NCBI RefSeq assembly: GCF_023016525.1
Contig: NZ_JALKCG010000009.1
Coordinates: 1 to 64,000 of the forward strand
DNA: 64,000 bases
Reading direction: 5' to 3'
From: Ancylobacter koreensis
GTDB lineage: Bacteria; Pseudomonadota; Alphaproteobacteria; Rhizobiales; Xanthobacteraceae
Below, piece by piece: positions 1-64,000 of the stretch; positions within the stretch are counted from its first letter, which is position 1; every line of letters starts with the position of its first letter. The notes under the pieces were generated by a model. It made no database searches. It was not told where the DNA came from and saw only the letters and a list, made by a program, of their open reading frames with translations. The translations under genes were made by a program, and so were the position numbers.

Positions 1-1
1 G

Positions 2-55
2 ACCATCGGCTACGTCAGCCCGATGGAGTTCGAGCGGGACGTCGGATTAGCTTAA
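2..55 (+). pseudogene. C-terminal tail of an IS3-family transposase (OrfB), cut by window edge
   Basis: The open frame entering the window reads T-I-G-Y-V-S-P-M-E-F-E-R-D-V-G-L-A then stop. This is the typical end of IS3-family OrfB integrases, where a Y-x-S/T-P-x-E-F/Y-E motif closes the catalytic domain. The sequence after the stop, up to about base 85 (ending ..GCAGCAGGCCA), resembles the terminal inverted repeat of such an element and ends in CA. Homology to the neighbouring cysE fragment begins right after it. Only 17 residues are visible, so the subgroup and whether the element is intact are unknown. It is not the same element as the one at 16.1-17.3 kb, whose OrfB ends differently. Confidence 0.7.
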
Positions 56-85
56 CTGCGCGTCCACGAAACCGGCAGCAGGCCA

Positions 86-378
86 ATCGTCTCCGAGGTC
101 AGCCCGGATTGGCCATAATGCGCCGGAAACAGTGCGGCAGCCAAGCCCTTCAGCGCCTCGGTGATCGCCTCGCGGGAGGGCGGCGGGCGCAAGCGCCCGC
201 GATGGCGGATATTGTGGGTGACATCGCGCGACTGCCGCAGCGCCGCGACGATCTCATCAAGGTTCCAGCCAGCGCTAAGGGCTTCCCCGGAGTCTCTGGC
301 CGGCGTCGCTGGTAGCCCGGCGAGGTCGCCAAGGGATGTCGAAGACCTCGCCCACCCGTCGATCCCTAAATCACCCAC
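86..378 (-). pseudogene. cysE: Truncated serine O-acetyltransferase (CysE/EpsC-type), N-terminal helical part only
   Basis: From a GTG at 378 the frame encodes about 97 residues that look like the N-terminal helical domain of EpsC-type serine acetyltransferases. The features seen are W-N-L-D-x-I-V-A-A-L-R, then a stretch rich in R and P, then L-F-P-A-H-Y-G and L-T-S-E. The family continues for about 200 more residues with the hexapeptide-repeat catalytic domain, which is absent here. Homology stops at base ~86, where the IS3 end starts, and the frame then runs into the IS DNA to a stop at 52-54. The fragment cannot make acetyl-serine. Its presence suggests that the locus once held a cysteine-synthesis gene next to the sulfur-type operon downstream. 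The start codon is uncertain. Confidence 0.65.
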
Positions 379-431
379 AGAAAACGCTCCCCTGCGCGAC
401 GGTCCGGCCGTCGGCTGACGGCATCAAAGGA

Positions 432-1196
432 CTAGGGCAGATACATTCCACCGTTCACATGGATGGTCTGGCCGCTGGTAAAGCTGCCGGCGGGCAGGGC
501 GAGGATGCGCACGAACTCGGCGACGTTGCGCGGCTCGCCTTCGTGCCCGACCAGCAGATGACCGCCGCCCGGGAACGCGCCGCCGGCGCCCGAGGTCGCC
601 GAGCGGTTGCCGCCGATGCGCCCCGGGACGACGAGGTTGGCGGTGATGCCACGTTCGCCGAACTCAACCGCGAGCGCCTTGGTGAAGCCGACCAGTGCCG
701 CCTTGGCGGTAGCGACATGGACGCGGTGGAACACGCCGGAATGCGCACTGACGCCGCCAATGGTGACGATGCGGCCGAAGCCGTGGCGAACCATGTGCGG
801 GATCGCGGCACGGGTGACGAGGAAGGCGCCCTCGACGATCACCGAATTGATCTCGCGCCATGCGGCCAGGCTGATCTCGGCGAACGGCGTCTCGCGCCGG
901 ATGGCGGCGTTGTTGACGAGGATATCCAGACGGCCGTGGGCCGCGACGATTTCGTCGACGAGGCCCTGCGCCTGCGACTCATCGGTGATGTCGGCGAGCA
1001 CCGTGCTGGCGCTGCCCCCGACCGCGCGGATCTCGTCGGCCACCGCCTCGATTTCGTCCCTGGACGTCTTGGCGTGGACCACGACATGGGCACCCTCTGA
1101 CGCCAGCAGCAGTGCGCTTTCGCGGCCGATGCGACGGGCCGAGCCGGTGACGAGGGCGACCTTGCCGTCGAGAGGTTTGTTCTGGGGCGAACTCAT
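432..1196 (-). CDS. SDR-family protein lacking the usual catalytic Ser/Tyr
   Basis: A 254-residue short-chain dehydrogenase/reductase and the last gene of the nine-gene operon. The NAD(P) motif T-G-S-A-R-R-I-G is at residues 17-24, N-N-A-A at 95-98, and a T-I-H-V-N-G-G segment lies near the C-terminus. The catalytic Tyr of YxxxK is replaced: Lys165 is kept but position 161 is Val (H-V-A-T-A-K). The usual Ser stretch reads I-G-G. Some SDRs, such as 2,4-dienoyl-CoA reductases, also lack the Tyr, so the protein may reduce another bond type or have a non-catalytic role. The ATG at 1196 is preceded by AAAGGAAA. A longer frame upstream overlaps the rhodanese gene and is rejected. Confidence 0.85.
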   Translation of the reverse strand: MSSPQNKPLDGKVALVTGSARRIGRESALLLASEGAHVVVHAKTSRDEIEAVADEIRAVGGSASTVLADITDESQAQGLVDEIVAAHGRLDILVNNAAIRRETPFAEISLAAWREINSVIVEGAFLVTRAAIPHMVRHGFGRIVTIGGVSAHSGVFHRVHVATAKAALVGFTKALAVEFGERGITANLVVPGRIGGNRSATSGAGGAFPGGGHLLVGHEGEPRNVAEFVRILALPAGSFTSGQTIHVNGGMYLP

Positions 1197-1216
1197 CGTT
1201 TCGATTTCCTTTTGCG

Positions 1217-2812
1217 TCACAGCCGGAACTGCAGCGTGCCGTCGCGGCGCACTTGTTCGACCAGGTCGAGTTCCCACTGCAGATATTCCCGCATCGCCGC
1301 CTCACGGTCTTCGCGGCGCTCGAAGGATTTGAGCAGCACGTCATCGGTCCGGGAGGCGAGGTTCTCCGGCGTGGTCTCCAGCGGAAGGCCGGCCCTGCTC
1401 CAGGCGTCGGTGCCACCGGCCAGCAGCTTCACCACGGCACCGGTCGCCTGCGCCAGCTCGGCCACCGCGAGGCGTGCTATCACCTCGTCGGGCGAGGTGA
1501 CGACGTAGAGCTTTGCTGCGGGCAGCTTCGACGCATCCGTCGCCAGCCGGCCGCGCACGGCGAACCACGCGCCGGGAATGTGGCCGGCGCGGTACTGCCG
1601 GCTGGTGGCGATATCCACCACGATGATGTCGCCCTGCGCCAGAAGCGCGGAGAGTTCGGCGGCGGTGACGGTCTCGGCGCTGGCTCCATCAAGACCGAGA
1701 ACGATCTCCGGTGCGGCGCCGGTCTCGACGCGGCCCGTCGGGGCGTTCTCGTCGAGCACATAGACATTGGGGAAGCCGAGCCTCGCGAGCCACGCCGCCG
1801 TGCTGCGGGCCCGCACGCCGTCGCTGTCAGCCAGCACAATGCGCGCCGATCGCACGGCGATATAGGTGTCGGTGGCCTGCACCAGCTGGCCGCCGGGCGC
1901 CGAGAAGAAGCCCGGGCGATGGCCATGACGGTACTCGTCGGTGCCGCGCACGTCGAAGCGGTAGAGCGTGGTCTCGTCGCGCTCCGTCTCGAAGCGGGCG
2001 AGCGTCGCCGCGCCGATGGTCGGCACGTTGAGGCGCGTGGCCAGCGCCTCGGCGGCCTTGCGTGCCCAGTCATGGGTTCTGGGAGAGGGCTTTGGTGCGA
2101 TCTGGTCCTGGCCGCGCGCGACGTCCAGGCCCGCCAGATGCCAGCCCTGTGTGCCGTCCTTGAGTGACACCACGCGGTTGGGCAGGCTGGCGTCGATCAA
2201 TATCTGAGCGCCGATGATCGAGCGGGTGCGTCCGCCGCAATTCACCACCACCAGCGTCTCGTCGGACGGAATGACCTCGCGGGCACGCAGCACCAGCTCG
2301 GCGCCGGGGCAATCGATGGCGCCGGGAATGGTGATCCAGTTGTACTCGTCATAAGGCCGGCTATCGAGTAGCACGATGTCCTCGCCAGCGGCGCGGCGGG
2401 CCTGCAGTTCGTGCGCGTCGATATGCGGGGTCGCGTACTCCACCTCGACGAACTCGGCGAAGGCCTTGCTCGGCACATAGACGCCGGCGAACAGCTCGAA
2501 GCCGGCGCTCTTCCATGCCGGTACGCCGCCGCGCAGGATCGACACGTCGTCATAGCCATGCGCGCGAAGCAGGCCGGCGGCGCGGGTGGCCAGCGTCTCT
2601 TCGTCATCCACCAGCACGATCGGGGTGGCGCGGCGCGGCACCAGCGCCGGGACGATGCGCTCGAAGCGGGAGATCGGAGTGTTCGAGGCGGTCAGGATGT
2701 GCGCGCTGGCGAACACGCCTTCCTCGCGCACGTCGAGCAGGGCGATCTCGGTGTCACCGGAGAGGGTGGCATGCAGGGTGGCGGCGTCGATGCGGGGAAA
2801 GTTGGCGCTCAT
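1217..2812 (-). CDS. Four-domain rhodanese-like sulfurtransferase
   Basis: 531 residues containing four consecutive rhodanese folds, at roughly 5-110, 125-235, 265-355 and 375-480, plus a charged helical tail (E-R-R-E-D-R-E-A-A-M-R-E-Y-L-Q-W). Only domain 2 has a catalytic-loop cysteine (N-C-G-G-R-T-R-S, Cys192). The equivalent loops of domains 1, 3 and 4 carry Asp or Thr/Ser (L-V-D-D, L-A-D-S, V-V-T-S), so those domains are probably structural or binding modules. Such proteins move sulfane sulfur to cyanide, thiols or acceptor proteins. Its position inside the operon with two DszA/NtaA-type monooxygenases suggests handling of sulfur released from an organic substrate, which is inference. The ATG at 2812 is chosen because the rhodanese homology starts there. 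Confidence 0.85.
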   Translation of the reverse strand: MSANFPRIDAATLHATLSGDTEIALLDVREEGVFASAHILTASNTPISRFERIVPALVPRRATPIVLVDDEETLATRAAGLLRAHGYDDVSILRGGVPAWKSAGFELFAGVYVPSKAFAEFVEVEYATPHIDAHELQARRAAGEDIVLLDSRPYDEYNWITIPGAIDCPGAELVLRAREVIPSDETLVVVNCGGRTRSIIGAQILIDASLPNRVVSLKDGTQGWHLAGLDVARGQDQIAPKPSPRTHDWARKAAEALATRLNVPTIGAATLARFETERDETTLYRFDVRGTDEYRHGHRPGFFSAPGGQLVQATDTYIAVRSARIVLADSDGVRARSTAAWLARLGFPNVYVLDENAPTGRVETGAAPEIVLGLDGASAETVTAAELSALLAQGDIIVVDIATSRQYRAGHIPGAWFAVRGRLATDASKLPAAKLYVVTSPDEVIARLAVAELAQATGAVVKLLAGGTDAWSRAGLPLETTPENLASRTDDVLLKSFERREDREAAMREYLQWELDLVEQVRRDGTLQFRL

Positions 2813-2870
2813 CTTGTTCTCAACCTGGTGGGAGAAAGGCGCCTCCCGTTCGGGAAGGGCCTGCGGCCAA

Positions 2871-3944
2871 TCACTGGCGGTTGAAGACCGCGTCGAACTG
2901 CTCGAGGAACTTCGTCGAGGCCTCGCCGCCGATATCCTGGTCCGCGACAATGATCTTCAGGTCGGCGAGCTTGGGCAGGCCTTCCGGCGTCTTCGCGTCG
3001 GGATGGGTCGGGATGTAGGAGCCGGTATTGGCGACGAGTTCCTGACCCTCGGCGCTGGTCAGCACCTCTTCCAGCAGCTTGGCTGCCGTGGGGTTCGGGC
3101 CGCCCTTGAAGATGGCGAGGTAGTTCTCGTTGGTGACCACGCCATCCTCTAGGATGTAGGCCTCGATGCTCTGGCCCTTCTCCTTTGCGGTGATGACGTT
3201 CTGCGACGAGATCAGCGGCGACAGATCACGCTCGCCCGCCACCAGCAGGCGCACCGATTCCGCATTGCCGCGCGTGAACAGGAAATCCTGCTTGGCGAAG
3301 CCCTTGATGGTGTCCCAGGTGATGATCTTGTGGGCCAGAAGCGTCTGGAACCAGGTGAGCTGCGAGGCCGCCGACTGCGGGTCGGAGAACACGATCTTGC
3401 CCTTCCACTTCGGGTCGAGGAAGTCGGCGATCTTCTTCGGCAGTACCGATTTGTCGGGGAAGGCCTTGGGGTTGTAGGCGGCGGACAGCAGCGTCGCGGC
3501 GGTGGCGAGGTAGGCGCCGTCGGCATCCTTGTAGTTGCCGCCGATCTTGCCGAAGTCGCGCACCTTGTAGGGCGTGAGGTAGCCGCGCTTCTTCCAGTCG
3601 TCGAGAATGAAGCGCTGGCTGATGAACACCACGTCCGGATTGGTGCGCCCCGCCGCCTTTTCCGCCTCGATGGTAGGGATCAGGTCGAGCGTCTGCTTCT
3701 GTACGATGTTGAGCTTCACATCAGGGAAGTTCTTGCGCCAGAACTCCAGCACCTGGGTGCTCGTTTCCTGCCGGTACGATGTGTAGAACACCACCGAGCC
3801 TTCCTTCTTCGCGGCCTCATAGAGGTCCTTGAAGCGCTCCGGTAGCGTGTCGGCGCGGGCAGGGGCGAACGAGGTGGCGAGCGAGCCCGCGATTAGCAGC
3901 GCGGCGGCTGCGCCCTTAAGCAGGGTTCTCTTATTGAGGGGCAT
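2871..3944 (-). CDS. ABC transporter substrate-binding protein, ferric/thiamine/phosphonate-type
   Basis: 357 residues with a Sec signal peptide: K-R-T-L-L-K, a hydrophobic stretch, and a likely cut after A-P-A-R-A near residue 31. The mature part has the extracellular-binding-protein-1/AfuA-like pattern: V-V-F-Y-T-S-Y near the start, then N-P-D-V-V-F-I-S-Q and a polar C-terminal lobe. Relatives bind Fe3+, thiamine, 2-aminoethylphosphonate or small organic anions, so the ligand cannot be read from sequence. The Y-Y pair typical of ferric-binding proteins is not evident, which argues mildly against iron. Its partners are the fused permease and the ATPase upstream in the same operon, separated from it by two enzyme genes. 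Confidence 0.85.
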   Translation of the reverse strand: MPLNKRTLLKGAAAALLIAGSLATSFAPARADTLPERFKDLYEAAKKEGSVVFYTSYRQETSTQVLEFWRKNFPDVKLNIVQKQTLDLIPTIEAEKAAGRTNPDVVFISQRFILDDWKKRGYLTPYKVRDFGKIGGNYKDADGAYLATAATLLSAAYNPKAFPDKSVLPKKIADFLDPKWKGKIVFSDPQSAASQLTWFQTLLAHKIITWDTIKGFAKQDFLFTRGNAESVRLLVAGERDLSPLISSQNVITAKEKGQSIEAYILEDGVVTNENYLAIFKGGPNPTAAKLLEEVLTSAEGQELVANTGSYIPTHPDAKTPEGLPKLADLKIIVADQDIGGEASTKFLEQFDAVFNRQ

Positions 3945-3967
3945 TTCAGTCTCCTAGGGTCAAATGA

Positions 3968-5356
3968 TTAGGCGGCGGCAGACGTTTTCGCAGCCGTATG
4001 CTCGGCTGCGGCGTCGATCGCCTTGGTGTGCTTGTGGTGACGATCGGGGCGCTTGAGCCCGAGATGCTCGCGCAGGGTCCGGCCCTCATAATCGGTACGG
4101 AACAGGCCGCGCCGGCGCAGTTCGGGCAGCACCAGTTCGATGAAGTCGGTGAGGCCGCCTGGCAGGTAGGGCGGCATGACGTTGAAGCCGTCGGCGCCCT
4201 CGTTGAGGAAGCGCTCCTCCATCTTGTCGACGATCTGCTCCGGCGTGCCGATCACCTGCCAATGGCCGCGCGCGCCGGCGACCCGTAGGCCGAGCTGCAG
4301 GATCGACAGCCCCTCGCGCTGGGCGAGTTCCAGCAGCAGCACCTGCCGGCTCTGCGCGGCATTGGTGACCGGGATGCCGGTGGGCAGCGGGCCGTCCAGC
4401 GGGAGATGGCGCAGCGGGATGCCGAGGCGATGCTCAAGGATGGAGAGCGCGACATCCGGGTGGATGAGGTTCTGCAGTTCCTCGAACTTCGCCTGTGCTT
4501 CCGCCTCGGTGCGGCCGACCACCGGGAAGATGCCCGGCATGATCTTGACGTCGTCCGGGGAACGCCCGGCGGCGACGGCGCGGGCCTTCACGTCGCGGTA
4601 GAACGCCTGCGCGTCGGCAAGGGTTTGCTGCGCGGTGAAGACGACCTCGGCGGAGGCACCGGCCAACGCCTTGCCGGCCTCCGACGAGCCGGCCTGCACC
4701 AGCACCGGCCAACCCTGCGGCGAGCGCGGAATGTTGAGCGGCCCACGCACGCCAAAATACTCGCCGCGATGATCGAGGCTGTAGACCTTGTCGGGATCGA
4801 AGAAGACGCCGCTGTCCTTGTCGCGGACGAAGGCGTCGTCCTCCCATGAGTCCCACAGCCCCTCGGTGACTGCGAGGAACTCGGTAGCGCGGCGGTAGCG
4901 CTCGTCGTGCGGGGGATGGCGGTCGCGGCCGAAATTATAGGCCTCACCCTCATTGCCCGAGGTGACGAGGTTCCAGCCGGCGCGCCCGCCGCTGATATGG
5001 TCGATGGAGGCGAATTTGCGGGCCAGCGTGTAGGGCTCGTTATAGGTGGTGGAGGCGGTCGCCACGAGACCGATCCGCTCGGTGACGGCCGCCAGTGCGC
5101 CGAGCAGCGTCAGCGGCTCGAACTGCGCCACGTAATGGGTGGAGAAGCGCGCCAGCGCGCCCCAGTCCTCGCCGCGAGCTCCGGCGCTGTCGGCCAGGAA
5201 CAGCATATCGAACTTGGCGGCCTCGGCCGCCTGCGCGATCTCGGCGTAATGCTTGAAGTTGATGCCGGCATCGGCCTGCGCCTCCGGGTGGCGCCAAGCG
5301 GCGGCGTGGTGGCCGGTGGGGTAGAGAAAGGCGCCGAGCGCCATCTGCTTGGTCAT
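3968..5356 (-). CDS. NtaA/SnaA/DszA-family FMNH2-dependent monooxygenase (copy 1)
   Basis: A 462-residue bacterial-luciferase-fold (LLM class) oxidoreductase of the nitrilotriacetate/dibenzothiophene-sulfone monooxygenase family. Visible family marks are G-A-F-L-Y-P-T-G-H-H-A-A-A-W-R at the N-terminus, A-S-T-T-Y-N-E-P-Y near residue 100, H-I-S-G-G-R-A-G-W-N-L-V-T-S, and G-W-P-V-L-V-Q-A-G-S-S at about 240. Members use reduced FMN supplied by a separate reductase to split C-S or C-N bonds. No flavin reductase gene is present in the operon. The ATG at 5356 aligns with copy 2 and lies 8 nt after the flavoprotein stop. The last ~25 residues are Ala/His-rich. The substrate is unknown. Confidence 0.88.
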   Translation of the reverse strand: MTKQMALGAFLYPTGHHAAAWRHPEAQADAGINFKHYAEIAQAAEAAKFDMLFLADSAGARGEDWGALARFSTHYVAQFEPLTLLGALAAVTERIGLVATASTTYNEPYTLARKFASIDHISGGRAGWNLVTSGNEGEAYNFGRDRHPPHDERYRRATEFLAVTEGLWDSWEDDAFVRDKDSGVFFDPDKVYSLDHRGEYFGVRGPLNIPRSPQGWPVLVQAGSSEAGKALAGASAEVVFTAQQTLADAQAFYRDVKARAVAAGRSPDDVKIMPGIFPVVGRTEAEAQAKFEELQNLIHPDVALSILEHRLGIPLRHLPLDGPLPTGIPVTNAAQSRQVLLLELAQREGLSILQLGLRVAGARGHWQVIGTPEQIVDKMEERFLNEGADGFNVMPPYLPGGLTDFIELVLPELRRRGLFRTDYEGRTLREHLGLKRPDRHHKHTKAIDAAAEHTAAKTSAAA

Positions 5357-5364
5357 GGGAAACC

Positions 5365-6933
5365 TCAGGCGGCTGTGAGTTCGGAGGGGAGGGCGGCGGG
5401 CTGCTGTGCGGCGGCGTCCTTGCCGGCGATCTGGCCGGTGACGAAGCATTCCGCGAGATTGCCGGCGCCGAGATAGAGAAAGCCCCAGATGCTGCCGAGC
5501 TCGCCGGCCTCATAGAGCCCGGGAATCGGCTCGCCATGGGCGTTGAGTACGCGCTGGCGGGCGTCATGCGCCGGGCCGCCTTGGGTGTTGCTGACCACCG
5601 GCCACAGCTCGCCGACATAGAAGGGCGGGTTCTTCACGGGGAACAGCGAGCCAGCCGGGCGGTTGTGGTCGCCGTCCGTGCCGGCCTCGACCGCCGCATT
5701 CCAGCGCGCGAGGCTCGCCGCGACCGTGGCGGGATCGGCATCGATCAGCGCGGCGAGTTCGTTGATGCTGTCGGCGCGCTTCAGGATGCCGTTGCCGACC
5801 TCCTTCAAATTATCGTCGCTCCACTCATAGGGCTCGACCGAGCGATCATTGATCACTGTCTGGCCGAGCGGGTAGAGCTTGCGTCCGTCCTCATCCACCA
5901 CAAGGAAGGCGGGGATGCGCGGGAAGCGCTGCGACTGCGCGTCATACTGGTCGAGCGGCCGGTGGCCGGTGTCCTGGATATAGGGCTGGTACTCGTTCAT
6001 GAAGCGCCGGCCCTGGCGATCCAGCACGATCCAGGACATGCGCACGTCCGGCTCCTGCAGCTGCGGCGTCCAATCCGGCAGTTTCTTGACCCGAAGGCCA
6101 TAGGGATAGGCCGGGTCGGTGTGGCGGAAGCCATAGGAACCGTGGAAGTGCCACATGTGCCAAAGGTCGGCGCCGGCGGCCTGCGCCATGCGGATGCCGT
6201 CGCCGGTATTTCCACGCGTGGCGACCGGAAGGACCGGGCGGATCTGCCAGTATTTGCGCTGCAGATCGGGCGCGGCCTCGAAGCCGCCGGAGGCGAGGAT
6301 GACGCCGCGCCGTGTGCCGATGCGCTTCACCTCGCCATTGGAGCAGATGATGGCGCCAAGCACTTCCCCGTTGGCGCCGAGGATCAGCCGTTCGGCGGCC
6401 GTATCGAGGCGTGTCTCGATGCCGCGCGCCCGGACATTGTCGTGCACCAGCTTGAACACGTTCGGCCCGCGCAGCCGGCCCCGCACCTGCGGGTACTCAG
6501 TACGCGCATCGAAGCCGGGGATGGATAGCACCTCCACCGTGCCGAAGGCGTCGTTGCCCGTGAACGGGTAGTTGGCAATTCGGCGGTGTACGGCGATCTC
6601 GGCGCCGTTCACCTTGGCGAGGTCGCGGAAATAGGGCTCCAGCTCGGCCATGCCGGAAGCGACCGCATCGAGCACGTCACCCGGCACGTCGGGGCCAACC
6701 GTCTCGCGCAGATAGGCGCGGGCGCCGTCGCGCTCGACGATGGTGCGAATGCCGCCGCCGGCGCAGATCGAGATGCCGCCGGGATCGGGCTGCTTCTCGA
6801 TCAGCAGCACACGCGCGCCGGCATCATGGGCGGCGATCGCCGAGGCGCCGCCGGCAAAGCCGAAGCCGACGACGAGCACGTCCCAGACTTCGTCGAAGGG
6901 CGGGGTGGATGTGTTGACAGGCATGGCGGGCAT
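5365..6933 (-). CDS. FAD-dependent oxidoreductase, fumarate reductase/ketosteroid dehydrogenase-like flavoprotein
   Basis: 522 residues of the FAD_binding_2 family. The Rossmann motif is V-V-G-F-G-F-A-G-G-A-S-A near residue 20, followed by a Glu-Lys (L-I-E-K) that binds the ribose and P-G-G-I-S. The C-terminal half has G-G-P-A-H-D and closes the FAD site with G-L-Y-E-A-G-E-L-G-S and G-N-L-A-E-C-F. Family members add or remove hydrogens across C=C bonds (fumarate, urocanate, 3-ketosteroids). There is no signal peptide, so the protein is cytoplasmic. It is located between the transporter genes and monooxygenase copy 1 with gaps of 5 and 8 nt, so it is surely in the operon. The start may instead be the second Met, three codons in. 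Confidence 0.85.
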   Translation of the reverse strand: MPAMPVNTSTPPFDEVWDVLVVGFGFAGGASAIAAHDAGARVLLIEKQPDPGGISICAGGGIRTIVERDGARAYLRETVGPDVPGDVLDAVASGMAELEPYFRDLAKVNGAEIAVHRRIANYPFTGNDAFGTVEVLSIPGFDARTEYPQVRGRLRGPNVFKLVHDNVRARGIETRLDTAAERLILGANGEVLGAIICSNGEVKRIGTRRGVILASGGFEAAPDLQRKYWQIRPVLPVATRGNTGDGIRMAQAAGADLWHMWHFHGSYGFRHTDPAYPYGLRVKKLPDWTPQLQEPDVRMSWIVLDRQGRRFMNEYQPYIQDTGHRPLDQYDAQSQRFPRIPAFLVVDEDGRKLYPLGQTVINDRSVEPYEWSDDNLKEVGNGILKRADSINELAALIDADPATVAASLARWNAAVEAGTDGDHNRPAGSLFPVKNPPFYVGELWPVVSNTQGGPAHDARQRVLNAHGEPIPGLYEAGELGSIWGFLYLGAGNLAECFVTGQIAGKDAAAQQPAALPSELTAA

Positions 6934-6938
6934 TCCGG

Positions 6939-8672
6939 CTAGCTGACCACGGCCGTCTTCTTCCGCGAGAAGAAGCGGATGAGGCCGAGGATGGAGAGAC
7001 TGACAGTGACGATGACGACCGAGAGCGCGGCGGCGAGCTCGATGGCGCCGTCCTCGATGAACTGGATTACCACGGTGGGCATGACCTGCGTGTCCGCCTG
7101 AGAGAGGATGGCGGACATCGACAGCTCGCGCAGGCTGAGCGAGAACACCAGCACCCAGGCGATGCCGACCGCGCCGCGCACCAGCGGGAAGGTCACGTCG
7201 CGCACGCTGCGCAGCCAGCCGGCGCCGGAGATGCGCGCGGCCTCCTCCAGGTCGGTGGAGAGCTGTTGGATGCCGTTGCGCACCAGCACGAAGGCGATCG
7301 GCAGCAGCTTGCCGGCATAGGCGATGAGGATGAGCGTCAGCGTGCCGTAGAACAGGTTGACGTAGCCCATCAGGATTCCCACCGCATAGGCGATGGAGGG
7401 AAAGCCGTAGGCGATCATGACCAGGAAGGTGATGGCCTCGCGGCCGAAGAACCTCACCCGCTCCACCACCCAGCCGAGCACCAGCCCGAGCCCGGCGCAG
7501 ACGGTCGCGGTGGCGAGCGCCAGCAGCAGGCTGTTGATGATCGAGCCGCGCGCGACGAAGTCAGGGTCGAAGATCAGCGCGTAATGCTTGGTGACGAGGT
7601 TGCTCAGGGTAATGTCGGCACCGAACGAGGACAGCACCGAGAGCAGCAGCAGCGCGCCGATGGGCAGCACGGCGGTGGCGAATATCACGACGATGCAGAA
7701 GCCGGCCGCCACCCAGCGCCAGCGGCCGAGCGTGGTGATCTGGTCGGAGGTCGCCTTGCCGGTGAGGGTGCGGAAGTTTTCCGCCCGCACGGCGTATTTC
7801 TGGATCAGCAGGCTGACGGCGGTGAACACCATGATCGGCATCGCCACTGCCGCCGCGTAATTGAACTGCGGAGGGAATTTCAGCAAATCGTAGATCTTGG
7901 TGGTGATGACCGAGAAGTTGGCCATCGTGCCGATGGCCGCCGGCGCGCCGAAGGACGACAGCGCGTCCAGCATCACCAGGATGACGGCAGACAGGATCGC
8001 CGGCCGCACTAAAGGCAGCGTGATGGTGAGCGTGGTGCGCAGCCGGCCCGCGCCGAGCACCCGCGCGGCCTGCTCGTTGCTGGCGTCCACATTGTTGAGC
8101 GCTGCGCTGACCGCGAAGAACACCAGCGGGTAGACGCCGATGATCTCGATGAAGACCAGGCCGCCAAAGCTCATAATGTTGAACGGCGCCTGGGTGAAGC
8201 CCAGATACTCGACGGCCAGCTTGTTGAGATAGCCGGAGTTCGGCGCGGCGAGGAAAATCCACGACACTACCGAGATGAAGGACGGGATGACGAAGGAGAT
8301 GCCGGCCGCCAGAGTCACCAGAATCTTGCCGGGTGCATCGGTGCGCGCCACGATCCAGGCGAGCGGAATGCCGAGCGCGCAGGCACCTGCCGTCACCAGG
8401 CCGACCAGCATGGTGGAGTTCACCGTCGCCGCCCACATGCCGCGCCGGTTGAACGCCTTCTCGAACGTGTCGAAGGTCAGGTTTCCCTGCGCATCAATGA
8501 CGCTGTAGCCGATGAGCAAGGCGAGCGGATAGGCGATGAGCGCCAGCAGGATGAAGATTGCACAGCCGATGACGAGAAGCTTCACCGGCTGGATGCCGGA
8601 CAGTCTCTGCAGCAGCGGGGCCCCGTCCTGTACATCATGCGGGTCGTCGGTGAAGAGGGTCGCGCTGCTCAT
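6939..8672 (-). CDS. Fused ABC transporter permease (two membrane halves, FbpB/ThiP type)
   Basis: A 577-residue inner-membrane protein with two copies of the binding-protein-dependent permease domain. Each half has about six hydrophobic segments and an EAA loop that docks the ATPase: E-Q-A-A-R-V-L-G-A-G in the first half and E-E-A-A-R-I-S-G-A-G in the second. This fused layout is usual for ferric, thiamine and phosphonate importers and matches the binding-protein type in the operon. The ATG at 8672 overlaps the upstream ATPase stop by four bases (ATGA), indicating coupled translation. A longer in-frame extension that overlaps the ATPase is rejected. Confidence 0.9.
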   Translation of the reverse strand: MSSATLFTDDPHDVQDGAPLLQRLSGIQPVKLLVIGCAIFILLALIAYPLALLIGYSVIDAQGNLTFDTFEKAFNRRGMWAATVNSTMLVGLVTAGACALGIPLAWIVARTDAPGKILVTLAAGISFVIPSFISVVSWIFLAAPNSGYLNKLAVEYLGFTQAPFNIMSFGGLVFIEIIGVYPLVFFAVSAALNNVDASNEQAARVLGAGRLRTTLTITLPLVRPAILSAVILVMLDALSSFGAPAAIGTMANFSVITTKIYDLLKFPPQFNYAAAVAMPIMVFTAVSLLIQKYAVRAENFRTLTGKATSDQITTLGRWRWVAAGFCIVVIFATAVLPIGALLLLSVLSSFGADITLSNLVTKHYALIFDPDFVARGSIINSLLLALATATVCAGLGLVLGWVVERVRFFGREAITFLVMIAYGFPSIAYAVGILMGYVNLFYGTLTLILIAYAGKLLPIAFVLVRNGIQQLSTDLEEAARISGAGWLRSVRDVTFPLVRGAVGIAWVLVFSLSLRELSMSAILSQADTQVMPTVVIQFIEDGAIELAAALSVVIVTVSLSILGLIRFFSRKKTAVVS

Positions 8673-9817
8673 GCCACCACCCAGGCGCTGTCCGGGCGGA
8701 ACCACAGCCGGGCGCGGTCGTCCGTGAAGGTGCCGGGCGTGCGCGACTGCACGCGTAAGGGGGTGTCGTTGGCGGTGAGCTGAAGTTCGTAGCGGCTGCC
8801 GAGGAACGCTGCCGACACGAACCGCACATCGAGGCCGGTCTGCTGGTCGGGCTTTTCCGGGCGGTCGAAACGGATGTCCTCGGGGCGCAGTAGCAATGTT
8901 GCGTGCTGTCCGGGCGCTGCGGTGGCGAGCCAGCCGGCCGATGCGCGCGCCGTGGCGATGTCGCCGGCGTAGAGTGCCACTGACACCCGGCCGGCGGCGC
9001 GATCCACCGTGACGACTGTTCCTTCCAGCAGGTTGGCGGTGCCGACGAAGTTGCCGACGAAGCGGCTGGCGGGGGTGCGGTAGACCTCTTCCGGGGTGCC
9101 GACCTGCTCGATGCGGCCCTTGTTCATCACCACGACCCGGTCGGCGAGCACCAGCGCCTCGTCCTGGTCGTGGGTGACGTAGAGCGTGGTGATGCCGATG
9201 CGCTTTTGCAGCGCTCGCAGCTCAAAGCGCATCTCCTGCCGCAGCGAGGCGTCGAGGTTGGAGAGCGGTTCGTCGAGCAGCAGCAGGGTCGGCTTGGTGG
9301 CGAGTGCCCGCGCCAGCGCGACGCGCTGCTGCTGGCCGCCGGAGAGTTCCGAGGGGTAGCGCCTGGCGAGATCGCCGAGCTGCACCAGATCGAGCACGGC
9401 AGCGACCTCGCGGTCGATTTCCGCGCGCTTCCCGCCGGCGACCACGAGGCCGTAGCCGACATTCTCCGCCACCGTTTTGTGCGGCCACACCGCATAGGTC
9501 TGGAACACCATGCCGAGGCGCCGCTTTTCCGGCGGCAGCGCGAAGGAGGCGTTGGAGGCGAGTGTGCCGTCGAGATGGATCTCGCCGCCTTCCGGCTGCA
9601 GGAAGCCCGCCACCATGCGCAATGTCGTGGTCTTGCCGCAGCCGGAGGGGCCGAGCAGCACCACGCTTTCGCCGGGCGCCACTTGCAGATCGATACCGTT
9701 CACGGCCGCCGTATCACCGAGCCGCTTGCGCAGATCGCGCAATTCCAGCCGCGGAGGCTGAGCGGTCGCAACGGGGGCATCGGGCACGATGCCGGTGGCA
9801 GGCGAATAAAAGTTCAT
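8669..9817 (-). CDS. ABC transporter ATP-binding protein (FbpC/PotA type)
   Basis: A 382-residue ATPase: Walker A G-P-S-G-C-G-K-T at 56-63, signature L-S-G-G-Q-Q-Q-R at 158-165, Walker B L-L-L-L-D-E-P at 178-184, and H-loop T-H-D. A C-terminal regulatory TOBE-like extension of about 130 residues includes L-R-P-E-D-I-R, which places it in the CUT1/FbpC/PotA group. It energises the fused permease encoded immediately downstream, with which it overlaps by four bases. A 20-residue Pro/Ala-rich N-terminal extension precedes the domain; a downstream start is possible. Confidence 0.92.
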   Translation of the reverse strand: MNFYSPATGIVPDAPVATAQPPRLELRDLRKRLGDTAAVNGIDLQVAPGESVVLLGPSGCGKTTTLRMVAGFLQPEGGEIHLDGTLASNASFALPPEKRRLGMVFQTYAVWPHKTVAENVGYGLVVAGGKRAEIDREVAAVLDLVQLGDLARRYPSELSGGQQQRVALARALATKPTLLLLDEPLSNLDASLRQEMRFELRALQKRIGITTLYVTHDQDEALVLADRVVVMNKGRIEQVGTPEEVYRTPASRFVGNFVGTANLLEGTVVTVDRAAGRVSVALYAGDIATARASAGWLATAAPGQHATLLLRPEDIRFDRPEKPDQQTGLDVRFVSAAFLGSRYELQLTANDTPLRVQSRTPGTFTDDRARLWFRPDSAWVVA

Positions 9818-9852
9818 GGCGAACTCCGGGTACGCGTCGTCTTGAGGATGGT

Positions 9853-11187
9853 TCAGGCCGAGCGGGCGTAGCGGCTCTCGGGGCGGGTCAGGCCGTAATG
9901 CTCGCGCAGGCTGCGGCCGGTGTAGTCGCGGCGGAACAGCCCGCGGGCCTGCAGGATCGGCACGACCTCGTCGACGAAGGCGCTGAGCCCGCCCGGCATG
10001 AAGGCCGGCATGATGTTGAAGCCGTCGGCCGCGCGCTGCTCGACCCAGAGCTGAATATGGTCGGCGACCGCTTTCGGCGTGCCGGCCAGCACCTTGTGGC
10101 CGCGACCGCCGGCAAGGCGGCGCAGCAACTGGCGCAGCGTCGGCTTTTCGCGCTCGACGATGTTGAGAATGACCTGCGAGCGGCTCTGCGCACCCTGCAC
10201 CGTCTCCGGGCGTGGGAACGCCTCGATCGGGATGCGCTCGTCCAGTGGGAAGACGCTGAAGTCGAAGCCGTCGAAACGCTGCGAGAGATGCTTGAGGCCG
10301 ACCACGGGCAGGGTGAGGTCGTCGAGTTCCTCTTCCAGCGCGCGGGCCTCGGCTTCAGTCGAGCCGAGGATCGGCGACAGGCCGGGCAAGATCTTGATGC
10401 CGTCCGGGTCGCGGCCGAACGCCAAGGCGCGGCGCTTCACATCGGCATAGAAGCCCTGCGCTTCGCCGAGATCCTGCTGCGCGGTGAAGATCGCCTCGGC
10501 ATAGCGGGCGGCGAAGCCACGGCCCTCATCGGAGGAGCCGGCCTGCACCAGCACCGGGTTGCCCTGCGGCGAGCGCGGTATGTCGAGCGGCCCGCGGACC
10601 CGGAACGCCTCGCCCTGATGGCCGATGGCGTGGATGCGGGCGGTGTCGGCATAGATGCCGAGCGTGCGGTCCAGCACGCGGGCGTCGTCCTCCCAGCTGT
10701 CCCACAGCTTGCGCACCACCTCGACATATTCGGTGGCGCGGCGGTAGCGGTCGGTGTGCGAATTGCGCTGGTCGAGCCCGAAATTGCCGGCCGCCTCGGC
10801 CGACCAGGAGGTGACGATGTTCCAGCCGGCGCGGCCGCCGCTGATATGGTCGAGCGAGGCGAATTGCCGGGCGAGATTATAGGGTTCCGAATAGGTGGTG
10901 GAGGCGGTGGCGATCAGGCCGATATGCGAGGTTGAACCCGCCAGCGCCGAGAGCAGCGTCAGGGGCTCCAGCTTGCCTTGCGCCACATGCTTCACGCTGC
11001 GGCCGATAGCGAGCTGGTCGGCGAGGAACAGCGAGTCGAACTTGCCGCGCTCGGCGATCGCCGCGATCTCGCGGTAATAATCGACATCGGTCAGGCGCTC
11101 GGGCTGTGATCCGCTGTAGAGCCAAGACGCCTCGTGATGGCCGGTAGTCGGCACGAAGACGTTGAGGTGGATGTGCTTGTTCGTCAC
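9853..11187 (-). CDS. NtaA/SnaA/DszA-family FMNH2-dependent monooxygenase (copy 2)
   Basis: 444 residues, paralogous to copy 1 at 3968-5356: L-N-V-F-V-P-T-T-G-H-H-E-A-S-W at the N-terminus, A-S-T-T-Y-S-E-P-Y, H-I-S-G-G-R-A-G-W-N-I-V-T-S and N-P-V-L-V-Q-A-G-S-S. The C-terminus also matches copy 1 (G-L-F-R-R-D-Y-T-G-R-S-L-R-E-H). Two non-identical copies in one operon suggest successive oxidations or two related substrates. I prefer a GTG start at 11187, which has AGGA about 8 nt upstream and aligns with copy 1. A TTG at 11211 overlapping the TctC stop is the alternative. No flavin reductase is nearby. Confidence 0.88.
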   Translation of the reverse strand: MTNKHIHLNVFVPTTGHHEASWLYSGSQPERLTDVDYYREIAAIAERGKFDSLFLADQLAIGRSVKHVAQGKLEPLTLLSALAGSTSHIGLIATASTTYSEPYNLARQFASLDHISGGRAGWNIVTSWSAEAAGNFGLDQRNSHTDRYRRATEYVEVVRKLWDSWEDDARVLDRTLGIYADTARIHAIGHQGEAFRVRGPLDIPRSPQGNPVLVQAGSSDEGRGFAARYAEAIFTAQQDLGEAQGFYADVKRRALAFGRDPDGIKILPGLSPILGSTEAEARALEEELDDLTLPVVGLKHLSQRFDGFDFSVFPLDERIPIEAFPRPETVQGAQSRSQVILNIVEREKPTLRQLLRRLAGGRGHKVLAGTPKAVADHIQLWVEQRAADGFNIMPAFMPGGLSAFVDEVVPILQARGLFRRDYTGRSLREHYGLTRPESRYARSA

Positions 11188-11207
11188 GGCAGTCGTCCTG
11201 AGAACGC

Positions 11208-12191
11208 TCAATCGAGCTTGATGTTGGCGGCCCTGATGGCGCGGCTGTAGTTCTCGAAATCGCTGCGCACCGCGGCATCGCCTTCGGCGGCGGTTGACGC
11301 GACGACGGTGAAGCCCTGGCCTTCGAGGAAGCTTTTCACCTCGGGTGCGTTCAGTGCGGCAACGAAGTCGCGGTTAATCTTCTCGACCAGCGGGCGCGGG
11401 GTCTTGGCGGAGACGAAAAAGCCCTGCCAGGTCTCGATGTTGAAATCCTTGATGCCCTGCTCCTGGAAGGTCGGAACATCGGGCAGGGCAGCCGAGCGCT
11501 TGGCGGTGCTGACGCCGATGGGCACCAGTCGGCCGGCGCGCACATGCTCGGTAACGGCGGCAAGTGTGATGATCACCGCGTCGATATGGCCACCAAGCAG
11601 GTCGGTCACCGCCGGGGCGCCGCCCTTGTAGGGGATGAAGGTGTATTTGGTGCCGGTGAGTTGGCCGAGCAGCTCGTGGCCGATGTGATGGGCCCCGCCA
11701 TTGGACGGCGTGCCAACCGTGAGCGTTCCGTCCTTCTCGCGGGCGAGCTTCAGATATTCATCGAGGTTCTTCACGCCGAGCGAGGGGCGGACCACCAGGA
11801 TTTGCGGATTAGACACTGCCTTGGTGACGGTCGAAAGATCCTTGATCAGGTCGCTCTTCAGCTCCGTGCCGAAGAAGATGGCGTTGAGCGGCACCTTGTC
11901 GCCGCCGACCACGATGGAGAGTCCGTCCGGCTTGCCCTGCGCGATCTGCTCCAGCCCGATATTGCCGTTGGAGCCGGCGACGTTCTCGACGATGGGGTCC
12001 TTGCCCCAGATTTTTCCGAGCTCGCGGGCCACCGTCCGGGTCAGCGCGTCGGCGCTGGCGCCGGCCGACGAGGTGACGACGATGCGCACCTGGGACTGCG
12101 GGTATTTCGACACGTCCACCTCGTCGGCGGAAGCGGGGATGAGCGTCAGTGCCAGTGCGGCGCCGGCTAATAGACTGAAAACACCATTCAT
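11208..12191 (-). CDS. tctC: Tripartite tricarboxylate transporter (TTT) periplasmic receptor, TctC/Bug family
   Basis: 327 residues with a signal peptide (hydrophobic core ending A-S-A near residue 22). The Bug-family core follows: V-R-I-V-V-T-S-S-A-G near the start, V-E-N-V-A-G-S-N-G-N-I-G, Y-K-G-G-A-P-A-V-T-D-L-L-G-G-H and P-T-F-Q-E-Q-G. Such receptors bind carboxylates or amides and deliver them to TctBA. tctB and tctA lie divergently just upstream, so the three probably form one transporter controlled from the shared 90-bp intergenic region. This is also the first gene of the nine-gene leftward operon. A strong GGAGG lies 9 nt before the ATG. Confidence 0.88.
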   Translation of the reverse strand: MNGVFSLLAGAALALTLIPASADEVDVSKYPQSQVRIVVTSSAGASADALTRTVARELGKIWGKDPIVENVAGSNGNIGLEQIAQGKPDGLSIVVGGDKVPLNAIFFGTELKSDLIKDLSTVTKAVSNPQILVVRPSLGVKNLDEYLKLAREKDGTLTVGTPSNGGAHHIGHELLGQLTGTKYTFIPYKGGAPAVTDLLGGHIDAVIITLAAVTEHVRAGRLVPIGVSTAKRSAALPDVPTFQEQGIKDFNIETWQGFFVSAKTPRPLVEKINRDFVAALNAPEVKSFLEGQGFTVVASTAAEGDAAVRSDFENYSRAIRAANIKLD

Positions 12192-12225
12192 CGCTGAGAA
12201 CCTCCGTAATTCGGCACGATCCTAA

Positions 12226-12247
12226 ATTGACATTTCCAATTGTCGAT
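12226..12247. promoter_or_regulatory. Inverted repeat between divergent tctC operon and tctBA, possible operator
   Basis: ATTGACA, eight bases, then TGTCGAT form 7-bp arms with one mismatch. The left arm contains a good -35-like TTGACA for the tctBA direction, with only a weak A/T-rich -10 region 17-18 nt further on. The location midway between two divergent start codons fits a shared operator. No regulator gene is adjacent. Confidence 0.4.
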
Positions 12248-12281
12248 AGAAAATATGGACTAATGAGTTTGGAGATTGCCA

Positions 12282-12743
12282 GTGCCCCTTAATCGCGACG
12301 TTCTCACCGCCGGCCTCGCCACCGCCTTTGCCTTGACTCTGCTGGCTTTCGGCAGCCATCTCCCGGTGGGAACGGCGGTGCGCATGGGCCCCGGATTCAT
12401 TCCCCGTGCCGTGGCCATCAGCCTGCTCGTGGTCGCCGTGCTCATCCTGATCAAGGCGTTGCTTGCCCGGCGCGGGCTCTCGGACGATGCCGCGCCGGAA
12501 GCACCGATTCACTGGCGTGGGGCAGCCAGCATCAGCTTCGGCGTGCTGACGTTCGCGCTGCTGATCCAGCCGATCGGCCTGCTGGCCAGCGCCACGGCGA
12601 CGGTGTTTTTCTCATCGCTCGCGCAGCACAGCGATGGCTGGACGGAGCGCGTGATCCTTGCCGGCTCGCTTGCCGCCATTGCCGGGGCGGTGTTCGCCTA
12701 TGGGCTTGGCCTGCCTCTGCCGATCCTGCCGAACTTCCTGTGA
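12282..12743 (+). CDS. tctB: TctB-like small membrane subunit of a TTT transporter
   Basis: 153 residues, mostly hydrophobic, with about four membrane segments and the family's G-P-G-F-I-P-R after the first one. TctB is the poorly conserved small integral subunit that pairs with TctA. A GTG start at 12282 is chosen because GGAG sits 7 nt upstream; a TTG at 12276 would place that site too close. The stop codon overlaps the tctA ATG by one base (TGATG), so the two are translationally coupled. Confidence 0.82.
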   Translation: MPLNRDVLTAGLATAFALTLLAFGSHLPVGTAVRMGPGFIPRAVAISLLVVAVLILIKALLARRGLSDDAAPEAPIHWRGAASISFGVLTFALLIQPIGLLASATATVFFSSLAQHSDGWTERVILAGSLAAIAGAVFAYGLGLPLPILPNFL

Positions 12744-14242
12744 TGGAACTTCTCGGTCATCTCGCGCTCGGCTTCGATGTCGCGCTTTCCTGGCAGAATC
12801 TTCTGCTGTGCCTGATCGGCGTGCTGTTGGGCACGCTGGTCGGTGTTCTGCCAGGCATCGGGCCGGCGACCACGATCGCCATCCTGCTCCCGGTGACTTT
12901 TGAGCTGCCGGCCGTTGGCGCTCTCATCATGCTGGCCGGCATCTATTACGGCGCGCAATATGGCGGCTCGACCACGGCGATCCTCGTCAACATGCCCGGC
13001 GAGTCGTCCGGTATCATCACCGCGCTGGACGGCCACCAGATGGCCAAGCAGGGCCGCGCGGGAGTGGCGCTGTCGATTGCCGCCATCGGCTCGCTGTTCG
13101 CCGGCACGGTCTCGACCTTCTTCATCGCCGGATCGGCCTCGACGCTCTCCGAGCTCGGCCTGATGTTCGGGCCGGCGGAGAATGTTGCGCTGATGGTGCT
13201 CGCCATCGTCGCGGTCATCGTCATGGGCAAGGGCTCGGTGCTGAACGGGCTGGTGATGGTACTGATCGGCCTGTCGCTCGGGCTGATCGGCACCGATGTC
13301 GAGACCAGCAAGGCACGTTTCACCTTCGGCATTCAGGAACTGCGCGACGGCATCGATTTCATCCCGTTGGCGATGGGGCTGTTCGGCATCTCCGAAATCC
13401 TGCGCACGCTGGAGACGCCGGGCGACAGCACCATTCTGCACAACAAGATTTCCGGGCTGTGGCCGAAATGGGCGGACCTCAAAGCCTCGGCTCTGCCGAT
13501 CCTGCGCGGCACCGGCGTTGGCACGGTGCTCGGCATCCTGCCGGGAAGCGGCACGCTGCTTGCCTCGTTCACCGCCTACATGCTGGAAAAGAAGATTTCC
13601 CGCACGCCGGAACGCTTCGGCAAGGGCGCGATCGAAGGGCTCGCCTCCCCGGAGAGTGCCAACAATGCTGCGGCGCAGACCTCCTTCGTGCCGATGCTCA
13701 CCCTCGGCATGCCTTCCGGTGCGGTGACGGCGCTGATGATCGGCGCCATGACCATCCATGGTATCTCGCCGGGGCCGCAGGTGGTGACGCAGCGCCCGGA
13801 TCTCTTCTGGGGGCTGGTGTGTTCGATGTGGATCGGCAACGCGATGCTGCTGATCATCAACCTGCCGCTGATCGCCATCTGGGTGTCGATCCTGCGCATC
13901 CCCTACAGGCGGCTGGTGCCGGCGATCATCCTGTTCTGCTGCATCGGCGCCTACAGCGTGAACAACTCAACTTTCGATGTGGTCGTGCTGTTCGCCGCCG
14001 GGCTGTTCGGTTACGCGTTGTCGCGGCTGGATTGCGACCCGACGCCCCTGCTGCTCAGCTTCATCATCGGGCCTATGCTGGAAGAGAATTTCCGCCGCGC
14101 CATGCTGGTCGCGCACGGCAACCCGATGACGTTTGTCGAAAAGCCGATCAGCCTGACGCTACTGCTGGCGACGGCTGCCCTACTGGTGGTGGCGGTCCTG
14201 CCCTCGGTGCGCAAGCGTCGCGAGGAGGTGTTCGTGGAGTGA
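12743..14242 (+). CDS. tctA: TctA-like large permease subunit of a TTT transporter
   Basis: 499 residues with about 11-12 membrane segments. The conserved TctA motifs are present: [27 protein letters not shown] and, in the second half, P-E-S-A-N-N-A-A and T-L-G-M-P. TctA forms the transport channel of this secondary, ion-driven importer and receives its substrate from a TctC receptor. A GTG one codon earlier is possible. A second, more distant TctA is encoded at 50106-51617. Confidence 0.92.
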   Translation: MELLGHLALGFDVALSWQNLLLCLIGVLLGTLVGVLPGIGPATTIAILLPVTFELPAVGALIMLAGIYYGAQYGGSTTAILVNMPGESSGIITALDGHQMAKQGRAGVALSIAAIGSLFAGTVSTFFIAGSASTLSELGLMFGPAENVALMVLAIVAVIVMGKGSVLNGLVMVLIGLSLGLIGTDVETSKARFTFGIQELRDGIDFIPLAMGLFGISEILRTLETPGDSTILHNKISGLWPKWADLKASALPILRGTGVGTVLGILPGSGTLLASFTAYMLEKKISRTPERFGKGAIEGLASPESANNAAAQTSFVPMLTLGMPSGAVTALMIGAMTIHGISPGPQVVTQRPDLFWGLVCSMWIGNAMLLIINLPLIAIWVSILRIPYRRLVPAIILFCCIGAYSVNNSTFDVVVLFAAGLFGYALSRLDCDPTPLLLSFIIGPMLEENFRRAMLVAHGNPMTFVEKPISLTLLLATAALLVVAVLPSVRKRREEVFVE

Positions 14243-14325
14243 GGAGAACGGACGTCCATGACCGTCGTCACGATCCGGCATAGGATGCTGCCCGGATCCT
14301 TTCCGTTCAGTACCGAGTACCAAAC

Positions 14326-15075
14326 ATGACGTTCAGCCCGACCATCGATCCCATCTCCCCCGCCTTGCGCGACCTTCTTGCCCCTGGCGGCGTACTTCGC
14401 GCCGGCATAAATCTCTCGAACTTTCTGCTGGTCTCGAACCGCGATGCGCAAGGTTCGCCGATCGGGGTGTCGCCCGACATGGCCGGCGCTATCGCCAACC
14501 ACCTCGGGGTCAGGCTGCAATTGGTACCGTACGAGTCGCCCAGTCTTCTGGCCGACGCGGCATTGCGCGACGAATGGGATATCGGGCTGATCGGGGCCGA
14601 GCCGCAGCGAGCTGAAGTGATCAGCTTCACCCCATCCTATGTGGAGATCGAGGCGACCTATTTGGTCCCCGAAGGCTCAACGTTGCAAAGCACGGGGGAC
14701 GTCGATGCGCCGGGTCTTCGCATCGCGGTGACGGGGCGCACCGCCTATGGGCTCTGGCTCGACCGCAACATCCGGCGCGCCACGCTGGTGCGCTCCTCGA
14801 CCATGGACCAGGCGCGGGCGGATTTTGCCGAGCAAGGGCTCGACGCGCTCGCTGGGCTTCGACCGCGGTTGATCGCGGATCAGGCGTTGCTTCCCGGGTC
14901 GACCCTATTGCCGGGGCGCTTCATGGCGGTGCAGCAGGCGATCGGTACGCCAAAGGCGAAAGCCGCGGCGCTCGCCCACCTCACGAGGTTCATTGAGGCC
15001 GCCAAGAGCTCTGGCTTCGTCGCCGAACTGATCCACAGGCACCGTGTGCAGGGACTGAGCGTCTCCGCTGCGTGA
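14326..15075 (+). CDS. Type-3 solute-binding-like protein without signal peptide
   Basis: 249 residues matching the two-lobed amino-acid-type binding protein fold (SBP_bac_3): L-R-A-G-I-N-L near residue 25, S-P-D-M-A-G-A-I-A-N-H-L-G-V, E-W-D-I-G-L-I-G-A-E-P, then S-Y-V-E-I-E-A-T-Y. The N-terminus (M-T-F-S-P-T-I-D-P-I-S) has no hydrophobic export signal. Either the protein works in the cytoplasm, the real start is missed, or export has been lost. It converges with an amino-acid-type ATPase gene whose permease is broken, so it may be a leftover of the same importer. The ribosome-binding site is weak. Confidence 0.7.
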   Translation: MTFSPTIDPISPALRDLLAPGGVLRAGINLSNFLLVSNRDAQGSPIGVSPDMAGAIANHLGVRLQLVPYESPSLLADAALRDEWDIGLIGAEPQRAEVISFTPSYVEIEATYLVPEGSTLQSTGDVDAPGLRIAVTGRTAYGLWLDRNIRRATLVRSSTMDQARADFAEQGLDALAGLRPRLIADQALLPGSTLLPGRFMAVQQAIGTPKAKAAALAHLTRFIEAAKSSGFVAELIHRHRVQGLSVSAA

Positions 15076-15143
15076 CGGCGAAGCGCGGGCGCGCGTTGTG
15101 GCGGAACCGCGTCACCGCTAATGGGCCGGAAGGTCTGCAGTGC

Positions 15144-15890
15144 TCACTGCGTCAGCAGGCTCGCGATGAACTGGCGCGTGCGCTCCTTAATCGGATTCGC
15201 GAACAGCGCGCGGGCCGGGCCGGTCTCGACGATGTGGCCGCCGTCCAGAAACGCGACTTCGCCGGCGATATTGGCCGCGAGCCGCAGGTCATGGGTCGCT
15301 ATCAGCATGGTGGTGCCCTCGCGCGCCAGTTGCGCGATGACTTCCACCACCTCCTCGGCAAGCTCCGGGTCGAGCGCGGAGGTCGGCTCGTCGCACAGCA
15401 GTACTTTCGGCGCCGGGGCGAGAGCGCGCGCGATCGCCACGCGCTGCTGCTGGCCGCCGGACAGCTGCGCCGGCCAGGCGTCGGCCTTGTGGGCGAGGCC
15501 GACCTTGTCGAGCAGCTCCAGCGAGCGGGCCCGGGCCTTCGCCTCCGGCCATTTCAGCACCGTGACGAGGCTCTCCATGACATTGCCCAGCGCGGTGCGG
15601 TGCGGGAATAGCTGGAAGTTCTGGAACACCATGCCGGTCTGGCGCCGCACCCGCAAAATCGCGTCGCGCTCCGGCCGCTTGCCGGGCACGAATGTTACAC
15701 GGTCCCCGCCAATGACCAGCTCGCCGGCCTGCGGGATTTCCAGCAGGTTCACGCAGCGCAGCAGCGTGCTTTTGCCCGAGCCGGACGGGCCGATCAGCGC
15801 GGTGACACTGCCCTCGGCAATTCTAAGGCTGACGGATTTGAGGACGGAGAGCTCGCCGAAGCTCATCTCGATGTCGGTGAGCGCAATCAT
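15144..15890 (-). CDS. Polar amino-acid-type ABC transporter ATP-binding protein
   Basis: A 248-residue ATPase of the GlnQ/HisP group: Walker A G-P-S-G-S-G-K-S at 34-41, M-V-F-Q-N-F-Q-L-F-P-H (typical of this group), L-S-G-G-Q-Q-Q-R, Walker B V-L-L-C-D-E-P-T-S-A-L-D-P, and switch histidine T-H-D. It follows the permease remnant with a four-base ATGA overlap, so it was the second gene of an importer operon. With the permease cut by the IS, this ATPase probably has no working partner here unless it serves another permease. Confidence 0.9.
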   Translation of the reverse strand: MIALTDIEMSFGELSVLKSVSLRIAEGSVTALIGPSGSGKSTLLRCVNLLEIPQAGELVIGGDRVTFVPGKRPERDAILRVRRQTGMVFQNFQLFPHRTALGNVMESLVTVLKWPEAKARARSLELLDKVGLAHKADAWPAQLSGGQQQRVAIARALAPAPKVLLCDEPTSALDPELAEEVVEVIAQLAREGTTMLIATHDLRLAANIAGEVAFLDGGHIVETGPARALFANPIKERTRQFIASLLTQ

Positions 15891-16091
15891 GACGACGCTT
15901 TCACGAAGCCGCCATAGCGTCCGAAATGGCCCTCCAGCCGCACCTGCAGGGCGGAGAGCACCGAAGACAGCGCCAGATAGATCAGCGCGGCCTCGATATA
16001 GATGATCAGCGGCTCATAGCTGGTGGCAACGATGCGCTGCGCCGCCTGGAACAGCTCCGGCACTGTCACGGCGGCGGCCAGCGAGGTGTCC
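15887..16091 (-). pseudogene. C-terminal remnant of an amino-acid ABC permease, cut by IS element
   Basis: About 68 codons remain. They begin Q-D-T-S-L-A-A-A-V-T-V-P-E-L-F, which matches the K-D-T-S-L segment late in HisM/GlnP-type permeases, and run through the last membrane segment (I-E-A-A-L-I-Y-L-A-L-S-S-V-L-S-A-L) to the stop. The N-terminal two thirds are missing, and the DNA on the far side of the IS is unrelated (an Rrf2 gene). An internal ATG at 16069 could give a 60-residue product, which would not be a functional permease. Confidence 0.8.
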
Positions 16092-16145
16092 TGAGACCCT
16101 TTTCTCCTCCGGCTTAGACAAGAGTCCGAGGGTTGATTTGTGGCC

Positions 16146-17022
16146 TCAGGCGGCCGCGGTTTCCAGTGCGATTGTTGCCGCGAACTCGGCAGGGGATCGA
16201 TTGCCGAGAGCTGAATGGGGGCGGTTCACATTGTAGTCCTCCCTCCATGAGGCGATGGCGGCACGGGCCTGACCAAGGTTCGAGAACAGGGTCTCGTTCA
16301 GGCACTCGTCCCGGAAGCGACCGTTGAAGCTTTCGACGAAGCCGTTCTGCATCGGCTTGCCGGGAGCGATGTCGTGCCATTCGACGCCAGTCTGCTGGCA
16401 CCATTTGAGAACTGCCATCGAGGTCAGTTCGGTGCCATTGTCCGACACGATGGTCGAAGGCTTGCCCCGAACAGCCATGACCGCGTCCAGCTCGCGTGTC
16501 ACCCGAAGGCCCGAGAGCGAGGTGTCGGCGACCAGCGCCAGGCACTCCCGGCTGAAGTCGTCGACCACGGCCAGCACCCGGAAACGCCGTCCGTCCGTGA
16601 AGGCATCCGACACGAAGTCGAGGTTCCAGCGGACATTGATCCGATCCGGCACCAGGATGGGACGCCTCGTACCGAGCGCTCGCTTGCGTCCTCCGCGGCG
16701 GCGGACCTGAAGCTTCTTCTCCCGATACAGCCGGCGCAGCTTCTTCTAGTTCATGACGATACCCTGGCTTCAGCATGATGTGGATCCGCCGCCTTACGGC
16801 AATTGCAGGCAATTGCCTGCCGGCCAAGGGATAGCCGAAGCGGCGGCGCTCGCCCGCCACGGCCCGCATGGCCTCCCGCAGACTGGCATCGTAGTAACGG
16901 ATGCTGCGGTAACGCACGCTGGTGCGATCGACGCCCAGCGCCTTGCACGCCCGACGCTGGCTCACCCCGTGCGCCGCACAGGCATGAGCCACGGCTTTGC
17001 GCCTCGCATCGGGCGTCACCAT
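16146..17022 (-). pseudogene. IS3-family OrfB transposase, disrupted
   Basis: The N-terminal part starts at ATG 17022 (V-T-P-D-A-R-R-K-A-V) in a frame overlapping the orfA end. After F-G-Y an extra block of about 39 bp encodes P-L-A-G-R-Q-L-P-A-I-A before the expected R-R-I-H-I-M-L. A one-base shift and an in-frame TAG follow near 16745-16760. The catalytic DDE part is intact in the new frame, from about 16740 to 16146: [15 protein letters not shown] and F-V-E-S-F-N-G-R. With both a shift and a stop, no full-length transposase is made. A 168-residue C-terminal piece from 16652 remains open. Confidence 0.85.
16790..16830. repeat. Extra palindromic block inside OrfB
   Basis: A perfect 16-bp palindrome, GCAGGCAATTGCCTGC (16805-16820), overlaps a tandem GGCAATTGC repeat (16798-16806 and 16808-16816). 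The whole block sits where related OrfB proteins run directly from F-G-Y into R-R-x-H-I. It therefore appears to be an insertion into the IS, perhaps by slippage at the palindrome. Confidence 0.55.
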
Positions 17023-17279
17023 TTTGAGCTGACATCCCTCAGGATCGCGTTGTCGAGCATCTGTTCCGCCAGCAGCTTCTTCAGCCGCGCATTCTCCTCC
17101 TCAAGCGCCTTCAGCCGCCGGGCATCGGACACGCCCATGCCGCCGAACTTAGCCTTGAACTTGTAGAAGGTCGCCGAGGAGATGCCGTGCTTGCGGCAGA
17201 CGTCAGCGGTCTTAGCGCCCGCCTCCTGCTCCTTCAGCATCCCGATGATCTGTTCCTCTGTGAACCGTGAGGCTCGCAT
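17016..17279 (-). CDS. IS3-family OrfA (helix-turn-helix subunit of transposase)
   Basis: 87 residues of the HTH_Tnp_1 family: R-F-T-E-E-Q-I-I-G-M-L-K-E-Q-E-A-G at the start, a C-R-K-H-G-I-S-S-A-T-F-Y-K-F-K recognition helix, then a leucine-zipper-like coiled coil (L-K-A-L-E-E-E-N-A-R-L-K-K-L-L-A). It ends with A-A-A-A-T-G-G-T-G-A in the DNA, where OrfB begins in the -1 frame, as in elements that use programmed frameshifting. It appears intact, but its OrfB partner is broken. Confidence 0.9.
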   Translation of the reverse strand: MRASRFTEEQIIGMLKEQEAGAKTADVCRKHGISSATFYKFKAKFGGMGVSDARRLKALEEENARLKKLLAEQMLDNAILRDVSSKW

Positions 17280-17353
17280 CGTCCGTCTCCATGATCGACG
17301 GACTCTACCTAAATCTGCAGGAGGATCAGGGTCTCAGGTCAGCGCGGCCCGGC

Positions 17354-17842
17354 TCAGATGCGATACATTAGGTCGATGTCGGCATTCTCGGCATAGGTCA
17401 TCATGTCTTTCCGCCACATGCGGTGGAGAATATCCGACATCGCGTCCTGCACCTTGGTCATGGTGATACGCACTGCACAGGAGCCAACATCGCGGCAATC
17501 CTGGCAGGGCACATAGGCACTCTTGCTGGCACAGCCGATTGGCGCCAGGGGCCCGTCGAGCACGCGAATGATGTGCCCGACCCGGATGTCGGAGATGGAG
17601 CGCGCAAGCGTATAGCCACCGCCCGACCCCTCGCGCGAGCGTAGCATTCCAGCATGGCGCAGATCGAGCAGAATGGCATCCAGGAATTTCTTGGGAATGC
17701 TATTGGCGTCGGCAATTTCCTGTCCGCCCAAACTGGTGCCCGGCGCTTGCGCCGCCAGGTGCAGCACCGCCTTGAGGCGATACTTGCCCCGGTTCGTCAG
17801 GGTAGATGATCCGTCCTCAAAGCCTGCTGGGGCGCATACCAC
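17354..17842 (-). CDS. Rrf2-family transcriptional regulator with four-cysteine cluster
   Basis: A 162-residue Rrf2 protein. The winged helix-turn-helix is at about 15-85: T-N-R-G-K-Y-R-L-K-A-V-L-H-L-A near the start, then I-P-K-K-F-L-D-A-I-L-L-D-L and G-S-G-G-G-Y-T-L-A. Next comes C-x8-C-x2-C-x5-C (G-C-A-S-K-S-A-Y-V-P-C-Q-D-C-R-D-V-G-S-C), which could hold an Fe-S cluster as in IscR/NsrR relatives. It lies downstream of the Ssu-type ABC genes on the same strand and is a plausible regulator of sulfur or redox supply for them. The GTG at 17842 is the first usable start; a shorter start near T-N-R-G-K-Y is likely, as family members begin there. Confidence 0.82.
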   Translation of the reverse strand: MVCAPAGFEDGSSTLTNRGKYRLKAVLHLAAQAPGTSLGGQEIADANSIPKKFLDAILLDLRHAGMLRSREGSGGGYTLARSISDIRVGHIIRVLDGPLAPIGCASKSAYVPCQDCRDVGSCAVRITMTKVQDAMSDILHRMWRKDMMTYAENADIDLMYRI

Positions 17843-17939
17843 ATATGCCGAGCGCTCCCAGATGTGCCAGTAATGGGGCAGATGTTCAATCGAGCGAGTT
17901 TGGTGACGCAGAGAGGACCTTGCTGCGGTGCGCCAACTC

Positions 17940-18752
17940 TCAGGCTTCTTGTCCCCAGCGCTGCACGGTCAGACGGTTGAGCGTGGAGAAGACCAGGCTC
18001 TCGACGGCCAACCCGATTAGAATCACGGTCAGCAAGCCGGCGAAGACATTGGCGGTTTCGAGCTGAGAGCGGTTGACGAAGATGAACCAGCCGAGGCCAC
18101 CCTCTCGCGCACTCGCCCCGAACACCATTTCGGCTGCGATCAGCGTACGCCAGGCGAAGGCCCAGCCGAGGCGCAGTCCCGACAGGATGGACGGTAGCGC
18201 AGCGGGAATCAGCAGCCCGACGACATAGGACGGGCCGGTGAGCCCGATGTTGCGTCCCGCCATGCGCAGCGTCGGCGGCACGGCGCGAAAGCCCGCGTGA
18301 CAGGCGAGCGCCAAGGGCCAGAGCACTGAATGGACGATGACGAAGACGAGGCTGGAGGCGCCGACACCGAACCACAGCAGCGCCACGGGAAGAAGAGCGA
18401 TCGCGGGCAGCGGATTGAACATCGCCGTCAGCAGCCCCAGCAGGCTCTCGCCCCAGCGGCTCAGCGCGGCCAGCGCGGTGATGATCGCGGCGACGCCAAT
18501 GCCGATGCCGTAGCCGGTGAGCAGGATGCCGAGCGAGGCGCGCACCCGCTCGGGAAGTTCGCCGTTGCGCAGGTTCTCCCACAAGGCCACCAAGGTCTCC
18601 AGAAAGCTTGGCAGCAGAAGCGAGTTTCCCAGCCAGCGGGCATAGGACTCCCAGATCAGGGCAAGTCCCACGAGGATGACGAGACGGCGTGCGCGGGGTC
18701 CCAAGGTGAAAGGGGCGGGGCGGGCGGACGTCGAGAGGGTGCTTTCAGACAT
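17940..18752 (-). CDS. ABC transporter permease, SsuC/TauC/NrtB type
   Basis: 270 residues with about six membrane segments and the family EAA-like loop (A-G-R-N-I-G-L-T-G-P-S-Y-V-V, then I-P-A-A-L-P-S-I-L-S-G-L-R). The pattern S-L-G-I-L-L-T-G-Y-G-I-G and the closing V-E-S-L-V-F-S-T-L are typical of aliphatic sulfonate, taurine and nitrate importers. It overlaps the ATPase stop by 8 nt. With an SsuD-like monooxygenase divergently encoded, the likely substrate class is alkanesulfonate or a similar organosulfur compound. Confidence 0.88.
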   Translation of the reverse strand: MSESTLSTSARPAPFTLGPRARRLVILVGLALIWESYARWLGNSLLLPSFLETLVALWENLRNGELPERVRASLGILLTGYGIGIGVAAIITALAALSRWGESLLGLLTAMFNPLPAIALLPVALLWFGVGASSLVFVIVHSVLWPLALACHAGFRAVPPTLRMAGRNIGLTGPSYVVGLLIPAALPSILSGLRLGWAFAWRTLIAAEMVFGASAREGGLGWFIFVNRSQLETANVFAGLLTVILIGLAVESLVFSTLNRLTVQRWGQEA

Positions 18753-19632
18753 TGTGAGTAACCTCGAGGCGGGGACGAGCGTCCGTCCTGGCCGCTAGAC
18801 TGGCGGCGGATTTTGCCTCCGGCAGCGCCGCGCCGAAGATGCGCTGCTGGATCTCCATCTCCAACCGTCCGAAATCGGGGGTGCCCCGCTGCCGCGCTGC
18901 ATCGGGCACGGAATATTCCGCCCCGATCCGGCCGGGATGCGGCGTCATGACCAGTACGCGGGTGCCCACATGCAGCGCCTCGTCGATGGCGTGGGTGACG
19001 AAAAGGCAGGTGGCGCCGGTCTCCTCGCACAGGTCCAGCAGCTCGTCCTGCATGCGCCGCCGAGAGAGCGCGTCGAGCGCAGCAAAGGGTTCGTCCATCA
19101 GCAGGATCGCCGGCTGCACGGCGAAAGCACGGGCGATGGCGCAGCGCTGTTTCATACCGCCTGACAAGGTGTGCGGATAGGCATCGGCAAAGCCGCCGAG
19201 ACCGACGCGTCCCGCCCAGTCGCGCGCGCGTTCAAACGATTCAGCCCGACCTAGGCCACGGGCGCGGCGAAGGGCAAAGGCAATGTTCCCCGCCACCGTC
19301 CGCCAGGGCAGAAGCTGGTCGAATTCCTGGAACACCACCATGCGGTCGGGTCCCGGCGCGCGCACCGGCGCGCCATGGAGCCTGATTTCGCCGGAACTGG
19401 TCTTGAGGAAGCCGGCCACGGCGCGCAGCAGCGTGGACTTGCCGCAGCCCGAGGGGCCGAGCAAAGCCAGTCGCTCGCCGGCGCCGATGGTGAAGGACAC
19501 ATCCTCTACCGCCGTGACCGTTCCGGCATCGGTTTGGTAGCGCAGAGTAACGTGCTCCACCGCCAGCGGCGGCGGGCCACCGGCCGCCGGCTGGTTCTGC
19601 GGCGGGAGCCAACCCACCGGCTCAGCTCCCAT
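18745..19632 (-). CDS. ABC transporter ATP-binding protein, SsuB/TauB/NrtD type
   Basis: A 295-residue ATPase: Walker A G-P-S-G-C-G-K-S at 59-66, Q-loop F-Q-E-F-D-Q-L-L-P-W, signature L-S-G-G-M-K-Q-R (typical for Ssu/Tau/nitrate ATPases), Walker B I-L-L-M-D-E-P-F-A-A-L-D, and T-H-A-I-D-E-A. A C-terminal extension of about 50 residues is present, as in some family members. The ATG at 19632 overlaps the binding-protein gene by 11 nt; the much longer frame upstream is the complement of coding sequence and is rejected. Confidence 0.9.
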   Translation of the reverse strand: MGAEPVGWLPPQNQPAAGGPPPLAVEHVTLRYQTDAGTVTAVEDVSFTIGAGERLALLGPSGCGKSTLLRAVAGFLKTSSGEIRLHGAPVRAPGPDRMVVFQEFDQLLPWRTVAGNIAFALRRARGLGRAESFERARDWAGRVGLGGFADAYPHTLSGGMKQRCAIARAFAVQPAILLMDEPFAALDALSRRRMQDELLDLCEETGATCLFVTHAIDEALHVGTRVLVMTPHPGRIGAEYSVPDAARQRGTPDFGRLEMEIQQRIFGAALPEAKSAASLAARTDARPRLEVTHNV

Positions 19633-20632
19633 TGCGTGCGTGCAGGCCCGGCTGGAACAGTTCTTTCCAGCTCGGCTTCTGCTTGATGAGGCCGATGCGG
19701 TGTTCAAAGTCGACGAACACCTCCACCCGCTCCGGTACGGTCGTAAAGCGGATCTGTGGGTCCCGGATGATGGCCTCGATAAAACCGGGATCCAGCTTCG
19801 ACTTCTCGGCAGCGATATAGAGGGCGGCGGCGTCCTTCGGGTTCGCCTTGATCCACTCATTGGCCTCGTCCAGCGCGGCGACGAAGGCATCGACGGTCTT
19901 GGGGTTGTCCAGCGCAAACTTCTTCGTGCCGTAGACGACGTTGAAGGTGTGCGGGCCGCCGAGCACGTCGTAGCTGTTCAGCACCGCATGAACCTTGTCG
20001 TTCTGCAACTGCTGCTCGAAAAACGGCGGCGAGGTGAAGTGGGCCGTGATGCCGCCGGTCCCGGAGAGGATTGAGGCCGTCGCATCCGGATGTGGCAGGC
20101 TCACGGTGAGATGATCGAGCTTGTCGTACTGGCCGAACGTCTTTTCGGCGGCGATCTGGAGCACAATCGGCTGGAACCCGACCTTGACCGAGGGCAGGGC
20201 GATGCGATCGGTATCGGTGAAGTCCTTGATTGTCTTCACGTTCGGGTTGTTGGTGGTCAGCACATTCGGCATTGAGCCGAGCGCGGCGATCAGCAGGATG
20301 TCGGTTTTGCCGCGCGTCTTGTCCCAGGTGAGGATCGCCGGAGCAACGCCGGCCGTCGCGAAGTCGAGGCCCCCGGAAATCAGCGAATCGTTCATGGCGG
20401 CCGCACCGGAGAGGCGCAGCCACTCGACCTTCAGATCCTTCACGCCCGCCGTTCCGGCGTGTTTTTCGATCAGCTTCTGCTCCTTGGCGACGATCAGGGG
20501 CAGATAGGCGATGCCGAATTGCTGGGCGATCCGCAGCTCACCCGTTTCCGCGCGGGCGGAGGAAACGGAAGCTGGCCCGGCGGGCCACGCGAGTGACAAT
20601 GTGGCGGCAGCGAGCAGGGCGCGATAGCGCAT
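19622..20632 (-). CDS. ABC transporter substrate-binding protein, SsuA/NMT1-like
   Basis: 336 residues. There is a signal peptide (R-Y-R-A-L-L, a hydrophobic run, A-R-A near residue 28), then L-R-I-A-Q-Q-F-G-I-A-Y-L-P and the NMT1/SsuA-like lobes: S-G-A-A-A-M-N-D-S-L-I-S-G-G-L-D-F, and A-S-I-L-S-G-T-G-G-I-T-A-H-F. First gene of a three-gene importer operon that diverges from the SsuD-like gene across a 114-bp region. The ATG at 20632 has GGAG upstream. The ligand is inferred from context only. Confidence 0.86.
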   Translation of the reverse strand: MRYRALLAAATLSLAWPAGPASVSSARAETGELRIAQQFGIAYLPLIVAKEQKLIEKHAGTAGVKDLKVEWLRLSGAAAMNDSLISGGLDFATAGVAPAILTWDKTRGKTDILLIAALGSMPNVLTTNNPNVKTIKDFTDTDRIALPSVKVGFQPIVLQIAAEKTFGQYDKLDHLTVSLPHPDATASILSGTGGITAHFTSPPFFEQQLQNDKVHAVLNSYDVLGGPHTFNVVYGTKKFALDNPKTVDAFVAALDEANEWIKANPKDAAALYIAAEKSKLDPGFIEAIIRDPQIRFTTVPERVEVFVDFEHRIGLIKQKPSWKELFQPGLHARNGS

Positions 20633-20671
20633 GGGAGAGGCTCCGTGACTAGGGGTGACGGACAATCTGGG

Positions 20672-20702
20672 CTTTATTCTATAAAGTCAATGGACTATAA
20701 AG
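20672..20702. promoter_or_regulatory. Repeat block in divergent promoter of Ssu-type genes
   Basis: CTTTAT-TCT-ATAAAG (20672-20686) is an inverted repeat. Its right half, CTATAAAG (20679-20686), recurs exactly at 20695-20702, a 16-nt step. The block is A/T-rich against G/C-rich surroundings and lies between the binding-protein and monooxygenase start codons, as expected for an operator or promoter. The regulator is unknown; the nearby Rrf2 protein is a candidate. Confidence 0.45.
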
Positions 20703-20746
20703 ACTGCCCTCCGCACACCCCGGGCGCTCAGAGGACGTGGATTGTA

Positions 20747-21835
20747 ATGAGCCGTAGCGACTTCCTTTGGTACATCCCCAATGACGTGAAGCCCGGCCAT
20801 CGCGGCGACGTGCCGGCGTCGAACGCGGGGAGCCTCGATAGCCTGACCGATCAGGCGAAGGCACTTGAAGAGTACGGCTGGAGCGGTGCGTTGATCGGTA
20901 CCGGTTGGGGGCGGCCAGACACCTTTACGGTCGCAGCGGCGCTTGCTGCGCGCACCACCCGTTTCGAGCCCCTGATCGCCATCCGTCCCGGCTATTGGCA
21001 GCCGGCCCAGTTCGCCTGTGCGGCGGCAACGCTTGACCAACTCTCGGATGGCCGCACCCGTTTCAACATCGTCTCGGGCAAGGACAGCCTCGCCGCCTAT
21101 GGCGACAGCGAGGGAGATGCCACGCAACGCTACGCGCGCACGCGTGAGTTCATGCGGCTGGTGCGCCGACTCTGGACCGAGGAAGACGTCACCTTCAGTG
21201 GCGACTACTTCCAGGTCGCGGGCGCAACGGTCGAGCCGCGCATCACCGCGCGCGGCGCCCGGCTGCACCCGCGCTTCTACTTCGGCGGGGCCTCCGCGGC
21301 GGCCGAACGCGTCGCGGCGACCGAGGCGGATGTCCAACTCTTTTGGGGGGAGCCGCGCGACGGCGTGGCCGAGCGGATCGAACGTCTGAAGGCCTTAGGC
21401 CGCACGCTGGACCGGAATCTCCCGCCTCTCGAGTTCGGCCTGCGCATCACGACGCTGGTGCGGGACACGACGGCGCAAGCCTGGGCCGACGCCGAGGCAA
21501 AGGTGGCGGAGATGGCCAGAACCGGAGGCGCCGGCTGGCAGGATCACAGGGGCCCGGCCGCCGTTGGTCAGCAGCGCCTGCTCGACCTGCATCATCGCGG
21601 CGACGTGCTCGACGACAATCTCTATACGGCTCCGGGCAAGTTCGGCGGTGGTGGCGCCGGCACGACCTGGTTGGTCGGTTCGGCCGAGGACGTCGCCGGT
21701 TCGCTTCGAAAATACCAGGACCTCGGCATTACTCAGTTCATACTGTCCGATACGCCCTATCTGCGCGAGATCAAGCGGCAGGGAGAAACGCTGCTGCCTC
21801 TGCTGTCGCGACCTAACCTTTCTCTCGTCTACTAA
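20747..21835 (+). CDS. ssuD: SsuD-like FMNH2-dependent alkanesulfonate monooxygenase
   Basis: A 362-residue LLM-class flavin monooxygenase closely following the SsuD pattern: F-L-W-Y-I-P at the start, G-W-S-G-A-L-I-G-T-G, A-I-R-P-G-Y-W-Q-P-A-Q-F-A, L-D-Q-L-S-D-G-R-T-R-F-N-I-V-S-G, and V-G-Q-Q-R near residue 270. Near the end are G-G-A-G-T-T-W-L-V-G and P-Y-L-R-E. SsuD cleaves alkanesulfonates to aldehyde and sulfite using reduced FMN from SsuE; no ssuE is seen. It diverges from the Ssu-type ABC operon. The ATG at 20747 is supported by AGGA upstream. Its stop overlaps the 3' end of the recombinase remnant by four bases. Confidence 0.82.
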   Translation: MSRSDFLWYIPNDVKPGHRGDVPASNAGSLDSLTDQAKALEEYGWSGALIGTGWGRPDTFTVAAALAARTTRFEPLIAIRPGYWQPAQFACAAATLDQLSDGRTRFNIVSGKDSLAAYGDSEGDATQRYARTREFMRLVRRLWTEEDVTFSGDYFQVAGATVEPRITARGARLHPRFYFGGASAAAERVAATEADVQLFWGEPRDGVAERIERLKALGRTLDRNLPPLEFGLRITTLVRDTTAQAWADAEAKVAEMARTGGAGWQDHRGPAAVGQQRLLDLHHRGDVLDDNLYTAPGKFGGGGAGTTWLVGSAEDVAGSLRKYQDLGITQFILSDTPYLREIKRQGETLLPLLSRPNLSLVY

Positions 21836-22706
21836 GACGCTCTCGCTGCCCGGATAGTGTGGAGCGCCTCCGGCTTGAGGTGCGTATAGCGCCGCAGCAT
21901 CTTCCAGTCCTTGTGGCCGGTCACGAGCGCCACCTGATCGATGGTGAAACCTGCCTCAAACAGCCGGCTGGTGCCTTCGCGGCGCAAGTCGTGGAAATGC
22001 AAGTCCTCGATCTTGAGGTCTTGGCACTGCCGACGAAACGCAGTGCCGACCGAGCGGCCGTTGTAAGGGAAGATGCGGCCTTCTCGACCGCTTGAGCAGC
22101 GGGCTTGCTCCTCGATGATCTCACACGCGTCATAACCCGACACATCGAGCAGCGGGATGCGCTGATGGTTGCCGTCCTTCCTGCGCGGGTCCTTGCGATC
22201 TCGAATGAGCAGCATCCCCGTTCGCAGATCGAAGTCACGCCATTCGACCCGGCAGATTTCTTCCTGACGCATGGCCGTAGCTGCGGCAAAGCGCACGATC
22301 CTTCCGACGGGGATGCTTTGCCGAGGGTTCTCGTCCAGCGCCGTGAGGATGCGGTCAAGTTCGTCCTGCGTCGGCCGGCGATCCCGCTCCTTGCATTTGA
22401 TGAGGCGCTCGCGGTCGATCTCGGCGATCTTCAGGGCGCCGAGCCCTCGTCAAGAGCTGTAAGGCAGAAGCCCTTGGAACGGCCGATCCTGCCCCCCACT
22501 TCAGCCATGTCCTGGCGGTGAAGCGCGACGAGATCGCGGAAGCGCTTCGCGTCACGCGACTTGCGCGTGACAGCGGGTTCCTGGCGATCGATGCGACGCT
22601 CCATGTCGAGCGCCCACTCCTCGGCATCCTTGCGGCGCAGGAACGTCTCGTTGACGTACTGCCCCTTCCGGCAGATATGGGCTCTCCAGAAGCCGCATTT
22701 TAGTTT
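21832..22706 (-). pseudogene. Tyrosine recombinase (phage/island integrase), frameshifted with internal deletion
   Basis: The catalytic half (22296-21832) is clear: A-T-A-M-R-Q-E-E-I-C-R-V-E-W with the first Arg, H-D-L-R-R-E-G with the H-x-x-R box, T-G-H-K-D-W and the nucleophile Tyr in R-R-Y-T-H-L. Upstream, in another frame, lies an Arm/core-binding-like start (F-W-R-A-H-I-C-R-K-G-Q-Y, K-D-A-E-E-W-A). Near 22443 one base must be inserted to rejoin L-G-A-L-K-I-A-E-I-D-R-E-R-L-I. That segment then runs straight into K-E-R-D-R-R-P-T-Q-D-E-L-D, where related integrases, from memory, have about 50 more residues. It is therefore probably dead. It sits immediately upstream of dusA, the known target of dusA-associated integrases. 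Confidence 0.8.
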
Positions 22707-22834
22707 AGTGAAAGCGAACGGCCCGTGTGCGCAGCCTGTGCGTTCACGCGTCGAACGAGAAGGAAGCCGGAGCGTGTCGTGGCAAGGGATCGCGTGCCCA
22801 CGACGTGGCCCAACGCCCTGAAATTTCATAAATA

Positions 22835-22900
22835 ATGTCGAAATATCGCTCGTTCAGATTCTCCGTTGCCCCCATGATGGACTGGACCGACCGGCATTGC
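22835..22900. other. Probable attachment site (attR side) of a dusA-targeting island
   Basis: The start of dusA, including the codons for A-P-M-M-D-W-T-D-R-H-C, is the published target zone of dusA-associated integrases. A recombinase remnant ends just upstream, and base composition changes across this point. The matching left copy was not seen within the window, so it should lie upstream of base 1. The exact crossover bases cannot be fixed without it. Confidence 0.5.
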
Positions 22901-23836
22901 CGGGCGTTCCACCGCGTGCTGTCGCGCCGGGCGCGGCTCTACACGGAGATGGTGACGGCCAATGCCGTGATCTTCGGCGACCGCGACCGGCTGATCGGCT
23001 TCTCCCCCGTCGAGCACCCCGTGGCGCTGCAGCTCGGCGGTTCCGACCCGAAGGCGCTCGCGCAGGCGGCGGCGATCTGCGCCGAGCGCGGCTATGACGA
23101 GATCAACCTCAATGTCGGCTGCCCCTCCGACCGCGTGCAGGGCGGCAATTTCGGCGCTTGCCTGATGCGCGATCCCGCGCTGGTGGCGGACTGCGTGGCG
23201 GCGATGAAGGCGGCGGTGGCGATCCCCGTCACGGTGAAGTGCCGCATCGGCGTCGACGAGCAGGACCCGGAAGCGGCGCTCGACGCGCTCACCGACGCGG
23301 TGCTGGCGGCGGGCGCCGACGCGCTCATCGTCCATGCCCGCAAGGCGTGGCTGGAAGGGCTCTCCCCGAAGGAGAACCGCGACATTCCCCCGCTCGACTA
23401 TGACCGCGTGTACCGGCTGAAGGCGCGGCTGCCGGGCGTGCCCGTCAGCATCAATGGCGGCATCGGTACGCTGGAGGAGGTCGCGGCGCATCTCGCCCAT
23501 GTCGACGGGGCGATGCTGGGGCGCGCGGCCTACCAGCAGCCGGAACTGCTGATGCGGGTCGACAGCCTGTTCTTCGGCGAGGCCGATCCGCATGAGGACG
23601 CCTTCGCCGCCGTGGAAGCCTATGAGCCCTATGTGGCGGCGCATCTGGCCGCCGGCGGACGGCTGCACGACATTACGCGCCACATGCTTGGCCTGTTCAC
23701 CGGCCGTCCCGGCGCGCGCGCCTTCCGGCGCCGCCTCGCCATCGAGGGCGTGAAGGCGGAGGCCGGGCTCGACGTGCTGCGCGCGGCCGTCGACGAAGTT
23801 CGCAGGGCCGAAGAGCGGCGTTCCATGGTGGCGTGA
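22835..23836 (+). CDS. dusA: tRNA-dihydrouridine synthase A
   Basis: A 333-residue FMN enzyme that reduces uridine to dihydrouridine in tRNA D-loops. DusA marks: F-S-V-A-P-M-M-D-W-T-D-R-H-C-R at about 9-23, Y-T-E-M-V, L-Q-L-G-G-S-D-P, N-L-N-V-G-C-P-S-D-R-V-Q with the catalytic Cys, V-K-C-R-I-G-V-D, I-V-H-A-R-K-A-W-L-x-G-L-S-P-K-E-N and N-G-G-I. The full protein is intact. The first ~12 codons and the leader are conspicuously A/T-rich compared with the rest. This fits a 5' end rebuilt by integration of a mobile element. The stop overlaps the next ATG (TGATG). Confidence 0.95.
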   Translation: MSKYRSFRFSVAPMMDWTDRHCRAFHRVLSRRARLYTEMVTANAVIFGDRDRLIGFSPVEHPVALQLGGSDPKALAQAAAICAERGYDEINLNVGCPSDRVQGGNFGACLMRDPALVADCVAAMKAAVAIPVTVKCRIGVDEQDPEAALDALTDAVLAAGADALIVHARKAWLEGLSPKENRDIPPLDYDRVYRLKARLPGVPVSINGGIGTLEEVAAHLAHVDGAMLGRAAYQQPELLMRVDSLFFGEADPHEDAFAAVEAYEPYVAAHLAAGGRLHDITRHMLGLFTGRPGARAFRRRLAIEGVKAEAGLDVLRAAVDEVRRAEERRSMVA

Positions 23837-24672
23837 TGTTGCAGTCGATACCTCTGGACCAATTGATGTGGCTGGCCGGCGTACTGCTGGTCGCCGGGCT
23901 GGCGACCGGCATCCTGGCGGGCCTCTTCGGCATCGGCGGCGGGGCGATCGTCGTGCCCGTGCTCTACGAGGTGTTCGGCGCGGTCGGGGTCGACGATTCC
24001 GAGCGCATGCACCTCTCCGTGGGCACCGCGCTCGCCATTATCGTGCCCACCGCGCTGCGCTCCTTCATGGCGCACCGGCGGCGCACTAAGATCGACGACG
24101 GCGTGCTGCGGCAATGGGCGATCCCTGTGGTGGCCGGGGTGGTCGCCGGCTCGGCGCTGGCGGCGATCTCGCCTGACGTGGTGCTGAAGATCGCCTTCGT
24201 CGCCTTCGCCGCGCTGATGTCCTCGAAGCTGCTGTTCGGCCGCGACAAATGGGTGGTGGCCGACCAGCTGCCCGGCCGCCTCGCCATGACGCTGTACGGC
24301 TTCGGCATCGGCGCCTCGGCGCCGTTGATCGGCATTTCGGGCGGCGGCATCGCCACCGTGGTGCTGACGCTCTACAAGGTGCCGATCCACACCGCCATCG
24401 CCACCTCGGCGGGTCTTGGCGCGCTGATCGCCGTGCCGGGCACGCTCGGCTACATCATCAGCGGCATCCCGCATCTCGACGCGCTGCCGCCCTTCTCGCT
24501 CGGCTATGTCTCGCTGCCCGGCCTCGTGCTGGTCGGCGGCATCGCGACGCTGGCGGCCCCGCTCGGCGCGCGGCTGGCGCACGCCTTCAGCAAGCGGCAG
24601 CTTGAGGTCGGCTTCGGGCTTTATCTGCTGCTGGTCGGGCTGCGCTTCGTGATCGCGCTCATCGCCGAATAG
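23836..24672 (+). CDS. TauE/SafE-family membrane transporter (sulfite exporter type)
   Basis: A 278-residue inner-membrane protein with about eight hydrophobic segments. It has the two glycine-rich family repeats: G-L-F-G-I-G-G-G-A-I-V-V-P near residue 35 and I-S-G-G-G-I-A-T-V-V-L-T near 170. TauE/SafE proteins export sulfite or sulfoacetate or move other small anions. It is coupled to dusA by a one-base stop/start overlap. Export of sulfite would suit a cell that cleaves organosulfonates, but this gene is on the chromosomal side of the junction and the substrate is unproven. Confidence 0.87.
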   Translation: MLQSIPLDQLMWLAGVLLVAGLATGILAGLFGIGGGAIVVPVLYEVFGAVGVDDSERMHLSVGTALAIIVPTALRSFMAHRRRTKIDDGVLRQWAIPVVAGVVAGSALAAISPDVVLKIAFVAFAALMSSKLLFGRDKWVVADQLPGRLAMTLYGFGIGASAPLIGISGGGIATVVLTLYKVPIHTAIATSAGLGALIAVPGTLGYIISGIPHLDALPPFSLGYVSLPGLVLVGGIATLAAPLGARLAHAFSKRQLEVGFGLYLLLVGLRFVIALIAE

Positions 24673-24677
24673 GCGCC

Positions 24678-25406
24678 CTACGGCTCGACGACTTTCGCGC
24701 GCATCACCAGCTTCTCGCCGCGTATCTCGAAGCTGGCGAGGCGGGAGAGGAAGCTCATGCCAAGCAGGCTGTGCTTCAGCGTGCCGGGGCTGGCGATCAG
24801 GGCCGGCACGTCGCGCTCGGTGATGGAGCCGGCGATCTCGATGCGCTCCAGCACCACGGCGGCGGCGCGCCCGCGCCCGTTGGCGGTGTCGATGGGAATG
24901 TCGTAGCGCAGGAACTCCAGCGGCAGGCCGACCGCCACCGCGTCCTCGGGCGTCAGCACGACGCTGGAGGCGCCGGTGTCGACCAGCATGGGCAGGCGCG
25001 TGCCGTTGATCTCCACCTGCACGTTGAAGTCGCCATCGCGCGCGCGCGCCACCTCGACCGCCGGCTGGCCGTCATGGGCGAGGGGCACGGCATAGCCGGG
25101 AGCGAGCTCGGCGAGTACCCGGTAGGCGACGCTGTGCAGCTCGAAACGATAGGTGTAGCCGACCGCCAGCACCGCGAAGATCGCCAGCCACAGGCCGGCG
25201 GCGCGCAGCGCCTCGCCGAGCCGCCCGGTGAAGGAGGCGACGAGGCCGGCGGCGACCACGAGGCCGATGGCGCCATAGGAGACGAGCTGGGCGATCTCGC
25301 CGGCATTCAGCCCGCCGACGCTGCCGGCGCGCGAGGCCCAGAAGATGAGCCCGATTCCGCCGGCCAGCCCCAGCACCACGATCCACATGAGACGGTCGGC
25401 GTTCAT
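24678..25406 (-). CDS. Retropepsin-like aspartic protease, TIGR02281 type, membrane-anchored
   Basis: 242 residues: three N-terminal hydrophobic segments (about 7-25, 40-60, 67-85), then a single pepsin-like domain with the catalytic motif L-V-D-T-G-A-S-S near residue 145 and a closing G-M-S-F-L-S-R-L segment. Such clan AA proteases act as dimers; this subgroup is common in alphaproteobacteria and its targets are unknown to me. Its ATG overlaps the DUF1289 stop (ATGA), making it the last gene of the bluB-cobS-DUF1289 operon. Confidence 0.87.
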   Translation of the reverse strand: MNADRLMWIVVLGLAGGIGLIFWASRAGSVGGLNAGEIAQLVSYGAIGLVVAAGLVASFTGRLGEALRAAGLWLAIFAVLAVGYTYRFELHSVAYRVLAELAPGYAVPLAHDGQPAVEVARARDGDFNVQVEINGTRLPMLVDTGASSVVLTPEDAVAVGLPLEFLRYDIPIDTANGRGRAAAVVLERIEIAGSITERDVPALIASPGTLKHSLLGMSFLSRLASFEIRGEKLVMRAKVVEP

Positions 25407-25603
25407 CGCGCGGCCTCCGTCGTGGCGCGGGCGGCAAGGCGGGCCATCACCGCGCGCCGCTCGGTCTCGCTCATCGTGCTCCAGGCGCCGATCTCCTCGA
25501 TCGTGCGGCCGCAGCCGAGGCAGATTCGTCCGCGCGCATCCAGCGCGCAGATCGAGACGCAGGGTGTGGAGAGGGCGACAGGCATATGAATCGGTACGCT
25601 CAC
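25403..25603 (-). CDS. DUF1289 small cysteine-rich protein
   Basis: 66 residues: P-C-V-S-I-C-A-L-D, then [17 protein letters not shown], matching the DUF1289 pattern C-x3-C...C-x2-C, which suggests metal or Fe-S binding. The function is unknown. The GTG at 25603 overlaps the cobS stop by four bases (GTGA) and its own stop overlaps the protease ATG, so it is translationally coupled on both sides. An ATG six codons in is an alternative start. Confidence 0.85.
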
Positions 25604-26388
25604 GGCTGCCGCGCGAAGATAAGCAGGCCGATCAGGAAGGCAATCTCGACGAGAAGGGTCGCGGCGCCGGCGACGTCCCCCGTCTGCCCGCCGAATTGGG
25701 CGCGGGCAAGGCGGACGACGCCCAGATACGCACCCGCCCCCAGCGCCAGCGCGCCGACGAGCGGCAGGGCGCCAAGCGTCGGCACCACGAGGAGCGCGGC
25801 GAGGGCGACCCCGACGATGAGCGCGGTGCGCCGGCTTGTCGCGCCCGGCACGCCGGCGCTGCGGGCGAGCCCGTCCGGCCGTGCGAAGGGCAGGGCGGCG
25901 AGCATGAACAGGCCGGCGAGGCGGGACACCGCCACGGCGGCGACGAGCCCCGCGCCGGCGGCGGGCAGGCCGCCCGCCAGGAGCCCCGCCAGCGCGCCGA
26001 GGCGCAGCGCGAAGGCGAGGATGAGCGCGCAGACGCCATAGCTGCCGACGCGGCTGTCCTTCATGATCTCCAGCCGCCGCTCGACGCTCCAGCCGCCCAG
26101 CGCGTCGGCGACGTCGGCAAGCCCGTCCTCGTGCAGTGCGCCGGTGATCGCCACCAGCACGCCGACCGCCAGCGTGGCGGCGAGGAAGCCGCCAAGGCCC
26201 AGCCAATGGCCGGCGGCCAATGCCAGCGCGCCGATCAGCCCCAGCACCGCCCCGGCGAGCGGCAGCGCCGGGCCGAGCCGGTCGAGATCGGGCGGGCCGT
26301 CCTCGGTAGGCTCGGAGGGCAGGCGGACGGGAAGCCGCGACAGGAAGCGCAGTGCCGCCGGCACGTCGGAGAGGAGGGGCAGGGCCAT
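25600..26388 (-). CDS. cobS: Adenosylcobinamide-GDP ribazoletransferase (cobalamin synthase)
   Basis: A 262-residue membrane enzyme that joins adenosylcobinamide-GDP and alpha-ribazole(-phosphate) in the last part of B12 assembly. Marks: L-R-F-L-S-R-L-P near the start, then the conserved [14 protein letters not shown] metal/substrate motif and K-D-S-R-V-G-S-Y-G near residues 85-120. Several hydrophobic segments follow, then G-G-Q-T-G-D-V-x-G-A near the end. It starts 5 nt after bluB. Partners in the same pathway are bluB upstream and the divergent cobT. Confidence 0.94.
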
Positions 26389-26393
26389 GACCG

Positions 26394-27083
26394 CTAACGC
26401 TCGACGATGAAGTCGCCCGGCGGGCGACGATGCTCCCAGCCGGCGCGTTCCAGCTCGGGCACGTTCGAAGGCGCGGCGGGGTAGCCGATGCACAGATGGC
26501 CGACGAGGCGCCAGCTTTCCGGCACGTCGAGCGCGCGGGCGACCGCGGACGCATCGAGGATCGACACCCAGCCCACCCCGATGCCGCGCGCGGCGGCGGT
26601 GAGCCACAGCGTGTGGATGGCGAGCACGGCGGAATAGGCCAGCGTTTCCGGCATGGTGGCGCGGCCGAGCCCGTGGCCGGCCTCCGGGTCGGGATCGACG
26701 AAGACGGCGAGCTGCTCGGGCGCGTCGTCGAGCCCGGCGAGCTTGAGCCGCGCATAGAGGCCCGCACGCTCCTGCGGCTGAAGCGCGAGAGCCTCCGCAT
26801 TGCAGCGCTCGAACACGGCGCGGATCGCCGCGCGGCGGGCCGGGTCGCGCACCCGCACCAGCCGCCAGGGCTGGCTGAGGCCGACGCTCGGCGCCCGGCT
26901 CATGCCGGCGAGCAGCTCGCCATATTCAGCCGCGTCGAGCGGGCGGGTATCGAAGCGGCGCACGTCGCGCCGCCAGGCGAACAGCGCGTCGAGCGCGTCG
27001 CAAAAGCGCGTGTCGAAGGCCGGCGGGAAGGTCGCCGCCAGTGCGGTGCCGCTTGTCACGCCGGTCGTCGAGCGGGTTGCCAT
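26394..27083 (-). CDS. bluB: 5,6-dimethylbenzimidazole synthase
   Basis: 229 residues of the nitroreductase-fold BluB family, which fragments FMN with O2 to make the lower ligand of B12. Visible marks: [10 protein letters not shown] near residue 36, [11 protein letters not shown] near 66, and a central [19 protein letters not shown] helix. Near the end are G-W-V-S-I-L and C-I-G-Y-P. First gene of a leftward operon with cobS, divergent from cobT, so all three lower-ligand steps cluster here. No cobalamin riboswitch is apparent in the 123-bp gap. Confidence 0.93.
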
Positions 27084-27206
27084 GCGTCCCCCACCGGCGC
27101 GCCATCGGGAATTAAGGGTTGCGCGCCCGTCCGCATGGGTCTACCCCGCCGCCGCGTCCGGCGCGACCGTTTCGACGCGCCGGGAACCTCAAGGGACGGG
27201 ATATCC

Positions 27207-28229
27207 ATGCTGCGCTCCGCCACCGGCCTGCCCTTCGACGACATCCGCAACCTCGTCGCCCAGATGCCCGGCCCGGACGAGACCGCCCGCGCGGCCGCCG
27301 CCGAACGCCAGCGCCAGCTCGTCAAGCCGCCCGGCGCGCTCGGCCGGCTGGAGGAAATCGCGATCCATGTCGCCGGCTGGCAGGGCCGCGAGATTCCGCA
27401 GGTGAACCGCCCGACGGTGGCGGTGTTCGCCGCGACGCATGGCGTCGCCGGGCGCGGGGTCTCGCCCTATCCGCCCGAGGTGACGAAGCAGATGGTCGCC
27501 ACCTTCACCGCCGGCAAGGCGGCGGTGAACCAGATCTGCGGCGTGTTCGGCGCCGGGCTGCGCGTGTTCGACCTCGCGCTCGACCTGCCGACGCCCGACA
27601 TCGTGGAGCAGGACGCGCTCACCGAGGCCGAATGCGCCGCCACCATGGCCTTCGGCATGGAGGCGCTGGCCGGCGAGCCGGACCTGTTGTGCCTCGGTGA
27701 GATGGGCATCGGCAACACGACGGTCGCCGCCGCCATCTTCCACGGCCTCTATGGCGGCACGGCGGAGGACTGGGTCGGCCCCGGCACCGGCGCGACCGGC
27801 GAGGTGCTGGCCCGCAAGACCGAGGCGGTGCGGGCGGCGGTGGCGCGTGCGCAGGGCCATCTCGACGACCCGCTGGAGGTGCTGCGCAAGCTCGGCGGGC
27901 GGGAAGTTGCGGCGATGGCCGGCGCGATCCTCGCCGCCCGCCTGCAGCGCGTGCCGGTGGTGCTGGACGGCTATGTCGTCACCGCCGCCGCCGCCGTGCT
28001 GAAGGCGCTCGATCCCCGCGCGCTCGACCATTGCCTCGCCGGCCATGTCTCGGCCGAGCCGGCGCACCGCGCGGTGCTGGAGCGGCTGGAACTCACGCCG
28101 ATCCTCGACCTCGGCATGCGGCTGGGCGAAGGCTCGGGCGCCGCGCTCGCCATCGGCGTCGTCAAGTCGGCGCTGGCCTGCCACAGCGGCATGGCGACCT
28201 TCGCCGAGGCGGGCGTCGCGGAGGAGTGA
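27207..28229 (+). CDS. cobT: Nicotinate-nucleotide:dimethylbenzimidazole phosphoribosyltransferase
   Basis: A 340-residue CobT/CobU enzyme that makes alpha-ribazole phosphate from dimethylbenzimidazole and nicotinate mononucleotide. Marks: K-P-x-G-A-L-G-R-L-E near residue 45, F-A-A-T-H-G-V near 77, G-E-M-G-I-G-N-T-T around 172, L-D-G-Y-V-V-T-A-A-A near 255, and the catalytic Glu region G-M-R-L-G-E-G-S-G-A-A near 310. The ATG at 27207 follows AAGGGACGGG. A frame open for 259 more codons upstream is the complement of bluB and is rejected. The stop overlaps the next gene's GTG. Confidence 0.95.
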   Translation: MLRSATGLPFDDIRNLVAQMPGPDETARAAAAERQRQLVKPPGALGRLEEIAIHVAGWQGREIPQVNRPTVAVFAATHGVAGRGVSPYPPEVTKQMVATFTAGKAAVNQICGVFGAGLRVFDLALDLPTPDIVEQDALTEAECAATMAFGMEALAGEPDLLCLGEMGIGNTTVAAAIFHGLYGGTAEDWVGPGTGATGEVLARKTEAVRAAVARAQGHLDDPLEVLRKLGGREVAAMAGAILAARLQRVPVVLDGYVVTAAAAVLKALDPRALDHCLAGHVSAEPAHRAVLERLELTPILDLGMRLGEGSGAALAIGVVKSALACHSGMATFAEAGVAEE

Positions 28230-28744
28230 GCGCGCGCAGATACCGGCGCGGCTGGCGGCCGAGCACCTTCGGTTCGGTGCTGGTGGCGCTGGCGCTGGTC
28301 GCCTTCGCGCTGGTCGCGGAGCGCTTCCTGCCGGCGCTGACCGGCAGCGTGCGGGTGGCAGATGGCGACAGCCTGGAGGTCGGCGGCGAGCGGGTGCGGC
28401 TCGACGGCCTCGACGCGCCGGAACTGCACCAGAGCTGCGGCGCCGTGTCCAAGATGTGGCCCTGCGGCGAGCGGGCGCGGGCGGTATTGCGCGAGATCGT
28501 CGAGGCCGGTGCGGTGAGCTGCCGCCCGGTGGACGAGGACCGCTATGGCCGTGCCGTCGCCGTCTGCACGGTGGACGGAGCCGATATCGGCGCCCGGCTC
28601 GTCGGGCAGGGCTGGGCGGTGGCGACCGGGCTCGCCTACCGCGCCGAGGAGCGCGCCGCCCGCGCGGCCGGGCGCGGCATCTGGAGCGGGCCGTTCGACA
28701 TGCCGGCCGACTGGCGGGCGAAGCATCCGCGCCCGGCGGAATGA
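28226..28744 (+). CDS. Thermonuclease (staphylococcal-nuclease-like) family protein
   Basis: 172 residues. One N-terminal hydrophobic segment (about 17-35) serves as an anchor or signal. The SNase OB-fold follows: V-A-D-G-D-S-L-E-V near residue 45, V-R-L-D-G-L-D-A-P-E, a C-G-x-R/E helix, and D-R-Y-G-R-A-V-A with the catalytic Arg. These proteins degrade nucleic acids with Ca2+, though many alphaproteobacterial members are uncharacterised. The GTG start overlaps the cobT stop by four bases (GTGA), a coupling with no obvious functional logic. Confidence 0.8.
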   Translation: MSARRYRRGWRPSTFGSVLVALALVAFALVAERFLPALTGSVRVADGDSLEVGGERVRLDGLDAPELHQSCGAVSKMWPCGERARAVLREIVEAGAVSCRPVDEDRYGRAVAVCTVDGADIGARLVGQGWAVATGLAYRAEERAARAAGRGIWSGPFDMPADWRAKHPRPAE

Positions 28745-28749
28745 GGCAT

Positions 28750-28836
28750 CGTCATCCCGGCCGAGTGCAGCGAGAGCCGGGATCGTTTCCCGTTCCCGCG
28801 CGATCCCGGATCGGCCTCCGGCCCTCCGGGATGACG
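28750..28836. repeat. Dispersed palindromic repeat (CGTCATCCCGG type), copy 1
   Basis: Begins CGTCATCCCGG and ends CCGGGATGACG, with an internal GGGATCG / CGATCCC pair, so the whole element folds into a long imperfect hairpin. It lies between the thermonuclease and the uracil-glycosylase-like gene. Other copies are at 36.0, 54.8 and 62.1 kb. Confidence 0.8.
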
Positions 28837-28865
28837 AACGGTCCCATCGCCCCTATCTAGGCGCT

Positions 28866-29501
28866 ATGCCTGCCGAAACCCTCGACGACGTTCTCGCCGC
28901 CATCCGCGCCTGCCGGGCCTGCGTGGAGCTCCCGCGCGGGGCGCCGCTGCCCCATGCGCCGCGCCCGGTGCTGCATGTCGGTCCCGCCTCCCGCATCCTC
29001 ATCGCCGGGCAGGCGCCGGGCACCAAGGTGCATGCCTCCGGCCAGTCCTTCAACGACGCCTCGGGTGAGCGACTGCGGCACTGGCTCGGTGTCGACCGCG
29101 ACACCTTCTACGACGAGAACCGCATCGCGGTGGCGGCGATGGGCTTCTGCTTTCCCGGTCAGGACGCCAAGGGAGGCGACCTGCCGCCACGCCGGGAATG
29201 CGCGGGGCTCTGGCACGACCGGCTTTTCGCCGCCCGCGCGCCTTTCGATCTCGTGGTGGCGGTCGGCGCCGCCTCGCAGGCCTATCACCTGAAGCGGCTC
29301 GGGCTGGAGCGCTACGCGGCGGGCGGGCTGACCGAGCGGGTGGCGCGCTGGCGCGAGATTTGGGAGGTGCGGCAGGCCCCGCGCCTCGTGCCGCTGCCGC
29401 ACCCCTCCTGGCGCAACACCGGCTGGCTGAAGAGGCATCCCTGGTTCGAGGCCGAGCTGGTGCCGGTGCTGCGCGCCGAGGTGGCGCGGCTGGTGCGATA
29501 G
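28866..29501 (+). CDS. Uracil-DNA-glycosylase-like family protein
   Basis: 211 residues with the glycosylase superfamily layout. C-R-A-C-x-E-L-P-R near residue 17 starts the Cys pattern found in family 4-like members. I-L-I-A-G-Q-A-P-G-T-K-V-H near 45 corresponds to motif A. F-P-G-Q-D-A-K-G-G-D-L-P-P-R-R-E-C lies near 100, and L-P-H-P-S-W-R-N at about 180 corresponds to motif B with its His. The complete four-Cys Fe-S set of family 4 enzymes is not evident. The subgroup is widespread and largely uncharacterised, so true uracil removal is not certain. Confidence 0.75.
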   Translation: MPAETLDDVLAAIRACRACVELPRGAPLPHAPRPVLHVGPASRILIAGQAPGTKVHASGQSFNDASGERLRHWLGVDRDTFYDENRIAVAAMGFCFPGQDAKGGDLPPRRECAGLWHDRLFAARAPFDLVVAVGAASQAYHLKRLGLERYAAGGLTERVARWREIWEVRQAPRLVPLPHPSWRNTGWLKRHPWFEAELVPVLRAEVARLVR

Positions 29502-29695
29502 AAAGCGGGACGCCGCCGCAGGTTTCCCGGCCCAGCGGAGCCGCAGGCGGAGCGCCGCGCCGGGAACCAGGAGAGACGTGCCGCAGGCACGCGCCGAAAG
29601 CTGGAGGCGGTTTCGCCGCTTCGCAGAATCCTTCGCTGGGTCCCGGATCGGCGCCGCGCCGGGCGCGGCTTGTCCGGGACACGGTTCCGCGCCGG

Positions 29696-30445
29696 CTATC
29701 GTGACAGCAGCAGATGCCGGTTCAGGCGCCGCTCCAGCACATCCCAGACGCGGCGGACGATCTCGACCATGATGAGGTAGAGCGCCGCCGCCCAGAGATA
29801 GACCTCCATGTCGTAGGAGCGCGAGAAGGCCAGCCGTGTCACGCCCATCAGGTCGTACACGGTGATGACCGAGGCGATGGCGCTCGCCTTGATCATCAGC
29901 ACCAGCTCGTTGCCGAGCGGGCGCAGGCCGATGGCGATGGCCTGCGGCAGGACCACCTTGCGATAGGCATTGAAGCGCGAGAGGCCGAGCGCCTGCGCCG
30001 CCTCCATCTGCCCGGCCGGCAGGGTCTGGATGCCGCCGCGCAGGATTTCCGACTGATAGGCGGCGGTGTTGAGCGTGAAGGTGAACACCGCGCAGTTGAA
30101 CGCGTCGCGGAAGAACCACCACAGCCCGATATCGGTAAGCTGCTCGCGGAACTGGCCGGCGCCGTAATAGACGAGGAAGGTCTGCGCCAGCAGCGGCGTG
30201 CCGCGGAAGAAATAGGAATAGGTGAAGGAGGCGCGCGAGAGGAACTTGCCGCCTTCCACCCGCGCCACCGCCAGCGGCAGGGCGATCAGGGCACCGAACA
30301 GGATCGACAGGCCGACGAGCGCCAGCGTGACCCATACGCCGTCGAGGAAGCGCAGGCCGTAGCGTTCCATGAGGTCGACGTTGAGGCCGATGAGGCCCAT
30401 GCACCACAGGAAACCGTCGGCGACGGCGCGCAGGAGCGTGTCCAT
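29696..30445 (-). CDS. Polar amino-acid ABC transporter permease (HisM type)
   Basis: A 249-residue inner-membrane protein of the HisM/OccM group: five or so membrane segments, Y-F-F-R-G-T-P-L-L-A-Q near residue 83, and the EAA loop E-A-A-Q-A-L-G-L-S-R-F-N-A-Y. A long hydrophilic loop between V-Y-Y-G and A-F-N resembles opine and lysine/arginine permeases. The ATG overlaps the upstream permease stop by one base (TGATG). It is the last gene of the receptor-HisQ-HisM operon, which lacks an ATPase. Confidence 0.9.
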   Translation of the reverse strand: MDTLLRAVADGFLWCMGLIGLNVDLMERYGLRFLDGVWVTLALVGLSILFGALIALPLAVARVEGGKFLSRASFTYSYFFRGTPLLAQTFLVYYGAGQFREQLTDIGLWWFFRDAFNCAVFTFTLNTAAYQSEILRGGIQTLPAGQMEAAQALGLSRFNAYRKVVLPQAIAIGLRPLGNELVLMIKASAIASVITVYDLMGVTRLAFSRSYDMEVYLWAAALYLIMVEIVRRVWDVLERRLNRHLLLSR

Positions 30446-31167
30446 CAGTGGCCTCCCACGCGCTTGAAGCCGCGCGAGGCGCGGTTTTCCAGATTGGTGA
30501 ACACCGCGCTCGAAAGGCCGGAGAACACCAGATAGATGAGGCAGGCCACGAGGTAGAAGAAGAAGGGCTGCTTGGTCACCCCCACCGCGATGGAGGTCTG
30601 CCGCATCAGGTCGCTGATGGCGATCACCGAGACCAGCGAGGTGTCCTTCAGCAGCACCATCCAATTGTTGGACAGGCCGGGCAGGGCGACGCGCCAGAGC
30701 TGCGGGAAGGTCACGAGCCGGAAGATGCGCCAGCCCGACAGGCCGAGCGCGGCGGCCGCCTCCTTCTGCCCCTTCGGCACGGCGCGGATGGCGGCGAGCA
30801 GCACCTCGCTGGAGAAGGCGCCGAGCACCAGCCCCAGCGCCACCACGCCGGCGACGAACTGGTTCACCTCGATATGGGCATCGGGGACGAAATAGCCGGC
30901 GATGCGTGTGAGCAGCATCTGCCCGCCATAATAGACGATGAACAGCGTCAGCAGCTCGGGCAGGCCGCGGAAGATGGTGGTGTAGAGATTACCGAGGCCG
31001 CGCAGCACCCGCGAACCCGAATCCTTCGCCAGCGCGACGAGGAGGCCGATGGCGATGCCCACCGGCAGGGTGGCAAGGGCGAGCTCGGCGGTGAGCAGCG
31101 CGCCCTGGGCGATCTCGTCGCCCCAGCCGTTCGGGCCGAAAGAGAGCAGCTCTATGAGGTTCAGCAT
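30445..31167 (-). CDS. Polar amino-acid ABC transporter permease (HisQ type)
   Basis: A 240-residue inner-membrane protein: G-W-G-D-E-I-A-Q-G-A-L-L-T near the start, T-I-F-R-G-L-P-E-L-L-T-L-F near residue 65, EAA loop E-A-A-A-A-L-G-L-S-G-W-R-I-F, and L-K-D-T-S-L-V-S-V-I near 175. It pairs with the HisM-type protein encoded next. Membership in the lysine/arginine/histidine/opine group is by pattern; the exact solute is not determinable. Confidence 0.9.
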   Translation of the reverse strand: MLNLIELLSFGPNGWGDEIAQGALLTAELALATLPVGIAIGLLVALAKDSGSRVLRGLGNLYTTIFRGLPELLTLFIVYYGGQMLLTRIAGYFVPDAHIEVNQFVAGVVALGLVLGAFSSEVLLAAIRAVPKGQKEAAAALGLSGWRIFRLVTFPQLWRVALPGLSNNWMVLLKDTSLVSVIAISDLMRQTSIAVGVTKQPFFFYLVACLIYLVFSGLSSAVFTNLENRASRGFKRVGGH

Positions 31168-31247
31168 GACGGCGGGGTCGCTCCACGAGCGTCGGCGGGA
31201 AACGCCGTTCCGGGAGCCTCACCGGAACGGCGCCGCGGAGCGGTACG

Positions 31248-32024
31248 TCAGTAGACGCTGAAGGGGAAGTACTTGTCGTTGATCGTCTTGTAGGTGCCGT
31301 CGGCGATGATCTCGTCGATCGCCTTGTTGAACAGGGCGACGAGCTCGGGATTGTCCTTGCGGATGCCGACGCCCACGCCCTCGCCGAAATATTTCGGGTC
31401 CTTGTATTCGGCGCCGGTGAACTTGCAGCACTTGCCCTCGTCGGTGTTCAGCCATTCGAGCAGCACGACCTTGTCGGCGAGCACCGCGTCGAGGCGGCCA
31501 TTGGCGAGGTCGAGATTGGCCTCGTCCTGCTTGCCGTAGAGCTTCACCTCGGCGCCGGCCTTGGCGTAGACGTCTTCGAGGTAGTTGGAATGGATGGTGG
31601 AGCCCTGCGCGCCCAGCACCTTGCCCTTGAGCGAGGCGGGGTCGGTCGCGGTGACGGTGGAGTTCTTCGGCACCACGAAGCTGGCCGGGGTGTTGTAGTA
31701 CTTCTTCGAGAAGTCGATCTGCTTCTTGCGCTCCTCGGTGATCGACATGGAGGCGACGATGGCGTCGTACTTGCCGGCGAGCAGCGCCGGGATGATGCCG
31801 TCCCAGTCCTGCGCGGTGAAGGTGCACTCGACCTTCATCTTCGCGCAGAGCGCCTTGGCGATGTCGACGTCGAAGCCCTTCAGCTCGCCGTTCTCGATAT
31901 AGTTGAAGGGCGGATAGGCGCCCTCGGTGCCGATGCGCACCGTCTTCCATTCCTTGGCGGAGGCGCCGCTCAGCGTGGCGGCGACGAGAATCGCCGCGGC
32001 GGCGATGCGGGTGACGAGGCTCAT
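31248..32024 (-). CDS. Polar amino-acid ABC substrate-binding protein (ArgT/HisJ/opine type)
   Basis: 258 residues with a signal peptide (hydrophobic 8-17, cut after A-S-A near residue 23). The SBP_bac_3 signature is G-T-E-G-A-Y-P-P-F-N-Y. Next come G-F-D-V-D-I-A-K-A-L-C, then Q-D-W-D-G-I-I-P-A-L-L-A-G-K-Y-D-A-I and M-S-I-T-E-E-R. The paired residues typical of basic-amino-acid or opine receptors (Y/F aromatic clamp, D/R contacts) appear present. The ATG at 32024 has GAGGGG upstream. First gene of the operon. Confidence 0.9.
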   Translation of the reverse strand: MSLVTRIAAAAILVAATLSGASAKEWKTVRIGTEGAYPPFNYIENGELKGFDVDIAKALCAKMKVECTFTAQDWDGIIPALLAGKYDAIVASMSITEERKKQIDFSKKYYNTPASFVVPKNSTVTATDPASLKGKVLGAQGSTIHSNYLEDVYAKAGAEVKLYGKQDEANLDLANGRLDAVLADKVVLLEWLNTDEGKCCKFTGAEYKDPKYFGEGVGVGIRKDNPELVALFNKAIDEIIADGTYKTINDKYFPFSVY

Positions 32025-32290
32025 GCTGTTCCCCTCTGGAAAGGTTGCCCTGGGCCGGTTCTTGTTTTTTCCCGGCAACCCATGCTGGCACTAATGCACG
32101 CCGGTGCGCAACGCCCGCTGATGCAATAACGGTCATCGCCGGAATTGATGGAGAATTGGGCGATGGCGCCCCGCCGATGGTGGCGGAAGGCCGCCATAAG
32201 CGGGTTTGATCGGCCGATGGCGCGCGCCGGGTTGACGCTGGGCGGCGTCTGGTGTCTCACCGACCGACCATCCAGAGGAGCGCGACGGCC

Positions 32291-33508
32291 ATGGCGGTGA
32301 CGGCAGACGAGGTGAAGGCGAGGCTGGCGCAGGTCTCCGCGCCCGACGGCAGGCCTGTCACCGAGACCGGGGTGCTCTCCGATATCCTCGTGTCCGACAG
32401 CAAGGTCTATCTCTCGATCACCGTGGACGCCCGCGAGGCGCAGGCCTGGGAGCCGGTGCGCGCGGCGGTGGAGCGCACCGTGCGCGGCACGCCCGGCGTG
32501 ACCTCGGCGCTGGTGGCGCTGACCGCCGAGCGCAAGGCGGGCAGCGCGCCCGCGAGCGCTCCGGCCGGCGGCGCGCAGCCGGTGCGGGTCTCGGGGGAGG
32601 GCGGCCATCAGGGCCATTCTCACGCCGGCCATTCCCACGCGGGGCACGCGCATGCGGGTCACACGCACGCCCAGCCCCCGGCCGACCCGCAGAAGGAAGG
32701 CTCCGGCCTGCCGGGCGTCGGCGCCATCATCGCGGTGGCCTCGGGCAAGGGCGGCGTCGGCAAGTCGACGCTGGCGGCCAATCTCGCGCTCGGCCTCGTC
32801 GCCTCGGGGCTGAAGGTCGGGCTGCTCGACGCCGATATCTACGGCCCCTCCGTGCCGCGCCTGATGGGGCTCAAGGGCCGCCCCGACGTGCAGGGCCGGA
32901 TGATCACGCCGATGCAGGCCTTCGGCCTCAAGGTCATGTCGATCGGCTTCCTCGTCGAGGAAGAGACGCCGATGATCTGGCGCGGGCCGATGGTGATGTC
33001 CGCCATCAGCCAGCTGCTCAAGGAAGTGAACTGGGCGCCGCTCGACATTCTCGTCGTCGACATGCCGCCCGGCACCGGCGACGCGCAACTCACCATGGCG
33101 CAGCAGGTGCCGCTGGCCGGCGCGGTGATCGTCTCGACGCCGCAGGACCTTGCGCTGATCGACGCGCGGCGCGGCATCGCCATGTTCGAGAAGGTCAACG
33201 TGCCGGTGCTCGGCATCGTCGAGAACATGAGCTACTTCCTCTGCCCCCATTGCGGCGGGCGCTCGGACATCTTCGGCCATGGCGGCGCGCGCCACGAGGC
33301 GCAGCGCTTCGGCGTGCCCTTCCTCGGCGAGGTGCCGCTGCACCTGTCGATCCGCGAGGCCTCCGACGCCGGCCTGCCGCTGGTGGCGACAAAGCCCGAC
33401 AGCCACGAGGCGCAGATCTACCGCGACATCGCCGGCTCGGTGCGCGAGGCACTGGCCGGACGGCGCGGCACGACGCGGGCGGCGCCGCGCATCGTGGTGG
33501 AAAGCTGA
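32291..33508 (+). CDS. Mrp/NBP35-family Fe-S cluster carrier ATPase with histidine-rich linker
   Basis: 405 residues. The N-terminal MIP18/DUF59-like domain is at 1-80. A histidine-rich linker at 106-126 has nine His in repeated H-x-H-A-G units. The Mrp P-loop ATPase begins near 143, with the deviant Walker A S-G-K-G-G-V-G-K-S at 151-159, L-L-D-A-D-I-Y-G-P-S, D-M-P-P-G-T-G-D, and the cluster-binding C-P-H-C near 315. Mrp/ApbC proteins carry Fe-S clusters to apo-enzymes in the cytoplasm. The His linker is unusual for the family and could bind Zn, Ni or Fe. ATG 32291 has GAGGAG upstream. The gene is monocistronic. Confidence 0.9.
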   Translation: MAVTADEVKARLAQVSAPDGRPVTETGVLSDILVSDSKVYLSITVDAREAQAWEPVRAAVERTVRGTPGVTSALVALTAERKAGSAPASAPAGGAQPVRVSGEGGHQGHSHAGHSHAGHAHAGHTHAQPPADPQKEGSGLPGVGAIIAVASGKGGVGKSTLAANLALGLVASGLKVGLLDADIYGPSVPRLMGLKGRPDVQGRMITPMQAFGLKVMSIGFLVEEETPMIWRGPMVMSAISQLLKEVNWAPLDILVVDMPPGTGDAQLTMAQQVPLAGAVIVSTPQDLALIDARRGIAMFEKVNVPVLGIVENMSYFLCPHCGGRSDIFGHGGARHEAQRFGVPFLGEVPLHLSIREASDAGLPLVATKPDSHEAQIYRDIAGSVREALAGRRGTTRAAPRIVVES

Positions 33509-33657
33509 GCGCGGCCAAACTGCCGCAGCGTAAGGGGAATCTACGCCGAAAGGCGCAGCCGCGCGGCGGTTGCACGGCTTCCGGCGCTGGCGTACCTGTT
33601 ACGTCAACCAGCCAAGTTCGTGTGCGGAGGCGCGCCAATGCGCCAACCGCGCCGTGA

Positions 33658-34773
<1,116 letters not shown>

Positions 34774-34795
34774 GGCATCGCTGATTAGCGTGACG

Positions 34796-34828
34796 ACGGC
34801 CGGGCATGCGCCCGGCCGTTTTCGTTTC
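34796..34828 (+). terminator. Rho-independent terminator after TRAP receptor copy 1
   Basis: A perfect 10-bp stem, ACGGCCGGGC/GCCCGGCCGT with an ATGC loop, followed by TTTCGTTT. It separates copy 1 from copy 2, so the receptor genes are probably separate transcripts. Confidence 0.8.
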
Positions 34829-34920
34829 GGGGCACGGGCAACGGGGTCCGTGCCCTTCGCTGTTGCCCCCGGCAGCCCGTTGCGGCAAACATCCCGCGCC
34901 CGTCTCGCAGGATGCCGCCC

Positions 34921-36018
34921 ATGACCCGCCGCGCTTTCCTCCGCACCGCCGGAACCGGCCTCGCCGCGACCGCCGCCGCCGGACTCCCGGCCCCGGCCCT
35001 CGCGCAGGATGCGCCGGTGGTGAAATGGCGCCTCACCTCCAGCGTGCCGAAGGTGCTGGACGCCATTTTCGGCGCCAATGAGCTGGTGTCGAAATATGTG
35101 AGCGAGGTGACGCAGGGCCGCTTCACCATCCAGAACTTCGCGGCGGGCGAGATCGTGCCCGGCCTTCAGGCGCTCGACGCGGTGCAGAACGGCACCGTCG
35201 AGGTCGCGCAGACCCCGCTCTACTACTACACCGGGAAGGACCCTTCCTTCGCCTGCTTCACCACCATGCCCTTCGGGCTGAACGCGCGCATGCAGAACGC
35301 GTGGTTCTACCAGGGCGGCGGGCGCGAGCTGCAGGACGAGTTCCTGGCGAAATACAATCTCGTCGGCTTTCTCGGCGGCAATACCGGCACCCAGATGGGC
35401 GGCTGGTTCCGCAAGGAGGTGAAGGACCTCGCCGACTTCAAGGGGCTGAAATTCCGCATCGGCGGCATTGCCGGGCAGGTGGTGGCCAAGCTCGGCGTGG
35501 TGCCGCAGCAGATCGCGCCGGGCGACATCTACGCCGCGCTGGAAAAGGGCACCATCGACGCCTGCGAATGGGTCGGGCCCTATGACGACGAGAAGCTCGG
35601 CTTCGTACGGGTCGCGCCCTATTACTACTATCCCGGCTGGTGGGACGGCGGGCCGACCATGAACGTCGTGGTCAACCGCACCAAGTGGAACGAGCTGCCC
35701 AAGTCCTATCAGGCGATCTTCGAGGCGGCGGTGGCCTATGCCAATGCCGACATGCTGGCAAAATACGACGCCTTCAACCCGGCGGCGCTGCGCCGGCTGG
35801 TGGCGGCGGGCGCGCAGCTGCGCACCTTCCCGCAGAGCTTCCTCGACGCCTCGTGGCAGGCCTCCAACGAGCTGATCGCCGAGATCGGCGCCAAGAACGC
35901 CGGCTTCAAGAAGATCATGGACGCGCAGATCGCCTTCCGGAACGAGGAATATCTCTGGTGGCAGGTCGGCGAATACCCCTATGACGGCTACATGATCCGC
36001 GCCCGCTCGCGGGGGTAG
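34921..36018 (+). CDS. TRAP transporter periplasmic receptor, TakP-like (copy 2)
   Basis: A 365-residue tandem paralogue of copy 1. Tat signal T-R-R-A-F-L-R-T-A-G at the very start, then A-L-A-Q cut region near 30. Same core: [37 protein letters not shown] and [13 protein letters not shown]. The pocket motif is identical to copy 1 (with C instead of G/A just before the E), so a related carboxylate is expected. ATG 34912 is an alternative start three codons upstream; 34921 puts the RR motif at residue 3. Confidence 0.88.
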   Translation: MTRRAFLRTAGTGLAATAAAGLPAPALAQDAPVVKWRLTSSVPKVLDAIFGANELVSKYVSEVTQGRFTIQNFAAGEIVPGLQALDAVQNGTVEVAQTPLYYYTGKDPSFACFTTMPFGLNARMQNAWFYQGGGRELQDEFLAKYNLVGFLGGNTGTQMGGWFRKEVKDLADFKGLKFRIGGIAGQVVAKLGVVPQQIAPGDIYAALEKGTIDACEWVGPYDDEKLGFVRVAPYYYYPGWWDGGPTMNVVVNRTKWNELPKSYQAIFEAAVAYANADMLAKYDAFNPAALRRLVAAGAQLRTFPQSFLDASWQASNELIAEIGAKNAGFKKIMDAQIAFRNEEYLWWQVGEYPYDGYMIRARSRG

Positions 36019-36026
36019 GGAAGGAT

Positions 36027-36119
36027 CGTCATCCCGGAAGGACCGCAAGTCCTGTCCGGGATCGCTCTCCAATCCGGTACGCGATCCCGGCTCTCCGCTG
36101 CGTTGCGGCCGGGATGACG
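36027..36119. repeat. Dispersed palindromic repeat (CGTCATCCCGG type), copy 2
   Basis: Starts CGTCATCCCGGA and ends GGCCGGGATGACG, with inner CCGGGATCG and CGATCCCGG arms. It fills the gap between TRAP receptor copies 2 and 3 and may fold into a long hairpin that limits read-through. Confidence 0.8.
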
Positions 36120-36148
36120 AAAGACGCAGAACGAGAAGGGAAACGCCG

Positions 36149-37249
36149 ATGCCGAGTTCGACCTCCCGCCGCAGCCTGATCAAGGGCGCGGGCCTTGCCG
36201 CCGCCGCCACGACGCTGGCCGCGCCCGCCCTCGCGCAGACCGCCCCGCAGGTGCGCTGGCGGCTGACGTCGAGCTACCCGAAATCGCTCGACACCATCTA
36301 CGGCGCCTCGCTGCTGCTGGCGAAATATGTCGGCGAGGCCACCGACAAGCGCTTCACCATCGACGTCTTCGCCCCCGGCGAGATCGTGCCGGGCCTTCAG
36401 GCCTATGACGCGGTGCAGAACCATACGGTCGAGGTCGCCCAGACCGCGCTCTACTACTACATCGGCAAGAACCCCGCCTTCGCGCCCTTCACCACGCTGC
36501 CCTTCGGGTTGAACGCGCGCCAGCAGACGGCGTGGCTCTACCATGGCGGCGGCACGGAACTGCAGAACGCCTTCCTCGCCAAAAGCAACACGATCGGCTT
36601 CGCCGGCGGCAATACCGGCGCGCAGATGGGCGGCTGGTTCCGCAAGGAGATCAAGACCGTCGCCGACGTGAAGGGGCTCAAGATGCGCCTGCCGGGCATT
36701 GCCGGGCAGGTGATGGCCCGCCTCGGGCTGGTGCCGCAGAACCTTGCCGGCGGCGACATCTATCCGGCGCTGGAGAAGGGCACCATCGACGCCGCCGAAT
36801 TCGTCGGCCCGGTGGACGACGAGAAGCTCGGCTTCAACCGGGTGGCGCCCTATTACTATTATCCCGGCTGGTGGGAGGGTGGCCCGACCATCCATTTCAT
36901 CGCCAATCTCCAGGCCTGGAACGAACTGCCCAAGCCCTATCAGGCGGCGTTCGAGGCGGCGGCGGCCTATGCCAATTCCGACATGCTGGCGAAATACGAC
37001 GCCCGCAACCCGGCGGCGCTGCGCCGGCTGGTGGCGGGCGGGGCGCAGCTGCGGCCCTTCCCGACCGACCTGATGGACGCCGCCTACAAGGAGAACGTCG
37101 CGCTGATGGCGGAGATTTCCGCCAAGAACGCCGAGTTCAAGACGATCTACGATTCCATGCTCGCCTTCCGCAACGAGGAGTACCTGTGGTGGCAGGTCGG
37201 CGAGTATCCCTATGACGGCTACATGATCCGCGCCCGCTCGCGCGGGTGA
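36149..37249 (+). CDS. TRAP transporter periplasmic receptor, TakP-like (copy 3, altered pocket)
   Basis: 366 residues, the third tandem paralogue. Tat signal S-R-R-S-L-I-K-G-A-G with an A-L-A-Q cut region near 30. Core as in copies 1 and 2, but the pocket motif reads E-F-V-G-P-V-D-D-E-K-L-G-F (Trp to Phe, Tyr to Val) and the central lobe has R-L-P-G-I-A-G-Q-V-M instead of R-I-G-G. These changes suggest a different or bulkier ligand. No DctQM genes are nearby. AGAAGGGAAA precedes the ATG. Confidence 0.88.
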   Translation: MPSSTSRRSLIKGAGLAAAATTLAAPALAQTAPQVRWRLTSSYPKSLDTIYGASLLLAKYVGEATDKRFTIDVFAPGEIVPGLQAYDAVQNHTVEVAQTALYYYIGKNPAFAPFTTLPFGLNARQQTAWLYHGGGTELQNAFLAKSNTIGFAGGNTGAQMGGWFRKEIKTVADVKGLKMRLPGIAGQVMARLGLVPQNLAGGDIYPALEKGTIDAAEFVGPVDDEKLGFNRVAPYYYYPGWWEGGPTIHFIANLQAWNELPKPYQAAFEAAAAYANSDMLAKYDARNPAALRRLVAGGAQLRPFPTDLMDAAYKENVALMAEISAKNAEFKTIYDSMLAFRNEEYLWWQVGEYPYDGYMIRARSRG

Positions 37250-37274
37250 GCCGCGAGGAGAAGGGGATGGCCGC

Positions 37275-38207
37275 TCAGGCGGCTTCCCGGCGCTCCTCCA
37301 CGGCCGCCTCGCGGGCGGCGGGCGAGGCGGCGGCCACGGTGGCGCGGGCGCTCATATGGTGGTGCATGGTGTAGAGCCCGGCCGCCATGATGAGCGCCAT
37401 GCCGCCTATGGACACGAGGTCCGGCATGTCATGGAACACGACGGCGCTGAGGCCGACCGCGCACACCACGGCGGCGTAGCGGAACGGCGCGACCGTCGAT
37501 GGCTCCGCGGCGCGGAAGGCGGCGATGGTCAGCATGTGCCCGACCACCAGCGAGACGCTGCCGCCGACGAGATACGCGAACACCTTGAGGTCGATGGCGT
37601 GCCAGGTCTCCACCATGGCGCCGGCGAAGCCGAAGCCCATGCCGGCGATGGTGGTGGCGAAGGTGACGACCAGCGTCGGCACGTGCGAACGGATGCGCCC
37701 GGTGATGAAGTCGCGGAAGGCGATGAGGACGCTGGCGCCGAGCGGCAGCAGCGCCATTGCGTCGAAGGCGGACGAGCCCGGCTTCACGATCATCGTCACG
37801 CCGGCGAAGCCGACGAACACCGCCGTCCAGTAGCGCCAGCCGATCCGCGCGCCGAAGAACAGCACCGCCGTCGCCATGGTGAGCAGCGGGGTGATCTGCA
37901 GGATCGCCGTGGCGTCGGCGATCGACATCGCGGTAATGGCGGTGATGAACAGGATGGCGACCAGCGCCTCGGCCAGCGCGCGCAGCATCACCCGGCCGTC
38001 GGCGCAGTAGCGCAGGGCCGGCAGCTGGCCCTTCCAGCCGAGCACCGCGAGCAGGATCGACGCCGCGACGATGCCGCGTATGGCGAGGATCTGCGAGGGC
38101 GGGATGGTCTCCAGCGCGAGCTTGGAGAAGGCATCGTTGCTGGAGAAGATCGACGAGCCCGCGACCATAAGAAGGATGCCGCGACGGCTGGCACTGGAGG
38201 CATGCAT
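37275..38207 (-). CDS. EamA/DMT-superfamily transporter
   Basis: 310 residues with ten hydrophobic segments arranged as two five-segment repeats, as in drug/metabolite exporters. Marks: S-S-I-F-S-S-N-D-A-F-S-K-L near residue 20, I-L-A-I-R-G-I-V, L-Q-I-T-P-L-L-T-M, and in the second repeat A-F-R-A-A-E-P-S-T-V-A-P-F-R-Y. The C-terminal 25 residues are charged and Ala-rich. ATG 38207 is selected because membrane homology starts right after it; the frame remains open further upstream without homology. Substrate unknown. Confidence 0.87.
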   Translation of the reverse strand: MHASSASRRGILLMVAGSSIFSSNDAFSKLALETIPPSQILAIRGIVAASILLAVLGWKGQLPALRYCADGRVMLRALAEALVAILFITAITAMSIADATAILQITPLLTMATAVLFFGARIGWRYWTAVFVGFAGVTMIVKPGSSAFDAMALLPLGASVLIAFRDFITGRIRSHVPTLVVTFATTIAGMGFGFAGAMVETWHAIDLKVFAYLVGGSVSLVVGHMLTIAAFRAAEPSTVAPFRYAAVVCAVGLSAVVFHDMPDLVSIGGMALIMAAGLYTMHHHMSARATVAAASPAAREAAVEERREAA

Positions 38208-38283
38208 GGAAGGCGGGTTCCGCAGGAGAGGCCGGGGATGTGCACCGCGAAATTGACGGTTTCGCGGCCGTAGGCGGGAAGCG

Positions 38284-39483
38284 TCAGTATTCCTCGCAGG
38301 CCGCGCCCGGCTCGCCGGCTTCCGCCTCCACGAGGCCGCCAGTGCGCCTTTCCAGCGCCTGCGAGAGCACGCAGAGGCCGAGCGCGCCGACCGCCAGCGC
38401 GGCTCCGACCCAGGGGAGTTCGGCATAGCCGACCCCGACCGTGATCGCCGCTCCGCCGACCCAGGCGCCGGCCGCGTTGCCGAGGTTGAAGGCGCCCTGG
38501 TTGAGCGTCGAGGCGAGGTTGGGCGCGCCCACCGCCGCATCGACGACCCGCATCTGGATCGGCGCCACCACGGCAAAGACGAGAATGCCCCACACGAAGA
38601 CCGTGGCGATGGCCGCGACCGCGAAGGGGGCGAGGAAGACGAACGCCACAAGAACGGCGGCGAGCCCGATGAAGGTGCCCATCAGCGAGGGCATGAGCCG
38701 CCAGTCGGCGAGCCTGCCGCCGAGCAGGTTGCCGATGGTGATGCCGACGCCGAAGAGCAGCAGCACATAGGTCACGGTGTGGGCGGGCAGGCCGGTCACG
38801 TTGCGCAGCAGCGGCGCGATATAGGTGAACACCGAGAACAGGCTCGCCGAGGCCATCACGCTGATCAGCATGGTGAGGACCACCTGCGGGCGCCGGAGCA
38901 CGCCGAACTCGCGCAGGATGTTGCCGGCCGAATGGGGGATGTCGCGCGGCACCCACAGCGCTATGGCGCTGACCGCGAAGATGCCGATGATCACCACCGC
39001 CCAGAAGGTGGAGCGCCAGCCGAGATGCTGGCCGAGCGCGGTGCCGAGCGGCACGCCCAGCACATTGGCGAGCGTCAGGCCGGCGAACATCAGCGCGATG
39101 GCGCTGGCGCGCTGATTGGGCGGCACAAGGCTCGCGGCGACCACCGCGCCGATGCCGAAGAAGGCGCCGTGGCAGAAGGCGGTGACGACGCGCGCGCCCA
39201 TCAGGAACCAGTAGTCCGGCGCGATGGCGCACAGCAGGTTGCCGACCACGAACATGCTGGCGAGGCCGATCAGCGTCGCCTTGCGCGGCAGCGGATTGGT
39301 GATGATGGCGACGATGGGGGCACCGATGACGACGCCGAGCGCATAGCCGGTGACGAGCAGGCCGGCGGCGGGAATCGTCACCGAGAGGTCGGCGGCGACC
39401 TCCGGCAGCAGGCCCATGATGACGAATTCGGTGGTGCCAATGCCGAAGGAGGCCATGGCGAGGGCCAACAGCGGAAGCTGCAT
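38284..39483 (-). CDS. MFS transporter, AraJ/YdhP-like
   Basis: A 399-residue 12-segment major facilitator of the AraJ group: F-G-I-G-T-T-E-F-V-I-M-G-L-L-P near residue 12, G-Y-A-L-G-V-V-I-G-A-P-I near 46, A-F-C-H-G-A-F-F-G near 105. In the second half are N-Q-G-A-F-N-L-G-N-A-A-G-A-W-V-G. Members export sugars, drugs or nucleosides, and the substrate cannot be told. It is separated by 76 bp from the EamA gene on the same strand. Confidence 0.88.
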   Translation of the reverse strand: MQLPLLALAMASFGIGTTEFVIMGLLPEVAADLSVTIPAAGLLVTGYALGVVIGAPIVAIITNPLPRKATLIGLASMFVVGNLLCAIAPDYWFLMGARVVTAFCHGAFFGIGAVVAASLVPPNQRASAIALMFAGLTLANVLGVPLGTALGQHLGWRSTFWAVVIIGIFAVSAIALWVPRDIPHSAGNILREFGVLRRPQVVLTMLISVMASASLFSVFTYIAPLLRNVTGLPAHTVTYVLLLFGVGITIGNLLGGRLADWRLMPSLMGTFIGLAAVLVAFVFLAPFAVAAIATVFVWGILVFAVVAPIQMRVVDAAVGAPNLASTLNQGAFNLGNAAGAWVGGAAITVGVGYAELPWVGAALAVGALGLCVLSQALERRTGGLVEAEAGEPGAACEEY

Positions 39484-39627
39484 CGGAAATCCCGTCGATG
39501 TCAGAATGCGAGGTCGGCGCTGGATAGCAGCGCGATTCCCGTCAGCATAAGCACGTTATATTGCAACGCAGCAACAAACCGCCGCGCGCGGCAGCCATGC
39601 ATTGCAAAGATGGCGGGAGTATTCCCG

Positions 39628-40674
39628 TCAGCCGCCGGTGACGCTCATGTGGCGGCGCAGGGCCGGGGCGCGGCCGGGGCGGTCGATGACGAAGTCATGG
39701 CCCTTGGGCTTGCGGAAGATGGCGTCGTCGAGCACCGCGTGCAACTTCTCGTCGCCCTCCGAGGCGCGCAGCGGCGCGCGAAGGTCCGCCGCGTCCTCCT
39801 GGCCGAGGCACATGTAGAGCGTGCCGGTGCAGGTGACGCGCACCCGGTTACAGCCCTCGCAGAAATTATGCGTCAGCGGCGTGATGAAGCCGAGCCGCCC
39901 GCCGGTCTCCCTGATCGAGACGTAGCGCGCCGGGCCGCCGGTGCGGAAGGGGATGTCCTCCAGCGTCCAGCGCTCGTCGAGGCGCGCGCGGACGGTGGAG
40001 AGCGGCAGATACTGGTCGGCGCGCTCGGAGCCGGTCTCGCCGAGCGGCATCACCTCGATGAGCGAGACGTCCATGCCGCGCCCATGCGCCCATTCGACGA
40101 GCGAGGGGATCTCGTCCTCGTTCTCGCCGGCCAGCGCCACGGCGTTGAGCTTCACATGGATGCCGGCGTCCTGCGCGGCGTCGATGCCGGCGAGCACCTT
40201 GGACAGATCGCCCCAGCGGGTGAGCGCCCGGAAACGGTCGGGATCGAGCGTGTCCAGCGAGACGTTGATGCGCTTCACCCCGCAATCGGCGAGTTCGCGC
40301 GCGAAGCGGGCGAGCTGCGAGCCGTTGGTGGTGAGGGTGAGTTCTTCGAGCGCGCCGGAATCGAGATGCCGGCCCAGCGAACGGAACAGGGTCATCACGT
40401 CACGACGCACCAGCGGCTCGCCGCCGGTCAGGCGCAGCTTCTTCACGCCGCGCGCGACGAAGGCCGAGCACAGCCGGTCGAGCTCTTCCAGCGTCAGCAG
40501 CTCGGGCTTGGGCAGGAACGTCATGTGCTCCGCCATGCAGTACACGCAGCGGAAGTCGCACCGGTCGGTGACGGAGACGCGGAGATAGGTGACGGCCCGG
40601 CCGAAGGTGTCGACCAGCGGCGCGCGCGGGGTGGCGCGGTCGAGGCGGTCGATCAGGGCTTCGTCGGTGTTCAC
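39628..40674 (-). CDS. moaA: GTP 3',8-cyclase
   Basis: A 348-residue radical-SAM enzyme for the first step of molybdenum cofactor synthesis. The N-terminal cluster site is C39-x3-C43-x2-C46 ([11 protein letters not shown]), followed by L-T-G-G-E-P-L-V-R near residue 83. The second cluster uses F-C-E-G-C-N-R-V-R and a third Cys near L-Y-M-C. It ends S-V-T-G-G, the family's conserved C-terminal Gly-Gly. It stands alone, with divergent DUF971 gene 250 bp away. Confidence 0.95.
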
Positions 40675-40793
40675 CTTGCGCGCTCCCGTTTGCGCCTGCC
40701 GGCTCGGGGCCGGTTATTCAGGACGTTTCTAATGATAGCCGGTCCTCGTGCCAAGGCGCAGGGGCCTATCGGGCCATCGGCTGAACCATTCGT

Positions 40794-40832
40794 GACGTGC
40801 CTTCGCCAAAAGGGACGTGCCTTCACGAAAAG
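40794..40832. repeat. Tandem 19-nt direct repeat between moaA and the DUF971 gene
   Basis: GACGTGCCTTCGCCAAAAG (40794-40812) is repeated as GACGTGCCTTCACGAAAAG (40814-40832), with two mismatches and a 20-nt step (two helical turns). It sits in the 250-bp divergent intergenic region and could be a pair of protein-binding sites. Confidence 0.5.
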
Positions 40833-40924
40833 ACGGAACGTCGAGCAGGGACGCGGCGCGCCTCCTTGGCGAACGCGCCCCGCCCCTTTATGTGGGATGG
40901 CGCACAAGGGAAGGGAAGAGAGCC

Positions 40925-41305
40925 GTGACCGACGCCTGGCCGACCGAGATCAAGCTCCACAAGGACCGCCGCGCGCTGACCATCGCCTTCGAGGACGGGT
41001 CGTCCTTCACGCTGCCGGCGGAATATCTGCGGGTCGAGAGCCCATCCGCCGAGGTGCAGGGCCATTCCCCCGCCGACCGCCAGCTCGTCGCCGGCAAGCG
41101 CGAGGTGCGGGTCGATGAGGCGATCCCGGTCGGCAACTACGCGGTGCGGCTGATGTTCGACGACGGTCATTCGACCGGCATCTACACCTGGGACATCCTG
41201 CACACGCTCGGGCGCGAGCAGGAGGAGCGCTGGACGCGCTATCTCCAGGAACTCGCCTCGCGCAACCTCTCGCGCGACGCGGCGGGCAGCGTCCGCCGGC
41301 ACTGA
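40925..41305 (+). CDS. DUF971 (gamma-butyrobetaine-hydroxylase-like N-terminal) domain protein
   Basis: 126 residues: W-P-T-E-I-K-L-H-K-D near the start, F-T-L-P-A-E-Y-L-R-V-E-S-P-S-A-E-V-Q-G-H, V-G-N-Y-A-V-R-L-M-F-D-D-G-H-S-T-G-I-Y-T-W near residue 75. This matches the stand-alone DUF971 family found next to cofactor genes; in some proteins this domain binds zinc or is linked to Fe-S proteins. The GTG at 40925 has AAGGGAAGGGAAGAG upstream. Function unknown. Confidence 0.85.
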   Translation: MTDAWPTEIKLHKDRRALTIAFEDGSSFTLPAEYLRVESPSAEVQGHSPADRQLVAGKREVRVDEAIPVGNYAVRLMFDDGHSTGIYTWDILHTLGREQEERWTRYLQELASRNLSRDAAGSVRRH

Positions 41306-41371
41306 GGCGGGCGGCGCGCCTGTACGCACCCCGGAGCGGCCTCGCGGCCGTCCGGGATGGCGGTGGCCGTA

Positions 41372-41959
41372 TCAGTTGATCACGACGACCTTGGTGCCGA
41401 CCCGCACGCGGTTGTAGAGGTCGGTGACGTCGTCATTGGTCATGCGGAAGCAGCCCGAGGACACCGCCTGGCCGATGGTCTCCGGCTCGTTGGAGCCGTG
41501 GATGCGGTAGAGCGTCGAACCCAGATACATGGCGCGCGCGCCGAGCGGGTTGTCGATGCCGCCGGGCATGTAGCGCGGCAGGTCGGGGCGGCGCTGGAGC
41601 ATCTGCGCCGGCGGCGTCCAGCCCGGCCACTCGGCCTTGCGCGTTATGGTCTGCACGCCCGACCAGCGGAAGCCGTCGCGGCCGACGCCGATGCCGTAGC
41701 GCAGCGCCGTGCCGTTGTCCTGCACGAGGTACAGGCGGCGCTCGGCGGTGTTCACCACGATGGTGCCCGGCGCGTATTTGCCGTTATAGGCCACCACCTG
41801 CCGGCGGATCGAGGAATAGCCCTTGCCCGTTCCGTTGCCGAAATCGGACGGGCGGAAGAAGCCGAAGAAGGAAGGGGTGGTGGACTGCGCCATGGCCGGG
41901 GCCGTCCCCGCCAGCGTCAGTGCGGCGAGCGCCATGGCCGCCATCGTGTTGAATCGCAT
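41372..41959 (-). CDS. L,D-transpeptidase (YkuD domain)
   Basis: 195 residues with a signal peptide (M-R-F-N-T-M, hydrophobic 8-20, cut after A-M-A near 24). The YkuD domain is at about 70-195: I-V-V-N-T-A-E-R-R-L-Y-L-V, a D/N-P-L-G-A-R-A-M-Y-L loop, Y-R-I-H-G-S-N-E-P near 155, and the catalytic S-S-G-C-F-R-M with its Cys. Such periplasmic enzymes make 3-3 peptidoglycan cross-links or attach lipoproteins. ATG 41959 has GGGG about 10 nt upstream, better than ATG 41971. Confidence 0.93.
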   Translation of the reverse strand: MRFNTMAAMALAALTLAGTAPAMAQSTTPSFFGFFRPSDFGNGTGKGYSSIRRQVVAYNGKYAPGTIVVNTAERRLYLVQDNGTALRYGIGVGRDGFRWSGVQTITRKAEWPGWTPPAQMLQRRPDLPRYMPGGIDNPLGARAMYLGSTLYRIHGSNEPETIGQAVSSGCFRMTNDDVTDLYNRVRVGTKVVVIN

Positions 41960-42163
41960 CGAAAGCCCCATACGAAATACGATTGTCACCGCCTGCCGGG
42001 GCCGACGGCCGGAAAATCTTGCTCCATCGCTGCCCCTGCGTCGATGGCCGCAAGCCGACACTATGCGGCGAAATGCTTCACGCGGTCTTCATGAGCCCGT
42101 GACGACACGAAATTGCGCGGACCTATGGCGCGCGGGACACAGATGAACCCGCCGGCAGCCCGT

Positions 42164-44113
42164 TCAACGCGCCGGCGCGGCCTCCCCGAAGATCGCCGCC
42201 GCCACCGGCCGGCCGAAGAACGCCACGCCGGCGCGGGTGAAGTGGGTGTTGTCATATTGCAGCGGCTGGCCGTCGATCGCGATCGGGCAGTCGCCGGCCG
42301 GGCAGGCCGTCTTCAGCACCGAGACGAAGGTGACGTCGGGATTGCCGGCGAGCTGGCCGGCGAGCTGCGCCTCGTAATTGCGGGTCAGCGGCAGCATGTC
42401 GTCGCCGGCCATGGTGTCGGCATTGCCGGCGATGAGCCGGCGCGACAGCAGGGTGGGCACCGGCGTGCCGTAAAGCGGCACCGGCCCGACGACGACCACG
42501 CGCACGCCGAGCGCGGCGATCTCAGCGATCTTCGCGGCGATGTCCGGCGTCACGGCGAGCACGCCGCCCAGCACCAGTATGTCGGGCCGGTTCTTCAGCA
42601 CCCAGTCGAAGGCAAACTCGTTCATCGCCTTGCAGTAGGGCACCGCGCGCGTCGCGCCGAACAGCAGCGGCGGGCAGGCGCCCCCGGTGATCTCGCCGAC
42701 CGCATAGCCGCGCTGCTGTGCCGCCTCACGGATGGCGCCGATGAAATGGGCGATGTGGCTGTTGCCCCAGACCATCACGGAAGGGTGGGTGGTCGGCAAG
42801 CATTCGGGGGCGATGTCGGGGGTGGGCTGCATGCTCGGGGTGAAGCAGCGGTGCCAGCTGAAGACCTGCGCGCCGTCATAGTCGACATAGGGCGACAGCG
42901 CCTCGATGGCCGGGCCGAAGCGGGAGGGCAGGCCGCGCGTGGCGATGCCCCATTGTGCGAACAGCGCCAGCGCGGCGGTGCAGGCGACGAGCCCGCCCAC
43001 CATGCGGCGCGGCGTGAACAGCGCCTTGTTCCGGCGGAAGGGCTGCTCGACGAAGCGGTAGGACAGCGCCGCCAGCGCGAGGGAGGCGAGGGTGCCGCCG
43101 ATGAGAAAGACCGGCGCCGCCACGGGGGCTATGCCGGCCGTGTCCAGCGCCGCGCGCCCCAGCGTGGCGATGGGCCAGTGCACGAGATAGAGCGAGTAGG
43201 AGATCCTGCCGATATAGACCGGCACGCGGGCCGAGAGCAGGCGCACGACCAGCGGCGCACCGCCTTCGCCGCCCCAGATCACCAGCGCCGAGCCGATGCA
43301 GGGGATGAGCGCGCGCAGGCCGGGAAACGGCGCGGTCGATTTCAGCATCAGCATGGCGCCGAGCACCATGGCGCAGCCGCCGGCGACCGCCGCCATGCGT
43401 TCCACGTCGCTGCGCGGCGCCCGCCCGCCGGGCAGCGCCAGCGCCGAGCCGATCAGCAATTCGAAGGCGCGGAAAGGCAGAAGGTAATAGGCCGCCGCGC
43501 GGTGCGTACCGAGCGCGAGCTGGCTCGCCGCCAGCGAGACGAGGAGCAGACCCAGCACCATGCCGACCAGCCAGCGCGGTCCGCCGCGCCGGAACAGGAG
43601 CACCAGCGCCGGGAACAGCAGGTAGAACTGTTCCTCCACGCCCAGCGACCAGTAATGCAGCAGCGGCATCTCCTGCGCCGCCGGGCCGAAATAGTCGGTC
43701 TCAAGGAAGAAGAAGACGTTGCCGAAGCCGAACGTCGACCACAGCAGCGAGCGCGCGAAGGTGAACATCTCCTGCGGCAGCAGCAGGAGCCAGGCGGCGA
43801 GCGCGGTGAGCGCCGTCACGAACAGGAAGGCGGGTGCGATGCGGCGGATGCGGCGCTCGTAGAAGCCGAGGATGGAGAAGCTGCCCTCCGCCGTATCGGC
43901 ATAGATCGATTTCGAGATCAGATAGCCGGAGATGACGAAGAACACGTCGACGCCGACGAAGCCGCCCGGCAGCCACTTCGCGCCGAAATGGAACAGCACG
44001 ACGCCGAGGACGGCGACGGCGCGCAGGCCGTCAATATGGGCGCGGTAGGCGAGATGTTGATGCACGATGGACCGGGGCTGGAGGAGGCCGGAGGAGAGGC
44101 GGGTTCGCGCCAT
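42164..44113 (-). CDS. Acyltransferase-3 / SGNH-domain protein (OafA-like), copy 1
   Basis: About 649 residues. The N-terminal half has ten or so membrane segments of the acyltransferase-3 family: Y-R-A-H-I-D-G-L-R-A-V-A-V near the start with the key H-I-D, F-H-F-G-A, F-F-V-I-S-G-Y-L-I, and F-Y-E-R-R-I-R-R-I. The C-terminal half is an SGNH/GDSL-like periplasmic domain with V-W-G-N-S-H-I-A and N-T-H-F-T-R-A-G carrying the His. Such proteins add acetyl groups to O-antigen, peptidoglycan or other glycans. The start is uncertain (ATG 44113 or GTG 44065). It is a tandem paralogue of the next gene. Confidence 0.88.
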   Translation of the reverse strand: MARTRLSSGLLQPRSIVHQHLAYRAHIDGLRAVAVLGVVLFHFGAKWLPGGFVGVDVFFVISGYLISKSIYADTAEGSFSILGFYERRIRRIAPAFLFVTALTALAAWLLLLPQEMFTFARSLLWSTFGFGNVFFFLETDYFGPAAQEMPLLHYWSLGVEEQFYLLFPALVLLFRRGGPRWLVGMVLGLLLVSLAASQLALGTHRAAAYYLLPFRAFELLIGSALALPGGRAPRSDVERMAAVAGGCAMVLGAMLMLKSTAPFPGLRALIPCIGSALVIWGGEGGAPLVVRLLSARVPVYIGRISYSLYLVHWPIATLGRAALDTAGIAPVAAPVFLIGGTLASLALAALSYRFVEQPFRRNKALFTPRRMVGGLVACTAALALFAQWGIATRGLPSRFGPAIEALSPYVDYDGAQVFSWHRCFTPSMQPTPDIAPECLPTTHPSVMVWGNSHIAHFIGAIREAAQQRGYAVGEITGGACPPLLFGATRAVPYCKAMNEFAFDWVLKNRPDILVLGGVLAVTPDIAAKIAEIAALGVRVVVVGPVPLYGTPVPTLLSRRLIAGNADTMAGDDMLPLTRNYEAQLAGQLAGNPDVTFVSVLKTACPAGDCPIAIDGQPLQYDNTHFTRAGVAFFGRPVAAAIFGEAAPAR

Positions 44114-44217
44114 TATGACGGCTGCCGCGCAGCCATGGCACATCCCGCGATGCTGGCGCGCGCGGGAGCGCCCGATTAGAGCCGCCATGTGACCCTGGCG
44201 CTACGGGGGCGGAGGGC

Positions 44218-46137
44218 TCACGGGCTCATGGGCGCCGTGCCGGTCGCGGGGCGCGCGGGGGTGTCGCCGAAGACGATGCCGGCGAGCCTGCCGCCGTAAT
44301 AGGCGACGCCCCGGTGGGTGAAATGGGTGTGATCGAAGCCGGTCGGCTCGCCATCCACCATCATCGGGCAGTTCCCCTCAGGGCACATGGCATCGAGTAC
44401 GGAGACATATTCGACATCCGGATTGCCCGCGAAGAATTCGGCCATCAGCCGGTCCGATTCGCGCGTCACCGGCTCCAGATTTTCGTCGGCCAGCACGCTC
44501 GGATTCCTGCGGTAGAGCCGCTCGGCGAGCACCTGCGGCGGCGGACGCCGGTAGCGCGGCACGGGGCCCAGCACGATCACCCGCGTGCCCAGCGCGTGCA
44601 GGCGGGCAAGGTCGCGCGCGAGCGTCTTCAAGGGTTCGGTGGCGATGATCGCATCGCCGCCGATCACCAGCACCGAGGGCGGATGCGCCAGCAGCCAGTC
44701 GAAGGCGAAGCGGTTCAGCCCGTCGCACATGGGGGTGTTGCGGAACTCGATGAGCGGCAGGCAGGAGGCGCCCGTCATCTGGCCGACCGCATAGCCGCGC
44801 CGCTCGGCCTCCGCCTTCACCGCGCCGACGAACTGGGCGATGTGGCTGGAGCCCCAGAGCACCACGCTCGGGCGCTGTTCGGGCAGGCATTCGGGCGGGA
44901 ACACCGCGCGCGGCTGGTGGTCGTCGGTGAAGCACAGGCCGTTGCGCACGATCTCGCGCAGCGGCGAGCGCTCGAAGGCGAGCACGCGCTCTATTTCCGG
45001 GCCGAGCCGGCCGGGGAAGCCACGCAGGCTGGAGGTTACAGTGCCGAAGGCGATGAGCAACGCTCCGGCCGCCACCGTGCCGGCTAGAAGCCGGCCGCGC
45101 GTGAAGGCGGCGCGGTTGCGCCGCACCGGCTGCTCCACGAAGCGCCAGGACAGCCAGCCGAGCAGGGTGGAGGCGGCGACACCGCCGATCAGGAAGGCGG
45201 GCGCGGGAAGATCGGCCAGCAGCGGCCGGGCGAAGACCACGAGGGGCCAGTGCACGAGGTAGAGCGAATAGGAGATCGCCCCGAAGAAGACGAGCGGGCG
45301 CGCCCCGAGCCCCCGCGCCGGCAGGCTCGCCGCGCTTTCCCCGCCCCAGATCGCCAGCGCCGCGCCGAGGCACGGCACCAGCGCCAGCAGGCCGGGAAAG
45401 GCCATGTGCTCGGTGATCAGCGCCATGCCGGCGAGAATGAGCCCGGCGCCGCCGGCCACCGCCGCCCCGCCGATCCGCCCGTCCTGCGGGAAGCGCATGC
45501 CGGGCAGCGCCAGCGCGGCGCCGATCAATAGCTCGAAGGCGCGGAAGGGCAGCAGGTAGAAGGCTGCCGCCGGATTGTGCGGCCGGATAAGCTCGCAGGC
45601 GAGGAGCGAGGCGAGAAGGAGGCCTATCACCACCTGCGGCAGCGCGCGCGGGAAGAAGCGGCGGCAGGCGAGGATGAGCGCCGGGAACAGGAAATAGAAC
45701 TGCTCCTCGACGCCCAGCGACCAGTAATGCAGCAGCGGCGCATCCTCGGCCCCCGGGCCGAAATAGTCGGTGCGCAGGTAGAAATAGACATTGCCGAAGG
45801 CGAGCACCGCCCAGATCAGCGAGCGCGCATAGAGCATTAGCTGATTGGGGAAGAAGAACAGGAAGGCGCACAGGCTGGTGAGCGCCGTCACCGCCACGAA
45901 GGCCGGCACGATGCGGCGGATGCGCCGCTCATAGAAGGCGAGGATGGAGAAGCTGCCTTCGGCCGCGTCGGCATATATCGACTTCGAGATCAGGTAGCCG
46001 GAGATCACGAAGAACACGTCGACGCCGATGAAGCCGCCCGGCAGCCAGCCCGCGCCGAAATGGAACAGCACGACGCCGAGCACGGCGATGGCGCGCAGTC
46101 CGTCAATATGGGCGCGGTAGCGCAGATGGTGGTGCAC
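44218..46137 (-). CDS. Acyltransferase-3 / SGNH-domain protein (OafA-like), copy 2
   Basis: 639 residues, same architecture as copy 1 and clearly paralogous: Y-R-A-H-I-D-G-L-R-A-I-A-V, F-F-V-I-S-G-Y-L-I-S-K, E-R-R-I-R-R-I-V-P, H-Y-W-S-L-G-V-E-E-Q-F-Y-F. The SGNH domain has L-W-G-S-S-H-I-A-Q and D-H-T-H-F-T-H-R-G. Here the SGNH block I motif has Ser-Ser-His, whereas copy 1 has Asn-Ser-His. The pair lies 104 bp apart on one strand. The two copies may modify different positions of one glycan. Confidence 0.9.
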   Translation of the reverse strand: MHHHLRYRAHIDGLRAIAVLGVVLFHFGAGWLPGGFIGVDVFFVISGYLISKSIYADAAEGSFSILAFYERRIRRIVPAFVAVTALTSLCAFLFFFPNQLMLYARSLIWAVLAFGNVYFYLRTDYFGPGAEDAPLLHYWSLGVEEQFYFLFPALILACRRFFPRALPQVVIGLLLASLLACELIRPHNPAAAFYLLPFRAFELLIGAALALPGMRFPQDGRIGGAAVAGGAGLILAGMALITEHMAFPGLLALVPCLGAALAIWGGESAASLPARGLGARPLVFFGAISYSLYLVHWPLVVFARPLLADLPAPAFLIGGVAASTLLGWLSWRFVEQPVRRNRAAFTRGRLLAGTVAAGALLIAFGTVTSSLRGFPGRLGPEIERVLAFERSPLREIVRNGLCFTDDHQPRAVFPPECLPEQRPSVVLWGSSHIAQFVGAVKAEAERRGYAVGQMTGASCLPLIEFRNTPMCDGLNRFAFDWLLAHPPSVLVIGGDAIIATEPLKTLARDLARLHALGTRVIVLGPVPRYRRPPPQVLAERLYRRNPSVLADENLEPVTRESDRLMAEFFAGNPDVEYVSVLDAMCPEGNCPMMVDGEPTGFDHTHFTHRGVAYYGGRLAGIVFGDTPARPATGTAPMSP

Positions 46138-46240
46138 GGCGGGTCGCGGGCTCGCTCAAGGAAAAACCCGCCTATCACGCCGGCCGGGAGGGCGGAAGCC
46201 GCCGCAGCGGCAGGGGGCGATGCCGGCCCGCCTGCCGGCG

Positions 46241-46960
46241 TCAGAACAGGCTGCCCTGCCGCTCGTCCCTGCCGGGTGGGCGCGGTGGCGAGGTCTCCTG
46301 CGGCGCAGGGTCGTCCTTGGCCGCGCCGCGCGCGACGAGGATCAGCGCGGCGTCGGGCAGCGGGCGCTGGAGCGCGGCGGCCTCGTTCCACGGCGCGCGC
46401 AGCCACACCTCGCGCTCCTCGGCGGTGGTAAGGATCACCGGCATCGCCTTGGGATGGATCGGCGCCACCACGGCATTCGGCGCACAGGTGAGGAAGCCGA
46501 ACAGCTCGTGCTCGCCCTCCACCGGCGCGGCGCGGGTGCCCCGCGTGCCGTGCCAGCGCGTGCGCAGCCCGGCGAAGAAGGCCAGCGGGCGCTCCTCACT
46601 GAGCGCGAACCAGACGATGTCGCGGCGCTTGGTGAGCGGGGCCGGCTCCGGCGCGTATTCGGAGAAGCTGGTGAAGGGGACGAGGCAGCGATGCGCCGGC
46701 CCGTTCCAGCCCTGCCAGTGCGGCGAGGCGAGGTTGCGGATGTTGGTGATCGGCGCGCCGCCGAGGCGCGGGGGCGGCGGCATGCCCCAGCGCGCCAGCA
46801 CGAGTTCGCGCGAGCCGTCCGGCGCGGTGCGCACGATGGGCGCCGGCTGGTCGGGGAAGATGGCGGTCTGTGGCGGCAGGTTGCCGGCGCGATTCGTCAG
46901 CGCGCCGACGAGATCGGCGATCGCCTGCACGTTCGAGTTATGGCTGTAGAGGTTGCACAT
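46241..46960 (-). CDS. SRAP (YedK/HMCES-type) DNA-protein crosslink protein
   Basis: 239 residues beginning M-C-N-L-Y, with the catalytic Cys2 exposed after Met removal. Conserved SRAP features follow: N-I-R-N-L-A-S near residue 88, [12 protein letters not shown] with the catalytic Glu near 115, and [10 protein letters not shown] with the His near 180. SRAP proteins form a covalent link to abasic sites in single-stranded DNA and protect them. It has a Pro-rich C-terminal tail. Monocistronic, upstream of the tRNA-Val. Confidence 0.92.
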
Positions 46961-47071
46961 GCCCGGTCACAGTGGCCCGGCGCGCGGATTTTCAGAAGGC
47001 GTGTCGCCGGCTGTCCACGCAAAAGGCGCGCATCGCGCGCCCAAATCATCGTGCCTGATCCGGAAGCACGA

Positions 47072-47146
47072 TGGTGGGCGATGCAGGGATTGAACCTGCG
47101 ACCCCTCCCGTGTGAAGGGAGTGCTCTCCCGCTGAGCTAATCGCCC
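47072..47146 (-). tRNA. tRNA-Val (CAC anticodon), CCA encoded
   Basis: On the minus strand, 47146 to 47072 folds as a cloverleaf. The acceptor arm GGGCGAT pairs with ATCGCCC, followed by A-CCA. The D arm is GCTC-AGCGGGA-GAGC, the anticodon arm is CTCCC-TTCACAC-GGGAG with anticodon CAC, and the T arm is GCAGG-TTCAATC-CCTGC. No disruption and no integrase next to it. Confidence 0.95.
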
Positions 47147-47236
47147 GCTGGTCCGGGGCGGGAAATCCCGCGCCGGTGTCCATCGCGGCGGGGATTTAGT
47201 GTGCCGCCGTCCCAGGTGTCAAGCGCGCTTGCGACG

Positions 47237-47923
47237 TCACCCACGGCCGAGAAGGCGCTCGACCGTTTCCGGCAGGTGGTCGAAGTGCTCGATGAAGGCG
47301 TCGCCGCCCAGTTCGATGGCGGGCGTCTCGGTATAGCCGAACGGCACCACGATGGAGGGAATGCGCGCGTTCTTCGCGGTCAGCACGTCGGTCATGCTGT
47401 CGCCGACCATGACGGCGCGGCCCGGCAGGCCGCCGGCCCGCTCGATGGTGCCGAGAAGGTGGCCGGCGTCCGGCTTGTACACCGGAAAGGTGTCGGAGCC
47501 GGCGATGACGGCGAAGCGGTCGGTGAGCTCCAGCCGGTCGAGCAGCAGGCGCGAGAGATATTCGAGCTTGTTGGTGCAGACCGCCAGCACGTGGCCGCGC
47601 GCGGAAAGCGTGTCGAGCGCCTCGACAAGGCCGGGGAAGGGGCGCGAATGATCGGCGATGTGATCGGCGTAATGTTCGAGGAAACGCTCGTAGAGCTTCT
47701 CGAAGGCGGGTCCGTCGACCGCGATGCCGGCGGCGGTGAGGCCGCGATTGACCAGCGCCTTCGCGCCGGCGCCGATCATCTTGCGCGTTTCCTCGCGCGG
47801 CAGGCGGGCGGCGCCGGCCTCGTCGAGCACGATGTCGAGCGTGTCGAGAAGGTCCGGGGCGGTGTCGACAAGGGTGCCGTCGAGGTCGAAGGCGATCACG
47901 GCGGGAGGGGTGGCTGCTGACAT
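47237..47923 (-). CDS. gph: Phosphoglycolate phosphatase (HAD superfamily)
   Basis: A 228-residue HAD hydrolase: motif I A-F-D-L-D-G-T-L-V-D-T near residue 10, motif II V-C-T-N-K near 115, K-P-D-A-G-H-L-L near 150, and motif III/IV M-V-G-D-S-M-T-D. The helical cap (P-F-P-G-L-V-E-A-L) and R-L-P-R-E-E-T-R-K-M-I-G-A-G-A segment match Gph, which clears 2-phosphoglycolate from DNA repair or photorespiration. ATG 47923 is chosen as the start since motif I lies 10 residues later; the frame continues upstream without homology. Confidence 0.85.
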   Translation of the reverse strand: MSAATPPAVIAFDLDGTLVDTAPDLLDTLDIVLDEAGAARLPREETRKMIGAGAKALVNRGLTAAGIAVDGPAFEKLYERFLEHYADHIADHSRPFPGLVEALDTLSARGHVLAVCTNKLEYLSRLLLDRLELTDRFAVIAGSDTFPVYKPDAGHLLGTIERAGGLPGRAVMVGDSMTDVLTAKNARIPSIVVPFGYTETPAIELGGDAFIEHFDHLPETVERLLGRG

Positions 47924-48107
47924 GACGATTTCCGTGGATGGTGACGGGAAACGGGGGCAGCCCGCCGCCGCGAGACGGGACTGACTTGCTAGGCCTACAA
48001 TCCTGCCGCTTTTCCTGTCCAGCGTATCGCGTCCATCGGGCGCATGCGGACGGGCAGCGTCGGTGGTAATGGCACGGGTCAGTATCGCGCAAACAGGAGT
48101 GCTGGGA

Positions 48108-48623
48108 ATGAGGCTCGACGGCATGGGGATTGGGTTTGGCGCGGCGATGCTCGCTCTGGCACTCGCGGCGGGGCCGGTCCTGGCGCAGGGAACGACCGAC
48201 AACGCCCCGGCGAGCCCTCCGGCAGCGGCAACGCCGCCCGCCGCCAGCCCGCCGGCCACGACGCCGCCCGCCGGGGCGCCCGGCGCGCCGGCCGCGGGCC
48301 CCTTCGTGTTCGCCTCCCCGCCCTCGGCGCAGGCCAACCGCATCTATTCGGTGAATGTGCGCACCGGCGAGGTCAGCGCCTGCCAGTTCGAGCGGCCCGA
48401 GGGCAGCCTCGTGGGCGTGACGCGTTGCTTCCGCACCGACGCCAGCGCCGGACCGCGCGAGCCCGGCCCCTACGACGTCGTGTCGACGCGCTATTCCGGC
48501 GAGACCGGCATTTTCCGCGTCAACGCCCAGACCGGACAGATGAGCGTGTGCTACGTGCGCGACATGCCCAAGGACGGCGGCGGCGTCGAGCCGGCGGTGG
48601 TGTGCACCGCGCCCTCGCGCTGA
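48108..48623 (+). CDS. Secreted Ala/Pro-rich hypothetical protein
   Basis: 171 residues: signal peptide with hydrophobic core at about 8-24 and cut after V-L-A-Q, then a low-complexity Pro/Ala/Thr tract (about 30-65). A compact domain of about 100 residues follows, with three or four cysteines (A-C-Q-F-E, R-C-F-R, V-C-Y-V-R, V-C-T-A). The repeated N-x-x-T-G-E/Q-x-S-x-C units (N-V-R-T-G-E-V-S-A-C and N-A-Q-T-G-Q-M-S-V-C) suggest an internal duplication. I do not recognise the family. AGGAG lies upstream of the ATG. Confidence 0.75.
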   Translation: MRLDGMGIGFGAAMLALALAAGPVLAQGTTDNAPASPPAAATPPAASPPATTPPAGAPGAPAAGPFVFASPPSAQANRIYSVNVRTGEVSACQFERPEGSLVGVTRCFRTDASAGPREPGPYDVVSTRYSGETGIFRVNAQTGQMSVCYVRDMPKDGGGVEPAVVCTAPSR

Positions 48624-48725
48624 TGCCTCGCCGGCCGGGCGCCGCCTTGCGTTGCCGGGCTTGTCGGCGGCCCGCAAGGGCGCTAGGCAGCAGGGAAGAA
48701 CTCCACAACGGGCTTTGTCGACGCC

Positions 48726-49454
48726 ATGACCGCAGCGAAGTCACCTGACGCGCTCTCCCCCGCCGAGGCGCTCAAGCGCGAGGCGGCCGCCCGCGCGCTC
48801 GACTATGTGCGCTCCGGCATGAAGCTCGGCCTCGGCACGGGCTCGACGGCCAAGCATTTCGTCGATCTTCTCGCCCAGCGCGTGGCGCAGGGGCTGGAAG
48901 TCGTCGGCGTGCCGACCTCCGAGGCGACGCGCGCGCAGGCGGAGAGCCTCGGCGTGCCGCTCGCCACGCTCGACGAGCACCCCGTGCTCGATCTCGTGAT
49001 CGACGGCGCCGACGAGATCGGCCCGGATTTCTCGCTGATCAAGGGCGGTGGCGGCGCGCTGCTGCGCGAGAAGATCGTCGCCACGGCGGCCCAGCAGATG
49101 ATCGTGATCGCCGACGCCTCCAAGAAGGTGGCGCGGCTCGGCACCTTCCCGCTGCCCATCGAGGTGGTGGATTTCGGCGTCGCCGCGATCCGCCGCAGCA
49201 TCGACAAGGCGGCGCGCGCGGCGGGCTGCCAGGGCCTGCTCACGCTGCGTCGGCGGCCGGACGGTCATGTTTTCGTCACGGATCAGGGACACCTGATCCT
49301 CGATGCCGCCTATCTCAGCATTTCCGACCCGGCCACGCTCGCCGCGCGGCTGTCGGAAGTGCCGGGCGTGGTCGAGCATGGCCTCTTCATCAATCTGGCG
49401 AGCCGCGTCATTCTCGCGGGCGCCGACGGCGTGACGGTCCTCGACCGCGCGTGA
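48726..49454 (+). CDS. rpiA: Ribose-5-phosphate isomerase A
   Basis: A 242-residue enzyme that interconverts ribose-5-phosphate and ribulose-5-phosphate. RpiA marks: G-L-G-T-G-S-T-A near residue 36, V-P-T-S near 62, D-L-V-I-D-G-A-D-E near 91 with catalytic Asp/Glu, [11 protein letters not shown] near 108 with the catalytic Lys, and N-L-A-S-R-V near the end. An N-terminal extension of about 15 residues is present. It precedes the DUF2059 gene by 24 nt on the same strand. Confidence 0.95.
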
Positions 49455-49478
49455 GCAGCATTCGTCAGGGAGACTTTG

Positions 49479-50024
49479 ATGCGGCTTGATATTGCAGGAC
49501 GGCTGACCGGCGCGGCGCTGGCGCTCGCGGCCCTTGCCGGCGCGCTTCCCGCGCTCGCGCAGGAGCAGACGCCGTTCAAGATGAACGACGCCAAGGGCGC
49601 GCAGGTGAGCCCGGAGCGGCTGAAGCTCGCCAATGAGCTGCTGGTCGCCAATGGCGAGGGCAGCAGCTTCGACACGCTCATTCCCGGCGTCATCGAGCAG
49701 GCGGCGGGCAGCTTCGTGCAGGCCAATCCCGACCTGATCCGCGACCTGCGCGAAGTCGCCAAGCAGCTCGCCCCGCAATATGAGAACCGCCGGCAGGAGA
49801 TCGTGCAGATCCTCGCCCGCATCTATGCGGTGCAGTTCGACGAGACCGAGCTGAAGGACCTGCTGGCCTTCTATCGCTCGGCGGTCGGCCGCAAGCTGGT
49901 GGAGAACCGCGGCAAGATCCTCGATGCGGGCCTCGCCGGCATCCAGGCCTGGAGCGCCGCCTTCAGCCGCGAGATGGAAGGCAAGGTGCGCGAGGAAATG
50001 AAGAAGCGCGGCTTCACCATCTGA
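49479..50024 (+). CDS. DUF2059 secreted protein
   Basis: 181 residues with a signal peptide (hydrophobic segment ending A-L-A-Q near residue 28). The DUF2059 helix bundle lies in the C-terminal half: I-Y-A-V-Q-F-D-E-T-E-L-K-D-L-L-A-F-Y-R-S-A-V-G-R-K-L near residue 115. The family is common in proteobacteria and its function is unknown. GGGAG upstream supports the ATG. It is likely cotranscribed with rpiA and is followed by a terminator shared with the convergent tctA. Confidence 0.85.
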   Translation: MRLDIAGRLTGAALALAALAGALPALAQEQTPFKMNDAKGAQVSPERLKLANELLVANGEGSSFDTLIPGVIEQAAGSFVQANPDLIRDLREVAKQLAPQYENRRQEIVQILARIYAVQFDETELKDLLAFYRSAVGRKLVENRGKILDAGLAGIQAWSAAFSREMEGKVREEMKKRGFTI

Positions 50025-50046
50025 CGCCATACCGATACCCGATACG

Positions 50047-50080
50047 AAAATGCCCGGCTCGCGCCGGGCATTTTGCTTTT
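50047..50080. terminator. Bidirectional rho-independent terminator
   Basis: A perfect 12-bp stem AAAATGCCCGGC/GCCGGGCATTTT with TCGC loop, with A-tract on one side and T-tract on the other. It can stop both the rpiA-DUF2059 transcript and the convergent tctCBA transcript. Confidence 0.85.
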
Positions 50081-50105
50081 CAGGTTCGGCGTTCGTTGTC
50101 GGGGC

Positions 50106-51617
50106 TCAGTCCTCGTCGCCTCCGACCGGCGCCTTGCGGCCGGTAATGAGGAAGAACAGCAGCGGCCCGAACAAAGCGAGGGCGGACAGCGCGTAGAGCG
50201 CCAGCGCGATCGGCGACTGGAACAGTACGGTCGGGTCGCCCACGCTGATGGCGAGCGCGCGGCGGAGCTGCTGTTCGGCCAGCGGGCCGAGGATGAGGCC
50301 GACCACGACAGGGGCGATGGGGTAGTCGTAGCGACGCAGCACATATCCCAGCAGGCCGAAGATCAGCAGCATGCCGAGCTCGACCAGCGAGGGGTTGGCC
50401 CCCAGCGTGCCGAGCGTGGCGAACACCAGGATGCCGCCATAGAGCCACGGGCGCGGAATGGCGAGCAGGCGCACCCACAGCCCGACCAGCGGCAGGTTGA
50501 GGATCAGCAGCATGCCGTTGGCGATGAACAGACTGGCGATCAGGCCCCAGACGAGGTCGGGATTGCTGACGAACAGCAGCGGGCCGGGATTGAGCCCGTA
50601 TTGCTGGAAGCCCGCCAGCATGATCGCCGCCGTCGCGGAGGTCGGCAGGCCGAGGGTGAGCAGCGGCACCAGCACGCCGGCCGCCGCCGCGTTGTTGGCG
50701 GCCTCCGGCCCGGCGACGCCCTCGATGGCGCCGTTGCCGAACTCGTCCGGCTTGCGGCACAGCCGCTTCTCCAGCGCGTAGGACAGGAAGGTCGGGATTT
50801 CCGCCCCGCCCGCCGGCATGGCGCCGATGGGGAAGCCCAGCACGGTGCCGCGCAGCCATGGCTTCCAGGAGCGCTTCCAGTCCTCCCGGTTCATGAACAC
50901 CGAGCCCTTCACCGGCTCGATGATCTCGTCCGCGCGGGAGCCGGCCGCGACCACCGAGAGCGTCTCGCCGATGGCGAACAGCGCGACGGCAAGCGTCGTC
51001 ACCTCCACGCCGTCGAGCAGGTCGGGGATGCCGAAGGAAAGCCGCGCCTGTCCGCTCTGAAGGTCGATGCCGATGAGGCCAAGCGAGAGGCCGATGAACA
51101 GGCTGGTCAAGCCGCGCGTCACCGAGGAGCCGAAGGCCGCCGAGACGGTCGTGAAGGCCAGCACCATCAGCGCGAAATAGTCCTCCGGGCCGAAAGAGAT
51201 GGCGATGTCGACCACGGTCGGCGCCACGAGGGCGAGGCCGATGGTGGCGATGGTGCCGGCGACGAAGGAGCCGATGGCGGCGGTCGCGAGCGCCGGCCCG
51301 CCGCGCCCGGCGCGGGCCATCTTGTTGCCTTCCAGCGCCGTGACGATGGACGAGCTCTCGCCCGGCGTGTTCAGCAGGATCGAGGCGGTCGAGCCGCCAT
51401 ACATGCCGCCATAATAGATGCCGGCGAACATGATGAGCGAGCCGGCGGGGTCGAGCTTGAAGGTGATCGGCAGCAGCAGCGCCACGGTGAGCGCCGGGCC
51501 GATGCCGGGCAGCACGCCGACGGCGGTGCCGAGCATGACGCCGACGAAGGCGAAGAGCAGGTTGATCGGCTGCAGGGCGACCATCAGGCCCTGGCTGAGA
51601 GCGGCGAACGTATCCAT
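50106..51617 (-). CDS. tctA: TctA-like large permease subunit (second TTT system)
   Basis: 503 residues with about 11-12 membrane segments: V-G-V-L-P-G-I-G-P near residue 38, [37 protein letters not shown] and L-T-L-G-L-P-T-S. This is the channel subunit of a tripartite tricarboxylate transporter. It is the last gene of the tctC-tctB-tctA operon and is clearly diverged from the TctA at 12743-14242. Confidence 0.94.
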
Positions 51618-51627
51618 GGGGCCTGCC

Positions 51628-52110
51628 TCAGATGAGCCGCTCGATCGGGCCGGCGGGCAGCGAAAGCTGCAGGCCCTTGGCGAAGATCACGTAGATGATG
51701 AAGCACATGACCGTGCCGGCGAGGAAATGCGCCCAGACCGGGCCGCGGCCGAAGCCCTTCGCCGTGGCGGCGAACAGCCAGCCGGTGGCGATGGAGAAGC
51801 CGAGGAAGGGCAGCAGCGCGATCTGCCCGACCAGCCCGGCGAGCACCCAGGCCATCGGTCCCATCTCGTCGCGCGGCCGGTCCACGGGCCCCGCGCGCAG
51901 CGCCTCGACGGCGGTGGCGACCGCCAGCGCGGCGAGGCCGGCGGCGATGATGGTGGGGAAGGCCGCCGGGCCGACGGCCGAATGCGCGTTGACGCTGGCG
52001 AGCCGCCAGGCGTCCCAGCCAACGACAAGCGCCAGCGCGGCGAGGCCGAAGGCGATGACGAAGCCGGCCTTGTCGGGCCGTCGGGCGGAGGTGGGAGTGG
52101 GATCGCTCAT
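51628..52110 (-). CDS. tctB: TctB-like small membrane subunit (second TTT system)
   Basis: A 160-residue hydrophobic protein with four predicted membrane segments and a short cytoplasmic charged N-terminus. [15 protein letters not shown] near residue 46 corresponds to the family's G-P-x-x-F-P motif. It lies 10 nt before tctA and 84 nt after tctC. TctB sequences are poorly conserved, so the call rests on gene order as well as pattern. Confidence 0.87.
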
Positions 52111-52194
52111 CGGACAGCTCCGGGTGTCGGAACGACGTCTCCCCCGCAGCCGGCGGCCACGGGGGAGCGTTCAGGGTCGGTCGGGTGCGGCCGC

Positions 52195-53160
52195 TCAGTT
52201 GGCGAGGCCGATATCCTTCAGCACGGACTGCGTGGCCGTGACGTCCTTGGCGAGCTGCTCGGCAAAGGCCGGGCCGGAGAGATAGGTGTCGACCCAGCCC
52301 TTCTGCGCCAGCAGGTCCTTCCACGCCTTCGACTGCACCATCTTGCCGATGGTCTCGGTGAGCTGCTTCTTCTGCTCCTCGGTGATACCGGGGGCGGCCG
52401 AGACCGAGCGCCAGTTCTGGATCTCGACGTCGACGCCGCTTTCCTTGAAGGTCGGCACGTCCTTGGCTTCCGGCAGGCGCTCGGCGCTCGACACGCCGAG
52501 GAGGCGCAGCTTGCCCGCCTTGGCCTGGGCGTCGAACTCGGAGAGCGAGGAGATGCCGACCGTCACCTTGCCGCCGAGGATGGAGGCGAGCGACTCGCCG
52601 CCGCCCGAGAAGGCGATGTAGTTGACCTTGGTCGGGTCGACGCCGATGGCCTTGGCGATCAGGCCCGCCGTGATGTGGTCGGTGCCGCCCGCCGAGCCGC
52701 CGGCCCAGGACACCTTCTGCGGATCGGCCTTCAGCGCCGCCACGAGGTCGGCCATCGACTTCAGCGGCGAGTTGGCCGGCACGGCGATGGCCTCGTACTC
52801 GCCGGTCAGGCGGGCGATCGGGGTCACCATGGACAGGTTCACCGGCGACTTGTTGGTGATGATGGCGCCCACCATCACATAGCCGCCGACCAGCAGCACG
52901 TTCGGGTCGCCCTTGCTGCCGTTGACGAACTGGGCGAGGCCGATGGTGCCGCCGGCGCCGGGCACGTTCATGACCTGCGCATTGGCCGCCAGCTTCTCGG
53001 ACTGCAGCACCTGCTGCATGGCGCGGGCGGTCTGGTCCCAGCCGCCGCCGGGCGCGGCCGGGGCGATAATCTTGAGGTCGCCGACCTGCGCCGATGCGGT
53101 GCCGAGCGACGCAGCGGTGAAGGCGGCGGCGAGCAGCGCACCGCGAAGCATGTGATTCAT
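52195..53160 (-). CDS. tctC: TctC-like periplasmic receptor (second TTT system)
   Basis: 321 residues with a signal peptide (cut after A-S-A near residue 24). Core: [18 protein letters not shown] near 35, [27 protein letters not shown] and V-P-T-F-K-E-S-G. The P-G-G-G-W-D and [10 protein letters not shown] variants are typical of the tricarboxylate-type subgroup rather than the standard Bug loop. AAGGAGGAAACG before the ATG is a near-perfect ribosome-binding site. First gene of the operon. Confidence 0.9.
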
Positions 53161-53393
53161 CGTTTCCTCCAAGGATGAGCGGGGCGCATTTGAGGCAGGC
53201 CGCCGCTTGAACGCGGCAAGGAAGCTAGTGCGCATGGCCGGCCAAGTCGAGTTCCCCTCATGGATGAGAGAATGCGCATCGCAGCCATGCACCGGCTTGA
53301 CGCGGACGGGCCACGGGGCGACATGCGAGGGCAGCATCCGGCCACCGGGCGATCCGCGCCCCGCCGTCCGTCCGCCAGCCTGGGGAGCCCGCC

Positions 53394-54803
53394 ATGGAGC
53401 CATTCGACGTCGACCTCTTCGTCATCGGCGCGGGGTCCGGCGGCGTGCGCGCCGCCCGCATCGCGGCCGGCTACGGGGCGAAGGTCCGCATCGCCGAGGA
53501 ATACCGCGTCGGCGGCACCTGCGTGATCCGCGGCTGCGTGCCCAAGAAGCTGTTCGTCTATGCCGCCCGCTTCGCCCATGAATTCGAGGACGCCGCCGGC
53601 TTCGGCTGGAACGTCGAGGGCACAAGCTTCGACTGGCCGACGCTGATCGCCAACAAGGACAAGGAGATCGCCCGGCTGGAAGGCGCCTACCGCGCCAATC
53701 TGGACCGCTCGGGTGTCGAGATCGTGCCCCAGCGCGCGGTCATCGAGGGCCCGCACGCGGTGCGCCTGGCCGACGGCACGCGCGTCACCGCGCGCACCAT
53801 CCTGATCGCCACCGGCGGGCGGCCGAATATCGGGCTCGACTTTCCCGGCCGCGACCTCGGCATCACCTCCAACGAGGCCTTCCATCTCGAACGCTTCCCC
53901 GCCCGCGTCGTGGTGCAGGGGGCGGGCTACATCGCGCTCGAATTCGCCAGCCTGTTCGCCGGGCTGGGCGCGCAGGTGACGGTGGTGCATCGCGGCGACA
54001 CGCTGCTGCGCGGCTTCGACGAGGACATCCGCGCGCGCATCGTCGGCGAGATGGAGGCGAACGGCGTCAGCTTCGCCTTCAACGCCACCATCGCCTCGAT
54101 CGACGCCATCGAGGGCGGCAAGCGCGTCCGCCTCAGCGACGGGCGCGACCTGTTCGCCGACGAGGTGATGCTGGCCATCGGCCGGGTGCCGAACACGGTC
54201 GGGCTGGGGCTCGACGCGGTGGGCGTGCATCTCAACGAGGCCGGCGCCATCGCGGTCGACGCGGATTCCCGCACCAACGTGCCCTCGATCTACGCCGTCG
54301 GCGACGTCACCGACCGCGCCAACCTCACCCCCGTCGCCATTCGCGAGGGCCACGCCTTCGCCGACACGGTGTTCGGCGGCAAGCCGTGGCAGGTGAATTA
54401 CGACGTGATCCCGACCGCCGTGTTCACCGAGCCGGAGATCGGCGTGGTCGGGCTGACCGAGGCCGAGGCGCGCGCGCAGGGGCGGCGGCTCGACATCTAC
54501 AAGACCGACTTCCGCCCGCTGAAGGCGACGCTGTCGGGCCGGGCCTCGCGGGTGTTCATGAAGCTGGTGGTCGACCAGGCGGACGACCGGGTGCTCGGTG
54601 TCCACCTCATCGGCGAGGGTTCCGGCGAGATCGTGCAGATGGCGGCCATCGCCATGAACCTCAACGCGACCAAGGCGGATTTCGACCGCACCATGGCGCT
54701 CCACCCCTCCAGCTCCGAGGAGCTGGTGACGCTGCGCTCGAAGCACACCTCGAGCGATCAGGTGATCCCCGAGGTCTCGACCGAGGCGACGCCGGCGATC
54801 TGA
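53394..54803 (+). CDS. gor: Glutathione-disulfide reductase
   Basis: A 469-residue FAD/NADPH oxidoreductase: G-A-G-S-G-G-V-R-A-A-R at 12-22, redox pair G-G-T-C43-V-I-R-G-C48-V-P-K-K, second nucleotide site G-A-G-Y-I-A-L-E-F-A-S near 180, FAD closing Y-A-V-G-D-V-T near 297, and the C-terminal H-P-S-S-S-E-E catalytic His-Glu (family consensus is H-P-T). C-V-I-R-G-C is characteristic of glutathione rather than lipoamide reductases. It keeps glutathione reduced in the cytoplasm. It diverges from tctC across 233 bp in which I see nothing else clear. GGGGAG precedes the ATG. Confidence 0.94.
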   Translation: MEPFDVDLFVIGAGSGGVRAARIAAGYGAKVRIAEEYRVGGTCVIRGCVPKKLFVYAARFAHEFEDAAGFGWNVEGTSFDWPTLIANKDKEIARLEGAYRANLDRSGVEIVPQRAVIEGPHAVRLADGTRVTARTILIATGGRPNIGLDFPGRDLGITSNEAFHLERFPARVVVQGAGYIALEFASLFAGLGAQVTVVHRGDTLLRGFDEDIRARIVGEMEANGVSFAFNATIASIDAIEGGKRVRLSDGRDLFADEVMLAIGRVPNTVGLGLDAVGVHLNEAGAIAVDADSRTNVPSIYAVGDVTDRANLTPVAIREGHAFADTVFGGKPWQVNYDVIPTAVFTEPEIGVVGLTEAEARAQGRRLDIYKTDFRPLKATLSGRASRVFMKLVVDQADDRVLGVHLIGEGSGEIVQMAAIAMNLNATKADFDRTMALHPSSSEELVTLRSKHTSSDQVIPEVSTEATPAI

Positions 54804-54822
54804 GGCCGGAATCCTCTCCAAT

Positions 54823-54912
54823 GTCATCCCGGACGGCCGGAAGGCCGATCCGGGATCGCATCCCGAATGGAGAGCGATGCCGGCTCTGCGCGGCGCTTCG
54901 GCCGGGATGACG
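54823..54912. repeat. Dispersed palindromic repeat (CGTCATCCCGG type), copy 3
   Basis: Begins GTCATCCCGGACGGCCGG and ends GGCCGGGATGACG, with GATCCGGGATCGCATCCC in the middle. It fills the gor to DAHP-synthase gap. Confidence 0.8.
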
Positions 54913-55050
54913 ATGTGGTCGGGCGAGCCCCGCTTCCGGCATGCCTGACCTTGCGGAGGTGCACTGGCGCGGCGCTCGGGCTTGGGTGTATAAGGCCGGC
55001 CTTTCCCGCCGGGGACGAGCTCCGGCGGCGTGACATTCGTGGAGGCAATC

Positions 55051-56436
55051 ATGTCTGAACGCTGGACGCCGGAAAGCTGGAGGGCCAAGCCCATTCAGCA
55101 GGTCCCGGACTATCCGGACGCCGAAGCCCTGGCTTCGGTGGAGCGTCAGCTTGCCTCGTTTCCCCCGCTGGTCTTTGCCGGCGAGGCCCGCCGGCTGAAG
55201 CGCGAACTCGCCAAGGTGGCGAATGGCGAAGCCTTCCTGCTGCAGGGCGGCGACTGCGCCGAGAGCTTCGCCGAGCATTCGGCCGACAACATCCGCGATT
55301 TCTTCCGCGTCTTTCTGCAGATGTCGGTGGTGCTGACCTATGCCGGCGCGCTGCCGGTGGTGAAGGTCGGCCGCGTGGCGGGCCAGTTCGCCAAGCCGCG
55401 CTCGGCGCCCATGGAGAAGATCGGCGACGTCGAGCTGCCGTCCTACCGGGGCGACATCATCAACGACATCGACTTCACGCCGGAATCGCGCATTCCCGAT
55501 CCGCGCCGCCAGCTTGAGGGCTACCGCCAGTCGGCGGCGACGCTGAACCTGCTGCGCGCCTTCGCCAATGGCGGCTATGCGAGCCTTGGCAACGCGCATC
55601 AGTGGATGCTCGGCTTCATCAAGGACTCTCCGCAGTCCGGCCGCTACCAGGCGCTCGCCGACCGCATCACCGAGGCGCTCGACTTCATGCGCGCCATCGG
55701 CATCGACCCGGAGCACCATCCGGAGATGCGCTCGACCGACTTCTTCACCTCGCACGAGGCCCTTCTGCTGGGCTTCGAGCAGGCGCTGACGCGCGTGGAT
55801 TCGACTAGCGGAGACTGGTACGCGACCTCCGGCCACATGATCTGGATCGGCGACCGCACCCGCCAGTTCGACCACGCCCATATCGAATATGCGCGCGGCG
55901 TGAAGAACCCGATCGGCCTGAAATGCGGCCCCTCGCTGAAGCCGGACGATCTGCTGCGCCTCATCGATGCGCTCAACCCGCAGAACGAGCCGGGCCGGCT
56001 CACGCTGATCGCGCGTTTCGGCGCGGACAAGGTGGCCGACCACCTGCCGGCGCTGCTGCGCACGGTGAAGCGCGAGGGCCGTTCCGTCGTGTGGTCGTGC
56101 GATCCCATGCACGGCAACACGATCAAGGCGGCCTCGGGTTACAAGACGCGCCCGTTCGACCAGATTCTCAAGGAGGTGCGGGACTTCTTCGCCGCCCACG
56201 CCGCCGAGGGGACCTATGCCGGCGGCGTGCATCTGGAGATGACGGGCAAGAACGTCACCGAATGCACCGGCGGCGCGCGGGCGATCTCGGATGCGGACCT
56301 CAAGGACCGCTACCACACCTATTGCGACCCGCGCCTCAACGCCGAGCAGGCCATCGAGATGGCCTTCCTCGTCGCCGAGCTGCTCAAGAAGGAGCACGCC
56401 GGCCGCGCCCGTCCGGTGATCGAAGCCGCCGAGTGA
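55051..56436 (+). CDS. 3-deoxy-7-phosphoheptulonate synthase, class II
   Basis: 461 residues of the plant-like/AroA-II type that commits erythrose-4-phosphate and PEP to the shikimate pathway. Marks: [11 protein letters not shown] near residue 65 with the metal-binding Cys, K-P-R-S near 113, S-H-E-A-L-L-L near 230, [16 protein letters not shown] near 285, and D-P-M-H-G-N-T near 350. H-L-E-M-T-G and C-D-P-R-L-N-A-x-Q are near the end. GGAGG lies 5 nt before the ATG. A terminator follows directly. Confidence 0.95.
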
Positions 56437-56464
56437 ACCGGCGCCGACGCCTGCGCATCGACTG

Positions 56465-56497
56465 AAAACCGCGGTCCTTCGGGGCCGCGGTTTTTTG
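56465..56497 (+). terminator. Rho-independent terminator after class II DAHP synthase
   Basis: The 13-bp stem AAAACCGCGGTCC/GGGCCGCGGTTTT has one G-T pair and a TTCG tetraloop, followed by TTTTTT. Confidence 0.9.
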
Positions 56498-56649
56498 TTG
56501 GCGGGCGGTGGATGCGTTCGCCCGCCGCCGTCCCGTGTGAACCGTGACGGATACGTTCGGAAATTTTATTGGCCGTCGAAGGGGCGGCCGGCTAGTTTCG
56601 GCGCGCACGGACGTCGTCGGGTGACGGCGCCCGCGCGGGGACAGCAGGC

Positions 56650-57480
56650 GTGCGCGAGATCATTTTCGAGAGCGAGAACCTCAAGGTCGTCAAGGTCGCG
56701 GGCACGCGCGCCGGCGTTGCCTTCGTGACCTTCGAGCAGATGCGTCCGCAGGAGCACTGCATTCCCGGCCGCGACGGTTTCGGCGAGGTGTTCTTCGCCA
56801 AGCGCGGTTTCACCGCCTATCATTTCCTGCCCGCCGGCAATGACTGGTATCACTATCCCGAGACCGCGCAGGCGCTCGCCCTGGTGCGCGCCGACATCCC
56901 CCCGGACGTGCGCGTGGTGAATTACGGTGCCAGCATGGGCGGCTATGCCGCGATGCGCTTCTCCGAGCCGCTGAGCGCCGAGACCGTGTTCGCGCTCGCC
57001 CCGCAGGCGAGCGTCGACCCCGCCATCGTGCCGTGGGAGAAACGGTGGGGGCCGCGCGGCCCGGCGCTGCTGTGGGACCGCCAGGCGCCGCGCCGCGCCG
57101 CGCGTCATTTCGTGATCTACGACCCGCTCTCGCAGGACCGCCGGCATATCGAGCTTTTGCAGCGCGAAGTGCCGATGACGGTGATGTTCAGCTATTTCAG
57201 CGACCATCACACGACGGAATATGTGCAGGAGAGCGGGCTGCTCCAGCAGATGCTGCTCGACCTCGCGGAGGACCGCTTCGATCCCGCCGCCTTGCAGGCG
57301 GAGCTGTGGCGGCGGCGGCGCTCGACCTCGGTCTACCACTTTGTGCGCCCGCGCAAGGTGCGGCGGGGTCTGCGGCGGCTGCGCTACTACGCGCTGGAGC
57401 GCCTGCTCGACTGGCGCTACCGCCCGGTGCGGCGGCCGGAGGACGGCGGCGGACCGACCTCCGTCGCGCCGGCCGGCTGA
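56650..57480 (+). CDS. Alpha/beta-hydrolase-like protein of polysaccharide-type locus, copy 1
   Basis: 276 residues from a GTG. The central part has a nucleophile elbow, V-V-N-Y-G-A-S-M-G-G-Y-A (Ser95). A candidate acid is in V-I-Y-D-P-L near 158, and a candidate His is in F-S-D-H-H-T at 186-187, in the order expected for a serine hydrolase of the alpha/beta fold. There is no signal peptide, and the last ~60 residues are very Arg-rich and probably a separate helical tail. I do not recognise a named family. A paralogue follows 24 nt later and an RgpF-domain protein after that, so a role in making or modifying a surface glycan is inferred. Confidence 0.65.
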   Translation: MREIIFESENLKVVKVAGTRAGVAFVTFEQMRPQEHCIPGRDGFGEVFFAKRGFTAYHFLPAGNDWYHYPETAQALALVRADIPPDVRVVNYGASMGGYAAMRFSEPLSAETVFALAPQASVDPAIVPWEKRWGPRGPALLWDRQAPRRAARHFVIYDPLSQDRRHIELLQREVPMTVMFSYFSDHHTTEYVQESGLLQQMLLDLAEDRFDPAALQAELWRRRRSTSVYHFVRPRKVRRGLRRLRYYALERLLDWRYRPVRRPEDGGGPTSVAPAG

Positions 57481-57504
57481 GGCCGCCAGCGCGGAGGAGG
57501 CGGC

Positions 57505-58326
57505 GTGCGGGAGATCATCTATGAGAGCGCGAACCTGAAGGTCGTGAAGCTCGCGGCGGCGCGCGACGACGTCGTCTTCGTCACCTTCGAGTCGCTGCAG
57601 CTCGAACGCGCGCCGGTGCGGCCGGGCTATGGAGAGACGTTCCTCCAGAAGCGCGGCTATACCGGCTATCATTTCCTGTCCGCCGCCAATTGCTGGTACC
57701 AGTATCCGGAGATGCCGGAGGCACTGGCCGTCGTCCGGGCCGATATCGCGGCGGGCGCGCGCGTCATCACCTACGGCGTCAGCATGGGCGCCTATGCCGC
57801 CTACCGCTTCTCGGCGCCGCTGGCGGCGGATGCCGTCATCGCCTTCTCGCCGCAATGGAGCATGGACCCGCGCCGCGTGTGGTGGGAGCGGCGCTGGCGC
57901 TCGGAAGGGTCCGCCCGCATGTGGGACCGTCAGCTCCCCTGCGCGAAGGCGGCAAAATATGTCTTCTACGATCCACTGAACCAGGATCGCCGCCACATAC
58001 GCAACCTCCAGCGCGAGGCGCCGCTCGACCTCGTGCGCCTCTATTTCGGCGGGCACCATTCCCCGCTCGTCGTGCAGGAATGCGGGCTGCTGGAGAGCGT
58101 CGTGCTCGACATCGCGGAGAACCGCTTCGACCGCGCCGCCTTCGAGCGCCGGCTCTGGCAGCGGCGGCTGCTTTCCGAAACCTACCGCACGATACGCCGG
58201 CGCAAGGGCTCGGGGCTGATAAAGGGGCTGCGCTACCGGCTCATCGAGGCCCTGATCGAGCGCCGCCTCGGCGCGGGGACCGGCGCCGAGCCCGGCCCGC
58301 TCTTGCCCGATCGTGGCGGCGCGTAA
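57505..58326 (+). CDS. Alpha/beta-hydrolase-like protein of polysaccharide-type locus, copy 2
   Basis: 273 residues from a GTG with GCGGAGGAGG upstream, paralogous to copy 1 over most of its length: M-R-E-I-I-Y-E-S-x-N-L-K-V-V-K at the start, elbow I-T-Y-G-V-S-M-G-A-Y-A (Ser93), W-D-R-Q near 140, V-F-Y-D-P-L-N-Q-D-R-R-H near 155, and G-G-H-H-S near 185. All three candidate catalytic residues are conserved between copies, suggesting both are active enzymes. The tail diverges. Same likely operon as copy 1. Confidence 0.65.
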   Translation: MREIIYESANLKVVKLAAARDDVVFVTFESLQLERAPVRPGYGETFLQKRGYTGYHFLSAANCWYQYPEMPEALAVVRADIAAGARVITYGVSMGAYAAYRFSAPLAADAVIAFSPQWSMDPRRVWWERRWRSEGSARMWDRQLPCAKAAKYVFYDPLNQDRRHIRNLQREAPLDLVRLYFGGHHSPLVVQECGLLESVVLDIAENRFDRAAFERRLWQRRLLSETYRTIRRRKGSGLIKGLRYRLIEALIERRLGAGTGAEPGPLLPDRGGA

Positions 58327-58421
58327 GCGCGTGGTAACGGGGGACCGAGCTCGGGGTGGCCAAGCACGGCCGAGCCCTCTAGAACGCTTTTAAGGGTGCC
58401 CGAACTGTCCCGATTCCCGGG

Positions 58422-60401
58422 GTGCGGGTGCACAACCTCGATGATTGTTCGGCCAGTTCGCACGCGATGACCCTGACGGAGCCGCCTGCCGCCCCTGTGA
58501 AGCGGCGCCGAACCTATTACATCCCGGAGCAGCGCGGCGAGTTTCGTGCCAGGCTGACGCGGGTGAGCCAGGCCATCGGCCATGGCTTCGACCGGGTGCT
58601 CTTCGATTGCGAAGGCAGCCCGCGCCTGCTGCTCCGCACCCTGCTTTTCGACGCCTACCGTCGCGCGCGCCCGGCTTTCGACGGGCTGGTCTATCGTCGC
58701 CACGACCGTCCCCGCCGCGCCTTCGCCGGCTGGATGGCGAAGGGCGAGGACCTGCTGCCGCCCCTCGTCGCGCAGGTGCCGTTTCCCGAACCCGACCCGG
58801 CGGGCGTGGCGGCGGAGCGCCGGCGCGTGCTGATCGCGGTCGAGGGCGACGTCGGCCCGCTCGCCGCTCTGGTGGCGCAGGCGGCCGGCAACTGGGAGGT
58901 GGTGCTGCTGCGGCTCGACGGCGCCTCCGGCGCGGGCCTTCCCGCTGTCGAGGTTGCAGTCGATGTCGCGCGCGCGCGCGTGCCGCGGCCGGTCCTCGTC
59001 GATGCGCTGGCGATGCGCGCCGCGACGTTGAAGCCGCTCTTCGCCCTTGCGGTGGGCGCCGGCCTGGCGGACCTGACCGATTCTCTGGAGCGGCGCGGCG
59101 TGCCCGTGGTGGCGCTGGTGGATGACGTCGATACGCGCGCGCCGGACGCCTTTCCGCTGGAGCGCGTGCTGGCGCGGGCGAGTGCCGTGGTCTTCCCCTC
59201 CGAGGCCGCGCGCGACGCGGCGCTGCGGCGGCTGCCGCAATTCGCCGGTCGCTGGCGCGTGTTCGCCATGGAGGAGCCGCTCGGCGCCGGCACCGGGCAG
59301 GTTCTGGCGCTTGGCCGCGAGGTCGGCGAGGAGGTCGACAACGAGCTCGCCGTCATCCTCGCCACCTATCCCGAGCGGCTCGATGTGCTGAGCATCAAGC
59401 ACGAGACCGACCCGCCCGGCGATCTCGCTCCGTTGCAGAAGCTCGAACACCAGATCTTCGAGTGGCGCAAGCGCACCCTGCTGCGCCGCCCGATCAACAC
59501 GCCGCCGATGCGGCGCGACTATTCCGGCTTCCACCCGCTGATCTATGCCGAGCACCACCCGGTCGCCTGCTTCGACCAGCGCCGCTATCCGCTCGCGCAC
59601 TGGCTGCAGAACGGCTGCCCGCCCGGCCCGTGGGCGGTGCCGGTGACGGGGCCGCTGGACCGCCCCCGCGCCAGCCGACTCACCAGCGCGCTGCACGGGC
59701 ATTTCTATTATCCCGACCTGTTCCCCGAGATGCTGGAGCGCCTCTCGGTCAACGCCTCGCGGCCGGACCTCTTCCTCACCACCGATACCGCGGCGAAGGC
59801 CGAGGAGTTGCGGGCGATGACCGCCGACTATCCCGCGCGGGTGCGCATCGACGTGGTGCCGAACATCGGGCGCGACATCGGCCCCTTCCTCACCGCCCTG
59901 CGCGACGTGCTGACGGGGAACGACTACGACGTCGTCTTCCACGTGCACGGCAAGAAGACCAAGGGCCGGCGGCGCGCCATCGGCGATCCCTGGCGCAATT
60001 TCCTGTGGGGGAACATGATCGGCGGCGAGCATCCGATGCTCGACACGGTGCTTGCCCTCATGGAGGCGCAGCCCGAGGTCGGGCTGGTCTATCCGGAAGA
60101 CACGCACCTGCTCGACTGGGCGCTGAACAAGCCGGTCGTCGAGGAGCTTTGCGAGGATATCGGCCTTCCCGAGAAGCGCGGCAAATATGTCGACTTCCCG
60201 GTCGGCAACATGTTCGCCGCCCGGCCGGCGGCGCTGGCTCCGGCGCTGGCGCTCGACCTGCGGTGGGAGGACTACCCGGCCGAGCCGATCCCCGACGACG
60301 GCACGGTGCTGCACGGGCTGGAGCGCCTGCTGCCGGCCGTGGTGCGCAAGGCGGGCTACAGCCCCGCCGCCGTGCGCGTGCCGCATACCGGCTGGGACTG
60401 A
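58422..60401 (+). CDS. RgpF-domain (rhamnan synthesis protein F) glycosyltransferase-like protein
   Basis: About 659 residues (GTG 58422; ATG 58467 is possible). The C-terminal ~220 residues match the RgpF domain: H-G-H-F-Y-Y-P-D-L near 420, L-F-L-T-T-D-T, V-P-N-I-G-R-D-I-G-P-F-L near 480, D-V-V-F-H-V-H-G-K-K-T-K and W-R-N-F-L-W-G-N. The middle part (about 110-300) looks like a nucleotide-sugar transferase half with V-V-F-P-S-E-A-A-R-D-A-A. These proteins assemble rhamnose-type or other cell-surface glycans. It is 95 bp downstream of the two hydrolase-like genes. Confidence 0.8.
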   Translation: MRVHNLDDCSASSHAMTLTEPPAAPVKRRRTYYIPEQRGEFRARLTRVSQAIGHGFDRVLFDCEGSPRLLLRTLLFDAYRRARPAFDGLVYRRHDRPRRAFAGWMAKGEDLLPPLVAQVPFPEPDPAGVAAERRRVLIAVEGDVGPLAALVAQAAGNWEVVLLRLDGASGAGLPAVEVAVDVARARVPRPVLVDALAMRAATLKPLFALAVGAGLADLTDSLERRGVPVVALVDDVDTRAPDAFPLERVLARASAVVFPSEAARDAALRRLPQFAGRWRVFAMEEPLGAGTGQVLALGREVGEEVDNELAVILATYPERLDVLSIKHETDPPGDLAPLQKLEHQIFEWRKRTLLRRPINTPPMRRDYSGFHPLIYAEHHPVACFDQRRYPLAHWLQNGCPPGPWAVPVTGPLDRPRASRLTSALHGHFYYPDLFPEMLERLSVNASRPDLFLTTDTAAKAEELRAMTADYPARVRIDVVPNIGRDIGPFLTALRDVLTGNDYDVVFHVHGKKTKGRRRAIGDPWRNFLWGNMIGGEHPMLDTVLALMEAQPEVGLVYPEDTHLLDWALNKPVVEELCEDIGLPEKRGKYVDFPVGNMFAARPAALAPALALDLRWEDYPAEPIPDDGTVLHGLERLLPAVVRKAGYSPAAVRVPHTGWD

Positions 60402-60454
60402 CGGGCGGGCGCGGGCCGATTGCGGGGCCGCGAGCGGGGCGCTAAACGACGCGC

Positions 60455-62128
60455 ATGTCTCAGGAACCCGCCGACCAGCTCCTCATCGCGCTCGCCCAAC
60501 TCAACCCGGTCGTCGGCGACGTCGATGGCAACGCCGCGAAAGTCCGCGAGGCGCGTGCGCTGGCGGCCGGGCAGGGGGCCGATCTCGTCATCTTCTCCGA
60601 GCTTTTCCTGTCCGGCTACCCCCCGGAAGACCTCGTGCTGAAGCCCGCCTTCCAGGCCGCCTGCCGCCGGGCGGTGGACGCGCTCGCCGCCGAGACCGCC
60701 GATGGGGGCCCGGCGCTGCTCGTCGGGGCTCCGTGGCTCGATGGCGGGCGGCTCTACAACGCGGCGCTGCTGCTCGACGCCGGTGCCATCGCCGCCACCC
60801 GCTACAAGGTGGACCTGCCCAATTACGGCCCGTTCGACGAGAAGCGTGTCTTCGCCGCCGGGCCGCTGCCGGGGCCGATGGCCTTTCGCGGCGTGCGCAT
60901 CGGCGTGCCGATCTGCGAGGATGTCTGGTCGCAGGACGTCATCGAGTGCCTCGCCGAGACCGGCGCCGAGATGCTGCTGGTGCCGAACGGCTCGCCCTAT
61001 CGGCGCGGCGTCTATGACGAGCGCCTGAACGTCGCGGTCGCGCGCGTGGTCGAGAGCGGGCTGCCGCTCGCCTATGTGAACCAACTCGGCGGGCAGGACG
61101 AACTCGTCTTCGATGGCGGCTCCTTCGTGCTCAACGCCGACCGTTCGCTGGCGGTGCAGCTTCCCAATTTCCAGGAGCGCGTGCGCATCACCCGCTGGGA
61201 GCGCTGGGCGGATGGCTGGCGCTGCGAGGAGGGCGCGCGCGCCCCGCTGCTGCAGGACGACGAGGCGGATTACGCGGCCTGCGTGCTCGGCCTTGCCGAC
61301 TATGTGGAGAAGAACGGCTTTCCCGGCGTGGTGCTCGGCCTGTCGGGCGGCATCGATTCCGCGCTGGTCGCCGCGATGGCGGTCGACGCGCTGGGGCCGT
61401 CGCGCGTCCATTGCGTGATGCTGCCCTACCGCTACACCTCGGGGGAATCGCTGGCCGATGCGGCCGGCGTCGCGCAGGCGCTGGGCGTGCGCTACGACAT
61501 CGTGCCGATCGCCGCCGGGGTCGAGGCGCTGGAAGGCGCGCTGGCGCCGCTGTTCGAGGGTCACACCCGCGACGTAACGGAAGAGAACCTGCAGTCGCGC
61601 CTGCGCGGCACGCTGCTGATGTCGATCTCCAACAAGTTCGGCGCCATGGTGGTGACGACCGGCAACAAGTCGGAGATGTCGACCGGCTACGCCACGCTCT
61701 ATGGCGACATGAATGGCGGCTTCAACCCGCTGAAGGACCTCTACAAGACGCAGGTCTTCCGCCTCAGTGCGCTGCGCAACCGCTGGAAGCCGGCCGGGGC
61801 GCTGGGGCCCTCGGGCGTGGTGATCCCCGAGAACATCATTGCCAAGCCGCCGACCGCCGAGCTGCGCGAGAATCAGAAGGACCAGGACAGCCTGCCGCCC
61901 TACGACGTGCTCGACGCGGTGCTGGAGCGCCTCGTGGAGCGCGAGCTCCCCGTCGCCGACATCGTAGCGGAAGGCTTCGAGCCAGCGCTTGTGGCGCGGG
62001 TGGAGCGCCTGCTCAACATCGCCGAATACAAGCGCCGGCAGGCGGCGCCGGGCGTGAAGGTGACGCCGCGCAATTTCGGCCGCGACCGGCGCTATCCGAT
62101 CACCAACAGGTTCCGCGAAGGGGGATAG
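60455..62128 (+). CDS. nadE: Glutamine-dependent NAD+ synthase
   Basis: A 557-residue two-domain enzyme. The N-terminal nitrilase-type glutaminase (about 1-260) has F-S-E-L-F-L-S-G-Y near residue 48, Y-K-V-D-L-P-N-Y with the Lys near 118, and P-I-C-E-D-V-W with the Cys near 152. The C-terminal synthetase has the pyrophosphate loop L-S-G-G-I-D-S-A near 295, then G-N-K-S-E-M-S-T-G-Y and R-Y-P-I-T-N-R-F at the end. It amidates deamido-NAD using ammonia channelled from glutamine. It starts 53 bp after the RgpF-type gene. Confidence 0.95.
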   Translation: MSQEPADQLLIALAQLNPVVGDVDGNAAKVREARALAAGQGADLVIFSELFLSGYPPEDLVLKPAFQAACRRAVDALAAETADGGPALLVGAPWLDGGRLYNAALLLDAGAIAATRYKVDLPNYGPFDEKRVFAAGPLPGPMAFRGVRIGVPICEDVWSQDVIECLAETGAEMLLVPNGSPYRRGVYDERLNVAVARVVESGLPLAYVNQLGGQDELVFDGGSFVLNADRSLAVQLPNFQERVRITRWERWADGWRCEEGARAPLLQDDEADYAACVLGLADYVEKNGFPGVVLGLSGGIDSALVAAMAVDALGPSRVHCVMLPYRYTSGESLADAAGVAQALGVRYDIVPIAAGVEALEGALAPLFEGHTRDVTEENLQSRLRGTLLMSISNKFGAMVVTTGNKSEMSTGYATLYGDMNGGFNPLKDLYKTQVFRLSALRNRWKPAGALGPSGVVIPENIIAKPPTAELRENQKDQDSLPPYDVLDAVLERLVERELPVADIVAEGFEPALVARVERLLNIAEYKRRQAAPGVKVTPRNFGRDRRYPITNRFREGG

Positions 62129-62139
62129 CTCCATCACGC

Positions 62140-62230
62140 CGTCATCCCGGACGGCCAAGGCCGATCCGGGATCGTCTGCGGAATCCGGGAGCATTGCTGG
62201 CAGGCGATCCCGGCACGTCCGGGCATGACG
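62140..62230. repeat. Dispersed palindromic repeat (CGTCATCCCGG type), copy 4
   Basis: Begins CGTCATCCCGGACGG and ends CGTCCGGGCATGACG with inner GATCCGGGATCG and GCGATCCCGG. It lies in the nadE-gltX gap. Confidence 0.8.
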
Positions 62231-62305
62231 GGTGTGGATTCCTAAGGATGAGCGGCTCGCGAGAACCAAGTTGCCCGCCGCAGCCATCCCGGCGATAAGC
62301 GCGGC

Positions 62306-63661
62306 ATGTCGAGAACCACCACGCCCCCCGTCCTGCGCTTCGCCCCGTCGCCGACCGGGCTGCTCCATGTCGGCAATGCGCGCACCGCGCTCTACAACGC
62401 GCTGTTCGCCCGGCGTGAGGGCGGCACCTTCATCCTGCGCTACGACGACACCGACACGGCGCGCTCGACGGACGCGTTCGCCGACGCCATCGCCGAGGAT
62501 ATCGGCTGGCTCGGCCTGCATCCCGACCGGATCGAGTACCAGTCGTGCCGGCTCGACCGCTACGACGCGGCGGTAGAGCGGCTGAAGGCTGCGGGCCGGC
62601 TTTACCCCGCCTATGAGACGGAGGAGGAGCTGGAGGCGAAGCGCCAGTCGCGGCGTCGGCGCGGCTTGCCGCCGGTCTATGACCGCGCGGCGCTGATGCT
62701 GACCGGCGCCGAGCGGGCGGTGCTGGAGGGCGAGGGGCGCCGGCCGCATTGGCGTTTCCGCCTCGACGGTCGCAAGGTCGATTGGGACGACATGGTGCGC
62801 GGCCGGCAGGGCGTCGACACCGCCACCCTCTCCGATTCCGTGCTGGTGCGCGAGGACGGCTCCTATCTCTACACGCTGACCTCCGTCGTCGACGACATCG
62901 AGATGGGCGTGACCCATGTCGTGCGCGGCGAGGACCACGTCACCAATACCGGCGTGCAGATCGAGATATTCGAGGCGCTGGGCGCCGCGCCGCCGGTGTT
63001 CGGCCATCATAATCTTCTCGTTCTGCCGAGCGGGGAGGGACTGTCGAAGCGGCTCGGCCATCTCTCGCTGCGCGCGCTGCGCGACGAGGGGGAGGAGGCG
63101 CTGGCGCTGGCGGGCCTCGCCGTGCTGACCGGCACCTCGCTTCCCGTCGAGCCGGTGGCCTCGCTCGACGAACTTGCTGCGCGCATCGACTTCGCGAAGA
63201 TCTCCCGCGCCCCGGCACGCTTCGATCCCGAGGAACTGACGGCGCTCACCGCCGCGACGCTGCATCACCTGTCTTACGTAACGGTAGCTGCGCGGCTTGC
63301 CGCGCTCGGTATCGGCGGCGGGGAGGCGTTCTGGCGGGCGGTGCGCGGCAATCTCGACCGGCTGACGGACGCCGCCCGCTGGTGGCGCGTGGTGGAAGGG
63401 CCGCTTACACCCTCGATGGCGCCCGAAGACGCCGGATTCCTGCATCTGGCGGCCGATCTGCTGCCGCAGGAATGGGGCGAGGACGTCTATCCCCGCTGGA
63501 TCGCTGTCCTGAAGCCGGCGAGCGGGCGTGCCGGGCGGGCGCTGTTTCACCCGCTGCGCGTGGCGCTGACCGGAGCGGAAAGCGGCCCCGAATTGAAGGC
63601 GCTGCTGCCGCTGATCGGGCGCGAGAAGGCCGCCGCGCGGCTGAGGGGCGAGGCGGCGTAG
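62306..63661 (+). CDS. gltX: Glutamate--tRNA ligase
   Basis: A 451-residue class I aminoacyl-tRNA synthetase: [17 protein letters not shown] at 12-28 (HIGH region reads H-V-G-N), Y-D-D-T-D near 50, V-V-R-G-E-D-H near 208, and the KMSKS region as [10 protein letters not shown] near 250. The C-terminal anticodon-binding part is short compared with canonical GluRS. Alphaproteobacteria often carry two GltX proteins, one charging tRNA-Gln as well; which one this is cannot be settled here. Confidence 0.93.
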
Positions 63662-63704
63662 GTCTGCAGAATTTCATCGTCGGATCGCGGACGTCTCAAG
63701 CGTC

Positions 63705-63790
63705 CGTCATGGCCGGGCTTGACCCGGCCATCCACGCCTTGCTGCCGTCGTACGAAGAGGTGGATCCCCGGGTCAAGCCCGGGGATGACG
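63705..63790. repeat. Dispersed palindromic repeat, second type (CGTCATGGCCGGG)
   Basis: CGTCATGGCCGGGCTTGACC at one end and GGGTCAAGCCCGGGGATGACG at the other make a long imperfect inverted repeat with inner GGCCATCCACG and GTGGATCC arms. It is a relative of, but distinct from, the CGTCATCCCGG family. It separates gltX from the convergent DUF2865 gene. Confidence 0.8.
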
Positions 63791-63830
63791 GCCGCTCGAT
63801 CGAGCCTTGAAAGCCCGACGTAACCGGCGG

Positions 63831-64000
63831 TCAGGGCTTCTTGGCGGGAGGGGGCGTTGCGGGGCGGGGTTGGGACATTTCGCGCGAGGCGTCCTCGGTG
63901 ACGACGATGTCGCCCTTGCGCAGCGTCTGGTCCTCCTGCGCGCCGAGCGCCTGCGCCCAGCTCATGCCGGCGGGGCGGCAGGAGCAGGCGGCGACGAACT
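63831..64000 (-). CDS. C-terminal part of a DUF2865-type protein, cut by window edge
   Basis: The last 55 codons are visible: A-C-S-C-R-P-A-G-M-S-W near the window edge, T-L-R-K-G-D-I-V-V-T-E-D-A-S, then a Pro/Ala/Lys tail ending P-P-A-K-K-P. The L-R-x-G-D-I-V-x-T-E-D/E stretch closes DUF2865 proteins, secreted alphaproteobacterial proteins of unknown function. The N-terminus lies outside the window. Confidence 0.65.
   Translation of the reverse strand, partial: FVAACSCRPAGMSWAQALGAQEDQTLRKGDIVVTEDASREMSQPRPATPPPAKKP

Follow-up and report, generated by a model that had tools for sequence, protein, structure and literature searches.

The imported metabolic genes upstream of dusA very probably form the right-hand portion of an integrative island, composite and now decayed, that is of the type with dusA-associated integrases and is located at the dusA 5′ end. 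The window analysed here is a stretch of 64,000 nucleotides, C19:1-64000 of an Ancylobacter draft genome (G000). Congeners also have this integrase, cargo and leader at their dusA genes. The features concerned are the following.

1-85, + strand: IS element, right end only, judged IS3-type by eye and lying at the edge of the contig; a second copy occurs only at the other C19 end, inverted.
86-16092, no strand assigned: left cargo block with a short-chain dehydrogenase, rhodanese repeats, an ABC importer, an FAD enzyme, two luciferase-like monooxygenases, TctCBA and an SBP_bac_3 protein.
16093-17340, no strand assigned: IS-like insert (weak IS3 transposase match below the cut-off; TGAGACCCT ends by eye).
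17354-20632, − strand: right-hand cargo module, made up of an Rrf2-type regulator, an ABC permease, an ATPase and an SsuA-like binding protein.
20750-21835, + strand: FMN-dependent luciferase-like monooxygenase, alkanesulfonate-monooxygenase-like (Pfam PF00296; NCBIfam alkanesulfonate-monooxygenase match below the cut-off).
21832-22722, − strand: dusA-type tyrosine integrase, broken (Pfam PF00589, Phage_integrase, on 21832-22296).
22713-22870, + strand: leader of island type together with the first dusA codons (-122 to +35), from alignment and anchored score.
22835-23836, + strand: dusA, tRNA-dihydrouridine(20/20a) synthase, the target gene (NCBIfam PRK11815.1/TIGR00742 above the cut-off; Pfam Dus).
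22871-22881, + strand: att core (attR), CCNATGATGGA, inside dusA and common to attL and dusA in congeners.

Support for insertion at the dusA 5′ end by a dusA-type integrase, as proposed in an earlier note on this DNA, comes from four congeners with att copies, an identity step, a near-empty site in G010 and a displaced native-type start in G009. The target gene gave an NCBIfam DusA equivalog match with E = 5e-152. The tyrosine-recombinase remnant that the note had placed next to dusA was recovered on the minus strand, back to back with dusA and with its 5′ end adjoining it; the Pfam match covers its C-terminal part (E = 4.4e-19). Compared with the 353-residue G009 orthologue, the window integrase has lost ∼171 bp internally and carries a frameshift, and its two pieces show 91 and 95% amino acid identity to that protein. 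An integrase next to the dusA 5′ end, the mark of a dusA island, is therefore present here as a broken copy. Open 353-residue frames occur in G009, G011 and G043 with the same spacing to dusA as in the window, and Xanthobacter oligotrophicus has an open 347-residue match, 93% identical, again at this spacing. The corresponding stretches in G004 and G015 are not open when read straight through (2 and 7 stops, respectively). Of 80 dusA loci from named Alphaproteobacteria, 17 have an integrase homologue (a match of at least 140 residues), which in 15 cases directly adjoins dusA. A chimeric origin of the window integrase from two tandem copies was considered and dropped; the N-terminal identity is ∼90-92% across all pairs of G000, G009, G011, G004 and G015.

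The island had been assigned the interval 1-22834, which needs correction at both ends: the right junction lies inside dusA at 22871-22881 instead of 22834, and the left one falls beyond the window. The att core separates codons 1-12 of dusA (22835-22870), which belong to the island side, from the rest of the gene. The window leader was 71% identical to the leaders adjoining the integrases of G009, G011, G004 and G015, which are 88-92% identical among themselves, and it scored as island-type (50 versus a shuffle maximum of -4). The identities were taken from a column-based alignment together with the anchored score; a free-end-gap comparison was unreliable, and only its GC figures were kept. 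These agree with the A/T-rich leader described earlier, GC being 0.54 over the ∼112 nt 5′ of the core versus 0.71 in the 1-kb interval 23001-24000. A scan for sigma-70 promoters over 22600-22900 picked up no promoter-like site in the leader, so it is the position of the leader that suggests that it drives dusA. Replacement of the dusA 5′ end by island sequence is evident in G009, where attL retains a native-type start and dusA bears the island leader; the window dusA, with its island-type leader, has the replaced start characteristic of dusA-specific islands. One observation does not fit easily. The integrase beside the leader is 89-98% identical to its relatives while the leader itself reaches only 71%, and, judged from these sequences, such a mismatch in divergence is not predicted by a single recent insertion.

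Second copies of the core are found at attL in G012, G015, G009 and G011, lying 11.0, 24.1, 24.9 and 91.5 kb upstream, respectively. Each is followed by the same left-end signature, which is present in four of 30 genomes, once in each. The attL of G009 carries a displaced dusA leader of native type: 43 of 50 bases match the leader of G021 (local score 60, shuffle maximum 27), with weaker matches to the leaders of G022 (35, maximum 23) and G001 (28, maximum 21). The anchored score left the native-type leaders (G021, G017 and the G009 attL) within its margin of shuffles. Thus the second att copy that the note expected exists in four congeners, which hold an attL/attR pair in the conserved dusA region, but attR alone was identified in the window's genome. 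BLAST and three patterns for attL or a second dusA 5′ copy gave only chance-like or housekeeping-gene sites there; the 16-mer around the core had no second copy at 0-1 mismatches, and the left-end signature was not found. A one-mismatch site at C12:593589 was rejected as an att site and treated as a conserved gene, because near-identical counterparts exist in G010, G013, G014, G018 and G043. With the left flank of G009 as query, the window's genome yielded only paralogue-like matches; the flank of G010 located the site instead.

DNA identity of the cargo to G011, G009 and G004 is 93-95%, against 80.3-87.0% for dusA 3′ of the core, and the step falls across the leader. For the pair G000/G011 the values are 93.6-94.5% in the cargo, 80.3% in dusA and 74-88% in the main downstream pieces. 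The proposed comparison with a relative without the island was possible with the closest genome, G010, which has only ∼180 bp between dusA and the left flank, a flank held on C15 in the window's genome. A 33-kb region of G010 is collinear with C15 up to a point 158 bp short of dusA, beyond which the order continues as in C19 from 22856 onward. The G010 leader is still island-like by the anchored score, so the site cannot be counted as empty and pristine. The anticipated shift in composition was seen as well: GC is 65.8% on the left versus 69.8% at 22835-64000 and 68.7% in the rest of the contig, and GC does not fall below 67.2% in any of the 79 overlapping 22-kb runs taken right of 23 kb. The palindromic repeats said to be confined to the right side were not confirmed. 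Our check covered exact dispersed repeats in the window, where no exact 18-mer occurs at four or more places; one two-copy repeat of palindromic look (36081 and 54874) was noticed among the 20 of 32 right-side families listed.

The left side consists of accessory, IS-bearing genes, as had been described, with three luciferase-like monooxygenases in all, an SsuA-type importer, an ABC importer with an SBP_bac_8/6-type binding protein, TctCBA, rhodanese repeats and the IS-like insert. The monooxygenase at 20750-21835 shows 96-98% amino acid identity to copies at dusA in G009, G011 and G004. The right module is at least 93% identical at the DNA level in G009, G011, G004 and G043, with every copy beside dusA; the Ssu/monooxygenase module is dusA-linked in five of five genomes. 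Over 16.0 kb the left block matches the dusA island of G011 at 94.5% identity, and it is 94.9% identical to a non-dusA place in G041. Between the two, the insert at 16093-17340 stands in place of ∼5.5 kb present in G011, which is collinear on both flanks. There is a substantial, though less than even, chance that the dusA island comprises the right 5 kb only (the integrase and the Ssu/monooxygenase module) and that the 86-16092 block was added next to it afterwards, through IS-mediated or homologous recombination, rather than carried as integrase cargo. Of the four other genomes that carry the block in near-identical form, three (G041, G045 and G019; 93-95% identity) have it at a place other than dusA, the near-identity in G009, G004 and G043 covers the right module at dusA and stops short of the block, and an IS end flanks the block here. 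G011 speaks against it, having both modules in the same order inside one dusA island between a proper attL and dusA. The suggestion that the cargo arrived as a unit therefore finds support in G011 but not in the other three carriers; the sequences point to a composite island, and a joint arrival of all the cargo is not clearly indicated.

The contig ends at window base 1, within the IS element, and the left end of the island is lost or in the contig gap next to it. Left ends of what is presumably the same IS element are at C15:1-136 and C14:412-547, the C14 copy including a transposase HTH_Tnp_1 frame. We propose a C15-IS-C19 join; a join via C14 is a possible alternative. It is rather unlikely that the inverted IS copies at the C19 ends recombined and turned the contig round, which would join the left end of the window to C14 and put any missing attL on the far side: right IS ends do sit at both C19 termini in opposite orientation, with left ends on both C15 and C14, but in G010 the C15 flank immediately precedes dusA and C19 follows it in the same direction. 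On C15 the backbone stops near C15:3108, where a permease gene ends (C15:3111), and non-homologous DNA without an att core follows. This backbone end, the copies of the left block off dusA and the failure to find an attL or the left-end signature in the strain's own genome are among the points that count against an island. A reading of the integrase as an old relict at dusA, beside ordinary, vertically inherited accessory DNA, is highly improbable: integrase relicts beside dusA are common in the genus and upstream gene content varies among most of 25 genomes, but the identity step of the G000/G011 pair contradicts it and G010 is without the cargo at that place.

In the decayed composite island that we favour, the integrase would have acted on an att site of the island and on the conserved CCNATGATGGA sequence close to the dusA start, recombining the two. 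Comparison with congeners shows that the native start was severed, that the island leader and first 12 codons took its place and that dusA remains a complete reading frame after the swap; the gene is presumably expressed. The right module (integrase, Ssu-like importer and monooxygenase) travels with the dusA site. The 86-16092 block, found in the G011 island but also elsewhere, was for this reason probably added by IS or homologous recombination. In the window strain the integrase is broken, and IS-like elements occupy the site of the 5.5-kb loss and the left margin of the block. With this integrase and an attL that is deleted or within the contig gap, the element is probably immobile now.

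We lean slightly towards the view that the Ancylobacter dusA start is a swap cassette. Islands would repeatedly overwrite the promoter region and first codons, and the host would keep the captured start after the integrase and cargo decay, so that island loss no longer restores the ancestral one. Island-type leaders were scored in 26 of 30 congeners by an ad hoc score, and in 18 of 30 pieces of the integrase persist next to dusA, some of just 20-25 residues. The displaced starts at attL are of native type in G009 and of island type in G015. Leader distance does not track dusA distance (r = -0.12 for the 17 best-scoring of the 26). The frequency of apparent start swaps across the genus is mildly new; start replacement itself has been published. 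Congeners with both junctions readable anchor the Ancylobacter integration site, at which sulfur-type catabolic genes are shown moving between species. The natural series from open integrase through partly decayed integrase to leader only offers a way to ask whether an island start takes over a core tRNA-modification gene for good.

Integrases associated with dusA and dusA-specific genomic islands, including some in Alphaproteobacteria, are already on record (Farrugia et al., 2015; PMC4482086). As described there, these islands resemble the present one in having a tyrosine recombinase next to the start of dusA, a dusA 5′ end replaced by the island and variable cargo including metabolic genes; their direct repeats within dusA, which are semiconserved, have a counterpart in the attL/attR pairs of the four congeners and in the attR of the window. 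The window differs in its broken integrase, the attL not found in the strain and a cargo that is a sulfur-type catabolic composite. A tandem pair at dusA is reported for the dusA-specific SGI1-related elements of Vibrio (PMC8409611), which are gammaproteobacterial and, unlike the window, carry other cargo and mobilisation genes. A literature search, judged by titles and abstract starts, found no paper on dusA islands in Ancylobacter. Farrugia et al. name the Rci shufflon recombinases as the closest characterised relatives; Rci acts on a shufflon and has an extended C-terminus (PMC4482086), whereas the site of the window integrase is in dusA. Among phage proteins, the G009 integrase has its best match, at 38.5% identity, in one annotated as a shufflon-specific recombinase.

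The earlier note had placed a tyrosine-recombinase remnant immediately before dusA, and a broken integrase indeed lies there on the minus strand. The features of this junction are as follows.

22835-23836, + strand: dusA
Directly before dusA, - strand: tyrosine integrase, in pieces
22871-22881, inside dusA: right-hand att copy of the window

The best named relative of the window DusA is that of Ancylobacter polymorphus (86% amino acid identity). Alignment with the 353-residue integrase of G009 (G numbers denote Ancylobacter genomes) gave 91% identity over residues 4-92 and 95% over residues 166-353, with ~171 bp lost and the frame shifted. G009, G011 and G043 carry open 353-residue frames at the same spacing to dusA as in the window; the corresponding integrase stretches in G004 and G015, read straight through, lack an open frame. 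An open copy, 93% identical, adjoins dusA in Xanthobacter oligotrophicus (locus L018). Among 80 named alphaproteobacterial dusA loci whose flanks were examined, 17 contained an integrase match of at least 140 residues, 15 of them directly adjoining dusA and two (L049 and L071) farther away; short relicts were present in five further loci (E ≤1e-5). Integrase pieces also adjoin dusA in 14 of 25 congeners of a first set and 4 of 5 of a second (E ≤1e-3, some pieces being just 20-25 residues, with one marginal G022 match excluded). Farrugia et al., 2015 (PMC4482086) describe dusA-type integrases, conserved repeats and a replaced dusA start; the window island is of the same kind but decayed, and is a new member of it. 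PMC8409611 describes a tandem element pair at dusA in Vibrio.

Insertion at the 5' end of dusA, as proposed earlier, is supported by an identity step at the junction. Across 16.0 kb, the left block (window 86-16092) shares 94.5% identity with the G011 dusA island, and window 17341-22398 is 93.6% identical to the same island; most of the latter stretch also matches G009 (94.0%), G004 (93.7%) and G043 (93.3%). Past the att core, dusA identity to the window is 80.3% in G011, 82.1% in G004 and 87.0% in G009, and the main pieces downstream of it in G011 match the window at 74-88% identity. The step is located across the integrase N-terminus and the leader (the DNA before dusA plus its first 12 codons, window 22713-22870). 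High cargo identity beside lower dusA and downstream identity is the pattern expected from horizontal transfer into the site.

A search of 30 genomes with the dusA-start pattern, one mismatch permitted, detected, upstream of dusA, another copy in G009, G011, G015 and G012, with attL-dusA intervals of 24.9, 91.5, 24.1 and 11.0 kb, respectively, and one on a different contig in G003. The core common to both att copies in the first four is CCNATGATGGA; beyond it, the attL sequence leaves dusA for a common island left end, whose 20-bp signature has one copy in each of these genomes (4/30, one mismatch permitted). Neither this signature (one mismatch permitted) nor the predicted second dusA 5' copy left of the island was found in the window's own genome; leftward extension could not be read, as window base 1 is the contig end, and the right-hand att copy is present. 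The left side of the G009 attL is a native-type dusA leader, identical to the G021 leader at 43 of 50 bases (local score 60, shuffle maximum 27) and unlike island leaders by anchored score. The displaced starts at the attL of G015, which scores island-type, and of G012, nearly identical by eye to the island leader, indicate stacked insertions; that of G011 fits neither leader class. The second dusA start in G003 (L226, C2:420270) matches that genome's dusA start, runs into a stop codon near a contig end, and may belong, as attL, to another dusA integrase (L141, 39% identity).

Comparison with a strain lacking the island, suggested in the earlier note, was provided by G010, which is closest to the window at dusA (91.7% DNA identity). 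The window's genome is a 4.06-Mb draft of 19 contigs, with the window forming bases 1-64000 of C19 (123,022 bp). In G010, 33 kb collinear with contig C15:35994-3108 (reverse, 89.1%) stops just 158 bp before dusA, and C19 22856-122468 follows in pieces with order kept (counting matches >82% and >800 bp), except for an inverted piece at 44821-47008. The phnE gene (above cut-off for the PhnE equivalog) extends to C15:3111, and the collinearity thus places extra DNA between phnE and dusA in the window's genome: 3.1 kb on C15 (GC 62%, with a glycosyltransferase reading frame and a weak pyruvyl-transferase part), then, at the contig gap, an IS element that is IS3-type by eye, and a further 22.8 kb on C19. 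Each IS end has two copies in the assembly, the left one at C15 and C14 and the right one at both C19 ends, and this placement makes a C15-C19 join through the IS parsimonious, short of proven; the C14 copy has an HTH_Tnp_1 transposase frame. The right ends (window 1-85 and C19:122938-123022) are in opposite orientation and could invert the 123-kb segment. Because an island-like leader (anchored score) is still there, the G010 site has probably lost an island and is not a pristine empty site. In G001 (L133), the DNA following dusA in the window (24685-64000 and beyond) sits upstream of dusA in inverted order, making the dusA site also an inversion breakpoint; G008 (L134) shares the near part of this arrangement. 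The housekeeping side of the window also contains gene-sized tandem repeats, threefold at 33725-37222 and twofold at 43168-46149.

Leaders were classed by an ad hoc anchored score, with 100 mononucleotide shuffles of each leader as the reference. This score assigned 26 of 30 congeners to the island type; G021, G017, G002 and G003 fell below the margin and G007 passed it narrowly. The leaders of G044, G022, G024, G001, G010 and G008 score far under integrase-adjacent leaders. Leader and dusA distances were uncorrelated in the 17 of 26 genomes with a leader score of at least 44 (r=-0.12; 1360/2000 permutations at or above). The window leader, far more divergent than the adjoining integrase and than other strong island leaders, has a mean distance of 0.327 to the others versus 0.182 among them; the window dusA is not unusual (0.148 versus 0.177).

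The cargo is of composite make-up. Its right module (17345-21830; Ssu-like importer and monooxygenase genes) was matched in 16 of 30 genomes altogether. At ≥93% identity it occurs in G009, G011, G004 and G043, always adjoining dusA (4/4; 5/5 including the window); diverged partial matches (≤83%) lie elsewhere in 11 genomes, among them G014, which has one at dusA too. The left block (1000-15000) occurs at ≥93% in G041, G011, G045 and G019, at dusA only in G011; G014 has a diverged copy (81%) upstream of dusA, and further diverged long copies lie away from it. From this differing placement, arrival of the cargo as a unit, as first suggested, is real in G011 but not general. G041 and the G011 island have 20.7 kb in common (95.9%), with an IS3-family transposase just beyond the right edge of that stretch in G041. 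At window 16093-17340, an IS-like insert replaces ~5.5 kb present in G011 and is a possible trace of an IS-linked deletion. Within the cargo, a pair of luciferase-like monooxygenase genes (4044-5124 and 9878-10973), separated by 5.8 kb, have stretches of 74-79% identity and represent an old duplication.
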